DNA of 64,000 bases from positions 142,881 through 206,880 of the forward strand of contig BDIU01000416.1 in NCBI GenBank assembly GCA_002118135.1, in the 5' to 3' direction. Shown here piece by piece: positions 1 through 64,000 of the stretch. The stretch's first letter is position 1; every line of letters starts with the position of its first letter. This stretch comes from Trebouxia sp. TZW2008 (Eukaryota; Chlorophyta; Trebouxiophyceae; Trebouxiales; Trebouxiaceae). Below the pieces are notes generated by a model. That model was not told the DNA's origin. It saw only the letters and a list, made by a program, of their open reading frames with translations, and did no database searches. The position numbers were made by a program, and so were the translations under genes.

Positions 1-335
1 CCCATCCGAGGCAAGCTCTCCCAACCCTGCTCTATGTTACACTTTTGTCGTTGACACTGTCATCATGGACATCAATGGCTGTGAAAAGGCTGAGCGTGAC
101 GTTATTGCCCATGATATTGTTGGCCTCACCATGCTGCAAAGTGTGTTGAAGTTGGGTACATGAGTCCACACTGCCCAGCTTGAAGTACAATTCGGATGAA
201 AGCAGACATGTGCTGCTGCAACGCAGCAATTGTTGCAGCCGCCAAAAAAGTGACACAAATAAGTAAAGCGTTCCCCTTGTTTGCATCAAACCCAGCTGAA
301 CCTCTGACATGTCCAAACCAGCAGCTCTGCTTATG

Positions 336-850
336 TTGAAGAATCTTGGACAACCTCTCAGAACCCGACAAAGCCAAACCCCAGTTCCTCACTCTGGGAA
401 GGAGCTCCTAGCTCTTTCACTCAAGCTGAGTCACAGCCCATTTACCCCAGCCCATCCCTCTGGGCTGCCCCGCTCTCCCTTTCATGCCAAGTGGCTCTTC
501 TTCTGTTGCAGGGACCTGGACAACTTCTCAAACCCAACCAAGCCAAACCCCAGTGCCTCACTCAAGCTTAGTCACAGTCCACACACCCCAGCACACCCCT
601 CTGGGCTACCCTGCTCCGTTATCCATGCCAAGTGACTATTCTTCTGTTGCAGGGTCCTGGACAACCTCTCAGACCCCCACTAAGCCAAATGCCAGCTCTT
701 CACTCAAACTGACTCACAGCCCATTTACACCAGCCCATCCCTCTGGGCTACCCCGCTCACCCTTCCATGCAGAGCCCATGCGCAGCCTGCCTGTGGACCC
801 TGTCAGCCCTAGCCAAAGCACTCAGCCTGAGAGTGCTGCTGCAGCAGCAG
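336..850 (+). repeat. Three tandem copies of an exon of the Ser/Gln-rich gene
   Basis: Related units begin near 349, 512 and 653, about 166 and 141 bp apart. The second and third carry a TTCTGTTGCAG acceptor; the first has the diverged TTGAAGAAT at that place. All encode a Ser/Thr/Pro-rich stretch with THSPFTPAHPSGLPRSP-like sequence. Only the last continues to a good donor (CAG|GTGAGA at 851) in the phase of the next exon. The middle copy is one base out of register, so it reads in another frame. Confidence 0.7.
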
Positions 851-3800
851 GTGAGATTGATAGTGATGCACATACTGCGCGATAGAACAGCATGCTGCAG
901 GGCAGCAGCAGGTGGAGCGCAAGTCAAGCTCATTTTGAAGGGTTGCATCTTGGCTCAATTGCTGTCACAAGCTTGTTAGAAGTTGAAATTTTGTGAAGAT
1001 GTATTGCACTGTATGTGTTTGCCTGTTGCTGTCCAAGGCCAGCGTTTTGGCCTGTGTGCATCTGCCTGTTCCAATCCCTGTCCTCTGTGTATACTGTGAC
1101 ATGCTCGCATGCGCTGCAGGCTCGAGTCCTGCAGCAACCACTCTAGACACCATCAGAGACAGCAGCAGCACTGCACACACAACATGACAGTATGATTACA
1201 TACTTGATGCGCTGCATACAATGTGACAGACCGTTTTTATCCTTTGTACTCTGTACACACTAAGACAATAAAGCTCTACAGGCTCTGGACCTTCAGGGGA
1301 AGCAGCAGCTCCTGGGAAACCGATGCACTGGACACAGCCAGAAGCTGACTTAGAAGTTACATGCAAGCGCATTCACATGGTCTGTAGCCTGCACGCCGTG
1401 TGACAGCAATGCATGTGCTGCAGGCTCAAGACCTGCAGCTACCACTCTAGACACCATCAGAGAGAGAAGCAGCTCCTGGCAACCAGATGCACTGGTTGCA
1501 GACAGAAGCTGACTCAGACTTTACGTGCCAGCGCATTGATGTCCTCTGTAGCCTGCACGCCATGTGACAGCAATGCATATGCTGCAGGCTCAGGACCTGC
1601 AGCTGCCACTTTAAACACCATCAGAGAGAGCAGCAGCTCCTGGGAACCAGCTGCAATGACTACGGTTGTGCCACAAGTGACTCAGGCAGCAGCTGGCTCA
1701 GAAGCTGAACACAGCCTCAAGGCTGAGTCACTTGATGGTCAGGAACCTGCTGTGGTATCAGTTGATAAAGACGGTGGTCAGCATGTAACTGCACCTGTGG
1801 CACATCCGAAGTTGGGCCTACACCAACATCCAGCTGTGGAGTCAGACAGTGAAGACGGTGGTCGGCATGGTACTGCCGCGCTGGATAGACATAGTCAGGA
1901 ACCTGCTGCGGTCTTAGGCAGACAACAAGAGGCTCAGCATGAGACCGCAGTTACAGCGCAGCACAGAGTAGGGCCTGCAACAAGGGCTGCTCTTGAAAGC
2001 CCTTCCGGGTCAGATGGGTCAGTGGCCAGAAGTGTGGGGTATGAGTCAAACTTTGAAGAATATGACTCAAGTCCTGCCATGTCAGTCAAGTCAGAAGCCA
2101 TTGCAGCAGCTGGCGCTCGGCAGCTTACAGACTCAGTGCATCTAGCGGGTATGTACCACAACTCATCTGCCTGGTGCCAGTGTACATTTGGTGTTTGTCA
2201 CAAGCACACCTGTCCAACCTGACAGGAGCGTGCTGCTATTATAACTGCAAGAAAAGTGGCAATCAACAGAACAACAGGATGTGACTGGTTTGTTCAAATG
2301 GGTATACCTGCAAATTGCAATGTTTGCATTCCCTGCTGCTTGTTTCCACACTGCTCTTTGACACAAATAGCCTCAGAGCCTAGCATTGCTGCATGCTGAC
2401 ACAATTAGGTCCAGGACACTCTGATAAAGTTTGACTGACCATGCCTGCTATGCGTGACAGCCAACTCGCCTCTGCCCAACACTGCTTCAAGCCCGCCCGA
2501 CACCAGACAAGTGCAATACACAGTACTGCAATTTTGTGACAGCAAGAATCAAGTCAAAGTGCTTTGCAGGAACTCCAGACAAGCAGCTGTTCAGCCACCC
2601 ACTGGAACCTGACTCAACAGCCTCAGGAGATGCCCACTCAGCTGCTTACTTGATTTCCTCTGAACCCTCCCCTCAGTCATCCTCTGGCCAGCATGCGCCT
2701 GCAGCAGCATTTGCTGATGGCGCAAGTCCACCCCTGACACATACCAATGCCAGTGGTGAGTCACCACCACTGCAGCCACACCAGTCCCTTCACAGACAGC
2801 AGGAGCAGCATCAGCAGCAGCGACAGCAGCAGCAGCAGGCAGAACAGGATCAGTTAGGCAGTCAACAGTCATCACCACAGCTGCGGCAACCATTGGCTGA
2901 CCTGCGCTTTGTCCAGCCAGCTGGACCCATGCTGCAGAACAGGGGTCAGGTTGAGGGCTGTGCGCAGCAGCAAGGGGGTTTTGCGCCAAGGGTTGAAACC
3001 CTGTTGGACAGCTTTCAGCAGGAAGTGGGCATCGAAAGGAGACTGACTGAGGCCACAGCTGTGCCTGAGCAGGACAGCTCGCCTGAACAGCGGGAGTATG
3101 ACCCACAACGGTACCAATCACGCACAGCAGCACTGCACGCTGTGCATGCCGTGGACGCTGGGCATGCTGTGGGTAGCAGTCAGGCAGCAGCTGCTGCTGA
3201 TGCCCAGCTTCCAAGCAGGTCCAGCCTAGATTCTGTCAGGTCGCCTGATCAGATGCTGAACTGGCCAGCTCAGGCTCCCAGCGCTGAAGCTGTTGAGTCT
3301 GAGGCTCAGGCCCCCTTGACTCAAGGCCTCATGACTCAGGGGCCTGTGACTCAGGCTCGGCTCTTAGACAGCTTGGTGAGTCAGCCTGTGACTCATCATG
3401 CTGACCACCAGCTTCTGGGCAGCTCCCCCAGGCAGGTTGCCATCAGCAAGATCAAGTCCATGAAGCAGGCGAAGGGCATCAGGTCTGAGCAAACCTTTGC
3501 TGTGAACACAAGCATTGAACCCACTCAGGCACAGCATGCCACACAGATAGGCTCTGCTTCACAGGGCATGCTCTCTTCACAGACCGTCAAAGTCTATGCT
3601 GCTCATGGGCCACACTCAGGCTTAGAAAGCGGTCAAATCGCACTGCCCGCAATGTTGACTCCTCAGACTCAGAGTGAAGCAATGCTGGCTGCCTCAACCC
3701 AGAGTCACGCAGTTTGTGCGGATGCTAACAGAAGTCAAGCTGCTGGTGCTGTGCTGTTGCCTCACAGAAGCGTCAGCATGGCAAAGCTACGCACGCACAG

Positions 3801-6800
3801 CCTGACAAAGCACTTGCAGAGCCACCGCCAGAGGTCCTTCACCACTGCTGACACTGCAGCAGACAGCTTACTCCTTCAGGCAGTTGAAAAACAGCAAGGG
3901 CAGGGTCAGGGGCAAGGGCAGGTACAATTGCAAGGGCAGGGTCATGGGGAAGGGCAGGGCCGGGGGCAGGGCCCACTCAGCCTTCAACTAGCCCGTGAGG
4001 CAACATTGACACCTGCCGTGCAGTCTTCAAATGTTTCTGCAGTAGAGTCAGACAAGGTTGATCAGAGGCGCTATGAACAACCCTTGTACTTGTCTGACAT
4101 TGCGCTTGAAGTGCCCCAACAGCACAATTCAGCCCGTGATTCACCCCCAAAGCAGGACCAAGGGCAGCTGCCCCTCATGCGCTCAGCAGAGGGGCTTGTT
4201 GGTGTTACTGACCAGGCTCCGCACACACGCATGACATCTTTAGGGCATCTGCCTAGCAGAGGGAGCAGGTCTGAGGGGTGTAGCCCTGTCAGCTTCCACA
4301 GCAGCTGCGCCACCAGCAGCGTAGGCTCAAGACAAGCTCTCACTCAGAATGCTTCCAATCCCTGTGCTTTGGACTTGCATTCAGGCAGGCCTAGCGTGCA
4401 TAGCAGCAGCAGAGACTTGCAGGAAGAAGAAGTCAGGTCAAGCAGAATTGCACTGTGCATCAGCCCATCAGGTGCAGGTGCCACAGTAAGTCTGGAGCTT
4501 GTGGAATCAGAACATCCAGCTGCCAGCACTGACTCACACCCTGCCCTTGCCTCACACAACGCCTCGTATGCTGAGACATGTCATCAGCAGGCTGGTGTTG
4601 CTGCTGCTGCTGGTGGTGATGTTCAGGCAGGGCCTACTGCATCAGCACAGGTTGTGTCTGCTGACATGGCTGATGCTGGAGTGCTTTCACAGCGTGAGCC
4701 AAAGCCAACTGTGCGGCGTGGTCCTAGCCACAAGGGCAGTTCAGCTCAAAGCCTGCTGTGGAGGCTTGAAGGGGGCCTAAGGGGGTTGTTAGGCAAGGCC
4801 TCAAAGCCACAGACTCTGAGTCAAGAGGTGACTGCCAAAGCACGCCTTGTTGTTGCTGTTGTTGTTGTTGTTGCTGTTGTTGTTTCTCTTGATGTCGAAG
4901 CCCAACAGGCAAGTTCTGGGTGACTGAGCGGAGTATATGCTGCAAACAAAACATACATTGTCAGTGGTGCGAGTTTGCCCAGATTGGCTGCGATGAATTG
5001 GTGTAAACAGTCATGGTCAGCTCATCTAAGGCTGCTCCAAGGCATCAGCTGATCCAAGGCTGGTTGTGCTGAAATGCAGGCCACAGCAGGAGAGGTACAG
5101 TCAGCAGTACATGCACAGCCTGCCCATGATGCTGCAGCCTCACAGCACAGCACTGCTCACCCTTCAGCCAACCCCATTGCTAACCTCTCTGCACCCGCCC
5201 AACTCCCCCACCACCCAACCACCCACACGCCCTCATCAACGCCTCATTCTGAGTCACAAAGTGCTGTCCACCTCCAACAGGCTGCTGCTCCTGACCAACA
5301 CACATTGGCATCTGGTATGGACCCTAGCAGCCAAAGACAGGCTGTGGTGTCAGTACAATCAGCTGGTCCAAGTGGTGCTGACGGTGCCAGTCAGTATGCC
5401 TTCCATCAACACGCTAATGAAAGGCAGCATGCTGCCCATCAGACTGATAGAGAAAGGCAGGCTGCTGCCCATCAGATTGATGGAGAAAGGCAGCCTGCTG
5501 CCCATGAGTCTGCCAATCAAGGGCAGGCTGCTGCCCATCAGTCTGATAGTGAAAGGCAGTCTGCTGCCCATCAATGCGCCAGTGAAGGGCAGGCTGCTGC
5601 CCATCAAAGCTCTGCTGCTGCCCATCAGAAAGCCCCTGACCATCAGCAGCCTGCTGACCCTCAGCACATCATTGGCAACGGCAGTGCCAGTCATCGCAGT
5701 GCTGCTCACAACCAGGCATCTGACAAAGGTAAGGCCTGTGCTGCAGCTGTGTTGGCAGAAATGTGGCATGTCACAGGACGTGAACATGGCTGGATACAGT
5801 AAAGTCTCTTTATACCGACTGCTTGGGCACCAAAAATCTTGTCATTATATTGAGTTGTCCTTACTCACAGGGACCACTACTCGCAGGGACCACTACTCAC
5901 AGAGCAGAATGCAGTGACTGATTGCTAATGGTGTTGTCCTTGCATCAACTTAGTCCTTACAAAAAATGTTTAATGTAGCAGCCAATGCTCCACATTGCAT
6001 GATGTCTGGGTCATGGCTGTGTGCAAGCTTTGCTCAAGACGTGAATTTTTCTCTAACACTTTTCAAGAGTAGGAATCAAGCAGAAAATGCATTTGTAGCT
6101 TGTTCATGTTCATGTTGACAGCAGCAGCAGTATCGGCATTGGCTGCAAATGGCCATCCTGTGAGCAGCAGCCAGTCTGATCCTGCTTAGCCCATCCTCTG
6201 AGCAACTCCCCCATGTCATCATGCAGGCCGGCAAGTGCCAAGGGCTAAGCAGTATGCGCTGGCCAGGCTGAAAACAATCAACAGCACCCGCCAGCTGACC
6301 TCCTTGTCAACCACCCGCCTGCATGGCACAAGGTATGCTGCAGATAGACCAACCCAATGTTTCTGTCAGCTACATGCATCAGGCATCAGCTTCACGCAGC
6401 AATTTAACATGCATAGCTGCATGAAATACTGGCTGGCGTACCTTGCATACTCTGGATGACTGTGCACAAGCACATCGCCTATCATGCAGGTACACAGTTC
6501 AACAGGTGCAAGAGCCAATCTGCATCACTGTTCAGTAGGCTTGAATGTCTGGTTGGTGACATGTTCTGGATTTCACACTTGCAGGACAGCTACTGACAAG
6601 GATCTGCATAGTTGGTCTGACCAATTCTCGCCTAGATCTCCATTCCAGCCTTCTTCCAGCTCACGTGGATCCTCAATGCTGGCCTTCACCAACCCTGCCT
6701 TTCAGCACACGTTCGTAAGCCGCATCCCCAAGCCAACCCCCCTACACCCTCCTAGAGACCCCCACCCACCCTCCAAGGACACTCTGCAAGAGCTGCCCAG

Positions 6801-9800
6801 CACCAGTCAACTGCAGCCTGCTTTGCATGCTGGTCATCTGCCGCCAGGGCTGCTGCAAACAGCCCCTGGGGTGGAAGCTACACAGGCCACAGCTGCGGCG
6901 ATGATGCTACAGCAAAGTGCTGCTGGGCAGTCCACACCACAACAGCCGCATGGTCCTGTCCACCACCTCTTTCATCAACCAGGCCATGAGGTCTTGTCTG
7001 TGGTGTCATGGGAAGATGAGTCATGCAGTCAGCAGCAGGGCATTGCTGCACCTAGCCCTAGGGCAGCTGATGCACGGGGGACAAACAGGGGTGAAGCTGA
7101 TGAGGGGGTTTGGGTTCATGCTGGGGAGTCAGTGGGGGATCAAGCAGGCTTTGGAGAGCTTTGTCGCAGGCTGGCTGCTGCCATAGAGGTGTGTCTCCTG
7201 CTGCGTATTCATGTAGACTGGCAGACTGGCTGCTGCAATGGTGTTTTGTCTTGTGACGCAAAAGACAGAGGGCTGAGCCCTTGCAGGTCAAGTTTCTGCG
7301 GATTGTTGCTTTGAAAGCAGCAATCCCGGCCTGCCTGTTTAGACAGAGGGTCCCGTTATGACGCCTGACGGCATAGACTATTCTTTTCTTTGCATTACTG
7401 ACACTTACTCTGGCTGCCAAATAGAGGAGATGCTGACCTTTGAGACATCCAACAGTTGGACAATGAACTGCAAGTGGGTATTGAGTGGTGGGTAGTGGGC
7501 GCTGTCAGCGTGCAGCCATCACTAGCTAGCACACACATCTAGCCTCTCTGACCTTGCACAGTCAGGCAATGTATGCAGCTGAGCAAGTGAGCTGTCTTAC
7601 AGGGAGCTCGCATCAGGCATCGCCTGCGGCGGCCAGCCTGCAGGAGCCTTTGTAGTGAGATTCTGGACATGCACCACCTGCAAAGTGCTCTTGGGCCAGG
7701 GCAGGGCGCAACTGATGCAGCCCTGCAGCGGCAACTCAAGCAGCACCTGAGAGTGCGCAGGTCAGTACACGAGCTGCCAAGATGCCATTCTCAGCAAGTC
7801 ATATTTTGCAGTGAAGCACGCAAAAGCCTGATCTGCATCAAGCCTCTCATAGATGCTTTGTAACTTATGTTGCACTGTGCAGCCAACACTGGAGTTGCTG
7901 CTCGCAACAGTGTTTGAGAACCATAGAATGCATCACCAAAATTTGCAGCCTGAGCAGCACATGGAGCACCTGTCACACGCAATGCCACTGCCTGTGCATC
8001 ACAATTGTTCTGCACATGCACTCATTGTTTACACTACACTTCGTTGGCCTATGCAGAATCCAGCTGGCTGAACTGCTAGCTTCTGCCCTTCCAGTCCCAG
8101 ATGCCCTGCCCATCAGCAAGCCCATCCTGCCATCTCAGGGCCCCCCTTCCCACCCTGCAGTTGAGCCCTCAGCCAGCTCTGACTCAGCCCTAGATCATCA
8201 GCACCAGTCATCAGCTGCAGTGAGCACTTGTGCAGCAACTGCCTCAGCAGGAGCCGCTGCTGCTAATGCTCAGAAAGTGAGTGCTGGTGAGGAGGCTTCA
8301 ACAGGTGGGATTGAGGGCAGGGGTGAGGGCAATGCCAAGGGCATTTCTGAGCTCAAGCCAGAGGGCAGAGCTGAGGGCAGTCCTGGCCTCAGGGCTGAGG
8401 GCAGTGGCAAGGGCAGTCCTGGTGTCAGGGCTGAGGCCATCGACAAGGGCAGCTCTGGACTGAAGAGGGAGGGCAGGGCTGAGGGCAGCGGCAAGGGCGG
8501 TGCTGGGCATGCTCAGGGAGCGTCTTTGAAGGGTGTTGCACCCAGCGCCTATACCACTCTGCAAGCAGTATGTTCCCTGAACAAATTACCCTCTATTATT
8601 GCATACAAGCAACTGCCATAGTGCTGACTGCCTTGCAGCATCATCATCATCATCAAGCATCACAAGTTCCAGAAGCACTGATGAAGGTTGACAGTTGATG
8701 TCTCAAGCATGCAGTACTGTCATACAACAAGTTTTTGGCTTGCTTGACACAGCAGAATGACAGTGTGAAAAGCTTGCCATTGTCAGGTGCCAAAAAAAAA
8801 CCCTGAGAACAAAAAAAACAGATGGCATTTTGCGCAGGCTCAAAAGGAGCTGCAAGAGGTGAAGCAGCAGCTAAGTGCCAGCCTGCAATTTAGTCCCAGA
8901 GGGGTTAGAGCGCACACCCCCCTCAGAGCCCCCAGAGGTCATCCACATGCAGGCTTAACCCATACTCAGGGTTTAACAACTCCTGCCCCTCTAAGTAATA
9001 GCAGAGATCACTATGCTCCAGGCAGTGCACCTGAGAGCAGGGCAGAAGATGAGGGCTCTTCTGAGAAACGGCCATTCCTAAGGAGGCGCTCCAGGCAGAT
9101 CCCTGTCAGCCAAAGGTGATGCAACATTTTCAAAGATGGCAATAGCTGAATTCAGTGGCAAATGTCCTATTTGCTGCACTGTGCAATATTGTGTACGGTG
9201 CAAGACATTCAGCACTTGTCTAGCTGCTTTCTGGTCTTGGTAGCACTGTCCCTGTTCATGTAGTTGTTACTGTGCAGCAGTTGAGGGACTGTAGCTTTCT
9301 AATGAAAGCTTGCCAAACCTACCTGGCTCAGATCTTAGTCTGTATGCAACATATCTGACAGCTCAATTTGTACTGAGCAATGCTGCAAGCATGCAGTCAC
9401 GCAGCCTGCTGATCAGCAATCCTTTTGGCGCGTATTGACACCAAGCAGTGCTGGACCCAGAGATGCGTCAATCGCCAGATCTGCAGCTGATCATTGGAAT
9501 CATCATGACCAAAGCCTGCTGAGCCCTTGCTCTTGTTTTCACACTAACTCACATTCCTGCAAAGACTCTATCTTGTCTTTGCAGGCTGAATTGGAGTGCT
9601 GTCAATCCAAGGACGCAATGTCGCTTGGACTCCTCCTACATTCCTGTCAGAAAGAGTCACCATCAGCAGCTTCCTGCTACTGCTCAGTCGCTCAGTGTTG
9701 GAAGTGAATGCGCGTTGCATAAGTCCACATGCAATATTCATAGGACTCAAGCGTTGTTGTGCAGGCTGAATTGGAGTGCTGTCAAGCCAAGAACGCAATG

Positions 9801-10551
9801 TCGCTTGGAGTCCTCCTACATTCCTGTCAGAAAGAGTCACCACCAAAAGCTTCCCTCCTCTGACCAGGAAGCCAGTCAGGAAGCTGCTGGGGCTAGTCCT
9901 AGGGGCACGAGCAGAAAAACCCAGCCCAGGTGAGCCCTTTTGTCAGCCTGTTTGCTATAACCACAAGGCCGTTGTAAAAAAGAGCAACAACTCTACAGAT
10001 GCTTTACATGATACGATCGCAGCGCCTGCCTCTGTCTATCAAGCACGCTGAGTCGACACCAAGTTGGACTACTGCTTGCATGTCTACAACAGGATCAACT
10101 GCAGCATGTGGTGGATGGATGCATGCAGCGATCCAAAATGCTCAAGCTGACACAGGAGAATGTAATAATTTGCTTGTGTCATGCTCTGGAAGCAGATTGC
10201 CCAAACTTGCACTGACGCACAAATTTCAGGAGGCGGCCCAAGATGAGCTGTTCTGAAGCAATAGCAATTGCTGTTTGCAGGAAAGCGTGGGGCAGCAATC
10301 AGCCTGACCCAAGATCGCGCGCAGGCCCTCAAGCAAGTCCCAGTCACTTTCAGCCCAATGCTACTTATCAGTCGCCATACGCAGCCAGTCCCAGTGTGTC
10401 AAGCACTTTGAGAAGTCGAAAGGGCCAAAATACAGAATCCGAGCAAGAGCAAGGGAGGCCAGATTCTGGAGCAGCTCCTGGTCCCTTAGACGATATTCTT
10501 GGACAGGTCACTGACCTATTGTCTCAGGTCAATGACATTCTCGGTAGATAG
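653..10551 (+). CDS. Large Ser/Gln/Ala-rich low-complexity protein, unknown function, 5' end unresolved
   Basis: I do not recognise this gene. Eleven exons join with agreeing phases: 653-850, 1588-2148, 2570-4908, 5080-5728, 6227-6332, 6585-7188, 7603-7760, 8057-8567, 8787-9115, 9765-9929 and 10281-10551 (stop). This gives at least 1,962 residues; the first exon shown opens in phase 1, so the start lies further left. The intron after 4908 appears to be GC-AG (CAG|GCAAGT, phase 0). Visible content: a polyGln/Ser/Ala exon (2570-4908) with Gly-Gln repeats, a valine run from a GTT repeat near its end, an 11-residue repeat (5400-5640), a basic segment (6227-6332), likely coiled coils (7603-7760 and 8787-8880), a Gly/Glu/Ser repeat (8290-8520) and a C-terminal heptad-like tail ending DILGR. 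No catalytic motif or membrane segment is seen. It looks like a long disordered scaffold or regulator. Three of its exons have extra tandem copies. Confidence 0.65.
1110..1665 (+). repeat. Tandem copies of the exon beginning GSGPAAATLNTIRE
   Basis: Acceptor-plus-exon starts (GCTGCAG followed by GCTC) lie at 1120, 1424 and 1588, and a further partial copy without the acceptor lies near 1285. The copies include the intron sequence upstream (for example CTGTAGCCTGCACGCC). All three acceptors are phase 1, matching the donor at 851. Copies at 1120 and 1424 reach stop codons within about 25 codons; only the 1588 copy stays open to 2148. Confidence 0.7.
5400..5640 (+). repeat. 33 bp in-frame coding repeat (11-residue unit, consensus ERQAAAHQSD)
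   Basis: Within the exon 5080-5728, about six imperfect 33-base units encode ERQHAAHQTDR, ERQAAAHQIDG, ERQPAAHESAN, QGQAAAHQSDS, ERQSAAHQCAS and EGQAAAHQSS. The unit length is a multiple of three and the frame is kept throughout, so selection on coding is likely. Confidence 0.85.
5795..5960 (+). mobile_element. Pogo-like MITE copy 1 (right end unclear)
   Basis: Begins TACAGTAAAGTCTCTTTATA and continues with CCGACTGCTTGGGCACC and repeated GTCCTTAC/ACTCACAGGGACCACT segments. It matches the copies at 34365-34537 and 49688-49865. It lies in the intron after 5728. The right terminal inverted repeat is not recognisable here, so the element is eroded. Confidence 0.65.
7262..7395 (+). repeat. Dispersed ~130 bp repeat, copy 1
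   Basis: Contains GGGCTGAGCCCTTGCAGGTC, an imperfect palindrome TTGCTTTGAAAGCAGCAATC, then TTTAGACAGAGG, GACGCC and TTCTTTTCTTTGC. A clear relative lies at 42400-42535 and a partial one at 11350-11450. It has no ORF and resembles a short non-autonomous element; its class is undetermined. Located in an intron of the Ser/Gln-rich gene. Confidence 0.7.
8277..8567 (+). repeat. Gly/Glu/Lys/Ser coding repeat flanked by two in-phase donors
   Basis: Degenerate repeats of the type AEGSGKGSPGVRAEG. A strong donor (AAA|GTGAGT at 8277) precedes the repeat and a weaker one (GCA|GTATGT at 8568) follows it. Both are phase 0 and both match the next acceptor at 8787, so the repeat segment could be included or skipped without changing the frame. 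Confidence 0.55.
9581..9929 (+). repeat. Exon pair duplicated exactly 180 bp apart (9585 and 9765)
   Basis: Two near-identical acceptor-plus-exon segments start at 9585 and 9765; both follow TGCAG and open in phase 2, matching the donor after 9115. Both encode LNWSAV(N/K)PRTQCRL then SSYIPVRKSHH. The second ends at AG|GTGAGC (9930) in phase 2, matching the last exon at 10281. The first lacks an obvious in-phase donor (a weak one at 9687 would fit). Confidence 0.75.
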
Positions 10552-11349
10552 TGCAGCGGGGAAGTAGAAAGTGCAAGCAGTGATTTCGCAGGACTAGTTA
10601 TGCCAAGCAATGACTTTGTGTGTTTGTGCAGATTGTCAGTCCTGACATTGTAGTCAGTCACAGTGACGGCGTTCAATCAGAGCTCTGTCTAAAACTGCTG
10701 CCAAGTCACAGGCATCTGATGCTCATCTTTCAGGGTTTTCATTGGTTTTGATGGGCAGCTTGTACCGGTGACCTTCAGTATTTGTGTTGTCTTGCTCTCA
10801 CGAAAAAGGCTTCAACTCGCAACATTTCAATGGTTTACATTGCAAAATAAATGTCAAGTTCAAAGACAGACAAATGGCAAATTCGAGCTCTGTGCAGACA
10901 CTGTCTGCGATATCTGCTGAATCTGACATCATTGCAACATGAGTGCTTTCTGATTGGCAACCGCCTGGAATCCAGCAGCAAATCTGTAAAAACAAAAAAC
11001 AAGTCTGAGCCTTTTGACGTCACAAAGGGAGCAGCTGTGAATATAAGCAGCCTGAGATCATTACCATCAGGCAATCTAGCGCTGCTTTCAGAGCGGTCAC
11101 CAGCAAGAAGTCAAGCAATGGGTTGTCATTTCTAGCTGTATAGGTATTACAAAGGGAAGGACTCATGCAAATCGCAGTGGCTCCTTGAAACCTTTCAATA
11201 TCAGACACATGCATTTTGCCCAAGTAATGCATATGAGGCTTCAATCAGCTGTAGCCATGACCTCCGGCACCCTCAGCATCATCCATCATCTTCTCAGCTT
11301 TCTTTTGACGTTCAGCACCTGCACACCACAGGTCAATTTGAGATAAATG

Positions 11350-11450
11350 AATGCTGTGACATGAGGTGGGCCGAGCTGTCTTTACAAATAGAGGCTCCTG
11401 TTATGACGCCTAATGCTGTAGAGTTTTCTCATTTCTTTTGATTTCATCGG
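11350..11450 (+). repeat. Dispersed repeat, partial copy 2
   Basis: Shares ATAGAGGCTCCTGTTATGACGCCTAAT and the T-rich end with the copies at 7262 and 42400. The palindromic left half is missing or diverged. Confidence 0.55.
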
Positions 11451-12155
11451 GTGACAAAGTTGTCGCAAATGACGCTGCTGTGGTCAAGTTAGCTGCATTA
11501 GGTACTTGTCGCAGACATTCATGCCATGTGTGGGGACATGACGATGTGAAATGAGTGCGAACGCCAGATGTGCATAGGCATGCTTTGAGAAACAAGCTCA
11601 TGAGCAAGGTAGCAGATTGCACCTCCTTGCTTGCTAGCCTCCCCTTCTCGCGTTTGTTTCACAGAAGATTGCACTGCTGGGTCTCTGTCACCAATATTGG
11701 CATCAGGGGAATGGTCAGTTGACTGCTCTGCAGGACTCTGGCCCTTCTGTTGAGGTGGATGGGTCTCTGTAACAACAGCAACAGCATGTCAATTGCATTC
11801 TCATGCTGGTGTTAAGTCGAAGCTGCTCTGTAAAAGTGCTGTTCATTTGACGCTGACTCTTGTTCGAACACTGTGGGATGCAGACCTTTCTCTTCAACTT
11901 TGCTTGGCTCAGACCCTGCTGACCGCTGCTCAGCGGCTTGCACTGTGTGCAAGTGGTTGACCTGTCGATGATTTGCAATCAGGCGGCGAGCGCCCATTGA
12001 GGCGGCACATGGCGCTCGAAACGGAGTAGCAAACGGGGTAGCGAGTCTGCATGCGACATGCATGCCTTGCAAGTGAGTCACGCGAGCTTGCATCAGACTC
12101 TCAACCAGAAACAAGATTTCAATGCAAGAGCGGAGAGGCACACAGAGGCAGCTAA

Positions 12156-12536
12156 TCAGGGCTTCAGCAAGGTGCGACTTCTGACGTTCGTGCTCGCCAC
12201 ACACTCACAAGCAAAGATTGACATTTCACGTGATGACAAAGTGCTCAGCAGGCGAAGCATGACCTCTGTAGCAGAATGCTGGGCAAAGGAGTGTCTGCAG
12301 GTATTTGCCAATGCCGAAGTCAATGCACACGAATACGGCCGTAGCAATTTGTTACAAAGTCGATGGTATCTGTGGCTGTAGCAGAGTGCTTCGGGCCTGC
12401 ACGGTTTCTCGCGCGTTGACCCGTGCACCCAGGTGTCAGACGCTGCATTTAACATGGCAAAATGCTCACGCGCTTCTTTTGTACATGCTGCAGCACTGCT
12501 CATCTTCCCATCATGATGGCTGATTTCAAACTTCAC
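12156..12536 (-). CDS. Hypothetical ORF, 126 residues, doubtful
   Basis: An open frame starting MKFEISHHDGKMSS and ending RTLLKP. It shows no domain, signal or repeats. In a genome whose real genes are heavily spliced, an isolated 126-codon frame may be chance. Alternatively part of it (about 12209-12294) is an exon, since that segment follows CTGCAG and ends at a GTGAGT donor. Confidence 0.2.
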   Translation of the reverse strand: MKFEISHHDGKMSSAAACTKEAREHFAMLNAASDTWVHGSTREKPCRPEALCYSHRYHRLCNKLLRPYSCALTSALANTCRHSFAQHSATEVMLRLLSTLSSREMSIFACECVASTNVRSRTLLKP

Positions 12537-13228
12537 GAGAACGTTAACCTTGATGAGGCAGCAGTTTGACTTAGTCTAAAGATTGCTCAGCTTCAAGGAA
12601 AGAAACATGACCGGTCTCGAGTGCCTGATGCCTTGGAAATGAGCAAGGAACTGCAAGATAGCACAAGCAAAATCACAAACAGTAACAGACCTAAGCGTTC
12701 ACACCTGCTGACACTTCTGATTATACTTGTAAGCAACAAGATTTGTGGACGAATGATGCTGCATATCACAGTCCTCGTTGTTTGATAAATCGCCTCAGAG
12801 TAGGCCAGAAAACGACACTTTGCATAGACAGAGCAAGCTTGACCATTGAAGCAAGCTAAACGAAATCAAATAGCCCTGATGCAGGGCTATGTCCACATCA
12901 CACATTCACTCCTCATCACATCCGTTCTGAGCAATGGCGCTGATGTTATTTTGCACACTGCTTGGGTTGCGCCAAAATGCGCATGCGGATGAGCAGCACG
13001 TTGTGCATATTTATGCCTGCTTAGAGCCTTCCAGAGCCTTGTGACATCAGCCTCACACTTGCGCTTGTGATCTAATTGCTGTGCAGCAATTCTGCTTGCT
13101 GCTTTTGGTCCCAGCTTCTGCACATTCCTCTTTTGCTTCCTTTCTGCAAGAGCTGCTTGCCATAACCACTTGTGTGTTTCCTCAGGACAGCTGTTTTGTG
13201 CCTGCCATCCTGCTTGATCATCCAAATG

Positions 13229-16200
13229 TCATCTGGCACGTATTCTTCGCTGTCGATGCCATCTGAGTCCATGCCGAGTCAGCGTGACAAACAGGTAGTA
13301 ATACACAATTGCAGCCACCGCAAAACCCTCCACCCTGAACCTATAATCCTGAGGGAACTGGTACAGTGCCAGAATGTTGCCCTTGGTGCGAGGCGCCAGT
13401 ATTATTACTGTAGCAAGCGCTGTGAATGTGACTGCCAGGCTCAGAAGAGGAACAGTGTGGAAGATGGGTTGTACGAATAGTCGAGTGTCCACTGTGAGGC
13501 TGACGATAGGCCCAAGCAGTTGAAAGTTGGCGGTGCTCCACATTTGAGTGACGATGGGATTCTGCACATTATTAAGATGCGATGAATAGCAAATCTGAGT
13601 GTTGATGAGGTTCTACACAACAGCCAAAATCATCAGCATTGACACGATCAACATCTCAATGCATGCCAGCCAAACGCACTAACATGAACACTTGGGCAGC
13701 ACACTCAAGCAACGCTACACACCACCATAATGCGGCGCATAGCAAGCTTGAGTCACAATGAAACTCTGTACATCAATATAATGCATTGGTTGGCAACATG
13801 AGTGGCTCAAAATCACTTACGCACAAAACACAAGCAGTCACATTTCAGTCATATTCAGAAGTGCTTACAATTGTAGAGAAGCCGTCGCCTCCTGAGTACC
13901 AGGGCTGGGTGGTCAGGTACCACATGGTGAAAATGTCAGTGGCCACATCAGACAAACGCAGTGAAAAAACAAAAACATCGATCACGTCAAAAGCAAGAAC
14001 AAAGGGAAGGCTTACATCTTTGGCAGAGCCATTGCCTCCCAAGCACCAGGGTCGAGTAGTCAGGTACCACATGGTGAAAATGTCAGTAGACACAAACAGT
14101 GTCACCATCACAGTCACCAGCACATAGCTCTGCCAAATGCCCACCTACAAGCAGGCAACAAGTCCTTGATCGTACACTGGACAGATATAGAGTATGGTGT
14201 GAATCTGCAGCAGACAGCAAATGTGCAGTAGGAACTGATGATGATCATGGCTGGGGCTGAGCTCAGAAAAATTGCAAATTCAGCGCATGAATTCAAAATG
14301 TTACATCAATACGCACACAACTGTGGAGTATCACGTAGATTGATTGCACGCTTTGTGCTTGAGTGTCAAGCTTCAGAGTCATCTGTACACATCTTCCAGG
14401 CAATATCTTTAAATGCAAAACCGCAAACTGTGTGCATGAGTTTTATATGCCAAAGTCATGAGAGTGCAGTCCTGTAGAGTGATCCAGGGTCAGTTGGGGT
14501 GCAAATCTGGAGTGCTCAGCATTAGATAGCAGAAATTGATACTAAGCAAAAAGGGCCCCCCAACCTGAGAGAGGGATGATGGGGCCTCATACTACGCAAG
14601 GGGGTTCAGGTGCAAACTGTGTGCATGAGTGTTGAATGCCACAGTGATGAGAGCGCAAGTCTGGGGAGCAATGTAGGATCCCCTCACCTGGGAAGGGGGG
14701 TGGTGGGGGCTCATGCTACGCAAGGGGGGGCATGTGGCAGCTGCAAAAGCCATGGACAAGGCCTGGAAATCCAGCGCGTAGTCCTGCATACACAAACAAA
14801 ACATTGTTATGTAAAGCTGGAGACATATCAAGACTTTGGAGTTGCTGGCAGCACCCTGTCTAGAGCTGAAACTTTGCTTTTGCTGTATTGGCTATGAGGC
14901 AGAAGCCACAGACAAGGCCTGGAAGTCCAGTGTGTAGTCCTGCATACGCACTGTCTGTTTAAGCTAAGCCAGAAAGATGATGAACGTCCCAAGCTGTTGG
15001 CAGCACCCATTTTAAGAGCTGAGGTTTGGATTGTGCTTTGTTGACCTTTTGACAAATGCCATGAACAAAGCCTGGAAATCCAGCATGTAATCCTGCAACC
15101 ACACAGCCTCTTTGTTGAAAGCCTGAAAGCAACTGTGAAATTCTGCACTGCTGGTAGCGCCTGCTCAAGGCTGAGTCTTCATTGACTGAATGGCAAAAGG
15201 CATGGATAAGGCCTGGAAGTCCAGTGTGTAGTCTTGCAACCACACATCCTGTTTGCGCAGATCACAGAGCATGTTAAGGCTCCTGGGACACTGGCTGAGC
15301 ATGACTTATGTCTGCAGGCTTGGCGATGTAGCAGCACATGCACTGGCAATGTGTCAGCAGAAGCAGGGCATGCTGCTTGCTCAGTGACATTGAGCTTGTT
15401 GCAATGAGAGTCTGCATACAGACACCCATCCTAGCAGACTTTGCTTGCTGCAGATCGTAGAATTGCTGCCAAACTGTCAGCAGAAGCAGAGCAGCATGGT
15501 TTTTGAGCTGTTACAATACCTTGAGGTGATCTGCTGTACCTGGGATTGTAGTGACAAGCAAACCATTTGCAGCAGCAGAACACGCAGATCTTGTGCTGTA
15601 GTAGCAGATGCACTCAGAAGCAGGGCAAGCATGCTGTGGGCACTAGATCAGGTCACACAATGGCTGCCAAACTGTCAGCAGAAGCAGAGCAGCGTGCTGT
15701 TTGAGCTGATTTGATACCTGCTGCAATTGAGATTGCAGCGACGGGCAAAACATCCACAACAGCAAAATATGCAGATCTTGTGATGCAGTAGCATATGCAA
15801 TGGTCAAATCATCAGCAGGAGAAGGAGCATTGGATCTGTTTGGGTTGGGATCCTGCCTGCAGGTAGTCAAAGGAGGACCCATCTATGAAGAAGGATATGT
15901 TCTCAGCAGCTGCCTTCAAGCACTGGTACACCACCATGTACTGCACATCAAACACTCAGCTGTCATCATCTGCATACAAAGCAGTCAGCAAATGCTACAA
16001 ACGCATGTTCAGACGCTTCCGTATTGATGGTTGTTGGATCATGTGGTCGTTAGTCTGTGTCTTGAATGCACGGCAACATGCAGACACAGCGACATTTGGT
16101 ACCAATCTGGCCAGTCATTAGGTTTTGCAGGCATTGTACAGCGTTACTGCTGCATGCGGACGCAGCTCAAGCTATGCAAGCACTGTTGAACCACAGCAGT

Positions 16201-19200
16201 GTCAAGTGCTTGCAAACCATATACAGGCTATCAGCAACAGTTGAGCGCTGTTGAAAGGCAATTTAGCTCACCTTGAACAGAGACAGAATGAGGGAATGAC
16301 CGGCTTTTCCTTCCTTGACAAAGCTGCTGACACCTGCAAGCGGCGCTTACCGCATCAGGCAATAGGCCCCTTCTGGGATCGATCCCATTGTGACAGATGT
16401 ATATTGCTTGGCATCTTTTGAACATGCACATATCAAGTTTGGGATAGCACAGGACCAAAATGGTTGGAGGCAGTTGACTGCTCCTGTATGTACCCAGATG
16501 GGCCTGCTGAGCTTGTCTAGCACGCGCTATGAATTGATGGTATGGACTGTGACAGCCAACAGGGCAGGCTACTTTGTGAAAATTCTTTGCCTTGCCATTA
16601 CAGCATTCAGCGGGGCTCAGTAAAAATCCCGCTGATGACATGAGGGCTGGACGGCACCATGCTCAAGCCTGAGGCAAGAATTAGCAGAAATGCAACGGTT
16701 GGCAGAGGGGTGCAGACACGGGAAGGGGGCGGCGGCGGTGAGGGGGCGGACCAAGGGGGGAGGAAGGGGGGGATCATTTGCAGCTGTAAGTGCAGCTCTA
16801 CGTCAAGATTGGATCTGATGTCAAAGAGCAATTGGGAATGAAAACAGAGAGCATGTAGGAATGACAGCAAAGAGCATTCAGCAAAGGGCATATAGCGATG
16901 TCACCTGCTACAGATCTATGACCAGTGCTCAGAGATGCTGCCACTGTTGCGTCAGTGAGACCCACAGCCAAGCCAATGTCAGCAGCTCTCAAAGCTGCCA
17001 AGTCATTTGCTACAGATCTATGATTGGTGAGACACATCAAACAACAGACTGCAGACGCAGCATGAGAGCAAGTCACAAAGGGCACAACCCATCTGCCACA
17101 GATCCATGAGCAGTGCTCAGAAATGCTGCCACTGTTGCGTCAGTGAGACCCACAGCCAAGCCGATGTCAGCAGCTCTGAGAGCTGTGAAGTCATTTGCCA
17201 CAGATCTATGTTGGTAAGACGCGTGTGATCAGAACTAAGGACAGAACACACAAGTTACCTGCTACAGATTTAAGGCCAGTGCTCAGAGATGCTGCCACTG
17301 TTGCGTCAGTGAGACCCACAGCCAAGCCAATGCAGCAGCTTTGAGAGCTGCTGAGTCATTTGCTACAGAGCTATGTTGGTGAGGTGCAAGTGAGAAACAC
17401 TGACAACAGAAGGCATAAAGTTACCTGCCACAGATCTATGGCTGGTGCTGAGGGATGCTGCCACTGTTGCATCAGTGAGACCCACAGCATAGCCAATGTC
17501 AGCAGCCCTCAAAGCTGCCAAGTCATTGATGCCATCGCCACAGAACATGACCATGTGGCCCAGGCCCTGCACAGTCTCACAGACATGAGAACATGAACTA
17601 TGATTCTTCCACATAGCTGACCTGATGGGGTGTGGGGGTCTATCTGGTGACCATACATCTTGCTTTTGACACCATTTGCTGTATGTGCATCAACAATCTT
17701 TGCTGCTGCAGATGATACAAGCATGAAGTGGAAGACCATGCATTTGCGCAATCACAAGCCCAAATCAGTCAATGCAGGAGTGAGCGTTGTTTTTGCACCT
17801 GTATGTGGCGGGGACGGCCATAGTTCATCTGGTGCAGGCCTCGCACACTCAACAGATCCATGACTTGACCCTTCTGATGGGGCTTCATTCGTGCAAACAC
17901 CACTGAGTTGCGCATCACACACTCCAGGACAGACAAGTCTGAAGCCTGTAGCATCTGCTGGAATGCATCGCCTGTCACTGCACACTGAGCCTGTCCGGAT
18001 GTCAGTGCCGTCAGGGCTTCAATCCGCCCCAGGGCCGCCCCCCCTAGACCCCTGACAAAGGTCAGGGGCCCTTGTGACACATACGATGGTGCATGTGATG
18101 TAGACCGCAACAGGTCGAATGACACCTTGTGTTTGGCTGTACTTGGTGATGGTAGGCATAATAACGTATCCTGTCTTGGGTTCTTCCCAAGTCCTTGCGA
18201 GTCATGTGCAGGTATCCCCTGGGCAGGCGTGTGACTGAGGGGATTAGTCACAGATGCTGAAGAAGAGGGTTGCCTGGGTCCATCAGCAGTCATCAAAGGA
18301 GTGGGCACAGGAGTGAGGGCCTTAGTCACAGAGGCTGAAGACGAGGGGCGCCCTGGTCCTACAGCATTTGTCACATGGGCAGCAGGGGCTTTGTTGGCAG
18401 AACTGACTGTATTGGGCAGAACTGAAGACGAAGAAGCTAGCAACTGATCAGAAGGCACTTCGTAATCTGAAGCAGAGCCAGCTGTCGAGGCACTCTTAGC
18501 TGACTCAAAAGACTGGCGCAGCTGAGCTGAGTAATCTGACTCAAATGATTGACGCTGCTGAGCTGACTCAGGAAGCTGAGTCTCATGTGCCGTACGCTGC
18601 ATGGGCGTCGCATTTGGCGCTTGGCTGGGTTTTGCATCAATGATTATGACTTCATGGCTATCTGACAGCATGCCCACATCCTTGGCAACTGCAATTGCTG
18701 TGTGCTGGTAGTCGCCTGTGATCATCATTGTCCTGATGCCACCCCTGCAGCAGCAGCAACAGCAGTCGCAGATACATTCAACAACTCACATAGCAGCAAT
18801 CTCCGTTGAATACAAATAGCTTGACTAGAAGCCTGTATCTCTTGTGATTTTGGTACATCTCCATTGAACACAAAAAGCTTGACTAGAAGCCTGTGACCCT
18901 GACACATCCTCTGCAACAGCAGCAACAGCAATGAGACATCTGCCCAAATGCTCAGGCGGTACCAGCTCTACATACATTCAAAGATGCAGGCTGCAGCAAG
19001 CACTGGTCAGTTCAACACTCAGACATCCTTTGCAACTGCAATGGCTGTGCGATGATAGTCGCCTGTCATCATCATTGTTCTGATGCCTCCTCTGCTGCAT
19101 CAGCAGCAACAGCAGTCACAGATGCATTCAGAATCCCACATAGCAGCAGTATCCATTGAGTATAAATAGCTTGACTAAAAGCCTGTGATCATTGTGATCC

Positions 19201-22200
19201 TCACATATGCTCTGCAGAAGCAGTGACAGCGGTCAGAGATGTGCCCAAATCCTCAGGCTGCGACACTCACAGGTAGAGCAAAAGCTGTAGAATGCAGCAG
19301 TTGTTGGTCACTTGGAGACTCAGGCGTCCTTGGCAACTGCAATGGCTGTGTGTTGGTAGTTGCCTGTGATCATCATTGTCTCTGATGCCACCCCTACAGC
19401 AGTGGAAACAACAATCATGGGATGCACCCCAAACCTTCAACAGCAGCAATAACAGCTGCATCACAAAGGCTCAAGCATCAGCACCAACAGCACTAACAGG
19501 TGCTTCCCAAAACTCCAAACAATAGCAATGACCAGTGCACCCAAAGATGCAGACAACAGCAGCCAAAAACGGGCGTCAGGCAACAGCACTCACCGGGACT
19601 AAAGCATACAGCATCACTTAGCACATGCCTGGCAGCGCAGCTTGACCACATGCTAAAGCACTGCTAGCACGGTCACGATGGCACCAAAATCTCAGCAGCT
19701 CATTGTGAAATGCATGCGTCAAGGTGATGCCTTCATACTGTTTGCAGTATCCATGTTGTACATGCAGTGGCAAAAGGACAGTGCTGATGACTGGCAACTA
19801 CCATCACATGATGACGCCTCACAATAGGGACCACGCCGAAGCAGTCTCAGCTTACTCATTCTGCAGCTCTGAGACTGTCGCCTTTGAGTCATGCCGCACA
19901 TGATTAGTCAGCACCAGTATGGCCAGAAGCTCTAAGTGCTTTGCCTGGCTCTCGATCTGGGTGGGTGACATGCGTTGGAGATTCAGATTCCTGACCCCTG
20001 GGATGACCCCCACTGCAACTGCCATCAGCCTAAAGCTTTGACTACTGTAGTCATCAATCACCTGTACACAATGAAGAAGAAGAATCATGCCAACCTGGTG
20101 GGGGAAAATGGGATGGAGAGTCAAATTACTGACCCCTGCCATCAGGCGAAAGCTCTGGCTGCTGTAGTCATCAATCACCTGCACACAAAGGAAAAGAAAA
20201 ACCCTGTAGTCACTGCTTGCAATATTGACTGCAGCTATGTGTGTTGAACAAGGAGGAGAGCAATGCTTTGGAACAAAACACAAGAGAAACTTCAGAAGCT
20301 TTGTGTGCTGAGTATTTGAGGTTACCTTTTCACAAAAAAGCAAAACATCAGGCAGCTTGTTATTTTGAGAAAGTGAAGGTCAATGTTGTACAACACATTC
20401 TGTACAAACACGCTTGGTGGCCAACCTCACCTTGTCGAAATCTGCTGGCAGGGAAGTTGGCAACACCAGGCTCTTTATGACCCCTGGTGCTCCTCTGAGG
20501 AAGAGGAGTGCGGTGCCGGCAGCAGCATCATCTGAGCGGACCACAACTCCTGATCTTAGCGTCTGTGAGCTGAACTCAATGACTCTGAGGATGCGCAACA
20601 CTGCCATCTTTGAGTCAGATTGAGCATCAGGCTTGCGAGGCATGACTACAGTGTCTCGATCCTGCATGCGCATACGCACAGAGGCTTAAGCATGAAGGAT
20701 GGTTTTCGGTGTGTGTCAGCTGAAGTCTAGAGCTCAGAGTCTGTGAGCTGAACTCAATGACTCTGGGAATGCAAAGCTGCCATCTTTGAATCGGATTGCG
20801 CATCTGGCTTGCGTGGCATGAACGCAGTGACTCGATCCCATACGCATGCACGCTGTTTGTCATGGCGTGACTTGAGTAAATCGCACTATGGTGGTTGAGG
20901 GGATATGGAGCAGCGCCTGTTCAAGGCTGTGGGAGCGCGCTTCCAGGCAAGGCATGCTTTTCCACTATGATAGCAGACAGACAGGATGCCAGACTGGATG
21001 TCTCAACAGAGGCTGTAAGTCAATGCCGACGCCCAATGTATTAGCAAGCACAAGTCAAGGATCTCGGGTCAGGCACTTCAGCAGTGCTCAATCTGCTCAG
21101 CATGCATTCTTCTTGTCAAGCAGATTGGCCTGCAACCTGACCCTCAACAGACTACTGCAGCAGCATGCCTTGCCTTGAAGCGTGCTTCCACAGACTTGAA
21201 CAGGCGCTGCTCCATCTCCTCTCCGACCACCATAGTGCGATTCACCCAAGTCAAGCCATGACACACCGCCACTGCCTGCTTGAGCCTGTTGCTCCAGCGT
21301 GTTGTAATCTGCTGTAGCGGCTCAAAGCTGCCGTCCTTCACTGGAACTGCCCCATGCCACTCTGCCTGTGAGCAGCAAGACAAATGCTTGAGATCAGCAT
21401 CGTATAGCTGTCAAGTCCTGGCATACAGCAACTGCCTGGTTTAGTCTGTTGCTCCAGCGCGTGGTGATCTGCTGCAGCGGCTCAAAGCTGCCCTCCTTCA
21501 CTGGAAGTGCCCCATGCCACTCTGCCTGTGGGCAACATCACATGTGTGTTGAAGTTCATGCAACCCCCAGCAGGAGGTATGCAGACAAGAGTTGCACGAC
21601 TGTCAAGCTGTGACACACTGCTACTGCCTGCTTGAGCCGGTTGCTCCAGCGCGTGATGATCTGCTGCAGCGGCTCAAAGCTGCCCTCCTTCACTGGAAGT
21701 GCCCCATGCCACTCTGCCTGTGGGCAACATCACACGTGTGTTGAAGTTCATGCAACCCCCAGCAGGAGGTATGCAGACAAGAGTTGCACGACTGTCAAGC
21801 TGTGACACACTGCTGCTGCCTGCTTGAGCCTGTTGCTCCAGCGTGTGGTGATTTGCTGCAGCGGCTCAGAGCTGCCATCCTCCACTGGCACTGCCCCATG
21901 CCAGTCTGCCTGTACAGCACGTATGGGTCGCACTTACAAGATCTAGGGTAAACCTGCTGTGATTTAGCAGATTTGATACCGTATTTCATGGACCTGCATT
22001 GGATTTGTGTCGATGCTGCAGCGGCTCAGAACTGCCCTGATGCACTGGCACAGCCCCATGCCATTCTGCCTGTAAGGAACACCTTGTTGCAGTTCGCAGA
22101 GCTTCTTTAGACCTTAAGTGTCACAGCTATGCTGATGCTGCAATGGCAAAGGCCATGCCACTCTGCCTGTGAGCAGCACTGCATGTCTGCTGCAGTGCAC

Positions 22201-25200
22201 AGGATCAGTAGCCTCAGCTTCGATCAATCTTTTGAGGCAGCAATCAGTACATGCTTCAAGGGCACAGCCTTATGCCACTGTGCCTGCCAGCAGCACCACA
22301 CATGTAAGGCTCATGAAGTCATGGGCAGGGGCATTGAGCTTCAACATGACGTTGTCAGCATACATCTGAGATCACACAATGGCAGACAGAATAATGCGGG
22401 CAAATACCTGCTGGCAGTGTTTTTGCTGGCTTGTACCAACTGCGCGGCACAAAGTCCTCATGAACATGTTATGGGCTGCGTAATCTGTAATGCCACGTGG
22501 CTCAGAATCAGTTCAAGCAGGTGCGGTCTAGCCATGCCTACCATTGAGCCAGTCAAAGTCCCAGTCTTGTCAAAGCAAATTACTTCTGTGGCTGCTGCGC
22601 ATTTCAGAACCTCCGGAAACATCAGTTTGATGCCCTTCTTGCTGAGTCTGACTGTCACTGCGAAGCCGCACACGAGCATGAGCCCAGGGATGGCAGGGGG
22701 GGCAGCGTGGACGAGCGTGTCCAGAACACGATGAGCAATCTGTCTGGGCGTCTGTGCGAAGCGGTGGGCCCGCATGATGTAGGGAATCAGGATCAGCAGC
22801 TGCAGGATCAGGGAGAAGAAGTATAGGCGCATCACGTCCTGCACCATGACAGCAAGCTGAATGCAAGCATGAATCTTTGCACAAATGTCACTGCAAAAGC
22901 AACCCTCAAGCCTGTCACATGTACAGCAAGCATGCTTGTTGCAGCAGCTTGCACACAGTTGGTACTTTAGTCGCATCGACTACATAATGGGTGCGCTTAC
23001 TGCTTCGAAAAGCTCCTTTTCTTGCACAGCAGAAACAGGTGATGAACGCACACTTTCAGGAAAGAGTCAGTGCAGACGCAATTCTTACCGCTTCAAAGGG
23101 CTCTTTCTCTTGAACAGCTGCAACAGGGGCAATGAGCTGCCTGACCATGCTGCCCATGGTGGTGTCCAGCTTCACCCTGACTACCATTGCCAGCACTTCT
23201 TCTTCAGGGTCCTCCGCATTCCACACCTGCCCCACATTGTACAGACTTTGCTTGGATGTCTTTGCTGTTTACAGTAGCCTGAGTGATGGATGTTTGAACC
23301 CCTTTGCTGTCAACATTAGCCTGAGTAATGGCCAATGGTGTGCAAGCAGGATGGATGCTGTTCAAACCCACTGAAAGCTACAGAAACAACGATGAGTAAA
23401 GCGCCAGCATTAGCTTATGAGCAGCAAGTAGAAACAGGACCACAGGAAGCGCAAACAGGAGCTCCAACCTGCTTGAAAACAGAGCAGCAGCCGCAGACAG
23501 CATCAAGAGGAAGGCCGAGAAAGAGCCAAGAGAGGGTCTGACCTGTCTGACCACAGTGCCAGCAAAGATGGTGCACTCATGGTAGCTGTCTGGGTGATAG
23601 GCCAACCCCTCATCCACTACATAGGCAGACTTGCGCACCTGAGCTGCCTGCAAAGGCAAAGCATGATCAAATGTTTTGGCTAGTGTCATGATCAATCTTT
23701 TTGTAGCTGTCGAGGTGGTAAGCCAAGCCCTCGTCCACTACATAGGCGGACTTACATGCATGGGCTGCCTGCACATGCAAAATGCCCTTTTTAAGAACCA
23801 TGCTAATGTCACACTTGCATGTTACAGCGATACCATGCAGGTCAAAGCAACAAACTCATGGTAGCTGTCATGTCAGGCCGACTCCTCGTCCACTTTGTAG
23901 GCGGACTTGCGCATCTGAGCTGCCAGCACGGACGATACAATATGGTGATTGCCCAACCTGTTGGGATTCATGTTGGCTGGCTGAGTGGTAGGCCAAACCC
24001 TGATGGACAGGCCAAGCCCTACGTGGTCAAAAGCAGCCTTGCAACAGGAAGAAGCCAAAGGAGAAGAAGTGAATGAAAAGGCGGAAGAAGAGAAGCAGCA
24101 CACCTCCCAGACAGCATGGAGACTTGCACAAGGCAACTGCCTTGAAGCATCACCATGTCACGCAAGTAGCTTTCCCTCTCTGAACCTCAATAACATCTCC
24201 CGGCATAAGCTGACAAGCAGAAGCCACATTGCAAGTTGAAGAAGAAGAATACGGCCAAGATGCAGAAAAAGAGGAGTGTGCCTCCCCAGAAAGCATAGAC
24301 TCTTGCACAAGGCAGCTGCCTTGCAGCATCACCATATCACATGTTGCTTTCCCTCTCCAAACCACAATGATGTCTCCAGGCACAAGCTGTTGGGCAGAAG
24401 CAGCCTTACCAGATACACAAGAAGAAGAGGAATAGGGCCAAGCTGCAGAAGAAGAGGAGTGCACCTCTCCAGACAGCATAGACTCTTCCGCAAGACAACT
24501 GCCTTGAACCATCACCATGTCACAGGTCGCTTTCCTTCTTCGCCCCACAATGACGTCTCCAGGCACCAGTTTATGGGCAGAAGCAGCATTGCAAGATATA
24601 CAAGAAGAAGAGGAATAGGGCCCCGATACAGAAGAAGAGGAGCGTACCTCTCCAGACAGCATAGACTCTTCCACAAGGCAGCTGCCTTGCAGCATCACCA
24701 TGTCACACATCGCTTTCCCTCTCAGAACCACAATGACATTTCCAGGCACCAGTTGATGAGCAGAAGCAGCCTTGTGAGAAGCAGCAGAAGAACAGGGCCA
24801 AGTGCATAAAAAGAAGAGGAGCTCATTCCCGCAGACAGCATGAATTCTTCCACAAGGCAGCTGCCTTGCAGCATCCCCATGTCACAAGTCGCTTTCCCTC
24901 TTCGCACCACAATGACGTCACCAGGCACCAGTTGATGGGCAAAAGCAGCCTTGCAAAGAGGAAAGAAGGAAAAGAAGAAGAAGAAGGGTGCCATGACGCA
25001 GAAGAAGAGGAGCGTACCTCCCCAGACAGCATGGATTCTTCCACAAGGCAGCTGCCTTGCAGCATCACCATGTCACACGTCGCTTTCCCTCTCCAAACCA
25101 CAATGACGTTTCCAGGCACCAGTTGATGAGCAGAAGCAGCCTTGTGAGAAGCAGCAGACGAACAGGGCCAAGTGCATAAGAAGAAGAGGAGCTCACTCCC

Positions 25201-28200
25201 CAGACGGCATGAACTCTTCCACAAGGCAGCTGCCTTGCAGCATCCGCATGTCGCAAGTCGCTTTCCCTCTCTGAACGGCCACAATGTCTCCAGGCAAAAA
25301 CAACCTCACAAGAAGCAGAAGAAGAGCACAGTCAAAATGCAGATGAAGAGCAGCGTACCTCTCCAGACAGCATAGACTCTTGCACACGGCAGCTGCCATG
25401 CAGCATCACCATATCACATCTTGCTTTACCTCTCCAAACCACAACAACGTCTCCAGGCACCAGTTTACGGGCAGAAGCAGCCTTACAAGATGTACAAGAA
25501 GAAGAGAAATAGGGCCAAGATACAGAAGAAGAGGAGCGTACCTCTCCAGACAGCATAGACTCTTCCACAAGGCAGCTGCCTTGCAGCATCACCATATCAC
25601 ATGTCGCTTTCCCTCTGCGAACCACAATGACGTCTCCAGGCACCAGTTGATGAGCAGAGGCTGCTCTCACCCACCCCCTTTGCACGATGGGTACCATGTG
25701 TTTCTGATTCACCAAACTAACCAGCCTGCTGTGCTGGTCACTCAGTGCAGCAGTCAAGACACCAACTGCCGTCATGGAAACGAGGTTGAGGACTATTGCA
25801 TAGGCATAGTAGCCGCGGTACAGAAGGTAGGCAAGCTCGGTCAACTGCAGGCATTGCATCGCAGCTGTCAGTGACATGCGACGTGACAAGGACTTCAGAT
25901 TTTTGCAATGTCACACATGGGTGGTAAGTGCAATCAAGCCAGCAACTGCCATCATGGAAATGAACTGCGGCACTCTTGTGTAAGCACAGTAGCTGCGTTT
26001 CAGGAGGCACACGGTCTCTGTGACCTCACAAGCGTCAGTTGTATGCAATGTGACAGTAAAGTAGTACTGACGCAGATGTCAGTTGCATGAAGGACAGCAC
26101 AGGTGTCAAGCACAATCAAGCCAACAAATCGCGCCAAATAATGTTGAGCACAATGGCAGTTGCATCTTGCGCCTATATGGCAAAAATCGTGGGCACGGCA
26201 TGTCTTATGGCTGCTGTCTTGACCCGGAAAGCCACTACTTAATGTTATACACAAACTTGCTTGTATTTTGGATGTGTCACTGATGCCCAACCATGAATCA
26301 GTGCAATGAATCTGGTGTTGAAACGCACCTGGATGGCAAAGATAGTGGGCAGGGCGTGTCTGATGGCTGCCGCCATGACCTGATCCCGCTGAAACAGCCA
26401 CTTCTTGATGCCATACACAGGCTTTCTTATATATTGGACATGTCGCAGATGCCAAATCATGTGCAACAAGACTTGAATTAGAACAAACCTGGATGGTAAA
26501 GATAGTGGGCAGGGCGTGTCTGATGGCTGCCGCCATGACCTGATCCCGCTAAAACAGCCACTTCTTGATGCCATACACAGGCTTTCTTATATGTTGGACA
26601 TGTCGCAGATGCCAAATCATGTGCAACAAGATTTGAATTAGGACAAACCTGGATGGTACAGATAGTAGGCAGGGCATGTCTGATGGCTGCCGCCATGACC
26701 TGATCCCGCTGGCACAGCCACTTCTTGATGCTATACATAGGCTTGCTTGCGTTTTGCACATGTCACTGATACCCAATTGTGTACAAGGAGACCCAAACTA
26801 GTCAGACCTGGATGGCAAAAATAGTGGGCAGGGCGTGTCTGATGGCTGCTGCCATGACCTGATCCCGCCGGAACAGCCACTTCTTGTTGCCATACAGTTG
26901 CACCATGTTCAGCCTGTTGTGCGCATGCTTGCTGTTGAACTGCTTCCAATCAGCACCTGCAGAATTGTATTAGTGTGTCAGGCTGTGGACCCATTGTTGG
27001 ACAATTGCAGCATCTTTGGCTGGTTGTGGGCATGCTTGCTGGGGAACAAGTTGCAATCAGCACCCGGACAGCCACCAAAAGCTGATACACGAGGCTGTGC
27101 AGTTGTTGCCATACAGCTGCACCATGTTCAGCCAGTTGTGGGCATGCTTGCAGTTGAACTGCTACCAGTCAGTGCCTGCACCGCACTGAAATTTCTGCTA
27201 TACAGCTGCACCATGTGCAGCTATCTGTGGGCATGCCTGACATTGGTTGACTTGCGTTCATCGCTGCTGCACAGTATTGTTCCCATATCGATCATGTATC
27301 AGGTCACACAGCTGTTGCCGTACAGCTGCACCAAGTTTGGTCGATCATGGACATGCTGACTGTTGCTTTGCTCACGTTCAGCATTTCTCCCGCACACAAT
27401 GCATTGCTGTAAAGCCGCATTATGTCCGACTGCAGGATGCTTGTGGATGGCGTCTACCAAGCCAGTCCATGCAATGCATTAAGCTAGCCTCCCTTGGCAT
27501 CATGCGGTATCCATATGATCCAAAAGTTGGCTCAAGGGTCCTGACATGGACTTTGTCTGCCTCTTTGATTGCTTTTCCATAGCACATAGATTGCTGCAAC
27601 CTCCGGATGATATCAATCAAGCTCTTGTTGCGCAAAAGGCTGATGCTTTGATGCCCCACTCATTGATGACATTGCTCGCATGCCTCTTGCTGCGAGCTTT
27701 GAGCCCAAAAGAAATTTACTCACCTTGGCTGATTGCCAATAGAGAGTCCAGCGCTCTGCAGATGAGGTCTGGGATCTGTGCTGGTACTGCTGGGATGGCC
27801 TCAAACTTGTCGTGCTCAGGGCAGTAGGCGTACTGCCTGAGGAAGAGCTTGAAGATGCGCAGCTTGGGCCGTGTTGCTGCTCCAGCGTCAGGAGTCTGCA
27901 ACAGCTGTGAAAAGTTTACTTGAATCCATGATGCAAAACAGTATGTCAGCCAAACTGGCAAACAACCAGCAGAGGGTTGAATTTTCCAAACAACTTTCCT
28001 AGCTACAACAAGTTATCACAAGCATAGAGATCCGCAACAGTCCGTGATGGTCTTGGCGTAGCAAGCCGTGATACCTTTTGCAAAGCAGGCATGTCAGCTT
28101 GCTATTCATTCGTCAAATTCTCAGCCCCCCATCCTTGTGCATGGTTCGCCATTGGGGTAAGGCCTTGCCGCACTTCCTCCACCCCAACCCCTCCCCCATC

Positions 28201-30117
28201 CACCATGGATACTTTTGGACGCAAGAATTGCGTCAATTTCACGCATGACTAGCAGGTGCGTTTGACACAAACTGCAACACCCTCTGTGGTGCCATGATAT
28301 CAAACATGATCAAAACATGGGTTTTTTGGCCTTGTGCACAGGGGTCAAACTGGCCCAGTATCAGACACGAGCTGCAAGATTCAATTAATGGGGCCTGAGA
28401 TGCTTGGGGACAAATGTGCTGTCAGCTTACACATGTGCCGTGCAGCTCACTGCTTCTGGATGCACATAGCTGGATCAAGAGATCTCATGGGCAAGCAAGT
28501 TCAGAAACAAGTGAACACTGACAGCGAGACTGGCTTTACATGCATAGTATGTAGCGCAATGTCTTGAAAGTATGTGATCTGAGACATGGTGTGATTGACC
28601 TGACAAAGCATGCATGGGAAGAAACGTGGCTTACGTGTGTGCCATGCAGTCCACTATAGCTGGCTGACATGGTGTACCTCTGCACCTTCACAATGCATGT
28701 CCTCCCATCAATCAGCTGCAGACACACACACATACAAGTTGAACATGCACACTCCCACAGCATACAAAATGTGCAGCAACTCAACCGTTGGCGCGCTTCG
28801 ATACTGATGCTGGACATTGCCATCTTTAACAGGCTTGCAACATGCATGCGGGTTCAGGACTGTACCAGCAGGTGCCATACACTGACCATGACACGCAAAT
28901 AGACACTGAAGGCATGTGCTTAGGGCGCATGTGCACATAAAGCATGAGCACAGCGAGCATGAGCACAGCAAGCATGAGCACAGAGAGCATGAGCACAGCA
29001 AGCATGAGCACGGCGAGCATGAGAATAGCGAGCATGAGCATGACGAGCATGCGTGCGGCAAGCATGAGCACAGCGAGCATGAGCACAGAGAGCATGAGCA
29101 CAGCATGCATGAGCACAGAGAGCATGAGCACAAGAGCATGAGCACGGCGAGCATGAGAATAGCGAGCGTGAGCACAACCAGCATGCGCGCGGCAAGCATG
29201 AGCAAAGCGAGCATGAGGACAGAGAGCATGAGCACAGTGAGCATGAGCACGGCGAGCATGAGCACAGAGAACACGAACACACAGAGCATGTGCTTGACTC
29301 TGAGAGCAATGTCCACAGGCTAGCAGTATCAGAGAGAAGTCTGATCAAGCTTGATGGGGCTCAGGTGTAGGCCAAAAGACGGGTAGGGGAAGGGATGGGG
29401 GAGTTGAGCAGAGTCACCTTGACCAGCACAAAGCTTGCTTGCGCGAGAGGGCATTGGCTGAGGAAACGCACAGCTAAGTTTGGCATGGCACGTACGGCCA
29501 GCCAGAACAGGCCACATGTCAGCAGGCTGCAAGTGGCCAGCACCACGTACAAGTAGCGCCTGTGGCCATGCCGCTTGTACCCAATGCACTCTTGCACAAC
29601 CTGTTGCAACAAGAGAATCCATCTGGCCAACAAAAGGGCTGTCGTATAAGAAGTGGACAGGCGAATGAGTTCCATGCCGCTTGTACTCAATGCACGCTTG
29701 CACAGAATGTGGCAGCATGGGCGCATGTCTGGCCAAGGGAAGCAAAGTGTTTATATTCACAATGTCAACAGGCTGATGATTGCGCTTATTGATGCAGTCG
29801 TTTGACAACTGGCTGGCATGCACTGCGACAGAAGGCATTGTGATTTCCCTATACAATCTGTTGCAAGATGTATGCACATGCATCTCTTGTCAGAGTTTGG
29901 GATGCAGCCTGAAAGCATTGCCAGCCTTGAATTGGCACCACTTGAATACACAAACATTGCGCTTGGCCAAGCTCACGGCACACTACCTTACCTTCTCAGT
30001 ATGCTGCACCTCCCTGCGCTGAATGTCATGAGAGCGGGTTCTACGGCTGTCCTGCTTTGCTGGGACTGGCTGTGCGCTGCTGTCAGCTGCTGCATTCTGC
30101 TGCACAGTATTGACCAT
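13229..30117 (-). CDS. P5B-type P-type ATPase (ATP13A2/3-like polyamine/cation transporter)
   Basis: Exons in transcript order (minus): 30117-29992, 29600-29418, 27895-27724, 26956-26808, 25844-25542, 23647-23543, 23226-23089, 22856-22542, 21365-21174, 20661-20431, 20061-19856, 18744-17847, 17566-17425, 16333-16272, one starting 15940, at least one near 15.2-14.7 kb, 14144-14016 and 13561-13229 (stop); all assigned joins agree in phase. P5 landmarks appear in order: N-terminal hydrophobic segment ending CPLAQASFVLVK, M1-M2 then LVPGDVI and SMLSGE (actuator), FAGTVVRQ, the P5B helix signature PPAIP, DKTGTLT with the phosphorylated Asp near residue 488, AVAVCHGLT and LRGAPG (nucleotide domain), MMITGDY, VFARMKPHQKG, CGDGIND, SFVKEGKAG and C-terminal helices. 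Family members are lysosomal/vacuolar polyamine exporters. Oddities: TGES is SGE-like, KGAPE is RGAPG, GDGANDC is GDGINDL, and there is a ~150-residue Ser-rich insert. Many exons have tandem copies. The start (M at 30117) is my choice; 5' exons further right are possible. Confidence 0.9.
13786..14144 (-). repeat. Two copies of a C-terminal membrane exon of the P5B ATPase
   Basis: The exon 14144-14016 encodes a helix followed by TDIFTMWYLTTRPWCLGG and ends AAAGAT|GTAAGC. A second copy (about 13845-13960) encodes TDIFTMWYLTTQPWYSGG and ends ATT|GTAAGC, also phase 0. The second copy has lost a usable acceptor. Confidence 0.75.
14720..15260 (-). repeat. Four copies of the QDYTLDFQAL membrane exon of the P5B ATPase
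   Basis: Segments near 15230, 15090, 14945 and 14780 read LQDYTLDFQALSMPFA, LQDYMLDFQALFMAF, VQDYTLDFQALSVAS and MQDYALDFQALSMAFA. They are about 140-165 bp apart and share flanking intron sequence. The sequence fits the P5 segment with DFQFLYIDL. Which copy is spliced in is not clear. Confidence 0.65.
15440..15720 (-). repeat. Duplicated segment encoding QLK(Q/N)HAALLLLTVWQ
   Basis: Two minus-strand segments near 15690 and 15495 encode almost the same hydrophobic stretch, and a shorter trace lies near 15350. They lie between the exon at 15940 and the QDYTLDF copies, so they are exon or intron copies within the ATPase gene. Confidence 0.5.
16880..17600 (-). repeat. Four copies of the P-domain exon (GDGIND and downstream) of the P5B ATPase
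   Basis: The full exon is 17566-17425 (GLGHMVMFCGDGIND to HRSVAG, donor GTAACT). Partial copies ending near 17260, 17095 and 16900 encode ALRAADIGLAVGLTDATVAA but lack the CGDG motif. Donors survive at 17425 (GTAACT), near 17260 (GTAACT) and near 16900 (GTGACA); the copy near 17095 has lost GT. Confidence 0.8.
18690..19400 (-). repeat. Three copies of the MITGDY exon of the P5B ATPase
   Basis: The exon beginning at 18744 encodes GGIRTMMITGDYQHTAIAVAKDVGM. Copies near 19095-19015 (GGIRTMMMTGDYHRTAIAVA then a stop) and 19395-19320 (frame disturbed by one base) are spaced roughly 310-350 bp apart. Intron sequence such as AGCTTGACTAGAAGCCTGT is also repeated between them. Confidence 0.75.
19855..20200 (-). 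repeat. Two copies of the VIDDYSSQSFRLMA exon of the P5B ATPase
   Basis: The exon 20061-19856 is complete and in phase. An upstream copy beginning near 20184 repeats VIDDYSSQSFRLMA with its own CAG acceptor, then diverges and lacks a matching donor. Confidence 0.75.
20431..20860 (-). repeat. Two copies of the nucleotide-domain exon (RVIEFSSQTL)
   Basis: The exon 20661-20431 encodes ILRVIEFSSQTLRSG and FLRGAPG. A copy at about 20850-20715 repeats the first ~110 bases with a frame-breaking change, and it has lost the second half. Confidence 0.7.
20886..20962 (+). repeat. Inverted copy of the end of an ATPase exon
   Basis: On the plus strand this segment reads as the coding strand of the end of the minus-strand exon 21365-21174 (TGGAGCAGCGCCTGTTCAAG, then GCGCTTCCAGGCAAGGCATGC). 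The two copies are inverted and about 270 bp apart, so the pre-mRNA could form a long stem. Confidence 0.75.
21170..22300 (-). repeat. Five or more copies of the CHGLT nucleotide-domain exon of the P5B ATPase
   Basis: The complete exon is 21365-21174, ending in a GC donor (AAG|GCAAGG). Copies start near 21530, 21720, 21915 and 22075, with fragments near 22165 and 22290, about 160-195 bp apart. Three read PLQQI(T/I)TRWSNRL(K/N)QA then AVCHSLT or a near form and stop soon after. None of the extra copies retains the VVGEEMEQRLF tail. Confidence 0.85.
23380..24050 (-). repeat. Three to four copies of the KSAYVVDEGLAYH exon of the P5B ATPase
   Basis: The complete exon is 23647-23543. Copies near 23770-23700 (KSAYVVDEGLAYHLDSY), 23930-23865 (QMRKSAYKVDEESA then stop) and a fragment near 24010 follow. 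Each keeps the acceptor side and loses the donor side. Confidence 0.75.
24090..25670 (-). repeat. Nine-copy tandem array of the actuator-domain exon (LVPGDVI...SMLSGE)
   Basis: Copy ends (donor side, plus coordinates) fall near 25541, 25357, 25193, 25016, 24825, 24646, 24463, 24280 and 24105, a period of 164-191 bp. The first belongs to the full exon 25844-25542. Copies ending at 25357, 25016, 24646 and 24463 keep an open frame through LVPG(D/N)V(I/V)V to SMLSGE and a GT donor in the same phase. The 24280 copy has GC in place of GT, the 24825 copy reads SAG instead of SGE, the 25193 copy has a shifted GTGAGC, and the 24105 copy is frameshifted. Some copies have an AAG or TAAG acceptor just upstream. 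Confidence 0.9.
26130..27400 (-). repeat. Tandem copies of both halves of the P5B exon 26956-26808
   Basis: The second half (GNKKWLFRRDQVMAAAIRHALPTIFAIQ in two blocks) has copies ending near 26651, 26490, 26330 and 26170, about 160 bp apart; three retain a GT after CAG, and one has an in-frame TAG (WLF-stop-RD). The first half (HNRLNMVQLYGNK) has copies near 27045, 27135, 27230 and 27345. Copies expand away from the true exon in both directions. Confidence 0.8.
28940..29292. repeat. 15 bp minisatellite, about 23 units
   Basis: Imperfect tandem repeats of AGCATGAGCACAGCG and variants. The 15-base unit keeps all frames open, giving spurious Met/Ser/Thr-rich plus ORFs and Cys/Ser/Leu- or Leu/Met-rich minus ORFs. 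It lies in an intron of the P5B ATPase gene. Confidence 0.95.
29418..29740 (-). repeat. Two copies of the P5B N-terminal membrane exon start
   Basis: The exon 29600-29418 opens VVQECIGYKRHGHRRYLY. A second start at about 29715 reads VQACIEYKRHGTHSPV and then decays. Confidence 0.65.
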
Positions 30118-31706
30118 CAAAGGTGTTGAAGGTGACACGTGTGCCTCTGATTTGCACGTCCTTGTGAGGGCACTGCCTCAGGTGTGATTATGCTGCCGAC
30201 AGGGCATAGCGGGCATTGCTTTGGCAGCATGTGTCGGAAAGTTTGGCTGGTGGTCAGAGCATCAAACTGAGCCAGGCAGTACAGAGGGCGCTCGAGTGTC
30301 GCTGACGCGATTCGCCGTAGCAACAGGCATTGCGCTGACTGCTCTGCCCGACAGTACCATGCGAGCGCATTCAGACCGCCTCATCGAGCTTCCTTCGTTT
30401 AGCTCTGTTTTGCGCTTTGAGTAGGTTGGTGTTTGACCAGATGCTGCTGCAAAAGCGATAAGCACCTCACAGACGATGTAGCCCTCGGCGTTGGCCTTGC
30501 TCACAGAGACGTTCTGCTCACTGTCGACAGACCTCTCGTCTCTGAAGCGCAAGTTTATAAAGCTTGTAAACTTGTTTTGCTCAGGCGTGTTGACCGGGGG
30601 CAGGTAGACCGCTTACTCATAATTACGTGCTCGACACGAGTTAGGCGAGAGAGAGAATAATTTTACCAGCCAACAAGGCTGATCACATGTGCCACACTGT
30701 GGCAATGACTATATGTCCATGAAACGAAAATTCGATTGTTGGCATCACCTGGTGATCAGCAGCATCTAGACTCTTGAGGCCAGTGGTGTCCACGCGCGAG
30801 CGGTGCCAGGCATGCAACGATCAATGACCTGCTCTCTGTTTCCCCCGGCGCACCGTCAGTGAATGTACGCATGGCATGTCAGGCATGACATTGCACAAGC
30901 CTTGATCTTAGATCAAATGATCTCTGAGTCGGTCGCCTCCTCGAGTTCTTGCTTTTCATGGATGTCGTTCTGTTGCATGCATGCACAAGTGACAAGGTTT
31001 ATCATCCCGCCATGCACATGCATTCAAAGCAGCACAATGTGACGATTTCAAGCGCATGTTCTGTCACCATGATGATTCTACAACAAGTTGTTACAATCTG
31101 CTAGACATATCAGTGCTGTAAGTTAACACAGCATTGATCATGCAAGCATGCTGACAAGGCACAATCAGTGTTGAAGCTCTGCAACTACAAGTTCAACTTC
31201 ATGATTCACCACATCAATCCATCCATTGAAACCACTGACTACTTGGAACATTGCAAACGCTATCGGGAAGCAAAGCCTTAGGGAGAAGTGCTGAAACTGC
31301 CTGACATAAAAGGGCTTCTGAGCCCATCAACAAATGCCAGTGCTGCAGTGCTTTATTCATGATAATGCAGGATGTACTTCAAAGGTTTGGCTATGACCAC
31401 ACGAGCTGCAAAAGCATGCCATGCCAAGTGGCAAACAATGCAGTCATGCAGTGACAGCTGCTGCAAACTACCACCATCAAAGGTTGTGCTGAGCCACCGA
31501 CTTTCAGAAGTCGCTATACTTGCTCTGAGACAGTACAGGACTGAAACAATGTCATGCTCAGAAATGGTTGGCACCCAATGCATGCCCTCTGTATCTCACA
31601 TTCAACAAATCAGCACAGAAAACTTCTACCGTTCAAGCTTCGTGTGCCCATTGTATATGATGCTCTTGATTTTGTTTTCCATTTGGTCAATTAGCACAGA
31701 AACCTT
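30118..31706. other. Region upstream of the P5B ATPase, no assigned coding exon
   Basis: This contains the presumed promoter and 5' leader of the ATPase and the 3' flank of the next minus-strand gene. A minus open frame at 30262-30552 (96 codons) and in-frame sequence from 30172 to 30118 could be 5' coding or leader exons; I could not join the former in phase. From about 30660 to 31700 I see nothing coding. Confidence 0.45.
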
Positions 31707-34700
31707 CTACCATTCAAGCTTCTTGTACTCATTGTATGTAATGCTCTTGATCCTGTCTCCAAGAGCTAATGACGGTCCATCCGTCCATGGGACAGCTGAT
31801 GTGTCATTGACTGGAAGCCATTTGATCTTATCCGTATGGACATCAGCAAAAGATGAGTACTTGTCACCATCCCCAAACAGTATGCGTAACCGCCTGCCTG
31901 ACAAATGGTAGCTGCCAACAGCTATCACATTTGGCACCAGCTCATTATGCAGGTGGTAGTTTTCATGATCTAGGACCGGTTCCTTGGATACGGCAACAAT
32001 AGCATAGTGGCTCCTGACTGGATCGAACTGCAACTGTACTGCCCAGTGCTTGGATCCCCCATGCTTTCGCCAATCATGATGTACCAGCACCAGCAAAGTT
32101 TGTGGGTATTGGGCCCACATAATGGGATGACCACTAATCCGCATGTCTCGCATCTCCAAGCCAGTGTTTGCAGAAACCTGCTCTGCAGCTGTATCTGTAA
32201 GGCACGAGGCATACACAAATGCTGCGCCGCTGTTTGTCTGATTGTCCAGTCTGAAGATGGTCAGGCACGGCATGAGGGTGTAGAAGATGTACAGATGCTG
32301 TGCATGTTCATACACTCCCCAGTTCTTGTCACAGCATGGCATCTCTCGCCTTGGTACCAATGGTTTGTCAAAGGCCGCTACGCTGTGCATCTCGTTTGTT
32401 GTTCTGTTAACCCAAGCAAAGCCGGATCCTTGGAAGCGCATCTTGTGGGCGTCGCTGCGGCTGCTCTTCTTCAATGGCAGGGACTTGTCAAAAATCTCAA
32501 TGGCATATGACAGATGCAATTCATTCTGATACACAAAGGGCCTGCACACAAATCACAGACACAGTTTGCAATGCTTGCGGGCATGGTGAAGCTGTCATTC
32601 ACAGCTGAAGAAAGGGCATGACACTTATGATTGGACCTATACCTCAGTATGACAGCTAGCAGGCACAGACGCGCTGAAGCAGACAATAGCATCACACAAC
32701 TCTGAACTGAACCATGCACCAAGCCTAGCAAGTATGATGGCTTTGCAGTCTATGCTGGAGGAGCATGCAAGCCAATATCATCAGTGCTCAGGTGATGAGC
32801 TAAAAATCATCTTGCCACACACTCAACACAGTGCTGCTCATTTGACCAGCTGTCATGCAAACATAGTTATGGCTCAAAGAATTTGTAGGGTTGACAGTCA
32901 CAGCAGGAAGGACCCTGATGACATCATATGCAGATTTGTATGATTCACAGGGATCTCAGAAAGAAGAGAAGAAGAAGATTGACCTGAAAGAGGAGAAGCG
33001 CAGACCACCCATAGGGTGTGCAGACAGCTGCTTCGTGGCTGCCTGCCATGAGGCATCATTGAAGGCTGTCATGACAGGGCTGGTGATATTGCTAGGGTCA
33101 GGCCATGACCCCTCACCCATCCTGGCTAACAAAGGCGGGGTGAAGGCTCTCTCCATCTGCACAGCACCATAAACAGCTAAATCACAAGACTGACAACCGC
33201 AAACAACAGAAACAGTAACAATGGTATTTGACCTGTCATGACACAGCTGATGTTCTTGCCAAGATAAATAATGGACACATCACCCAGAGAAATTTTGCAT
33301 GACAGCTCAGTTCCCTTACACCTGTGATTGTCAGATCAATGAATCTGCCTGACATGCATATCAAACACATGTTTGACTGAGCAGCTGAATGAATGACAAT
33401 TTGCATCCAGGTCGTGCACAATCACTGATACAGACTATTGCCAGTGAGCTATGGGTAGTGTACCTGTCCTGGGCAGTCTTGTGCAAAGCATCCTTTGTAG
33501 GACATCACAATAAGCGCCCATCCGTATTGGGGCACTTGCACTGCTGCAGGATTCACCAGACCTGGACATACAAAAAGCAGTTTGAGAAAGCTGTCGCAGA
33601 GTGATGACAGCCTGATGCGGAGGCATCAATGCAGATGCAATGTGTCAAAACAGGACATGTAAAGGAAGCATAGCATGCAAACTGCAGATGTCACTCATGC
33701 ATGACATGTTAATGCAGCAAACATGAGACTGCAGCATATGTTGCTGTGAAATCCTGACAGTTTTGTTGGAATGTGTCTAGCACAGAAAAACACCCAAACA
33801 TCAAAATTTTCAGGTAAACACTTGCACCTTTGTCAAAATCAGAGCAGTGAGAGCTTTGTTTGAGGAACGCAGCATGTTTCAACGCAGCAGACATGAACAG
33901 GATGCATCACATGAGCCTTTGTGCTAAGCTGCAGACATACCTCTGTCAAAGTCAGAGCGGTGCCAGTCATCCACATAAAAGTGCTTTGGCACTGTTTTCT
34001 GCTGCTCCTTCTTCCGTCTGAGTCTCCGTCTGCTGTCTCGGTGAGGAGGCCCCTCGCACTCAGGAGTTGAGTCCCAGTACGGGTGCTTGTGGTACTTGAT
34101 GTAAGCTCTAGCAAAAGTTGCTTGGGCTGCTTCGTGAGCCATATCTGCTGCAATGCTCCTCAAAAATTCATCTTTTTGCCTTGCTTGAAAGTCGTGGCGG
34201 GCCTCTGAGAAATGGCGGTGGGTGAAATTGGTAACATGAGCGAAAGACATGTTCCGCATCTCGCTTTTCAGGGAACTCTGCATGCAAGTACAGGGCAGTC
34301 AGGTACAGTAGCAACTGCAATGATTGCACAAGAACACATGCATACAAGAGGGTCAAAAAGGTGCTACACTCTTTTTGTAACGACTGCTTTGGTTCCCAAC
34401 AAATTTGTCCTTACATCAAATTTTCCTTACTCAGAGGGATCACTGCAGTCAGAACGCAGTGATTGATTACCAATGGCATGGTCCTTACATCGAGATTGTC
34501 CTTACATTGAGTGTCCTTACAACAAGAGGTTACTGTGCAGAGAACTGCTGCTGTCCTTGATGGAGTGCAGCTATTGCAAGCTAGTGATGCTTGGCAAAGG
34601 GTGGTAGCAGCGGAACTGCCAAATCATGTTGTGTATACTGTTGTGTGTGTAACTGTGTACATTGTTGTTGCCTGTACTGTTGTGCGCACTTCTGTGTAAG

Positions 34701-36261
34701 CACATTGGCTGAAAGGAGGTGCTTACCCCCTCTTGAGCTGTATACCAGTATAGGTGAGTGTCAGATGGAATGCTGGCAGCCAACTCTGTGACATTCACTG
34801 CCAGGTTCTGCCTGAGACTCTGCAAAAACAAGCATTGCTCATATTGGCTTGTCCAGCAAACAAACATGATTACTGCGCAACTTAATACTGGTGCAATGGG
34901 CAACGCGGCTGACAGAGACAATGTGCTGAGCAGTCCAGATCATGCAGAAGAGTCACGACGCAGGCAGACGTTTGCTGATCAGAGCTGATGCTGAACCAAC
35001 CAGACACTTGTGCTCTAGTGTATGTGGCACACAGAGACAAGTTCTGCTGGCACTATGCAGACCAACTGTGCAACAGCCCAAGAGTGCACATCAGAGCTGC
35101 TGTGAGATACTTGAATAGGTAGCAATATGCACTGTGTCCCAACACGCAAAACGGGCTCATGTCATGCACAAACTCTGCAAGGAGATGGCATCGTACCTCT
35201 GCAGACATTATCAGCCTGTCTGCCTGGTTTGGAAGCGTAACTTCATATTCTTCAACCTTTGCTAGCTGTTTGGCTACTTCACCACCAGCCTTGTAGTTGA
35301 TGAATTCTGCGTCATGCTACACGCTTGCAGCCGTTGTATCAGAGAGTTGGTGCATCAAACTAGACAGGGTAACAGCTGATGTCATGTGATGGCGTTGACT
35401 GTGGATCAGCTGATGCAATTTGGCCCTGTTAGCTGTTGATGCTGTCGACATCAACGCATTGCTGCCATGCGATTGTATAGCAGAGTCATGCACCCTACCT
35501 GACAAAATAGCTATATCATCTGGCTCACCCAGAAACACTGCAGGGATGTTGCTGACCTGAGCAGCGTAGAACAGTGCAGCTTTGCCGCCTGAGCTAAGAC
35601 CTGCATAAGACACAAAGCTTGCTATGCAATCTTGCCTGAGGTGCAAACAAACATCATGCAGGACAACAGCTGTCAATATGCAATGCAGCTTGCAGACATC
35701 CATGATGCTTACCAAACAGGGCTACACAGAATCTGCCAGGCAAGCTGTTGATAAATCGCGCTGCAGCAGCCATGTCCTTGACCTGCACAGGTATACAGCT
35801 TGTGCAGAAGGTGATGGGAAAGAAAACAGCGGCTGCTTTGCCAAAGCATGGCGCACCGTAGATTCGCAGCCGGGTCCTACTTCTGTCCCGCAGCTTTCGC
35901 CTCGGCCGGCTACGTCCACAGCGAGAGAGCTGACATTGTGTGTCACAGCCAAGTGCTGCTGTATCTGGGGATTTGGCCACCATTCCTTATGGATAGTGGC
36001 AGCTGGGAAGAGGATCACGACCGCGTCGGAGCCTGTGTCCCGAAAGTTGCCGACCAAATAGGTGCAATCTGCATTGCGAAAAGCTACTTTCCGTTGACCG
36101 TCCCAGACCGGGTCGCCTTTGGGAAAGAGGCGTGGGTCGCTGACAAAGCCTGGCGCGGCGAACGGGCTTCCCCAACAGTTCAATCCGCAGGAGCAGAATT
36201 GGGCACCAAGGACGAGCAACAATAGTGTCAGGCGTAGATTGCAGCGTCGCACAGGCAGCAT
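31707..36261 (-). CDS. Secreted two-domain protein: alpha/beta-hydrolase-like plus five-bladed beta-propeller
   Basis: Eight exons (minus): 36261-35857, 35782-35713, 35600-35499, 35306-35197, 34819-34727, 34277-33941, 33156-33117 and 32541-31707. They total 1,992 bases with every phase agreeing, giving 663 residues. The start MLPVRRCNLRLTLLLLVLG is a typical signal peptide; an upstream in-frame Met at 36324 is less likely. Residues ~75-200 resemble an alpha/beta hydrolase: a VVILFPAA strand, DVAGRGES (the D-x-x-G-x-G-x-S loop) and GLSSGG as nucleophile elbow with a Ser between glycines, then AVFLGEPDD. A basic linker (RRRLRRKK) follows. From ~residue 375, DGPFVYQNELHLSYAIE, KNWGVYEHAQHLYIFYTL and FGDGDKYSSF resemble the repeated blades of GH43/GH130-type propellers. 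Function is likely cell-wall or glycan processing (inference). Several N-glycosylation sequons support secretion. Confidence 0.75.
34365..34537 (+). mobile_element. Pogo-like MITE copy 2
   Basis: Same family as 49688-49865: left end TACACTCTTTTTGTAACGAC, internal TTTGTCCTTACATC and CAGTGATTGATTACCAATGG, right end AAGAGGTTACTGTG. It lies inside an intron of the secreted hydrolase/propeller gene. The terminal repeats have diverged. Confidence 0.65.
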
Positions 36262-37189
36262 TGATGTCCGTATGTGACGGCCGTGACAGCATCCGGCCGC
36301 ACAAGCCGTTGACGATGGTTTCAAAATGGCTAGATGCTGCTGCGTTTAAGGTCACGTGTGTCGCAGCCTCCTCGTGCTGCCTCGTGGCGTCAACTGACTT
36401 TACACGAGGGGTGAGTAAGTGACGGGTCAAGCAGCAGTTGCTCAAGCTGAACACTTGCTTTTTGCTGTGCACAATCTCTCGGCGCATTTTGTGTGGACCA
36501 TCCATAATAGCAGGGATCTGAAAGTGAATTTAGGCCCTGATGCACAACTCCGTGCAAGCAGAGAAAGCTTTCAAGTTGACACTGTGTCGCTGTGTAGAAT
36601 GCAAAGAGTTCAAACGAAGGCCACACCAGCTCACACTGATGAGACCCAAGCAAAGGTTCCATGCAGCTGCACTTGCTGACGCCGCGCGGCAAACATCAAT
36701 GCAAATTCACGTTGGAGCCAGTACGATACCAAAGTCACAATTGCAGACGCATCTTTATTTATCAATCCATCAACCAGCCAAGCAATGAACCAAAATGGTT
36801 GGCTCACGCGTGCATACGGCTGCCTTGACAATTTTGCCTGTTCACACGCTTGCTGATCAGAGTGATTACACAGTCGTCTGAGGCACTGTCAGCTTTGACA
36901 GCTTGGACGAGACGCTGACAATGGCTGTTAGAAATAGCGCGTGACTAAGATTCTTTCTGCACGTGAGTCTGGTGGGTCAGGCCGCGAGTACGAGCAATCA
37001 GAAGCCCTGCCAGAAGCTGTATGCGCTCAGGGCTTTTACGCAAAAACAGTTGCACAACCTTCTGCCAGATTTCAGGTCCATTGCAGACGCTTGAGACTTC
37101 CCTGACGTATCAGCCATCCCTGAACAGCCTTGACGGCGTTGATCTAAAGCTACTGCTTTGTGTTTTGGCTTATTACCGCTCGTGGGGGC
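36262..37189. other. Shared upstream region of two divergent genes
   Basis: About 930 bp separate the start of the secreted hydrolase/propeller gene (minus) and the bZIP gene (plus). No convincing exon is seen. It presumably holds both promoters; I could not identify specific sites. Confidence 0.5.
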
Positions 37190-40100
37190 ATGAACATGCC
37201 CAGCCAGAATGCGACTGGTCTCGACATGTTTGTCGGATCCGGCTTGGATTACCTGCCCGAGGTCAGCCTTGAGGATTTGGACACGGACCTGTTGAGCTCA
37301 AACATATCCCCAAACCTCGGTCAAGACTTGTCCAACGGCTTCACTCCACTGGCAGCTTCACTTGGGACATTTGGGCCTGGTAGCAGATACATGTTGGACC
37401 CCTACCTGCCTTCAGTAGCTCAGCTATCCCAGCTTCCTTTCATGCCTGCAGCAGGCAATCCTCCTATGCCAAGCTGGAACTTAGGTGCGCCAAAATCACC
37501 AATGTTCTCGTTGTGGCGTGACTTTAACTACAGTAGCATCGCAGTTTGCGTGTTGCTGCAGGAACAAGCGCTAGTCAACCTGCACAGCCATTTGGACTCA
37601 TGGATCCTGCAGCAAATGCGCAGCTGGAGCCATTTAGTCATGCAGATCATTCCGGCACTGCTTCAGGATCAGGGGAGCTCAACCCAGGAGCTCCAGAGAC
37701 TATGGATGCCAAAGCCAAGATACGAGACAAAAACAAAAGAGCGCAAAAACGGTTTCGTGAGCGAAAAAAGGTGGGGTGCTGACAATTTTCCCTGTCTCCT
37801 GAGCTCTATCCTGCACACCATTGCCCCGGGAACTTGACTGACGGACAATGCCGCCTCAGCCCAATGACAGGAGCTAGGCATAGAGATTGCGCCCTTACAG
37901 CTCATAAGGCTTTGCCAACTGTCAGCTGCAGTTTTGCACAAGCAAGCTATTGCTTTACAGGCCTTGAGCAAAGCACCATGCAATACTTTGCTACTTGCAT
38001 GCTGACAGATGCTCTCTCCTGCACATTGTTGGCCCATGTGGCATGTCAACCTAAACTTGAGCTGCTGACACTTTTTAGAAGTTGTGGCATCTGTACCACA
38101 CCAGATGCAAGTCTGTCTGTGTGACAGGAAATACTGAGTGCTTGCTCAAAGGCATGCAGCTAAAGGTAATGCCATAGTGCATGACGCAATCATATACAGG
38201 AGCAAGCTCAGGAGACAGAGCAACAGCTGACAGACCTGACTGCTGAGATATATAGATTCCAGGCCAGGACAGATATTCCTGTTGTCAATTTTGTAGTGCT
38301 CAGGGCAATGGTGTGCAGGATAGAGCTCAGGAGACAACAACACAGACATAGACCTGACTGCTGAGATGGAAAGAATCCAGGCTGAGACATTTCTTCTTGT
38401 TCTGGTTGTTATAGAGCATGGGGCAATGGTGTGCAGGAAAGAGCACGGGAGACAGGGAAACAGATGACAGACCTGACTGCTGAGATGGAAGAAATCCAGG
38501 CTGAGACATTTCTTCTTGTTCTGGTTGTTATAGAGCATGGAGCAATGGTGTGCAGGAAAGAGCACAGGAGACAGGGAAACAGATGACAGACCTGACTGCT
38601 GAGATGGACAGGACCCAAGCTGAGACAGTCATTCTTGTTTCGATTGTTGTATGGCATTGGGCAATGATATGCAGGAGAGAGCACAGGAGACAGGGAAACA
38701 GATGACAGACCTGACTGCTGAGATGGACAGGACCCAAGCTGAGACAGTCATTCTTGTTTCGATTGTTATATGGCATTGGGCAATGATATGCAGGAGAGAG
38801 CTCAAGAGACAGAGAAACAGATGACAGACCTGACTGCTGAGATGGAAACAATCCAGGCTGAGACAAAGAAGCTAGAGGAGAGGAATCAGCTGCTGGAGAA
38901 AGTTTTGAGCCTGAACAAAATAGAGGCGCCAGCTCCTTCAAGAGGTCCTTTAGAACTTGTAAGACGCTTCTTTATGCTTTCTCTGCTCTTGCTTCCTTTC
39001 CACCCCTTCATGCAGCTGTTCAATGCAACGATGACTCCACTCCTGTACAAGGCAGACTTTTCAGTCAGCGCGACCAGTAATGTGTCATGTTTGTTGCCGC
39101 CTGAGCATGCAACACACACTGACCCATGCTTCTTGGCCAGCACTCAAGCTCCTCGTATGATCATTTAAAATTGGCAATTTTGTCTCACATCCTTGTAATG
39201 TATTGCAATGTATTTGAGTTGCATCCTTCTACAAGTTGTCCTATGTCGGTTCATCATTGCAGACTCCTGACACCTTGAAGACCCGCTGCAACCCCTATGG
39301 AGCGGAGTTTGAGGTCTTCCCACCTGACAAAGTGCTGCCTGTTTCAGTCCTCACAACACAACGAAAGGCCATGACAGTTCAAGAGATCAAGGACATGTCG
39401 TGGGAGCAGCATGTGCTTCTGTGGAAGGTATGACATGTCCATGCATGTTGAGGCTGCTTTTATAGATGGCGGTTCCTTCTCTCAAGATCACTCTCAATGC
39501 TGTGTACTTCCTTGTCACCACCTGTTGCAATGGCACAAATTTGGATATGCCAAATGCACCTGTTTGCGGCTCACTACGTCAAGAATTGCATGCTCTTTCT
39601 GCTGTTAGTGCCCAGCAGCATTTTGCTGTGGCTGCCAATAGCGCCATACATTGCTGCATACAAAGCTTGTTTGCAATAGGGCAGCATACGTCACGTCTGT
39701 TTGCGCACAGCTTTCTACTCCCGCCTGCTGCATAAAGCATGCATGACATCTGTGCAGCAAAGTCTGCATGTGCGCACTGCGCCTGTTCAACCAAAGATGC
39801 ATAAGCTTACCACCAACAGTAGCGCTGCAGAACGCCAAGTGTCTCATGACAACAAGCTCAGTAAACAGCCTACTAGCACCAAACTTCAAGACTCACAGCA
39901 GCTTAATGATGGTTATACTGTGCAGGCATATTGTGCCAAACTAGCAACCTTGCTGTCAAAAGCCAATGGTGACCCAGAGTCAGAGGCTGGCTTGGAATCA
40001 CAGGTGATTTTGCAGATCATGTGTAGTAGTGTGAGGTACCACCTCGCCGTCTAGCTAGCAATGCCTTTTATCCCATGCACGCTCTGTAACATCATCTGTG

Positions 40101-42336
40101 CACCATGAGTGGATGCTGTCATTAGACATGTTCAGCAAGGCAGCGACTGAGCTGTACAAGCTGGAGCAGAGGGCGCATTCTTGTCAGTGATTGTTGCTGC
40201 ACACATAACGCAGCATCATCATATGTTCATCCAGGCAAATTGAGTCAGGGCAACAGTCTCCCTGTGAGCTGCGGGCTGTTACAAATTGCGCAGAACATTG
40301 CCTGGCCCAAAGAGCATGACGCCTGGCACGGCTGTGACAAGCAACATCTTGTAGCGATGGATGAACGCCTACAGGGTGTGATCTTCTTGCAGTTATATGT
40401 TGCTTGCATGGAGGAAGCCCAAAAGTTGCTGTGATGTGACTTGCTTGTGTTGTCTGCAGAGTACAGTCCAAGAAGCGGTTGCCATGTGCTCAGTCAAAGC
40501 AATGTATGATCCTTACGGTTTGCAACACTTTTACATCGCACGTATGGAAGAGGCACGCCGTATCAGCAAGCAGAAGACACCCTCATCTGAGGCCATGGCA
40601 GCATTGATGGCTAAAGTACTGGTGCGCCCTTGCCCCCCCTTTCCCTCAGGAACTCCCCCCCTCCCCCCCCCGCCGCCCCCGCCGCATTATCCCCATCAGT
40701 TCTTATCTTCTCCCAAACATTGCTTGCAGCATTGTGAAAGCATTGACTTTGTTTATGTGCATGGCTCTGCCAGGTGTCGGCGTCTACACATATTCTCATG
40801 TTTGAGCTGTCGTCCAGCACTCGATCAATTTGCTAGAAGATGCATGCGTGACATTCTTCAGTCAGCCTTGTGGGTGCAGCTTTGTGTTTTGATCACTCAC
40901 GCAGAGATGCTGTCGACATTGCCAGTTCAAGCCTTCAAGAGCTTGCTTTGTACTCAGATATTTGCATGCATCACATGATGCACTTACTGTCTTTCATCCT
41001 GTGTCGGCAAGACTTGCAAAACGCAATGTCATGTTGCGTTCATTGGTTGACTGCAGGGGTCATTAGGTCTTTCAGATCAGCAGAAGCAGGGCCTACTTGA
41101 CTTGCGACAGTGGGTGCTGCCACAGATTGGCCAGCTTATGAGAGAGCGCGAGCGCCTCAGCACAGCTTTGCAATCCATCACCAAAGATGGCCATAAGCAG
41201 GTATGCCTGGCAAACAAAGCACAATGCCGCAGAACAATCATTTCAAGCCCGCATGAATAAGTTGTTGAGCACCTCTTTGGTTTTGGCAATATGCATGAGA
41301 CTAGCCTTTTGTTTTTGGTCTTGTCTGACAGCTCATGTGTTAAGGTGACTCATTCAGGCAAAAGCATACTGTGCCAAGCTAGCAGTGAGTTGCGTAGGCT
41401 GCAAAGTCCCATGCTGTTTGATCTGTTGCTTGTGCCGATCTGCATGGCATGCTATTGTTGTAGACCAGTCAACACAAACATGCAGCATTGATGCCTCGAC
41501 AGTTCAGAAGCATACATTGCTGCAGCATTTGCACTTGCAGGCTCCTCCTGAGCAATGTGCATATGTGTGTTTTATTGGACCAATGGATTCTTTAGAGCTT
41601 AAATGTTGCTATAATGGCCAACAATGGATTGCAGTAAAATTCTACCGCTTGCTCATTAGCTACCTCGTGGGAGTGTGCTACCAGATGACTGACTAAATAA
41701 ATATGCACGCAGGAAGTGCTGTTTGACAGCAAGCGCCTGTCTGACGCTCATGTCCAAGCAGCTGACATCTTGACAGAGCTTTACAGTAACCTGAAAGAGG
41801 ATTCAGTGCTGTCCATACAGATGTCAAGCGCACTCTGGCGCAAGGTCTGCCCCCAATGCTGCCGTGTACCTATTGCATGATTGTTAGCATGCTGCTAGCG
41901 AAGGGCCATGCTGCTAATGTCATGTGCCTTATCACTGAAACATAGCACACCGTTGTTGATTCATCACGCCCCAATCCTGTTAACTTCTCATGGTTGCAAA
42001 ATCTACATTTCCATCAAGTGTGACAATGCATGTGATGTGCATGCATGGCTATGGATGGCATGTCAACACAAAACCAATGACCAACTTTTGTACTGCTCAC
42101 CCCTATGCAATCTGTGCTGCTGACCACACCTGCGATCTGTGTCCCTGGTGCTGCAGCTGATCACTCCTTTCCAGCTGGCAACCATAGCAGTTGAGACATA
42201 TCCTTGGGTCCCTGACACTGGTGCATTGCTCAATCAACTTGCAGCTGAAGATGGGCAACCATCTGCAGTTGAGCTACTTGGCTTTGGGGAGTTTGGCGTT
42301 CATGCAAGCAACAGGACAGCAGTCAAAACCTCTTAG
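37190..42336 (+). CDS. bZIP transcription factor, 507 residues
   Basis: Nine exons: 37190-37484, 37562-37770, 38794-38958, 39263-39427, 39926-40003, 40460-40615, 41057-41200, 41713-41844 and 42157-42336 (stop). The total is 1,524 bases, and all joins after the second exon are phase 0. The N-terminal 98 residues are acidic/hydrophobic (SLEDLDTDLL), like an activation region. The basic region KNKRAQKRFRERKK (about residues 154-167) ends exactly at an exon boundary and matches N-x2-AQ-x2-FR-x-R of AP-1-like bZIPs. The next exon supplies the zipper (MTDLTAEMETIQAE, then LEERNQLLEKVLSL). C-terminal helices (SWEQHVLLWK, FYIARMEEARRI, LITPFQLATIAVETYPW) resemble the conserved C-terminal part of other green-algal bZIPs, as far as I recall. 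It should be a nuclear DNA-binding dimer; targets are unknown. An alternative donor 6 bases downstream (40622) is also in phase. Confidence 0.88.
38200..38870 (+). repeat. Six-copy array of the bZIP leucine-zipper exon, 118-119 bp period
   Basis: Acceptor-plus-exon copies start at 38200, 38319, 38437, 38556, 38675 and 38794. Each repeats TGCAG (or TACAG) then about 65-70 bases encoding ERAQETEKQMTDLTAEM variants and the intervening intron-like sequence. Only the last continues into the remaining zipper heptads and a GTAAGA donor at 38959. The copy at 38319 carries a frame-breaking deletion. Copies at 38437-38675 keep the frame through about 21 codons but have no clear donor. Confidence 0.92.
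40637..40686. other. C-rich tract inside a bZIP intron
   Basis: Runs of 5-10 cytosines separated by short gaps follow the exon ending at 40615/40621; the complementary strand could form a G-quadruplex. A comparable G-rich tract is at 16690-16775 in the ATPase gene. Confidence 0.6.
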
Positions 42337-42399
42337 CTTGCTGTGGTGTCAATATGAGAAAGCTGATGGAAGGCTCTCAAAGCAGGACAAATTAGGCAC

Positions 42400-42535
42400 A
42401 CCACAGACAAAGGGCTGAGCCCTCGTAGGTCATGTTTTTGCTGGTTGCTGCTTTGAGAGCAGCAATCCCGGGCTACCTTTTTAGACAGAGGCTCCAATTA
42501 TGGCGCCTAATTGCATAGGCTTTTCTTTTCTATGC
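42400..42535 (+). repeat. Dispersed ~130 bp repeat, copy 3
   Basis: Matches 7262-7395 over most of its length: GGGCTGAGCCCT, the palindrome TTGCTGCTTTGAGAGCAGCAA, TTTTAGACAGAGGCTCC, GGCGCCTAATTGCATAG and a TTCTTTTC end. It lies just after the bZIP stop codon and may be part of its 3' UTR. Confidence 0.75.
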
Positions 42536-44563
42536 TGATCCGCTGCTCAGTCTTGAAGAGATAGATTGCAGTGATTGACTTTCCGGTGAATGCTTGTGAA
42601 GTGAACGCAAATACTCAGTGTTGCATACAATTGACTGTACTGCAGCAGGCACTGTCTGCACTTCTGGTTCTAGAATCCAGTGAATCAGCCATTAGACTTA
42701 GTACAGCTTCTGAACTTTGTTCGCATCGGCTAGACATGTTGGTTGTTTTACTGACCGACTGCATCAATTTTGTCAGGAATTTTGTCATGAAGTCCGTCAC
42801 TTAAGTCCCAAAATGCTATGTCAAAACGAGTGTTGTACAAAGGGATTTTGTATTTGAAGCATACAGATGATCAAGCCCACAGTGGCACAGACTGCAATGC
42901 TGGCAATTTTGTACATCATGCTCGTGTCTCATCGTCAACGCTGCTTCTGTTCAGCTAGCTATGCAATTTAAACCTTGATGCATAACATTTGTCTGAAGTA
43001 AGACTGTCGATTTCATGACTTGAATGCTTCTTGTATGATACAGCGCTGGGCACAGCTGCATGAAATGTGTATGCTCAAGGGGTCAGACACACTTAGGCTG
43101 CACTCAACCAAAGATTTTCTCCTTTGCTGACTGTAGACTGTCGCCGACCTTTTCACCAGCTTCTTCATACCTGCAAGTGGTCACCATTCACAGTCATCAA
43201 GTGGGTGAGGTAGGCGTTGCTTTTGCTGCAAGAAGTGCATGCCATGCATACTTTGCAGCGATGCTGATCAGTGCAGGCAATGCACTGCACCCACTTGCTC
43301 TTGCCCTCAGGGTAGTACGCGTCTCCCTCTGTAGTGCTATCAGACCTCGGCTGGTCAAGCGTGGATGGAGTGGTGTCATTTTCCCTGCAAATTGCATCAG
43401 TGTTTCATGCCTGCCTGCTGCAGATCATCACCAGGCCATCAGTATGCCTGAAGTACTGTTTGCCGATGGCACACGTCCTGAGCAAGCGTACGCACGTTCA
43501 TACACTCACGATGTTGTGACGTGTGTATCCGCCGAGTCCTCTGTTTTGTTTTGAAACGCCTTTGCAGCTTCTACAGAGTCTTCTATCGAGCTTGACTTGG
43601 GTTTTTCAGACATGTTTCCGGTGCTGGGCGTCGATGCCTGAATTCAGCTGCAAAATTCCTGTGAGTTCTGGCGTCTGCGTCGGAATTGTACTCAACGAGC
43701 ATAGCGGGACCTGACGCTGACTGTAAATATGACTGCATGCAGCTGCACCTACTTGTCACCTGTTAAGACCGCTTTCCACCAAATGGACGCACGTCTCTCC
43801 CTTCTTGCGAGGATTACGATGTGGCAGCGTTGGCAACGGAGGAAGGTTGGCGCTTCTTGCGCCGGAAGCCAAGAATTGATTGTTGCTACCCTCGACTAGA
43901 CTCAGCTTTCGATTGGGGACACCCGCTTTCCTCCCCACCGAGCCCGAGCCCACCCTCCCTGGTCTAGCAGTGGCCAAGCACAACTGGTTCAAGTCATTGA
44001 CTGTTCCGAAGTGGCTGCAGCCCACTACTGCATGCATTGTCAAGTTGCTGCTGACCAAGCAGCTCAAGGGTCTGTGCAGTTGAATGGCACAAGGTGTTGT
44101 GAGTGCAAACGGATCAACAGTTGACTCAGGGATTGGCTTGATGTATGTGCTCTTTTTGCAGCGCTATGTTTCCTTTAGAAGGTAGCACACAGAAGCAATT
44201 TGCACAAACACGCAGCTGACTTTACTGAGCCCAGCAGCCCTTGCAGGCAAATTCAACAGTAATGTCATACTCTACTGTGACAGTTGAAACACAATGTCTA
44301 CACCATTGGGTGTCATGATGGGAGCCTCTGTGGAGCAGCCTTAGATCATCAGTATGTTCATGAAAGGATCATTGCCAGCTAAATCTATACAGTCAGCATT
44401 TGGGTCTGTATTTGTCATGTACTTCAGGGCTTACATTGCAAGCATGCTTGCCTGTCAAAAGTCTAAGCGCGTGACAAGCTGTAAAGACTGCAGAAAACTA
44501 GCTGAAAACCAAATTCACATGACTGACCAAAGGCCTTCTGAACAAAACTGTTGTGCTAGCTAT
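42536..44563. other. Region with no confident gene
   Basis: A plus open frame 43060-43554 (164 codons) has no recogn­isable domain. A short plus segment near 43565-43635 (SSIELDLGFSDMFPVLGVDA then stop), preceded by TTTGCAG, could be a terminal exon. A minus frame (43756-44067) is also open. I cannot assemble these into a gene. The rest shows nothing. Confidence 0.4.
44431..44435 (-). terminator. Possible TGTAA poly(A) signal of the F-box/LRR gene
   Basis: TGTAA on the minus strand, about 130 bases after the stop codon. TGTAA is the usual green-algal poly(A) signal; the short motif could be chance. Confidence 0.3.
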
Positions 44564-46097
44564 CTATCTGGCTGTATCACACCACAGAAGCGGCTTCCAC
44601 TTGTGCTCCAAGTCTATCTGAATTGACCGTCTGCAGAACATGTCCTGACATAGCAAGTTCACTAGCTTGAGGAAAGATTGTGCTATCTGATCTTCCCGGT
44701 CTGCAGCACCATTGTAACTAGCCTTCAGCAGTACAATTCTCTCTAGTTTTGACAACCTCTTGATAAGGCGGATAACCATGGCAATGATATCATTGTACGC
44801 CATGTCTGTAGCGTCAAAACTCAACAGCTGCAATTCGGAAGCTTTATCTAGTACACTGACATCCAGAAAAGATGAGCGCTCCTGAAACTGCAGCTCCTTC
44901 AAGTTTGTCAGATATGGCCCTGCCGGCAGCATCCTAAACTTGTTCCAGCCTAAGTCAAGTGACGTCACGCTTGTGATGCTCAAGATATCATCAGGAAACT
45001 GCTCCAGACTACTTGAGATAGACAGTCGCTTGAGGGATGTAAGAGCAGAGATTCCAGACAGCTCGAGGTGCTGCCCTGGTCTGTAGTCCTCGCTCAACAG
45101 CAGACTGGTGAGGTGATTCATTCCCCCTGAAGTGAAGTCAAAGCTGCGTGCGCCAGTCCTGACAAGAGACAACTCCAGTAGACATGAGTAGCCACCAGGG
45201 AAGACATTGCTTGCTAATGGCACATTTCTCAGAGAAAGGGATTGCAAATGTTGAAAGTTGCTCGGTAGGTGGACACGTACAAAGGGACTTGCTTCCTTGA
45301 ACTCCAAGACAAGGTGCTGCAAATGTAGATCCTCCAGGCCATCAAGCTCCATCTCATCGAAGCTCTCTAGCTGTACGTGTAGGTTTTGCAGCTTGTGACT
45401 GAATAAGACTGAAATCCATAATAGGCTTGAGCTGCACACTGATCCCAACAGTTTGATAGAGCGAAGGTGCTGAAAACCGCAGCGCAACAGCTGCACGAGG
45501 CCATCTTCGCTGCCCCGTGATATATTGTCGATTGTGAGGGCATGTGTGTGTCTGCAGTGCCTTGATGCCCAGAGTGCCAGCTTTGACCAATCTGCAGGGG
45601 GCTGAGTCAGATCCAGGTGCTCCCAGGCCACGCTGTGCTCCGACAGCGCATTGGCCCACTCTCTGGACACCAGAGGCATCACTTTCAGCCTGCAAGAGAG
45701 CCTGTCTGCTTAGACATGAGTGCTCACTTGCGAAAGCGTGACGTTTCAACTCCCAGACAATCCACTGATCAAGCAACTTTGACCGGATCGACAGCAATCT
45801 CACAGATCCAGGACTTGCAGACGCTTACTTTTCATGGCAGGGAAGTTCTGCGAAAACGAACTGTAGGAGCTCCGCTGGTAGCGTGTCGATGGGAACTTCG
45901 TCAACCTCAGACAACGCCTTCATGGCCTCAAATTTCGAACAGTATGTTACGCTTTCCACTATCTCGAGTAGTACTGAGTTTGCAGTAGCCAACCCGAGGC
46001 TGTCAAGCTGATCCCATGCAGCAAAGCGGCATCTTGAGGTTTCGGAAAAGTATCGCGCCATTGCCATGTTTCGTAACGCTCGTGCTCTGTCCGACAC
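44564..46097 (-). CDS. F-box / leucine-rich-repeat protein, 464 residues
   Basis: Two exons (minus), 46097-45829 and 45689-44564, join in phase 2 (GAAAA|GTAAGC; TTGCAG|G), giving 464 residues. The F-box-like motif IDTLPAELLQFVFAELPCHE is followed across the intron by LVSREWANAL, about residues 68-105. The rest holds leucine-rich repeats such as LTSLKRLSISSSLEQFP and VTSLDLGWNKFRMLP, consistent with a ring of LRRs. Such proteins usually act as substrate receptors of SCF ubiquitin ligases; the target here is unknown. The N-terminal 60 residues show no motif. Unlike its neighbours, this gene has only one intron and no exon copies. Confidence 0.8.
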
Positions 46098-46972
46098 GCA
46101 GTGCTGACATGCGCAAACACACGCGCTCCGACTCGCCAGAGCAGTACTTTAATTCTTCACTGTGCAGCTAGACGTAGCTGTACGGGCAGTGCACGGGCTG
46201 CCAGCACGGCGTGGAATGACCAAGTTTGCGAGATCCTTTCATTCTTGGGCATTGAAATACAGTCATGAAGCAGCCGCCCATGCGCGCTGATCTTGATACA
46301 TGATCATCAACATGGTCAAGGTACTGCTAGGTCGACTGCCACGTTCAGCAGCTTCGACCAGACATGCAGCTGCAACAGAATGATCAGATTCTCACGATCT
46401 CATGATTGAGCTGAAAGCAAGATTCTCAGCTTCTGATGCCCTGTACATGCTTGCAGATTTGCGTTGCACAGGCGACTCATGGCTGAGATGCATGCACATG
46501 TGCTGTACAGCATTCAAGTGACATAAGCACTGGAGTCAATGTTGTTTACCGCTTACAATCGATTTATTGATACTAAATTGTTGCACCATCATTCTCCTAA
46601 GTCAGACCAAGCAGTGAGTCTCAAGCAGGTACGCAGCATGCCGGAGCTTGTGCTCAATACATGTACGTGCACAAATAGCTTTCCAAGTACTGAAACCACA
46701 TCTGACACAAACACACACATTATAAATACATGGCTAAAAGCATATCTAGTCTGAAAGCACAGAGCAACATTATCCAAAACCAAATCGAGTCAGTACACAC
46801 TATAGTACGCATACCAGTGTACAGTTGGCTGCGCCAGACTTGGAACTACATTGCAAAGCTGACGAGCAATGATGCCAGCTGTTGCGGGCCACAGGGTGGA
46901 GTAGTAATAGCAGCACCATCAAGAGTCAGCAAACAGAGGGGTGCTGATTTGTGACACAATGTTTGTGGGCTT
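46098..46972. other. Intergenic between two minus-strand genes
   Basis: This holds the upstream region of the F-box gene and the 3' flank of the ferric reductase gene. I see no coding exon. A minus TGTAA lies at 46553-46557. Confidence 0.5.
46553..46557 (-). terminator. Possible TGTAA poly(A) signal of the ferric reductase gene
   Basis: TGTAA on the minus strand about 415 bases after the stop codon at 46973. Weak evidence by itself. Confidence 0.25.
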
Positions 46973-49900
46973 CTAATCTACCAGGGTTATCAGGTACCGG
47001 CTACTCAGCAACAGTGGCAAATCAGATTCACAGGCTGTAGGGCTGCCGCTGCACTGCCAGGAAAGGCTGTGATGTACACCATGAGTGTAAGTATGCCTCA
47101 TCCATCTAAGGGCTGTGGATCTGAGGCTGTCCATAAAAAGTGTGCATGATCTGCTTGTCTGCTGGCGCATAGTCCAATGGATTGCAGCAAACATTTGAAC
47201 GGCATGATCGCATGCTGGCAGTTGTTGTGCTAGCCCACACGCTGTAGGCTTGCCTATACAGAAATGTGACATGAAACGATGCATGGATGCATGCCTCGAC
47301 TATTTCAGTGCAATGGCTTTGCGGCTGTCTAGTAACAGATGTCCTGTCATGGTCGTCCGACATCAGCTATTGCCTTGGCTCAAAGGCTGTGCGCTGCCAG
47401 CAAGGGCTGTGATGTCAACCATCAAGGATCAGCAATCTCAGCTATTGACTGCAGTGGATCTGAGGCAGTCTACCAACTAAGCTTGTGACCTGCCCCACCG
47501 CTGTCATATGCTAATGACAGCAGTTGAGCTGTTGCCCTGGCTCAAAGGCTATAGGCTTGCCTATGCACTGCCAGGAAGGGTTGTGTAACCCTACCTGAGC
47601 CATAGTTGATGTCTGCGCAGATCTGCTTCACGTTGCTGTGCATCGACTGGGGACCTGCAAACACAGCAATGCACGCTGGTTTGCCTGACTGATTTTCTAT
47701 TGTTGCGACAGAATTGCTGTGTCTGCCTGAAATTAAGGCGTCTGAGCCTCTGTGCATGCGTGACTTGCCACTGGCAGACTGATGCATTTGTGTGCAGTAA
47801 AACCCAGTTGCAGAACTGGTGAAGCACTTTTGGCTTGACCTTTTTGATGCTTCAGTGCGCAACAGAGCTGAAAACATGTCGCAGGTAACCCATGACAATC
47901 GCCGGTGTGCTGCCTTTGTTCTCTTTGCATACTGGCCAAAAAGGAGCAAGTAAGTGGACACAGCATAATGCTGCAAGATGATGACTCTCACCTGCTACAA
48001 AGACGCTGATCTCTGGCACATTGTGATGCTTCAGCATGACATTGCTGAGGACTGCTTTGATGTCTGGCCGGGAGCTAGTCACCTACAGCAACAGCCAGCA
48101 CCATGTGTTGACCTCAGCTCAGAGGTTGCAGCAGTTGATGCAGAGACCAGGCCAAGGTGATTAGGACAAAGAGTAGCCATGCAGTGTCAATGTTATATTC
48201 ACTCAGGGCAGCACAAACTTGGCACTTGCAAGGGGTTCATGTTGAGAGGTATTGTCCGACAGCACGAGGTTGCTGAGGACTGCCTTGGTGTCTGGCCGAG
48301 AGCTGGTTGCCTACAGCATGACACAAATTGCCTCGTGCCGGACTCGATGCTGAGTTTGCAGCACATGTAATCGGATGGCACTTCACGGTGAATGACCACC
48401 CTGTTGGGTTCCAAAGGCAGTAAAAGTCATTGACTGACTGTTTGATTGGCAACATACCTCAATGTTGTTTTGAGCCTCAAGGTTGTGAACTTTCTTGTCT
48501 AATGGCTCCTCGTCAGAACCCTCTGTTCCTGAAGACAGCTGATCGAAGGCCACTGCTGATGTTCCTCTGGTGCTGATAAGCCTTTGCTTTTCCTGCCATT
48601 GCCTACAGCAAACATTCCAAACATGTCAACAAAAGCACACGATTGTGTCTGCTTACAGCTGTTCAGAGGCCGCTGCTCATGAGCCTCTGGTGCTACTAAG
48701 CCTATGTCTGTGCTTCTCTTGCCACTGCCTATGGCAAACATCCCAGACATTTTGACAGTGCTTTGCCACTGTTTCTGACAGGTTCTCTTCAGAACCCTCT
48801 GTTTTTGCAGACAGCTGCTCAAAGGCTGCTGATGACGCTCTGGTGCTACTAAGCCTATTCTCTTCCTACCATTGCCTGCAGCAAATATGCCAAATATGTC
48901 TACAACTGTAGACAACTACATCTGCGCACAGCTGTATAAAGGCTGTGGCTGATGAGCCTCTGGTGCAACCAAGCCTGTGCCTATGCAGCAGCTCCTGCCA
49001 TTGCCTGCAGCAAACATCCCAAAACTGCTAGCAATTGTATGCACTGTATCTATCTGACGAACATCAACTTGCAGTGCCATTGAGCATACTTGTCAAATTA
49101 AATGACTCATGCATGCACGCGTCGCCTCAGAGATGCTTTGACAAGACAGCAAGGTGACTCAGCTAAGCTGCTTGCTGTGAAAGACTGAAGAGGAGTGCTG
49201 CACTTATAATTTATTTGATATGTCATACAGCATTTGAAAAAGCAGTGGTTGCCAGGCCCACCTGTGATCTTGCAGCAAGCTGCTTGACGTTTCATACAGC
49301 ATTTTCAGATCGAGTCACTGTTGCCAAGCCTACGTGAAGGCATGAAATGGCAGGGGTTGCAGATGTGTAATTACCTGTAAACATGTAATGGCAGGATGAC
49401 TGAGGAAGCTGCACCAATAGTCATCACACAGGTAGCCACAAACAGCAGAAAGCCCACCTACACAACAGCAGTAAGGTATTTTGGCAGAAGCAAATGTGGC
49501 AGAAGCCCATTTGGCAGGGCAACACTTGGCACAAGTCATTTGGTAATCGCCCTTGGGCCCCAATTGTGTTGACTGCTGTTGTGTAGTTGCCGTTGTTTGC
49601 GTGTTGTCTGACTTTCAAAAGTCACACATCAGTCTACATCACCATGAGGTCCAGCACAAACCGGCCCGGCGAGACAGACACTTGGGCTACAGTAAACTCT
49701 TGATATAAAGACTGCGTTGGGTACCAAGAAAACTGCCCTTGCATGAAATTGTCCTTACTCAGAAGTACCACAGTAGTCAGAATGCAGTGCTTGGTGCCCA
49801 GCTGCATTGTCTCTACATCGAGAGTGTCCTTATATCAAGTGTCCTTACATCGAGAGATTACTGTACATAGACATAGCATCCATGTCAGACTGTGTACTGA

Positions 49901-52900
49901 ACTGTTACATTACTGCTAGCACTTTTGTCTGCTGCAAATCGAGTCTGAGATCACCAGAAGTGACAGGCTGCAACCTGATTCACCATCATGTTGCAATGAC
50001 AAATATGAGACAAGTCATGACATTGTGTCATTGGAGCATGATGGGGTATAAGATCATAGGTTGTCACTTCCATGACTTCCAATGCCAGCCACGCAGGCTG
50101 TCAAGTGCAAATGTACCAGGCAGGACAATGAATGGCACAAGCAAAAGGATGAGGGAGAGCGTGAGCACAAAGCACGAGCACGAGCACAAGCGCAAGCACA
50201 AGCGGAAGCGCAAGCACAAGCAGAACCACAACAGCATAATACCAGCTGCACCAGACAGAGCTCATGACCCAGCAAAGCAAAAATCCAAAACAATTCATTA
50301 AACACAGGGAACACCGCAGGCAGGTCTGGGAATGATGGGAAGAACTCAAGAATCAGTGTCTTACTTGCTAGCCTGGCACACCATTAGTAAGCAGATTGCA
50401 GCCATGCAATTCAGGCCAAACAAAACCACAAATCAAATAGCAAGGCTGTAAAACTGCCTGTGAATACACAGCAGCAGGTGACTTGCTTGCCAGCCTGGCA
50501 CGTCATCAGTAAGCGCTCTGTAGCCGTACACTGCAACTCCAGCACTGTACGCGGCCAGCATGCTGGTCACATGCGCTGCAGCCCAATGCAGCCGGCCAAA
50601 GCTATAAGACACCAGCGTCCTGCAATAAACACATGTCAAATGTTATGAAGCCATACGCTGCAACTCCAGCGCTGCAGGCAGCCAGCATGCTGATGACGTG
50701 GGCCGCAGCCCAATGCAGCTTGCCAAAGCTGTAAGACACCAGTGTCCTGCACAAGCAGCATACAGAATTTTATGTAGGTGTACACTGCAATCGCAGCGCT
50801 ATCGGCAGCCAGCATGCTGATGACGTGGGTCCACAGTACCTGTCAGCATGTCTGCCTGTCATTATCATGCGCTTGTTTGAAGGACAAGAATGCTGTGCAC
50901 TCTTGATGTGCATTCTTGTCCTGCAGACAAGGACAAGAATGCACAGCTCCAACCATAACCTTATGACACCTACCTGTCAGCACTGTGTGATGCAGTGTCT
51001 GTGACAAAGACTCATAGTCTGCACAGTCAAACTGCAGCTTGTGAGCATGTTGCATGTGCAACATCCTGCTGTGTTGACACTGTGTTGTCATTGTTGATAT
51101 TGTCTGTTGACCCCCCTATTGGGTACCAAGGACAGTAAAATTGATTGATTGATTGATTGATTGACTTGCCTGTCATCATCATTATGTGATGCAGTGTTTG
51201 CGGCAAAGACTGTTATCTTACACACCGGGACTGCAGCTTCTGTGAGCCTTGCAAATGACAGCCTGGCAGCATTTGCCGTTCATCCTCTTCCCACTCGCTG
51301 GATGACTCAGCACCTTGGCTGTGACTAACAAGCTGCCTTCTTCTCTGCCCTGCCAGCAGCCCTTGAGTTGCGCCCTGCCCTGCTGACTGGACTGAGGCTG
51401 AGGCTCTGCATACATCCTTGATTTTAACTGATGTGGTGATGCAGTCAAAGCTCAAAACAAAACATTGGTTTTGAGCAGAGACCCATTTTGGGGTAAAGTG
51501 CGCAATGTTGACTTTGAGCAGAAATGAAATGCTTACCTGTTGGGAAACTGGTTTCCTGACAGTGTCAGGTCCACTTCCGTGGCAGTTGGGTGCAGCTGTA
51601 TCTGTAGCCACGTTTCATCCTGCCTGCACGTGCATCAACAATTCGTTGTAACTCATACAGAAGGCTAGCTACCACAACAGGCATGCAACCTCTGGACAAG
51701 CTTCAACAAAAGACAATGTGACAGTCATGCTGCCTGGAAACTAGTTTTCTGATGGTGCTGAGTCTACTTGTTTGGCACTTTAGTGCGGCTGAGTCTGTAG
51801 CCATGCTGTATCCTGCCTGCACATGTATGTCGAAAGGCTGTACGTTTGCAGCAAGGTTGGTCACTGCCACATACATGCAAGATCACAAGCTGAAAGAAGC
51901 TACACAGAATTGCATGCTCTTGGGCAGCAGACAAGGGACACTATGGCCTATCCAAGGCGTCGCAAACATGGCTTATGCTGTAGTCTTCTGTTATTATTGC
52001 TCTGGTTCAATGACATGCTACTGTATGATTCACCTGGCTAGATCCAGCAGTTCCTGGTCCAGCAACTGCAGCTCCGCAGCCATTCTAGATGACCAAATCA
52101 AGTACACCTTGTCGGGCACCCCAGGAGCGCTGTTGGGGTCAGCCTGCTTACCCCGAGCATATTGCGCCATGTGACGAAGCATGCCCAGCATGGGTGTGAT
52201 CTGTAGGCACAAATGCAGAGTCAGCAATGTACAGTCAGCAGTGCAGAGTTTTGTATTGGTCATCGTGTGCCATGTGGCGCAGCATGCCCAGCATGGGTGT
52301 GATCTGTAGGCTCAAGCAGTGTGCGATGAGCAGTGCACAGTTTGAAACAGTCATCTTCTGCCATGTAGCTCGGCATGCCCAGCATGGGTGTAACCTATAG
52401 TCAACAAGCAGTGCACAGTCAGCAGTGCACAGTCAACTTGGACAAATTATGCCATGTAGCGCAGCAAGTTCAGCATAGGCATAATATGTAGCCCCAGAGG
52501 CATAGTCAGCAGTGTACATAATGCACATTTGAACTTAGGCATGTGCTGTGACAGATGGCGCAGTATGCGCAGCAATGGTCAGTTCTGAATTCACAGAGCG
52601 GTGCCAGTCATCGGTGCATTGTCAGCAGTGCATATTCAAACGTGCACGGTAAGCAATGTACAGCCCTTGACGCTTAGTCAGCAGTGCAAAGTCAGCACTT
52701 CATTGTCAGCAGGTGTACAATCAGCATTCTCACACTCGACAGTGCTCAATCAACATCCCTACCCCAATGCCTCCAGCAAAAATGACCAGGATCTGATGGG
52801 CAGCCCACTTCGGACCTTGAGGGCAGCCAAAAGCCCCGCTGGCCTTTATCAATGGGAGCTCCCCCTTTGCCAACTTGCCTATCAAGCCCTGCAAAAGGCA

Positions 52901-55900
52901 GCTCAAGTCACAGCATTGTCTGCACAGCATGCACTGGCCTACTGAGGACCTTGAGGGCAGCCGAAAGGCCCGCTGGCCCTTATCAATGGGAAGTCTCCCT
53001 CTGACAGATTGCCTACCAAGCCCTGCAAAAAGCAAATTGATCCAGACTTTGATCAGGGCTGGTCTGGTGCTGCATCGACCATTGACTCAGACATGCTGAT
53101 GAGTTCAAACCATGATGCCAGGCAAATTGCGGCAACCCTGTCCAAATGCATTGAGCTCTGGCATTGGTTGACGTCAGCACACACTCTTTTGCCCAGGCAT
53201 CTCAAACAACGGCGCCAAAAAGATTGAGGCAATCTTAGCCATGTGCATTGATGTTGGCATTGATCGAGTATGCGCAGGCAGTCTTTGCCAAACAGGTGCA
53301 AAGGGCGCGTACACCTAGCACCTGTCCTAGACTGTTTACCCTGTCACCAACGCTGATCCTGACATTGTCATTGCTTTGTTATTGTCATTGCTCATTATTG
53401 TAGCTCTTGTTTTGACCATTGGATATGGCCTTGACGCCTTACCTTGATTCATGCACCATAAGCTTTGAAGTGTACTATCACATCTCCTGAGCTGCTAGGG
53501 TCCCTAGGATCCATCCACATGTCATATTTTCCTGTGATTCTCATGAGCACTGCCACATTACTGTGGTGTTGATGTTGAATACCATTGGTACAATTTTGTT
53601 CTCTTTTAGAGCTACTGTCAATACTGTTGAAAATGAAAAGTCACGTAAGAGACTGTACCTTGATCCATGCACCATAAGCTTTGAAGTGCACTACCACGTG
53701 CACTGAGCTGCTAGGGTCCCTAAGTTTGTCCATGTGGGTTGAACCAATGCTGACTGGATGCCAGTGGATCTTATCAAGGCTTGAAATGATGACACATGAA
53801 GCCTTGATGCATTACCTTGGTCCATGCGCCATAAGCTTTGAAGTGCACAACCACGTCCCCTGAGCTTGTGGGGTCCCTAGGGTTGTCCATGTGGGTTGAC
53901 GCAATGCTGACTGGATGCCAGTGAAACTTACTAAGGCTTGGGATGTTGATCCAAAGGATCTGGGAAGGGATGAGCTCAGCAACCTACACGTGTGCAGTCA
54001 TCTCTTGATATGAGAACCATACAATACAAAATCAGTGCAACATGCTATCAGCATGACATCAAAACACTGAAAACCTGTAAGTACGATGCGGCTGGGACTT
54101 GATTCAAACACATACATAGATACATCAGTATGTATAAGTAGCTGCCATGGCTCCAGCGCAGGGCCAGCGTAAGCTAAAGAAAGAAACATGCATGAATGCA
54201 CTCAAAAACAAATGCATCCAAACATCAGGACAAATATCTTACATGGCTCCAGCGCAGGAACAAAGTAGCCAGGCTGCCATCTTGAGACACGCTGGAAGCT
54301 GAAGAGGCTGGCACACAGTGTAGCCACTGCGCCACCCGGAAGCTGACATCCAGCAAGTATAGCACAAAACCTGCACAAATGAAATGGATTCTAGTGCAGC
54401 AACAAATGGTGTCGTGCAACAGTTCTGCTTCAGAACCAGACACACTGGAAGAGGCCGGCACACAGTGTAGCGACTGCGCCAGTCGGAAGCTGACTTCAGC
54501 AAGTATAGCACAAAACCTGCGAAGATCACTTGAATTATAATGTAGCATGAGACCATGTGGTCGCTGCAAGAAACAGTATTGCTTCAGCGTGAAATGTTTT
54601 GCTTCAGCATGGGACTAAATGGGTGCATGTGCAGATGTACGCATGAAGCAACTAGCATGAGAAGCAAATGAAGCAACAGTGACTTTTGGTCAATCACGGG
54701 TTCTATATCACCAGCATATGCAGTGTGACTGCATGCGTCCAAGTGAGGGTATGTACTGGCAGGGTGTAAGCCCACATACTCTGATAATGGATGAAGGCAA
54801 AGGTCATGAACAACATAAGCAATCACGCGCTGGCACCAATATGTTGCTCATTTTGCATTTCACGTTGCATCTCAGTGGGTGTAAGCCACACATTTGGATG
54901 ATGGAAGGACAAATCAAGTGTACAAGGTTTTGTCAATTTTTGATCAACCACGGGTTTGAAAGCACCAGCAAATGTAGTGTGATTGTAGGTGTCAAAGTGA
55001 GGGTGTGTACCTGGCAGGGTGTAAGCCCACATGCTTTGACATTAAATGAAGGCAAAGGGCATGAACAGCACAAGCACTCACATGTTGGCACCACTGTACT
55101 GCTCATGTCACTATTCACTTTGCATCTCAGTAAATATTCCAATCATGGTCTTCATTGCTGCACCCTGACTCAATGTGACTACAGATATTCAGGACAACAC
55201 GCGTATCTGGTAGGGTGTAAGCCCACACACTTGGATGATCGAAGGAGAAATCAAGTGCACAAGGATTTGATGACTTTTGGTCAACCACAGGTTCTATAGC
55301 ACCAGCAATTGCAGTGTGACTGCAGCTGTCAGGTGAAGTCAAGTGAGGGTGTGTACCTGGCAGGGTGTAAGCCCACATGCTCTGGTAGTGGATGAAGGCA
55401 AAGATCATGAATGTCAGGAAGCCAATGATGTGGAAAACGTAAAAGACCTGCAGCAGCAGCAAAGTCATTCCTGTATGTCAGGAAGCCAATGATGTGGGAA
55501 ATGTAGACCTGCAGCAGTACAGCAAGCGCTTGATTTCAGAACACTCAATACAAGAACATTCTTGCTATTGAAATAACGCAATTGTGAATCAATCACTATA
55601 TCGCAGCCACTGACAAGAGATTATGATCACATATCTTAGTCACATCCTTGCACCAACATCTCATGGTGCAGGGAGACCAGGTCCAACATCATGCATCAAC
55701 ATGTCTGCAATGACGTTTACTTGGTACCAGCTGTGATGCACACACTGAGTAATGATCAGCTGCATCTCGACCTTTGCAGCTGTTCCTGTTTACCATACCG
55801 TGCCTAGTAATATGTGCGACAGAGGTAATGCAGGCTTGCTATAAAGTGCGTGATCAATTGAGCAATGGAGGTGTTACAGGCTTACTTGGTACCAGCGGCG

Positions 55901-58900
55901 ACGCACATATTGGGTAGCAAGAAGCTGCATGACTAATCCTGCAGCTCCAGCAATACTGCCTGCCAGCCTGTTGACCCCCCTAGGGTTCCACTGTAGGGCT
56001 TTGTCCTGCCACCTGCACACATGTTCATGTTGTGATTGGACAAGCATATTTGGGGAAAGGGGGCCCTCAGAGGGGGCTCACTGGTGGGTGCAAAGTCAGT
56101 AAGCGTGGTACAGCAAGCCATGCAGTGAGCGGCTGAAGAAGACTCGATTGGAGCAACACTGCAATATATGGTGCCAGGAGGGACCTTTCTGGTGGGTGCA
56201 GATTCAGTGAGCATGGTACAGCAGGGAATGCAGTACGATGCTGAAGATGAGTTAGCAGAAGCATCAGTGCAACACGCTGGTGAGGAGCAGCAGTGGGTGT
56301 GGTTGGGGGGAGGGCGGGCGGAAGGGGGGCAGGGTTGAGGGTGGCAGAGGGAGCTTACTGCTGGGTGCAGATCCAGTAGGCATGGTACAGCAGACCATGA
56401 AAAGCGACCATCAACACAGTGCCACTGCCTAGCCACCTGCGGAAACAAGTGGGCACTCAATGCAGAAACAGCTGCATCCACACTGTGCCGCACTTTGCAT
56501 TACATAGTCAAGTATGATTATATGCTTCAGAGCGCTAATGTATGTCCTTTGACACATGCATCTCGGAATCAAATGATGGTCTGGCTCACATGTTGTTGAT
56601 CAAGATCCACAAAGTGCCTGTTGATGTCGACTGGAAAACAATAGGTCTGATTTGACGTCAGGAAGCAACAACCCTTATTCACTGACAAAGCCAGGGCAAA
56701 GCCTCTCCAATCAGCTGTGCAATCACAAGACAAAGCGGCTCACTGCAGTCACAAACAACCTATGGTCTGCACACACAAACAACCTATGGTCACTGTTCAT
56801 GCATGAGGAAAACTTTTTGCCAACAGGCAATGCATATACGAGTTGCAGGAATTATGCAGTCATTGACAGTAATCACCTGTGATGACCACAATGGTCTAGT
56901 CAATTTTGAAGAGACCATGCAAACATTGTCCGTGCAAACTTAGGGTGTGACACCGTCAATGCAGTAGTTACCTATGGTACTTGACCAGGCCGGGGAAGTC
57001 AGTGTTGAACAGCCAGTGCAGAAAGGTGTTGCGGGGGACCGGATAGAAGAGGAGTAACAGGTCAGTTGAGGCAGCCCACCCAACTGCTTGCGCAGTTCTG
57101 CAGCAGCACAGCCATCTCTTTGAGATGAGTGTATGGCAAAAAGGGGTATAAGCCACAATGCACATTAGCACACATGAGTACAAATTGGTGCAGCAAAGCA
57201 CAGTAAGTGCTGACTAGTAAGTGCTGACCAGTAAGTGCTGACTAGTAAGTGCTGACTAGAAAGTGCTGACTGCATCAGCAATGCATATCAGCGGCAGTCA
57301 TGAAGGTGACATCAGATGCTGCCTGTAGCTGCACTACTACATACGAGATCGCCAGTATTGCACAAACAGCCACAGCTGACGCAATTGACACTGACTGCAT
57401 CAAGCATGCACAGGACCCATAGGCATGAAAGCTTGTACAGACACTCACAACAGATGTTCTTTGCAGACTGCATAAAGAGAGAAACAGGAGCATGGCTCAT
57501 TGGTGTCGACAATGCATAAGGGAAGGAACAAGAACATTGTGTGTTGATGCGCACCAGCATGCAGATGACCAGCTGCCCATGCGATACAGCTGACACAACA
57601 TAAGGGGAGCAACAAGGCTATAGCAGGCTTCCACAGACAACTCTGTAAAGCAGGGGTATGTGACTCACGCTAAGTAGACGCCTGCTGCATAGGATCTGTT
57701 GCTGGTGCCCGCCTCTTCTGCCGCTGCACAACACAGCATCTGTTCGTGAAGCAGTGTCGTTTAGGCTGTAGGCAGGCAGGTAGGCAGGCAGGCAGCCAGG
57801 CAGGCAGGCAGGCAGCCAGGCAGGCAGAGTCAGCAACATTCATGGATAGGGCAAAGGGCATCAAGGACAGCAACTCAGGGCAGTTTGCCACCTCTGAAAT
57901 TGCACCCAGAACACGCCCATGAACTATCCAGAGTTGTACTGTTTGCGACAACAGAACAGGATTGCAGCAGGAATGCAGCAGGCGCACAGGAGTCAGCAAG
58001 AACAAAGTTACAATGACAAAGCAGGGAAGTGTGTCGCACCTCTGAGAAAGGGCAGTTTGCGTTGAACACTGGCACAAACCCAAGTCAGCTGTAGCACCAA
58101 CCAGAACACCACCAAGACAGCGTCCATCACATTCAACCCCCCACACACCCACTGCCACAGCCCTAAAGGGGGTACTGGTCTCGCCAATAGTCTCCTTGCC
58201 TGCAACACACATGGTTGCATTCTTGCATGCTTGATTGGTGCAAATCTTTGTGTGTCTGTGGCTGAGAAGAAGACCCCAGGGATAGAAGCCAAATGACTGG
58301 AAGTCAAAATGATGCTCAAACCCCCATACACCCACTGCCACAGCCCTAAGGGGGGTACTGGCCTAGCCAACAGTCTCCTTGCCTGCAACACATATGCTTA
58401 CATGCTTGCATCCTTCACTGGCATGATCCTGTCTCTGCCTGTTGCTGAGAAGAAGACCAGTGGAAAGATGCAGAAACCATTTACGCACATACAGACGCAA
58501 TCAAGTGCCTCCCTGCAAGTCTACCGGGGGTGAGTAAAACGAGTTCGCACATTAAGTTTTCAGGACAAGAAATAAGAGGTCACAGAAACAGAGAAAATTG
58601 TTTTGATTCCAAACTGGACTCTGAGCTTGTTCCCAGAACATCGCAGCCTGAAATGCAAAGTTGTCACAAAGGCTCTTGCAAACCATCATCGTGATGTCTG
58701 CTTGGCAAATCCCTACCCAGACTTTCAAGCTGTGCAGAGCACAGTGCAGCATAGCATGCATTGACACCACAAAGCCATGCAGAGTGTAAACTTGGTTTAT
58801 TCTTGCCAATCCTCACCTGAACCCTCAAGCGGTCCAAGTGGTCCTATTCACAATGTGACACAGCATGCGTTGTCACCGCCAATGCTCAAATAGAGTCTTC

Positions 58901-59698
58901 GTATCATGTTCGCATGGCACTCCTTACCTGGATTCTGAGCTTGTCCCTAGCACAGTTGGGTTGTTTCGCTGGCGCTTGCTGTTGCATTGCGCTCAAAGCC
59001 AGAACACTGAGAGCTGCTGCCAGTGTTGCACCCCATTGTAAAATCACCTTGCATTCACCAAGACAAGCTCAGCCTTGATGTTCAATGAAGAAGAAGACTT
59101 GTAGTGCCGTAGGCAGTCAACAAGGCTGGTTGCATGTGTCACGCAGTAACATTGACTATGTGTCCATCAGGTTCAGGCAATCTACGACATGGTGAGGTGA
59201 TGTAGGTAGGATGTAGACTGAAGCCTCAATTGGTTGCATGCATACATGCATGCATGCATCCAGGAGCAGCTCAAAAACAGCAGAGGCAACTTTCCAAGAA
59301 AGGAAGGCTTGATGACTATCAAGCCAATGTTAATTGCGTATGTGGCGGCACCAGGGCTTGCAGTGTTGCATCAAATTGACTCCTTTGCATTTCACTGGCT
59401 GGCTGCATGGCAATATGAATGCATGCATGTGTGCATGCATGTATGGGATGTATGCCATTTAAGATCCTGGCATCACCTGAGTGCTAACAATGCCTTGCAT
59501 GATTGGTATGTTTCTGCCTTGGTCTATGCTTGAGCTGTTTAGCTGAAGCTTTTGCCATACAGCTTTGAAATGGCCGCCCGTGTCATCTCGGTACCATCTG
59601 GTCGGTCTGACGAACGTGATCAACCAGAAAAGAACCTCTGAGGCGCTGAGTACAACCCACGCCAGGAGGCGCGCGCCGAGCAGACAAGTTTGGCGCAT
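46973..59698 (-). CDS. FRO/FRE-type ferric-chelate reductase (heme/FAD/NAD(P) membrane oxidoreductase)
   Basis: Exons (minus): 59698-59561, 59047-58928, 58199-58040, 57723-57669, 57097-56972, 56436-56359, 56012-55886, 55447-55357, 54370-54243, 53983-53816, 52888-52763, 52200-52034, 51623-51537, 51405-51222, one or two near 51.0-50.5 kb, 49457-49375, 48602-48458, 48082-47992, 47654-47595 and 47112-46973. Phases agree except at the unresolved 51.2-49.5 kb section. Features in order: membrane helices; KYHR followed 13 residues on by AFHG; a second pair, VFHIIGF then FIHYQS, also 13 apart, matching bis-heme ligands; the FAD loop FHWHPVS; FAGGIG-ITPMLGMLRH and VYLIWSSR for NAD(P)H; an acidic insert (SSSEWEEDE); two more helices; SRPDIKAVLSN and GPQSMHSNVKQIC near the end; and HHSLSW at the C-terminus. 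About 800 residues. It should reduce extracellular Fe(III)/Cu(II) at the plasma or vacuolar membrane. An in-frame Met at 59824 is an alternative start. Exon copies are numerous. Confidence 0.85.
48240..48420 (-). repeat. Decayed copy of the SRPDIKAVLSN exon
   Basis: A copy (ATSSRPDTKAVLSNL) starts near 48313, about 230 bp upstream of the true exon 48082-47992, and lacks the C-terminal part and donor. Confidence 0.7.
48458..49020 (-). repeat. Four copies of the ferric reductase exon starting QWQEKQRL
   Basis: The complete exon is 48602-48458. Copies start near 48733, 48875 and 49005 (for example QWQEKHRHRLSSTRGS and QWQELLHRHRLGCTRGS), each after a CATAG, TGCAG or similar acceptor, about 130-140 bp apart. 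Copies have stops or frame changes. Confidence 0.8.
49688..49865 (+). mobile_element. Pogo-like MITE copy 3, best preserved
   Basis: A 178 bp element with left end TACAGTAAACTCTTGATATA and right end ATCGAGAGATTACTGTA. The reverse complement of the right end (TACAGTAATCTCTCGAT) pairs with the left end. Outer TA dinucleotides fit the TA target duplication of Tc1/mariner/pogo elements. It has no coding capacity and sits between exons of the ferric reductase gene. Confidence 0.8.
50150..50235 (+). repeat. AGCACA/AGCGCA hexamer repeat
   Basis: A tract of GAGCAC/AAGCGC-like hexamers, similar in base makeup to the minisatellite at 28940-29292. It lies in an intron of the ferric reductase gene. Confidence 0.8.
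50460..50850 (-). repeat. Three copies of a C-terminal membrane-helix exon of the ferric reductase
   Basis: Segments near 50620-50495, 50755-50655 and 50835-50775 read TLVSYSFG(R/K)LHWAAAHV followed by (T/I)SMLAA and SAGVA(V/A)YG. The first copy runs on to TDDVPGW. Acceptors TTGCAG and GTGCAG are kept in two copies. Confidence 0.75.
50882..50942. repeat. 12 bp inverted/direct repeat triplet (GGACAAGAATGC)
   Basis: GGACAAGAATGC at 50882, its reverse complement near 50910, and GGACAAGAATGC again near 50931. Either outer copy can pair with the centre one to form a perfect stem. Confidence 0.75.
51096..51152 (+). mobile_element. Possible 3' tail of a non-LTR retroelement
   Basis: TTGACCCCCCTATTGGGTAC then CAAGGACAGTAAAATTGATT and (GATT)n. 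A related stretch at 48400-48440 (TTGGGTTCCAAAGGCAGTAA with an ATTGACTGACTG end, plus strand) suggests a family. Tetranucleotide tails are common at 3' ends of some non-LTR elements; the class is inferred only. Confidence 0.35.
52030..52600 (-). repeat. Five copies of the NAD(P)-binding exon start ITPMLGMLRHMA
   Basis: The complete exon is 52200-52034. Copies start near 52303, 52394, 52486 and 52580, about 91-103 bp apart, encoding ITPMLGMLRHMAH, VTPMLGMPSYMA, IMPMLNLLRYMA and a more diverged form. Similarity to the true exon falls with distance from it. Confidence 0.85.
52763..53015 (-). repeat. Two copies of the ferric reductase exon GLIGKLAKGELPLIKASG
   Basis: The true exon 52888-52763 continues to FAGGIG. 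The copy starting near 53020 reads GLVGNLSEGDFPLIRASG then PFGCPQGP and ends in a stop. Confidence 0.8.
53440..53985 (-). repeat. Three copies of the FAD-binding exon of the ferric reductase
   Basis: Donor sides lie near 53815, 53657 and 53441. The second copy reads WHPVSIGSTHMD then VVVHFKAYGAWIK with a GTACAG donor; the third reads DPRDPSSSGDVIVHFKAYGA then a stop, with a GTAAGG donor. The first is the complete exon (FHWHPVS to GAWTK). Confidence 0.85.
54130..54545 (-). repeat. Copies of the FVLYLLDVSFRVAQ exon
   Basis: The true exon is 54370-54243. An upstream copy (from about 54518) repeats FVLYLL then has a frame change (the other frame reads SFRLAQSLHCVPASS). A short downstream copy (RWSH region) is at about 54145-54165. 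Confidence 0.75.
54720..55447 (-). repeat. Five copies of the donor end of the heme-helix exon (SMWAYTLPG)
   Basis: The true exon is 55447-55357 (VFHIIGF to WAYTLPG). Copies of its last ~35 bases plus the following intron have donor positions near 55199, 55019, 54873 and 54752. Each repeats (S)(M/V)WAYTLP and intron sequence such as AACCCGTGGTTGATC. All lack the heme-ligand helix. Confidence 0.85.
55720..56012 (-). repeat. Second copy of the YVRRRWYQ exon end
   Basis: A copy of the donor end (CAGCTGGTACCAAGTAAACG near 55735) lies about 150 bp downstream of the true donor at 55885. Only some 40 bases are shared. Confidence 0.6.
56080..56436 (-). repeat. Three copies of the AFHGLLYHAYW heme exon
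   Basis: The true exon is 56436-56359. Copies near 56245-56190 (LLYHAH then stop) and 56140-56085 (HGLLYHAY then stop) keep the donor side only. Confidence 0.75.
57195..57265 (+). repeat. 14 bp tandem repeat containing GTAAGTGCTGAC
   Basis: About five units of AGTAAGTGCTGACT(A/C). On the plus strand each unit contains a donor consensus and a branch-point-like CTGAC, though the host gene is on the minus strand. Confidence 0.9.
57770..57832. repeat. (GGCA)n microsatellite
   Basis: About 15 imperfect GGCA/GGTA/GCCA tetramers in an intron of the ferric reductase gene. It produces proline/leucine/cysteine-rich shadow frames. Confidence 0.95.
58040..58390 (-). repeat. Two copies of the ARRLLARPVPPLGLWQWV exon
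   Basis: The true exon 58199-58040 continues through a membrane helix to FLR|GTGCGA. The copy from about 58380 is nearly identical for 70 bases and then diverges, with no matching donor. They are about 180 bp apart. Confidence 0.85.
59234..59450. repeat. TGCA-rich microsatellites
   Basis: Clusters of TGCATGCA/TACATGCA at 59238-59262 and 59418-59447, in the first intron of the ferric reductase gene. Confidence 0.85.
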
Positions 59699-59824
59699 CC
59701 TGAACACGTCGAACGGTCGTTGCCCTTGCTTCTGAGCTACGCTCCGCTTGCTGGGGGACGCTGACCACCGTGATGAGGTTTGCCAACGGCGTGTTTTGTC
59801 GACATCGCAACATCTGCGCTGCAT

Positions 59825-61037
59825 GCGTGCGCAGCTGTCAGTGTTGCTTTAAAAGCGCGTTAGGTCTGCAGCGTGTGAGGCACGCGCCATAGCAATTGCA
59901 ACTTCCGGAGTGGTTGACCATTGCTGCGTTGTAATTGGGTGATTCGCGAACAGCAGCACTTCATGTAAGTCGCCGTGAATCGCTGATTGCACAGGGACAT
60001 GTCCTTTGCTCGCGGGTCTCAACCGTAACGAAGCGGAATCAAGTGCTGAATCCACCTGCTGGGCGCCCGCGCCTGCATGTCCCCTTAGCCAGTGCAGTGT
60101 TAGGATTGGCTTCAGAGAGCTGAATTCTTCAAGTCGGTGCACCGATCTCTCTTGGCAGCTGTCCGCGCCATCGAAACTTTTAGCAGGCAGCCCAGTTGAT
60201 CATCCTTCCAAGTCAGTTCTGCTTGTGCTCTTAGATTCAAATGCGGTATCATGCTATGGCAACAATTGCATGCTTTGACACTGTCAGTTCGACTATGCTG
60301 TATTCAGCTTAAGCATGACCTCTGGCTCATTTGCACTCTTGGCAGTATTGCTTCCTTGCCAGTCCTTCAGGAGTCTATTTGACAATCTGAGGTCAAGGAA
60401 ATTCAAAATGAATGCTGAGCTGCGTCTTTTTAGACATGCCTCTGTGGCAGAGGGGCGCAACTTATTCAGCCTGCGGGTGGTGAATGCTTGTACAGAGAAG
60501 TGTGGCTGCTGCAGACCTGACCTGAACCCCCATCTAGGTGGTGGCTGCAAGCATGGAGGCCATATGCCTATCAAGGACATGGGTATCCCCAACAGCATGC
60601 TTCATGGGGGTTTATTAGATGGGGAGGTTGCTGCAGGCAAGTGTTACATATTGCCGGACGTCTTTTGCCAACCAGGCCTGCCTTTTGCTCAGCCCGCTCA
60701 CGTTCAACTGCTCTTGCTCAGGTGCCGACTTCAGCAGGCTCCGGTGCCATCTGCAGCAGGCTCGCAGATCTGAGCCTGAAGTGCTCGTCAACAAAGGTTG
60801 CACCATCTTCGGTCAGCACAGGCACAGCAAGCATCTCTAGCAGCAGGTGGACACAACACAGGGTTTTCTGCCAAGTATAGGTATGCAGCTAGTAGTGCGG
60901 TCATACGCAGAGACTGCCTACACCAATAGTTCAGGGCCTGCTGTATTGTTGGTGTGCAATACAACAGCAACCTTGTTTCTTCCTGGCATAGGCAGTCTTG
61001 TAGCATGTGTGCACATTGTCTGTGGCTGAATGCAGGA
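59825..61037. other. Upstream region between divergent genes, with a doubtful ORF
   Basis: This probably includes the ferric reductase promoter. A plus open frame at 60315-60773 (152 codons) has a Cys-rich patch (CGCCRPDLNPHLGGGCKHGG) and a CAG|GCAAGT (possible GC donor) after 60636. I see no domain and cannot link it to the downstream kinase-like gene. Confidence 0.4.
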
Positions 61038-63650
61038 ATGGCAGCTGATCCTCTGCTACACGTTGTAGTAAAGCTGCAGGGCACAGAGGAGCTGCTCTGC
61101 TACATGAAAGCCGCAACTCTGGCAGCTCAGGTTTTCAAGACCTGCAAAGTCAAAGCAAAGTGCCAAGAAGGCACATTGCAGGATGCCATCGGCATGGATC
61201 TAGCAGAGGATGGTACTGAGCTTTCAGCTGGTGGTTTACTTCTTCACTCCGGCTGGACCAACAGGTACAACTAGACTTGCTACATTGGATGAAACCATGG
61301 ACATATCACGCTTTATTTTCATGCTGACAGTGTTTGGACCCCAATAGAGGTTGCTGCTCTATCATCCTGTCCAAATGCATGATTGCATTCAGTGTCTGTA
61401 CATTTTTTGCAGCTGTCCCAGGGTCCACTGTAAGTTTTGGTGTAGCGTACTGAAGCATACTGGAGCTCCATCAGCAGGCTGTCTAAGCCTGCTTCAGACC
61501 CGGTCTGCATGCATGTGCTTGCAAATATTGTACCTAGTGCAGGCATCCAAGACGTGAAGCAAGTTGCATCATGAATGACATTCTCAGTGAAGTTCTTTCT
61601 TTCCACAGCGCTTTCTTTTGCAGACATGCATCTTCCAACAGAAGGTGATAACACACCTAATTGCGGCGCTTTTGCTTGCAGGTCAAGCTGAGACTCATAG
61701 CGATCTTGTGAAAAGACTGACTGCGAATGAGTTGCGAGTAGCTGAGCTGAGCATTCAGCAAAACCGCGCATCCCAGACAACCCAGGCAGCTCAAAAGCTT
61801 GGGGCAGTAAGATCTGCTGCAACCCTTGTGCATGCTCTTCTGCTAGCTTCTTTGATCAAACGTCTTGGCATGACAAAATGATTTTTTAAACACAGGTGTG
61901 GATACAGCGGGCTACCAAGCTCTTGCAGCTTCCCTGCATGGTGCCGATGATTGAAAGCTCACCCATCGTCGCACAGGCATACACAGCTGTCCTAGGCAAA
62001 TTCAGCCGAGCACCTTACAATATTCCTGCTCAGACTGGCAAGGTCTTTGCAAGTGAGTAGCCCTTTGCTCCTATGCCATTGCTTTGCAGCTGAGACCCCT
62101 TCCATACTGTTGTGATTCTGATAACGTTTAATCATGTACAATGCACATTTCAAGGTCGATGCCCAAGCAGCATGTTCTTCTCGTTGTATTGTTCATTACG
62201 CACTTCTCGACACAACCCTGCAGTCCTCGTCGCTACAGTGCTGGTCATGGCATTCAACATTGTAATGTGCAGAGAAGCGAAAGCAAGGAGCAGATCATGT
62301 TGCCGAAGCGTCTCAACCGACCGAGCTGAGTGGTGTTACTCTGGCTGATTTGATCCCTAAGTGCTCAGAGGTTGGATCCAAGGAAGAAGATGACATGCAA
62401 CCTGTCGTCATAGACCTCATCCAGGCAGTCATGCATGCGGTCAGGTGTGACTGCCGCCTTATAGACACTCACTCCTCAAGCAATCAGCTTGAAAACCCAG
62501 TCAGTCGGCCAGACTGCATACTTGTATCATCCGGTGACAGGGCAGAGTGGACGCAAATTGTCTCTGTATGGGAGCTCAAAATTGGCACTAGCAAAGTAGA
62601 GACAGAAACAATTGTATGGTCAGCAAGTGGAGCGCTGCCTCGCCGTGCTGGATTCCTACAGTGAGCGTACTGCTGTGGTGGCAGTCAATGTCACCATGAA
62701 TACCTTGGAAGTCATCACAGTAGAGCACCAATCTGACAATGATCTGAGGTTGAGCACAACTGGCCATTAAGCATCAGCACCAACTCACCAGGCTTTCAAC
62801 TACTGATCCAGCTGTTGTCGACGCCCAAGGCTCATCTGGGGTTTGCAACTCCTTTAGTGCCAACAATCAAGGAATTGAATGGGCACTGCCTTGAACTTCC
62901 ATACCTTATCAATCAAGGCTCTGCTCATCAAGGCCTTAGGAGCTGGGTGTTCCAGGTCAAGCTGAAGGCAAATGGGAATGCCATTCTGAAGCTGAGCAGA
63001 GCTTCTCGCGAGGTAAGTTTGCAACGCAGTGCACAATGTGTGCACTTGTGCTTGACCGGCCCCTGTGTATTTCCTTCTGCTTGTTCTGTGCCATGTTTAA
63101 AATTTGTTGATGACAGTGTGCATGCAGGTTTGCTGAAAGTGCATGCACTGCATATGTTTTGCTTGCGCAGGGCACTTTCTTGTCTCGACTAGAGGGTTTG
63201 GACCATGTCATCAAGCTGCTAGGCACAACACAGTGCTAGTATAATGGGACAGTATGGAATGCTATCTTGGTTGCACCTTTGGTCCAGAGGTTGAATCACA
63301 AGGATGGTGTGACTTTGTTTGGCCAGGTCTGTTGTGCATCAAATGCAAGGGTAGGGCTCTTGCACTTGCAGTTTATTGCAATCAGCTGTTTGCATTCATT
63401 CTGTTTGACAACATCCTAACATTGGCAAAGTGTTTGCTGCTAGGGCATCACCATCTACTTTGTTTGTTATACTAGCTTGATCAATTGTCAGATGCTAATT
63501 AAACAAACTGGATTCATTGTGGTGCAGGTCCTGTACGACATTGCCAGCGCCATTGGCAATGCAGCCAAGATGGGTATCGCACATAGAGACATCACACCTA
63601 ACAATTTTGGACACTGTAACGCCACGAGGCTTTACAATATCAATCAATCA
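61038..63650 (+). pseudogene. Kinase-like gene (FunK1/Crinkler-kinase-like), decayed
   Basis: Probable exons are 61038-61264 (MAADPLLHVVVKLQG), one starting near 61681 (coiled-coil-like RVAELSIQQNRASQ), 61896-62052, 62273-63012, 63171 to about 63322, and 63528 onward; several joins agree in phase. Kinase-family signs: RPDCILVSSG and VWELKIG, like the region preceding FunK1 kinases; LEGLDHVIKLLGTTQ; WNAILVAPL; and HRDITPNNFG, a catalytic-loop motif. Breaks: the frame changes by one base near 62615 and back near 62765, and TAG at 63237-63239 interrupts an otherwise continuous frame. Sequence after the HRD motif (DFG and C-lobe) is missing. These could be sequencing indels, but together with the adjacent retroelement they suggest a pseudogene. 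Family assignment is from memory of motifs. Confidence 0.55.
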
Positions 63651-63809
63651 TACTGAAGTATCTAGACTGCAGACTGTATACTTAGGCAATGAGATAATCA
63701 TCAACCAATCACTGCGTTGAGGTTGTCTTGTAGCCGACATCGAACTGAAGGTGTTATCTGAACACCACCCACTTTGGAGTATCGCTCTTGCGCTAATTCG
63801 TTACAGTGG

Positions 63810-64000
63810 TTTCGGAGCCTTGACGCTGCTTCTGGCTTTCATCAGATCTTGCTGCGGTCTGAGGACAGGCCAAAGACAGCATTCAGGACTCCTTTTGGTC
63901 ACTACCAGTTCAAGGTGCTGCCTTTTGGGCTGACCAATGCACCTGCCACATTTCAGGCTGTTATGAACAAGCTGTTTAATCCTGCACATTTCACTGCAAC
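63810..64000 (+). mobile_element. Ty3/gypsy reverse transcriptase fragment, runs off the window
   Basis: From about 63813 the plus strand encodes [13 protein letters not shown], then [13 protein letters not shown] and [18 protein letters not shown], the conserved RT block of Ty3/gypsy retrotransposons. No Met-initiated frame covers it. The upstream part of pol (protease, RT start) is not seen to the left, so the element is 5'-truncated here or its polyprotein is interrupted. Confidence 0.9.

Follow-up and report, generated by a model that had tools for sequence, protein, structure and literature searches.

The window, the whole 64,000-nucleotide stretch analysed here, contains a P5B ATPase gene and the gene regions of a Ser/Gln-rich protein, an F-box protein, a hydrolase, a bZIP factor and a ferric reductase. 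The P5B gene was modelled by spliced alignment with a Trebouxia C0005 protein, which yielded 18 exons; the model is weak at 22804-22838 and in the terminal exons, and an extra 3' coding match at 13241-13564 lies outside it. Clustering of a self-comparison revealed 36 local direct-repeat arrays spanning 324-58458, with smallest periods of 58-254 bp and identities of 66-92%, confirming the repeats that the sequence-only reading had put at more than 20 arrays. Individual features are listed in Table 1.

Table 1. Gene models, arrays and exon-end copies in the window (periods, offsets and steps in bp)
Feature	Position	Strand	Details
Array, Ser/Gln-rich gene region	324..770	+	smallest period 170
Array, Ser/Gln-rich gene region	1107..1658	+	smallest period 164
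Two-copy piece starting at acceptor-like GCAG	9564..9854	+	90% over 112 bp, offset 180; flanks without visible homology
P5B ATPase gene	14754..30102	-	18 modelled exons
Three donor-edge copies of exon 17425-17566	16900..17534	-	steps 167-186
Two acceptor-edge copies of exon 18568-18744	18676..19416	-	
Acceptor-edge copy of exon 19856-20061	20019..20201	-	offset 117
Acceptor-edge copy of exon 20431-20661	20552..20847	-	offset 174
Four acceptor-edge copies of exon 21174-21365	21250..22081	-	steps 160-214; fifth near 22.3 kb
Acceptor-edge copies of exon 23543-23647	23575..23928	-	
Eight donor-edge copies of the MLSGE exon	24024..25664	-	period ~180
P5B actuator-domain exon ending in MLSGE	25542..25844	-	
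Four donor-edge copies of exon 26808..26956	26169..26896	-	period ~160; farthest copy stops 4 bp before the donor
P5B exon with copies on both sides	26808..26956	-	
Three acceptor-edge copies of exon 26808..26956	26884..27239	-	78-90%
P5B exon, acceptor edge copied once upstream	29418..29600	-	
Acceptor-edge copy of exon 29418..29600	29566..29717	-	period 106, 85%
Array, hydrolase region	31608-31751		87%
Array, bZIP gene region	38174..38865	+	period 119, ~5.6 copies
Array, ferric reductase region	52158..52587	-	smallest period 103
Exon start and copy, ferric reductase region	52803..53034	-	85%; true exon start 52803-52900, upstream copy 52937-53034; similarity ends near acceptor
Array, ferric reductase region	53428..53949	-	smallest period 157
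Array, ferric reductase region	54680..55411	-	smallest period 254
Array, upper end of ferric reductase region	58133..58458	-	period 183

Local direct repeats in the window and the genome

At E<=1e-6 the window self-comparison returned 87 pairs, of which, by hand count, 80 were direct with members separated by less than 1.5 kb, 5 were inverted and 2 dispersed; Markov shuffles, one per sequence, gave no pairs in 15 of 15 cases. A more sensitive search of 30 sequences found 301 local pairs in direct and 6 in inverted orientation. The repeats are a genome-wide feature extending beyond the window: they were present in 12 of 14 sampled 10-kb genome stretches, with a mean coverage of 10.8% over the 14 (zero in two). 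That copies differ by 5-30% argues against an assembly artefact. Scanning the window against Rfam produced no match at the gathering score.

In four parts of the window treated as intergenic (11.0-13.2, 41.5-44.5, 46-48 and 58.5-64 kb), coverage was zero. For short stretches lying outside the gene models, it amounted to 0.113 at GLDC (2083 bp) and 0.108 at importin-5 (566 bp). When genic and intergenic densities were compared by coding potential, coverage showed no steady fall with distance from predicted coding sequence, the predictor being weak (sensitivity 0.33 at a false-positive rate of 0.08).

Exon copies had been proposed for four genes. For P5B this holds, the exons having been placed by spliced alignment, and the arrays are indeed parts of exons carrying one splice signal; in the ferric reductase region one exon-start copy was seen in translation. 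For the bZIP and Ser/Gln-rich genes the confirmation covers the repeats as such and does not extend to an exon origin. No array lies in the F-box region, as had been stated, whereas the hydrolase region, likewise described as having none, contains one.

Exon ends as the copied sequence

Ten genes were modelled by spliced alignment, eight P5B ATPase genes together with GLDC and importin-5; all models are homology-based. Introns of these genes hold half-exon copies, with acceptor pieces lying upstream and donor pieces downstream of the source exon. Most copies are half exons with one splice signal and, as had been noted from the sequence, have no opposite splice site. A copy lies next to its source, on the side whose junction it includes; this rule holds except in the array of a weakly modelled 58-bp exon of locus L026, which is copied whole within that array, and possibly at importin-5 exon 9 at the locus end. 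Matches of the latter exon, which is cut by the locus end, and a match between exons 4 and 7 of importin-5 were left out of the edge, offset, exon-join and step counts.

Two measures tie the repeats to exons and their edges. Exons were touched by 51 of 55 arrays, against 39.0±2.9 expected under circular shift (0 of 2000 shifts reached the observed value); in importin-5, 7 of 8 clusters touched an exon by hand count, but the argument relies on the 55 arrays. When random single duplications were simulated with selection and detection bias, 42% touched exons (1042 detected of 1571). Furthermore, of the 47 farthest junction-reaching copies, 37 lost homology no more than 30 bp from the splice site, compared with 19-32% of edges in simulations of random tandem duplication followed by neutral decay. 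GLDC and importin-5 alone gave 7 of 9 such edges (p=0.006 against 0.32), and 18 of 25 single copies ended within this distance, mostly without the intron side. Among all 66 farthest copies, 19 ended within the exon, over 5 bp before reaching the junction.

Plain counts of duplicated units gave a different picture. Pairs spanning a junction by at least 15 bp on both sides numbered 59 against 57.0 expected; for single units containing one junction the count was 24, with 21.7 expected. Neither is an enrichment. Of the proposed mutational process tied to introns or splice junctions, a tie to exons is supported by whole arrays and by edges, and not by the frequency with which duplicated units overlap junctions relative to random intervals. 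An excess was confined to pairs of at least 80% identity with a copy within the exon (32 vs 18.9; at 88% or more, 11 vs 6.1), and one-sided conservation can explain it. An apparent deficit of complete-exon copies (0 vs 13.8 expected) and an apparent excess of half-exon copies (53 vs 29.1) were both dropped, since the expected numbers had been raised by long alignments covering several copies; by units, the values were 0 vs 2.0 (p=0.11) and 24 vs 21.7.

In a flank test of 35 copies of at least 85% identity, 9 showed homology (p<0.05) extending past the match into the intron and 2 showed it on the exon side. Splice dinucleotides (AG or GT) were looked for within 8 bp of the exon-side edges and were not in excess: donor-side copies had it in 17 of 27 cases and the working exon in 18 of 27, and acceptor-side copies and their working exons in 17 of 25 each. 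Similarity had been said to fall with distance from the true exon; this is not general among junction-reaching copies, since an identity of at least 88% was reached by 10 of the 41 farthest copies and by 10 of the 65 that lie nearer.

Step length and spacers

Offsets of the nearest copies had a median of 162 bp (quartiles 127-189, n=66); 20 of these copies had no spacer and 46 had one. For the 41 spaced copies with an offset of at most 300 bp, the spread was tighter than expected for independent piece and spacer lengths (p=0.0002; p=0.010 with truncated permutations; p=0.036 for all 46 spaced copies). This clustering near 160 bp points to tandem duplication or backward template switching, and the replication slippage suggested earlier, or a related copying error, fits. 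Step and edge evidence nevertheless conflict, because a pure tandem duplication should copy the intron side, which is mostly absent from single copies. A mobile element or introner was considered and rejected: the 44 spacers had only two 12-bp matches, four matched another of the ten genes, and no family was shared.

Decay of the copies and age of the introns

Changes unique to the spare copies fell on codon positions 1, 2 and 3 in 126, 96 and 169 cases, and those unique to the working exon in 18, 7 and 57. The distribution in the spares is uneven (chi-square p=3e-5), and strict neutrality is therefore unsupported. Stop codons in the spares (12) were close to the 13.5 expected. AG was retained in 33 of 43 copies, two of the counted acceptors being model starts and hence putative, and GT in 31 of 42, approximately the neutral level for 84-86% identity. 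As judged from these substitution patterns, the copies look functionless and appear to decay near-neutrally. Offsets were divisible by three in 23 of 66 nearest copies, and none of 44 related proteins contained an internal near-tandem repeat; together with the near-neutral decay, this argues against the copies being alternative exons or, as had been proposed, raw material for them.

Intron positions recur among the eight P5B paralogues, at the 206-bp exon in 8/8 and at the 105-bp and 231-bp exons in 7/8, which indicates that the introns are older than the copies. Longer introns tended to have higher repeat coverage (rho 0.74, n=82 introns). Among introns of the eight P5B genes, a local repeat was found in 1 of 26 with a length of 60-350 bp and in 18 of 18 longer than 700 bp, and the repeats were exon-derived in 40 of 43 repeat-bearing introns. 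Duplicated exon ends thus appear to be the growth material of these introns. A search for an empty site in a near-identical paralogue yielded short matches only. Two contigs, C50 and C432, share 7 kb of identical sequence and are uninformative on empty sites.

Relation to known systems

Minisatellites and other tandem-repeat arrays in introns are head-to-tail with a constant period. Arrays of this form occur in Trebouxia; there, in contrast, the repeated unit comes from an exon end of the gene itself, and many of the copies occur singly, separated by a spacer.

The remaining comparisons draw on the available parts of the papers cited. In the potato RdRp gene, a tandem duplication over an intron-exon boundary, comprising the 3' side of the intron and the 5' side of the next exon, made a new intron with inherited branch site, tract and acceptor in a single event (PMC4974935). 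Trebouxia resembles this case in the acceptor-side intron/exon duplication and differs from it in having many copies, in showing no new introns in the P5B genes and in usually not sharing intron sequence past the splice signal. As described in PMC3443670 and PMC4974935, the 1989 model of Rogers explains intron gain by tandem genomic duplication; exon-derived units likewise end up in introns here, but the Trebouxia introns predate the duplications. Small tandem duplications also arise at staggered breaks via fill-in and end joining, and are said to aid genome expansion (PMC8355091). They are local and direct, as in Trebouxia; unlike the latter, the insertions are short (<100 bp), and the available portion of that paper mentions no exon preference. 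In helq-1 mutant C. elegans, spontaneous tandem duplications from ~100 bp up, with a median of ~1 kb, are attributed to the end joining of recombination intermediates that were aborted (PMC8654963). They differ from those of Trebouxia in this median, and again exon preference is not mentioned in the part available.

Origin of the copies

We put at about one half the probability that a genome-wide process of short local duplication copies exon ends into the adjoining intron and thereby lengthens it. The most serious competitor, possible although rather unlikely, is that ordinary short tandem duplications occur anywhere, that exonic ones are purged and exon-touching ones stay visible longer, and that the junction pattern reflects geometry and detection bias. 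It is consistent with the random placement of junction-spanning pairs and one-junction units, with a step near 160 bp common to exact arrays and spaced copies, and with coverage that does not fall steadily away from coding sequence as called by the weak predictor. The simulation incorporating both effects, however, falls well below the observed exon-touching of arrays, simulated edges lie near junctions far less often than observed, and the window stretches taken as intergenic are free of repeats. Old tandem duplications whose exonic part was refreshed by gene conversion from the working exon, while the intron part drifted past recognition, would account for homology limited to exon and splice signal with the same step. 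This is improbable: over 98 pairs the mismatches show little clustering (mean z 0.25, with 12% exceeding 1.64 compared with an expected 5%), exonic end points vary between paralogues, and inner array copies retain intron parts at similar divergence.

Copying of pre-mRNA fragments, an exon end plus its splice-signal footprint, back into the locus would suit the almost exclusively direct orientation and a source limited to the exon with ~12 bp of intron on either side. Yet it predicts neither a fixed side nor a characteristic step, and a neighbouring exon was joined to the copy in only 2 of 68 cases at p<0.05, about the chance level. This chance-level count also speaks against the re-inserted spliced RNA proposed earlier, and we regard RNA-mediated insertion as quite improbable. 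Still less probable is a role of the copies as mutually exclusive or alternative exons: the retained splice dinucleotides and a third-position bias in the differences between copy and working exon favour it, but polarised changes are near neutral, stops are at expectation, the offsets do not keep to multiples of three, and most copies are half exons without one of the splice sites, with no such repeat in the 44 related proteins. The least probable reading, with only a slight chance of being correct, is that new introns arose when an AGGT-bearing exon segment was duplicated in tandem. Exon sequence duplicated in this way beside introns does exist here; the copies, however, are partial exons in longer introns, mostly with one splice signal, rather than wholly exonic AGGT-bearing segments with an intron as long as the period, and the P5B introns at shared positions predate them. 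Both a spliced-mRNA origin and intron-creating duplication are thus disfavoured.

Under the favoured duplication of exon ends, each event, with a step of ~100-220 bp and a mode near 160, would leave the working exon intact and add a spare half-exon, either acceptor plus exon start upstream or exon end plus donor downstream. The spare, having no detectable function, would drift. Because exon and spare are direct repeats, unequal exchange or slippage could then amplify them into arrays including the intervening intron piece, giving a longer intron. The event itself may occur while breaks are repaired or DNA is replicated, by backward template switching or fill-in; a nucleosome-sized distance may set the step, and exons may be favoured through their chromatin or transcription state. 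That DNA copying is coupled to exon definition or exon chromatin, proceeds in nucleosome-length steps genome-wide and is a main source of intron growth is a tentative extension, and probably goes too far.

Implications

Intron length is mostly attributed to transposons. In Trebouxia, a copying process favouring exon ends seems to lengthen introns. Selection maintains the working exons, which therefore provide a fixed reference against which short duplications can be read and dated. For annotation, gene finders applied to Trebouxia will face many open false exons bearing splice sites. If exon edges are truly the preferred source, splicing or exon chromatin would influence DNA rearrangement, a question that can be approached within the genus, for which several assemblies and RNA data have been published.

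Local direct repeats in the window and across the genome

Self-BLAST of the window (C392:142881-206880 of a 68.5 Mb genome in 527 contigs) yielded 87 repeat pairs, 80 of them direct and less than 1.5 kb apart; clustering gave 36 arrays spread over 324-58458. No repeat pairs were seen in Markov-shuffled controls (one shuffle per sequence). Local repeats were likewise present in 12 of fourteen 10-kb stretches sampled from evenly numbered contigs at a single fixed position (mean coverage 10.8%), and over 30 sequences direct local pairs outnumbered inverted ones by 301 to 6. Such repeats thus characterise this genome as a whole. Coverage was 20% in the window and 21–42% in the P5B ATPase loci L024-L030. 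Within the window it amounted to 42% in the P5B region, 34% in the ferric reductase, 15% in the bZIP, 13% in the Ser/Gln-rich and 2.4% in the hydrolase region, and to 0 both in the F-box region and in the stretches taken as intergenic. Beside the GLDC and importin-5 models, coverage was 0.113 (over 2083 bp) and 0.108 (over 566 bp), respectively, so repeats also occur outside modelled genes.

A literature search at the level of top titles and abstract openings found no report of such a genome-wide pattern. The words 'tandem' and 'exon' are absent from the available main text of two Trebouxia genome papers (PMC12712428, PMC11523091), as are 'tandem' and 'exon duplication' from that of the Asterochloris genome paper (PMC6652019). 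The nearest precedent is a potato RdRp duplication that crosses an intron-exon boundary, as described in the available text of PMC4974935.

Coordinates of individual repeats and related features
Location	Feature	Details
Window 24024-25664	Donor-edge array, the largest example	Eight copies, period ~180; unit made up of the final 123 bp of the exon for the actuator domain, the donor and an intron piece
Window 20852-20958 and 21162-21269	Inverted repeat, 108 bp, 88% identical	Seemingly part of an exon copied in inverted orientation, since the right arm overlaps P5B exon 21174-21365
Window 37787-37834	40-42-bp sequence	Matched four times, in inverted orientation, within the bZIP array (38295-38698), 90-93% identical
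Window 28904-29298	Minisatellite in a P5B intron	15-bp steps, unlike the exon-derived arrays
Window 7263-7393 with 42405-42535	Dispersed pair	83% identical
Window 34365-34543 with 49693-49871	Dispersed pair	78% identical
Window 51088-51164	Young dispersed element, 77 bp	At least 39 further genome places, both strands (40 of 89 candidates scored); matches listed 85-97% identical, most >92%
Window 16419-16549	Older dispersed repeat, ~100 bp	At least 43 further genome places, 76-90% identical (40 of 918 candidates scored)
L010 (importin-5 locus) 5085-5440	Array in a 2169-bp importin-5 intron	Without recognised exon source
C50:230001-237000 (L030) and C432:31635-38634 (L031)	Two loci	Identical over all 7000 compared bases; either assembly redundancy or very recent duplication

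Gene models and intron length

Homology-based models of ten genes were built with our own protein-to-genome spliced aligner: the window P5B gene, seven further P5B loci, and GLDC and importin-5 from the sampled loci L015 and L010. The closest P5B relatives in a protein search were Trebouxia proteins of at most 57% identity; GLDC was 87% identical to its counterpart in Trebouxia sp. C0005 and importin-5 89% to that of Trebouxia sp. A1-2. These matches place the alga within Trebouxia or beside it. The P5B family is large: 17 contigs gave matches, or 16 if C50 and C432 should prove redundant. The same exon lengths and phases return in its eight modelled genes (206-bp exon in 8/8, 105-bp and 231-bp in 7/8 each, 138-bp in 6/8, 192-bp in 5/8), and the introns are therefore older than the duplications. 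Among 82 P5B introns of at least 60 bp, length correlated with repeat coverage (rho 0.74): repeats were found in 0/11 introns of 60-200 bp, 1/15 of 200-350 bp and 18/18 of >700 bp. Altogether 43 introns carried a repeat, 40 of them an exon-derived one.

Association with exons

The sequence-only reading had suggested a mutational process tied to introns or splice junctions; a tie to exons was seen for whole arrays, but no junction excess for junction-spanning pairs or single units, so that the results point both ways depending on the counting unit. In P5B and GLDC, 51 of 55 arrays touched an exon, as opposed to 39.0±2.9 after circular shifts (0 of 2000 shifts as high), leaving four arrays confined to introns; for arrays spanning ≤350 bp the count was 23/26 against 14.8 expected. 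In a simulation that combined random single duplications, selection against exon disruption, working-copy constraint and the same detection, 42% of duplications touched exons. Pairs that extended ≥15 bp to both sides of a junction numbered 59, with 57.0 expected. The single-unit counts, limited to exons of 60-240 bp, comprised 24 units with one junction (21.7 expected, p=0.33), none covering a complete exon (2.0 expected, p=0.11) and three inside an exon (7.1 expected, p=0.06). We give most weight to the arrays, which come nearest to standing for independent events.

Evolution of the copies

In groups of at least three sequences, a change found in one member only was attributed to that member. 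Working exons showed 18, 7 and 57 changes at codon positions 1, 2 and 3 (61 synonymous, 23 nonsynonymous, no stops). The copies showed 126, 96 and 169, with 145 synonymous changes, 231 nonsynonymous changes and 12 stops where random change predicts 104, 271 and 13.5. Strict uniformity over codon positions is rejected for the copies (chi-square p=3e-5); we infer that this mild excess is as expected if part of an old copy's branch belongs to the exon lineage, and therefore regard the copies as near-neutral. Splice dinucleotides were retained in 33/43 acceptor and 31/42 donor copies, close to the neutral level given 84-86% identity. Nearest offsets fell evenly into the three classes modulo 3 (23, 21 and 22 for 0, 1 and 2). 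None of 44 related proteins, a set with 38 P5B relatives, contained an internal near-tandem repeat (at least 20 aa long, ≥50% identical and no more than 200 aa apart).

Limit of homology and origin of the copies

The P5B loci contained 127 matches of exon pieces in flanking introns. Acceptor-bearing pieces lie upstream of the source exon and donor-bearing pieces downstream, the fixed side that tandem duplication demands. At P5B locus L026, the array of a 58-bp exon with a weak model is an exception; this array also holds the sole complete-exon copy. Importin-5 exon 9, truncated at the locus end, is possibly a second exception. The end point of the copies within the exon is arbitrary. Pure tandem duplication, for all its agreement with this placement, predicts an intron flank, and that flank is missing. 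In P5B and GLDC, homology stopped ≤30 bp into the intron in 33 of 41 farthest or only junction-reaching copies (37/47 with the later addition of importin-5), and single-copy exon sides behaved similarly (18/25); 19 of 66 farthest copies ended short of the junction, inside the exon. When random tandem duplications were simulated under neutral decay, the share ending ≤30 bp into the intron was 19% at a mean identity of 88%, 22% at 82% and 32% at 77%; against 0.32, GLDC and importin-5 alone, with 7/9, differ at p=0.006. Acceptor copies reached a median of 12 bp into the intron, donor copies 12.5 bp. In 18 farthest copies of ≥85%, ungapped identity was 0.87 over the 30 exon bases next to the junction and had dropped to 0.34 by intron positions 16-30. 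Gene conversion accounts poorly for the lost flank, since mismatches were little clustered in 98 pairs. Inner array copies retained the intron piece more often (36/65 extend >30 bp), which points to a seed confined to the end of the exon and later amplified along with the spacer.

Nearest offsets had a median of 162 bp (quartiles 127 and 189, n=66). In 41 spaced copies with offsets ≤300, piece and spacer length were anticorrelated (-0.47) and offsets were tighter than independent sums (p=0.0002; p=0.010 when the permuted sums were truncated alike; p=0.036 for all 46 spaced copies). Because of this tightness, and because spacer-less copies have comparable steps (60-202 bp), the step looks like the primary property. 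Insertion of copies at random distances is therefore disfavoured relative to tandem duplication or backward template switching. In lichen algae, drying and rewetting are a cause of DNA breaks.
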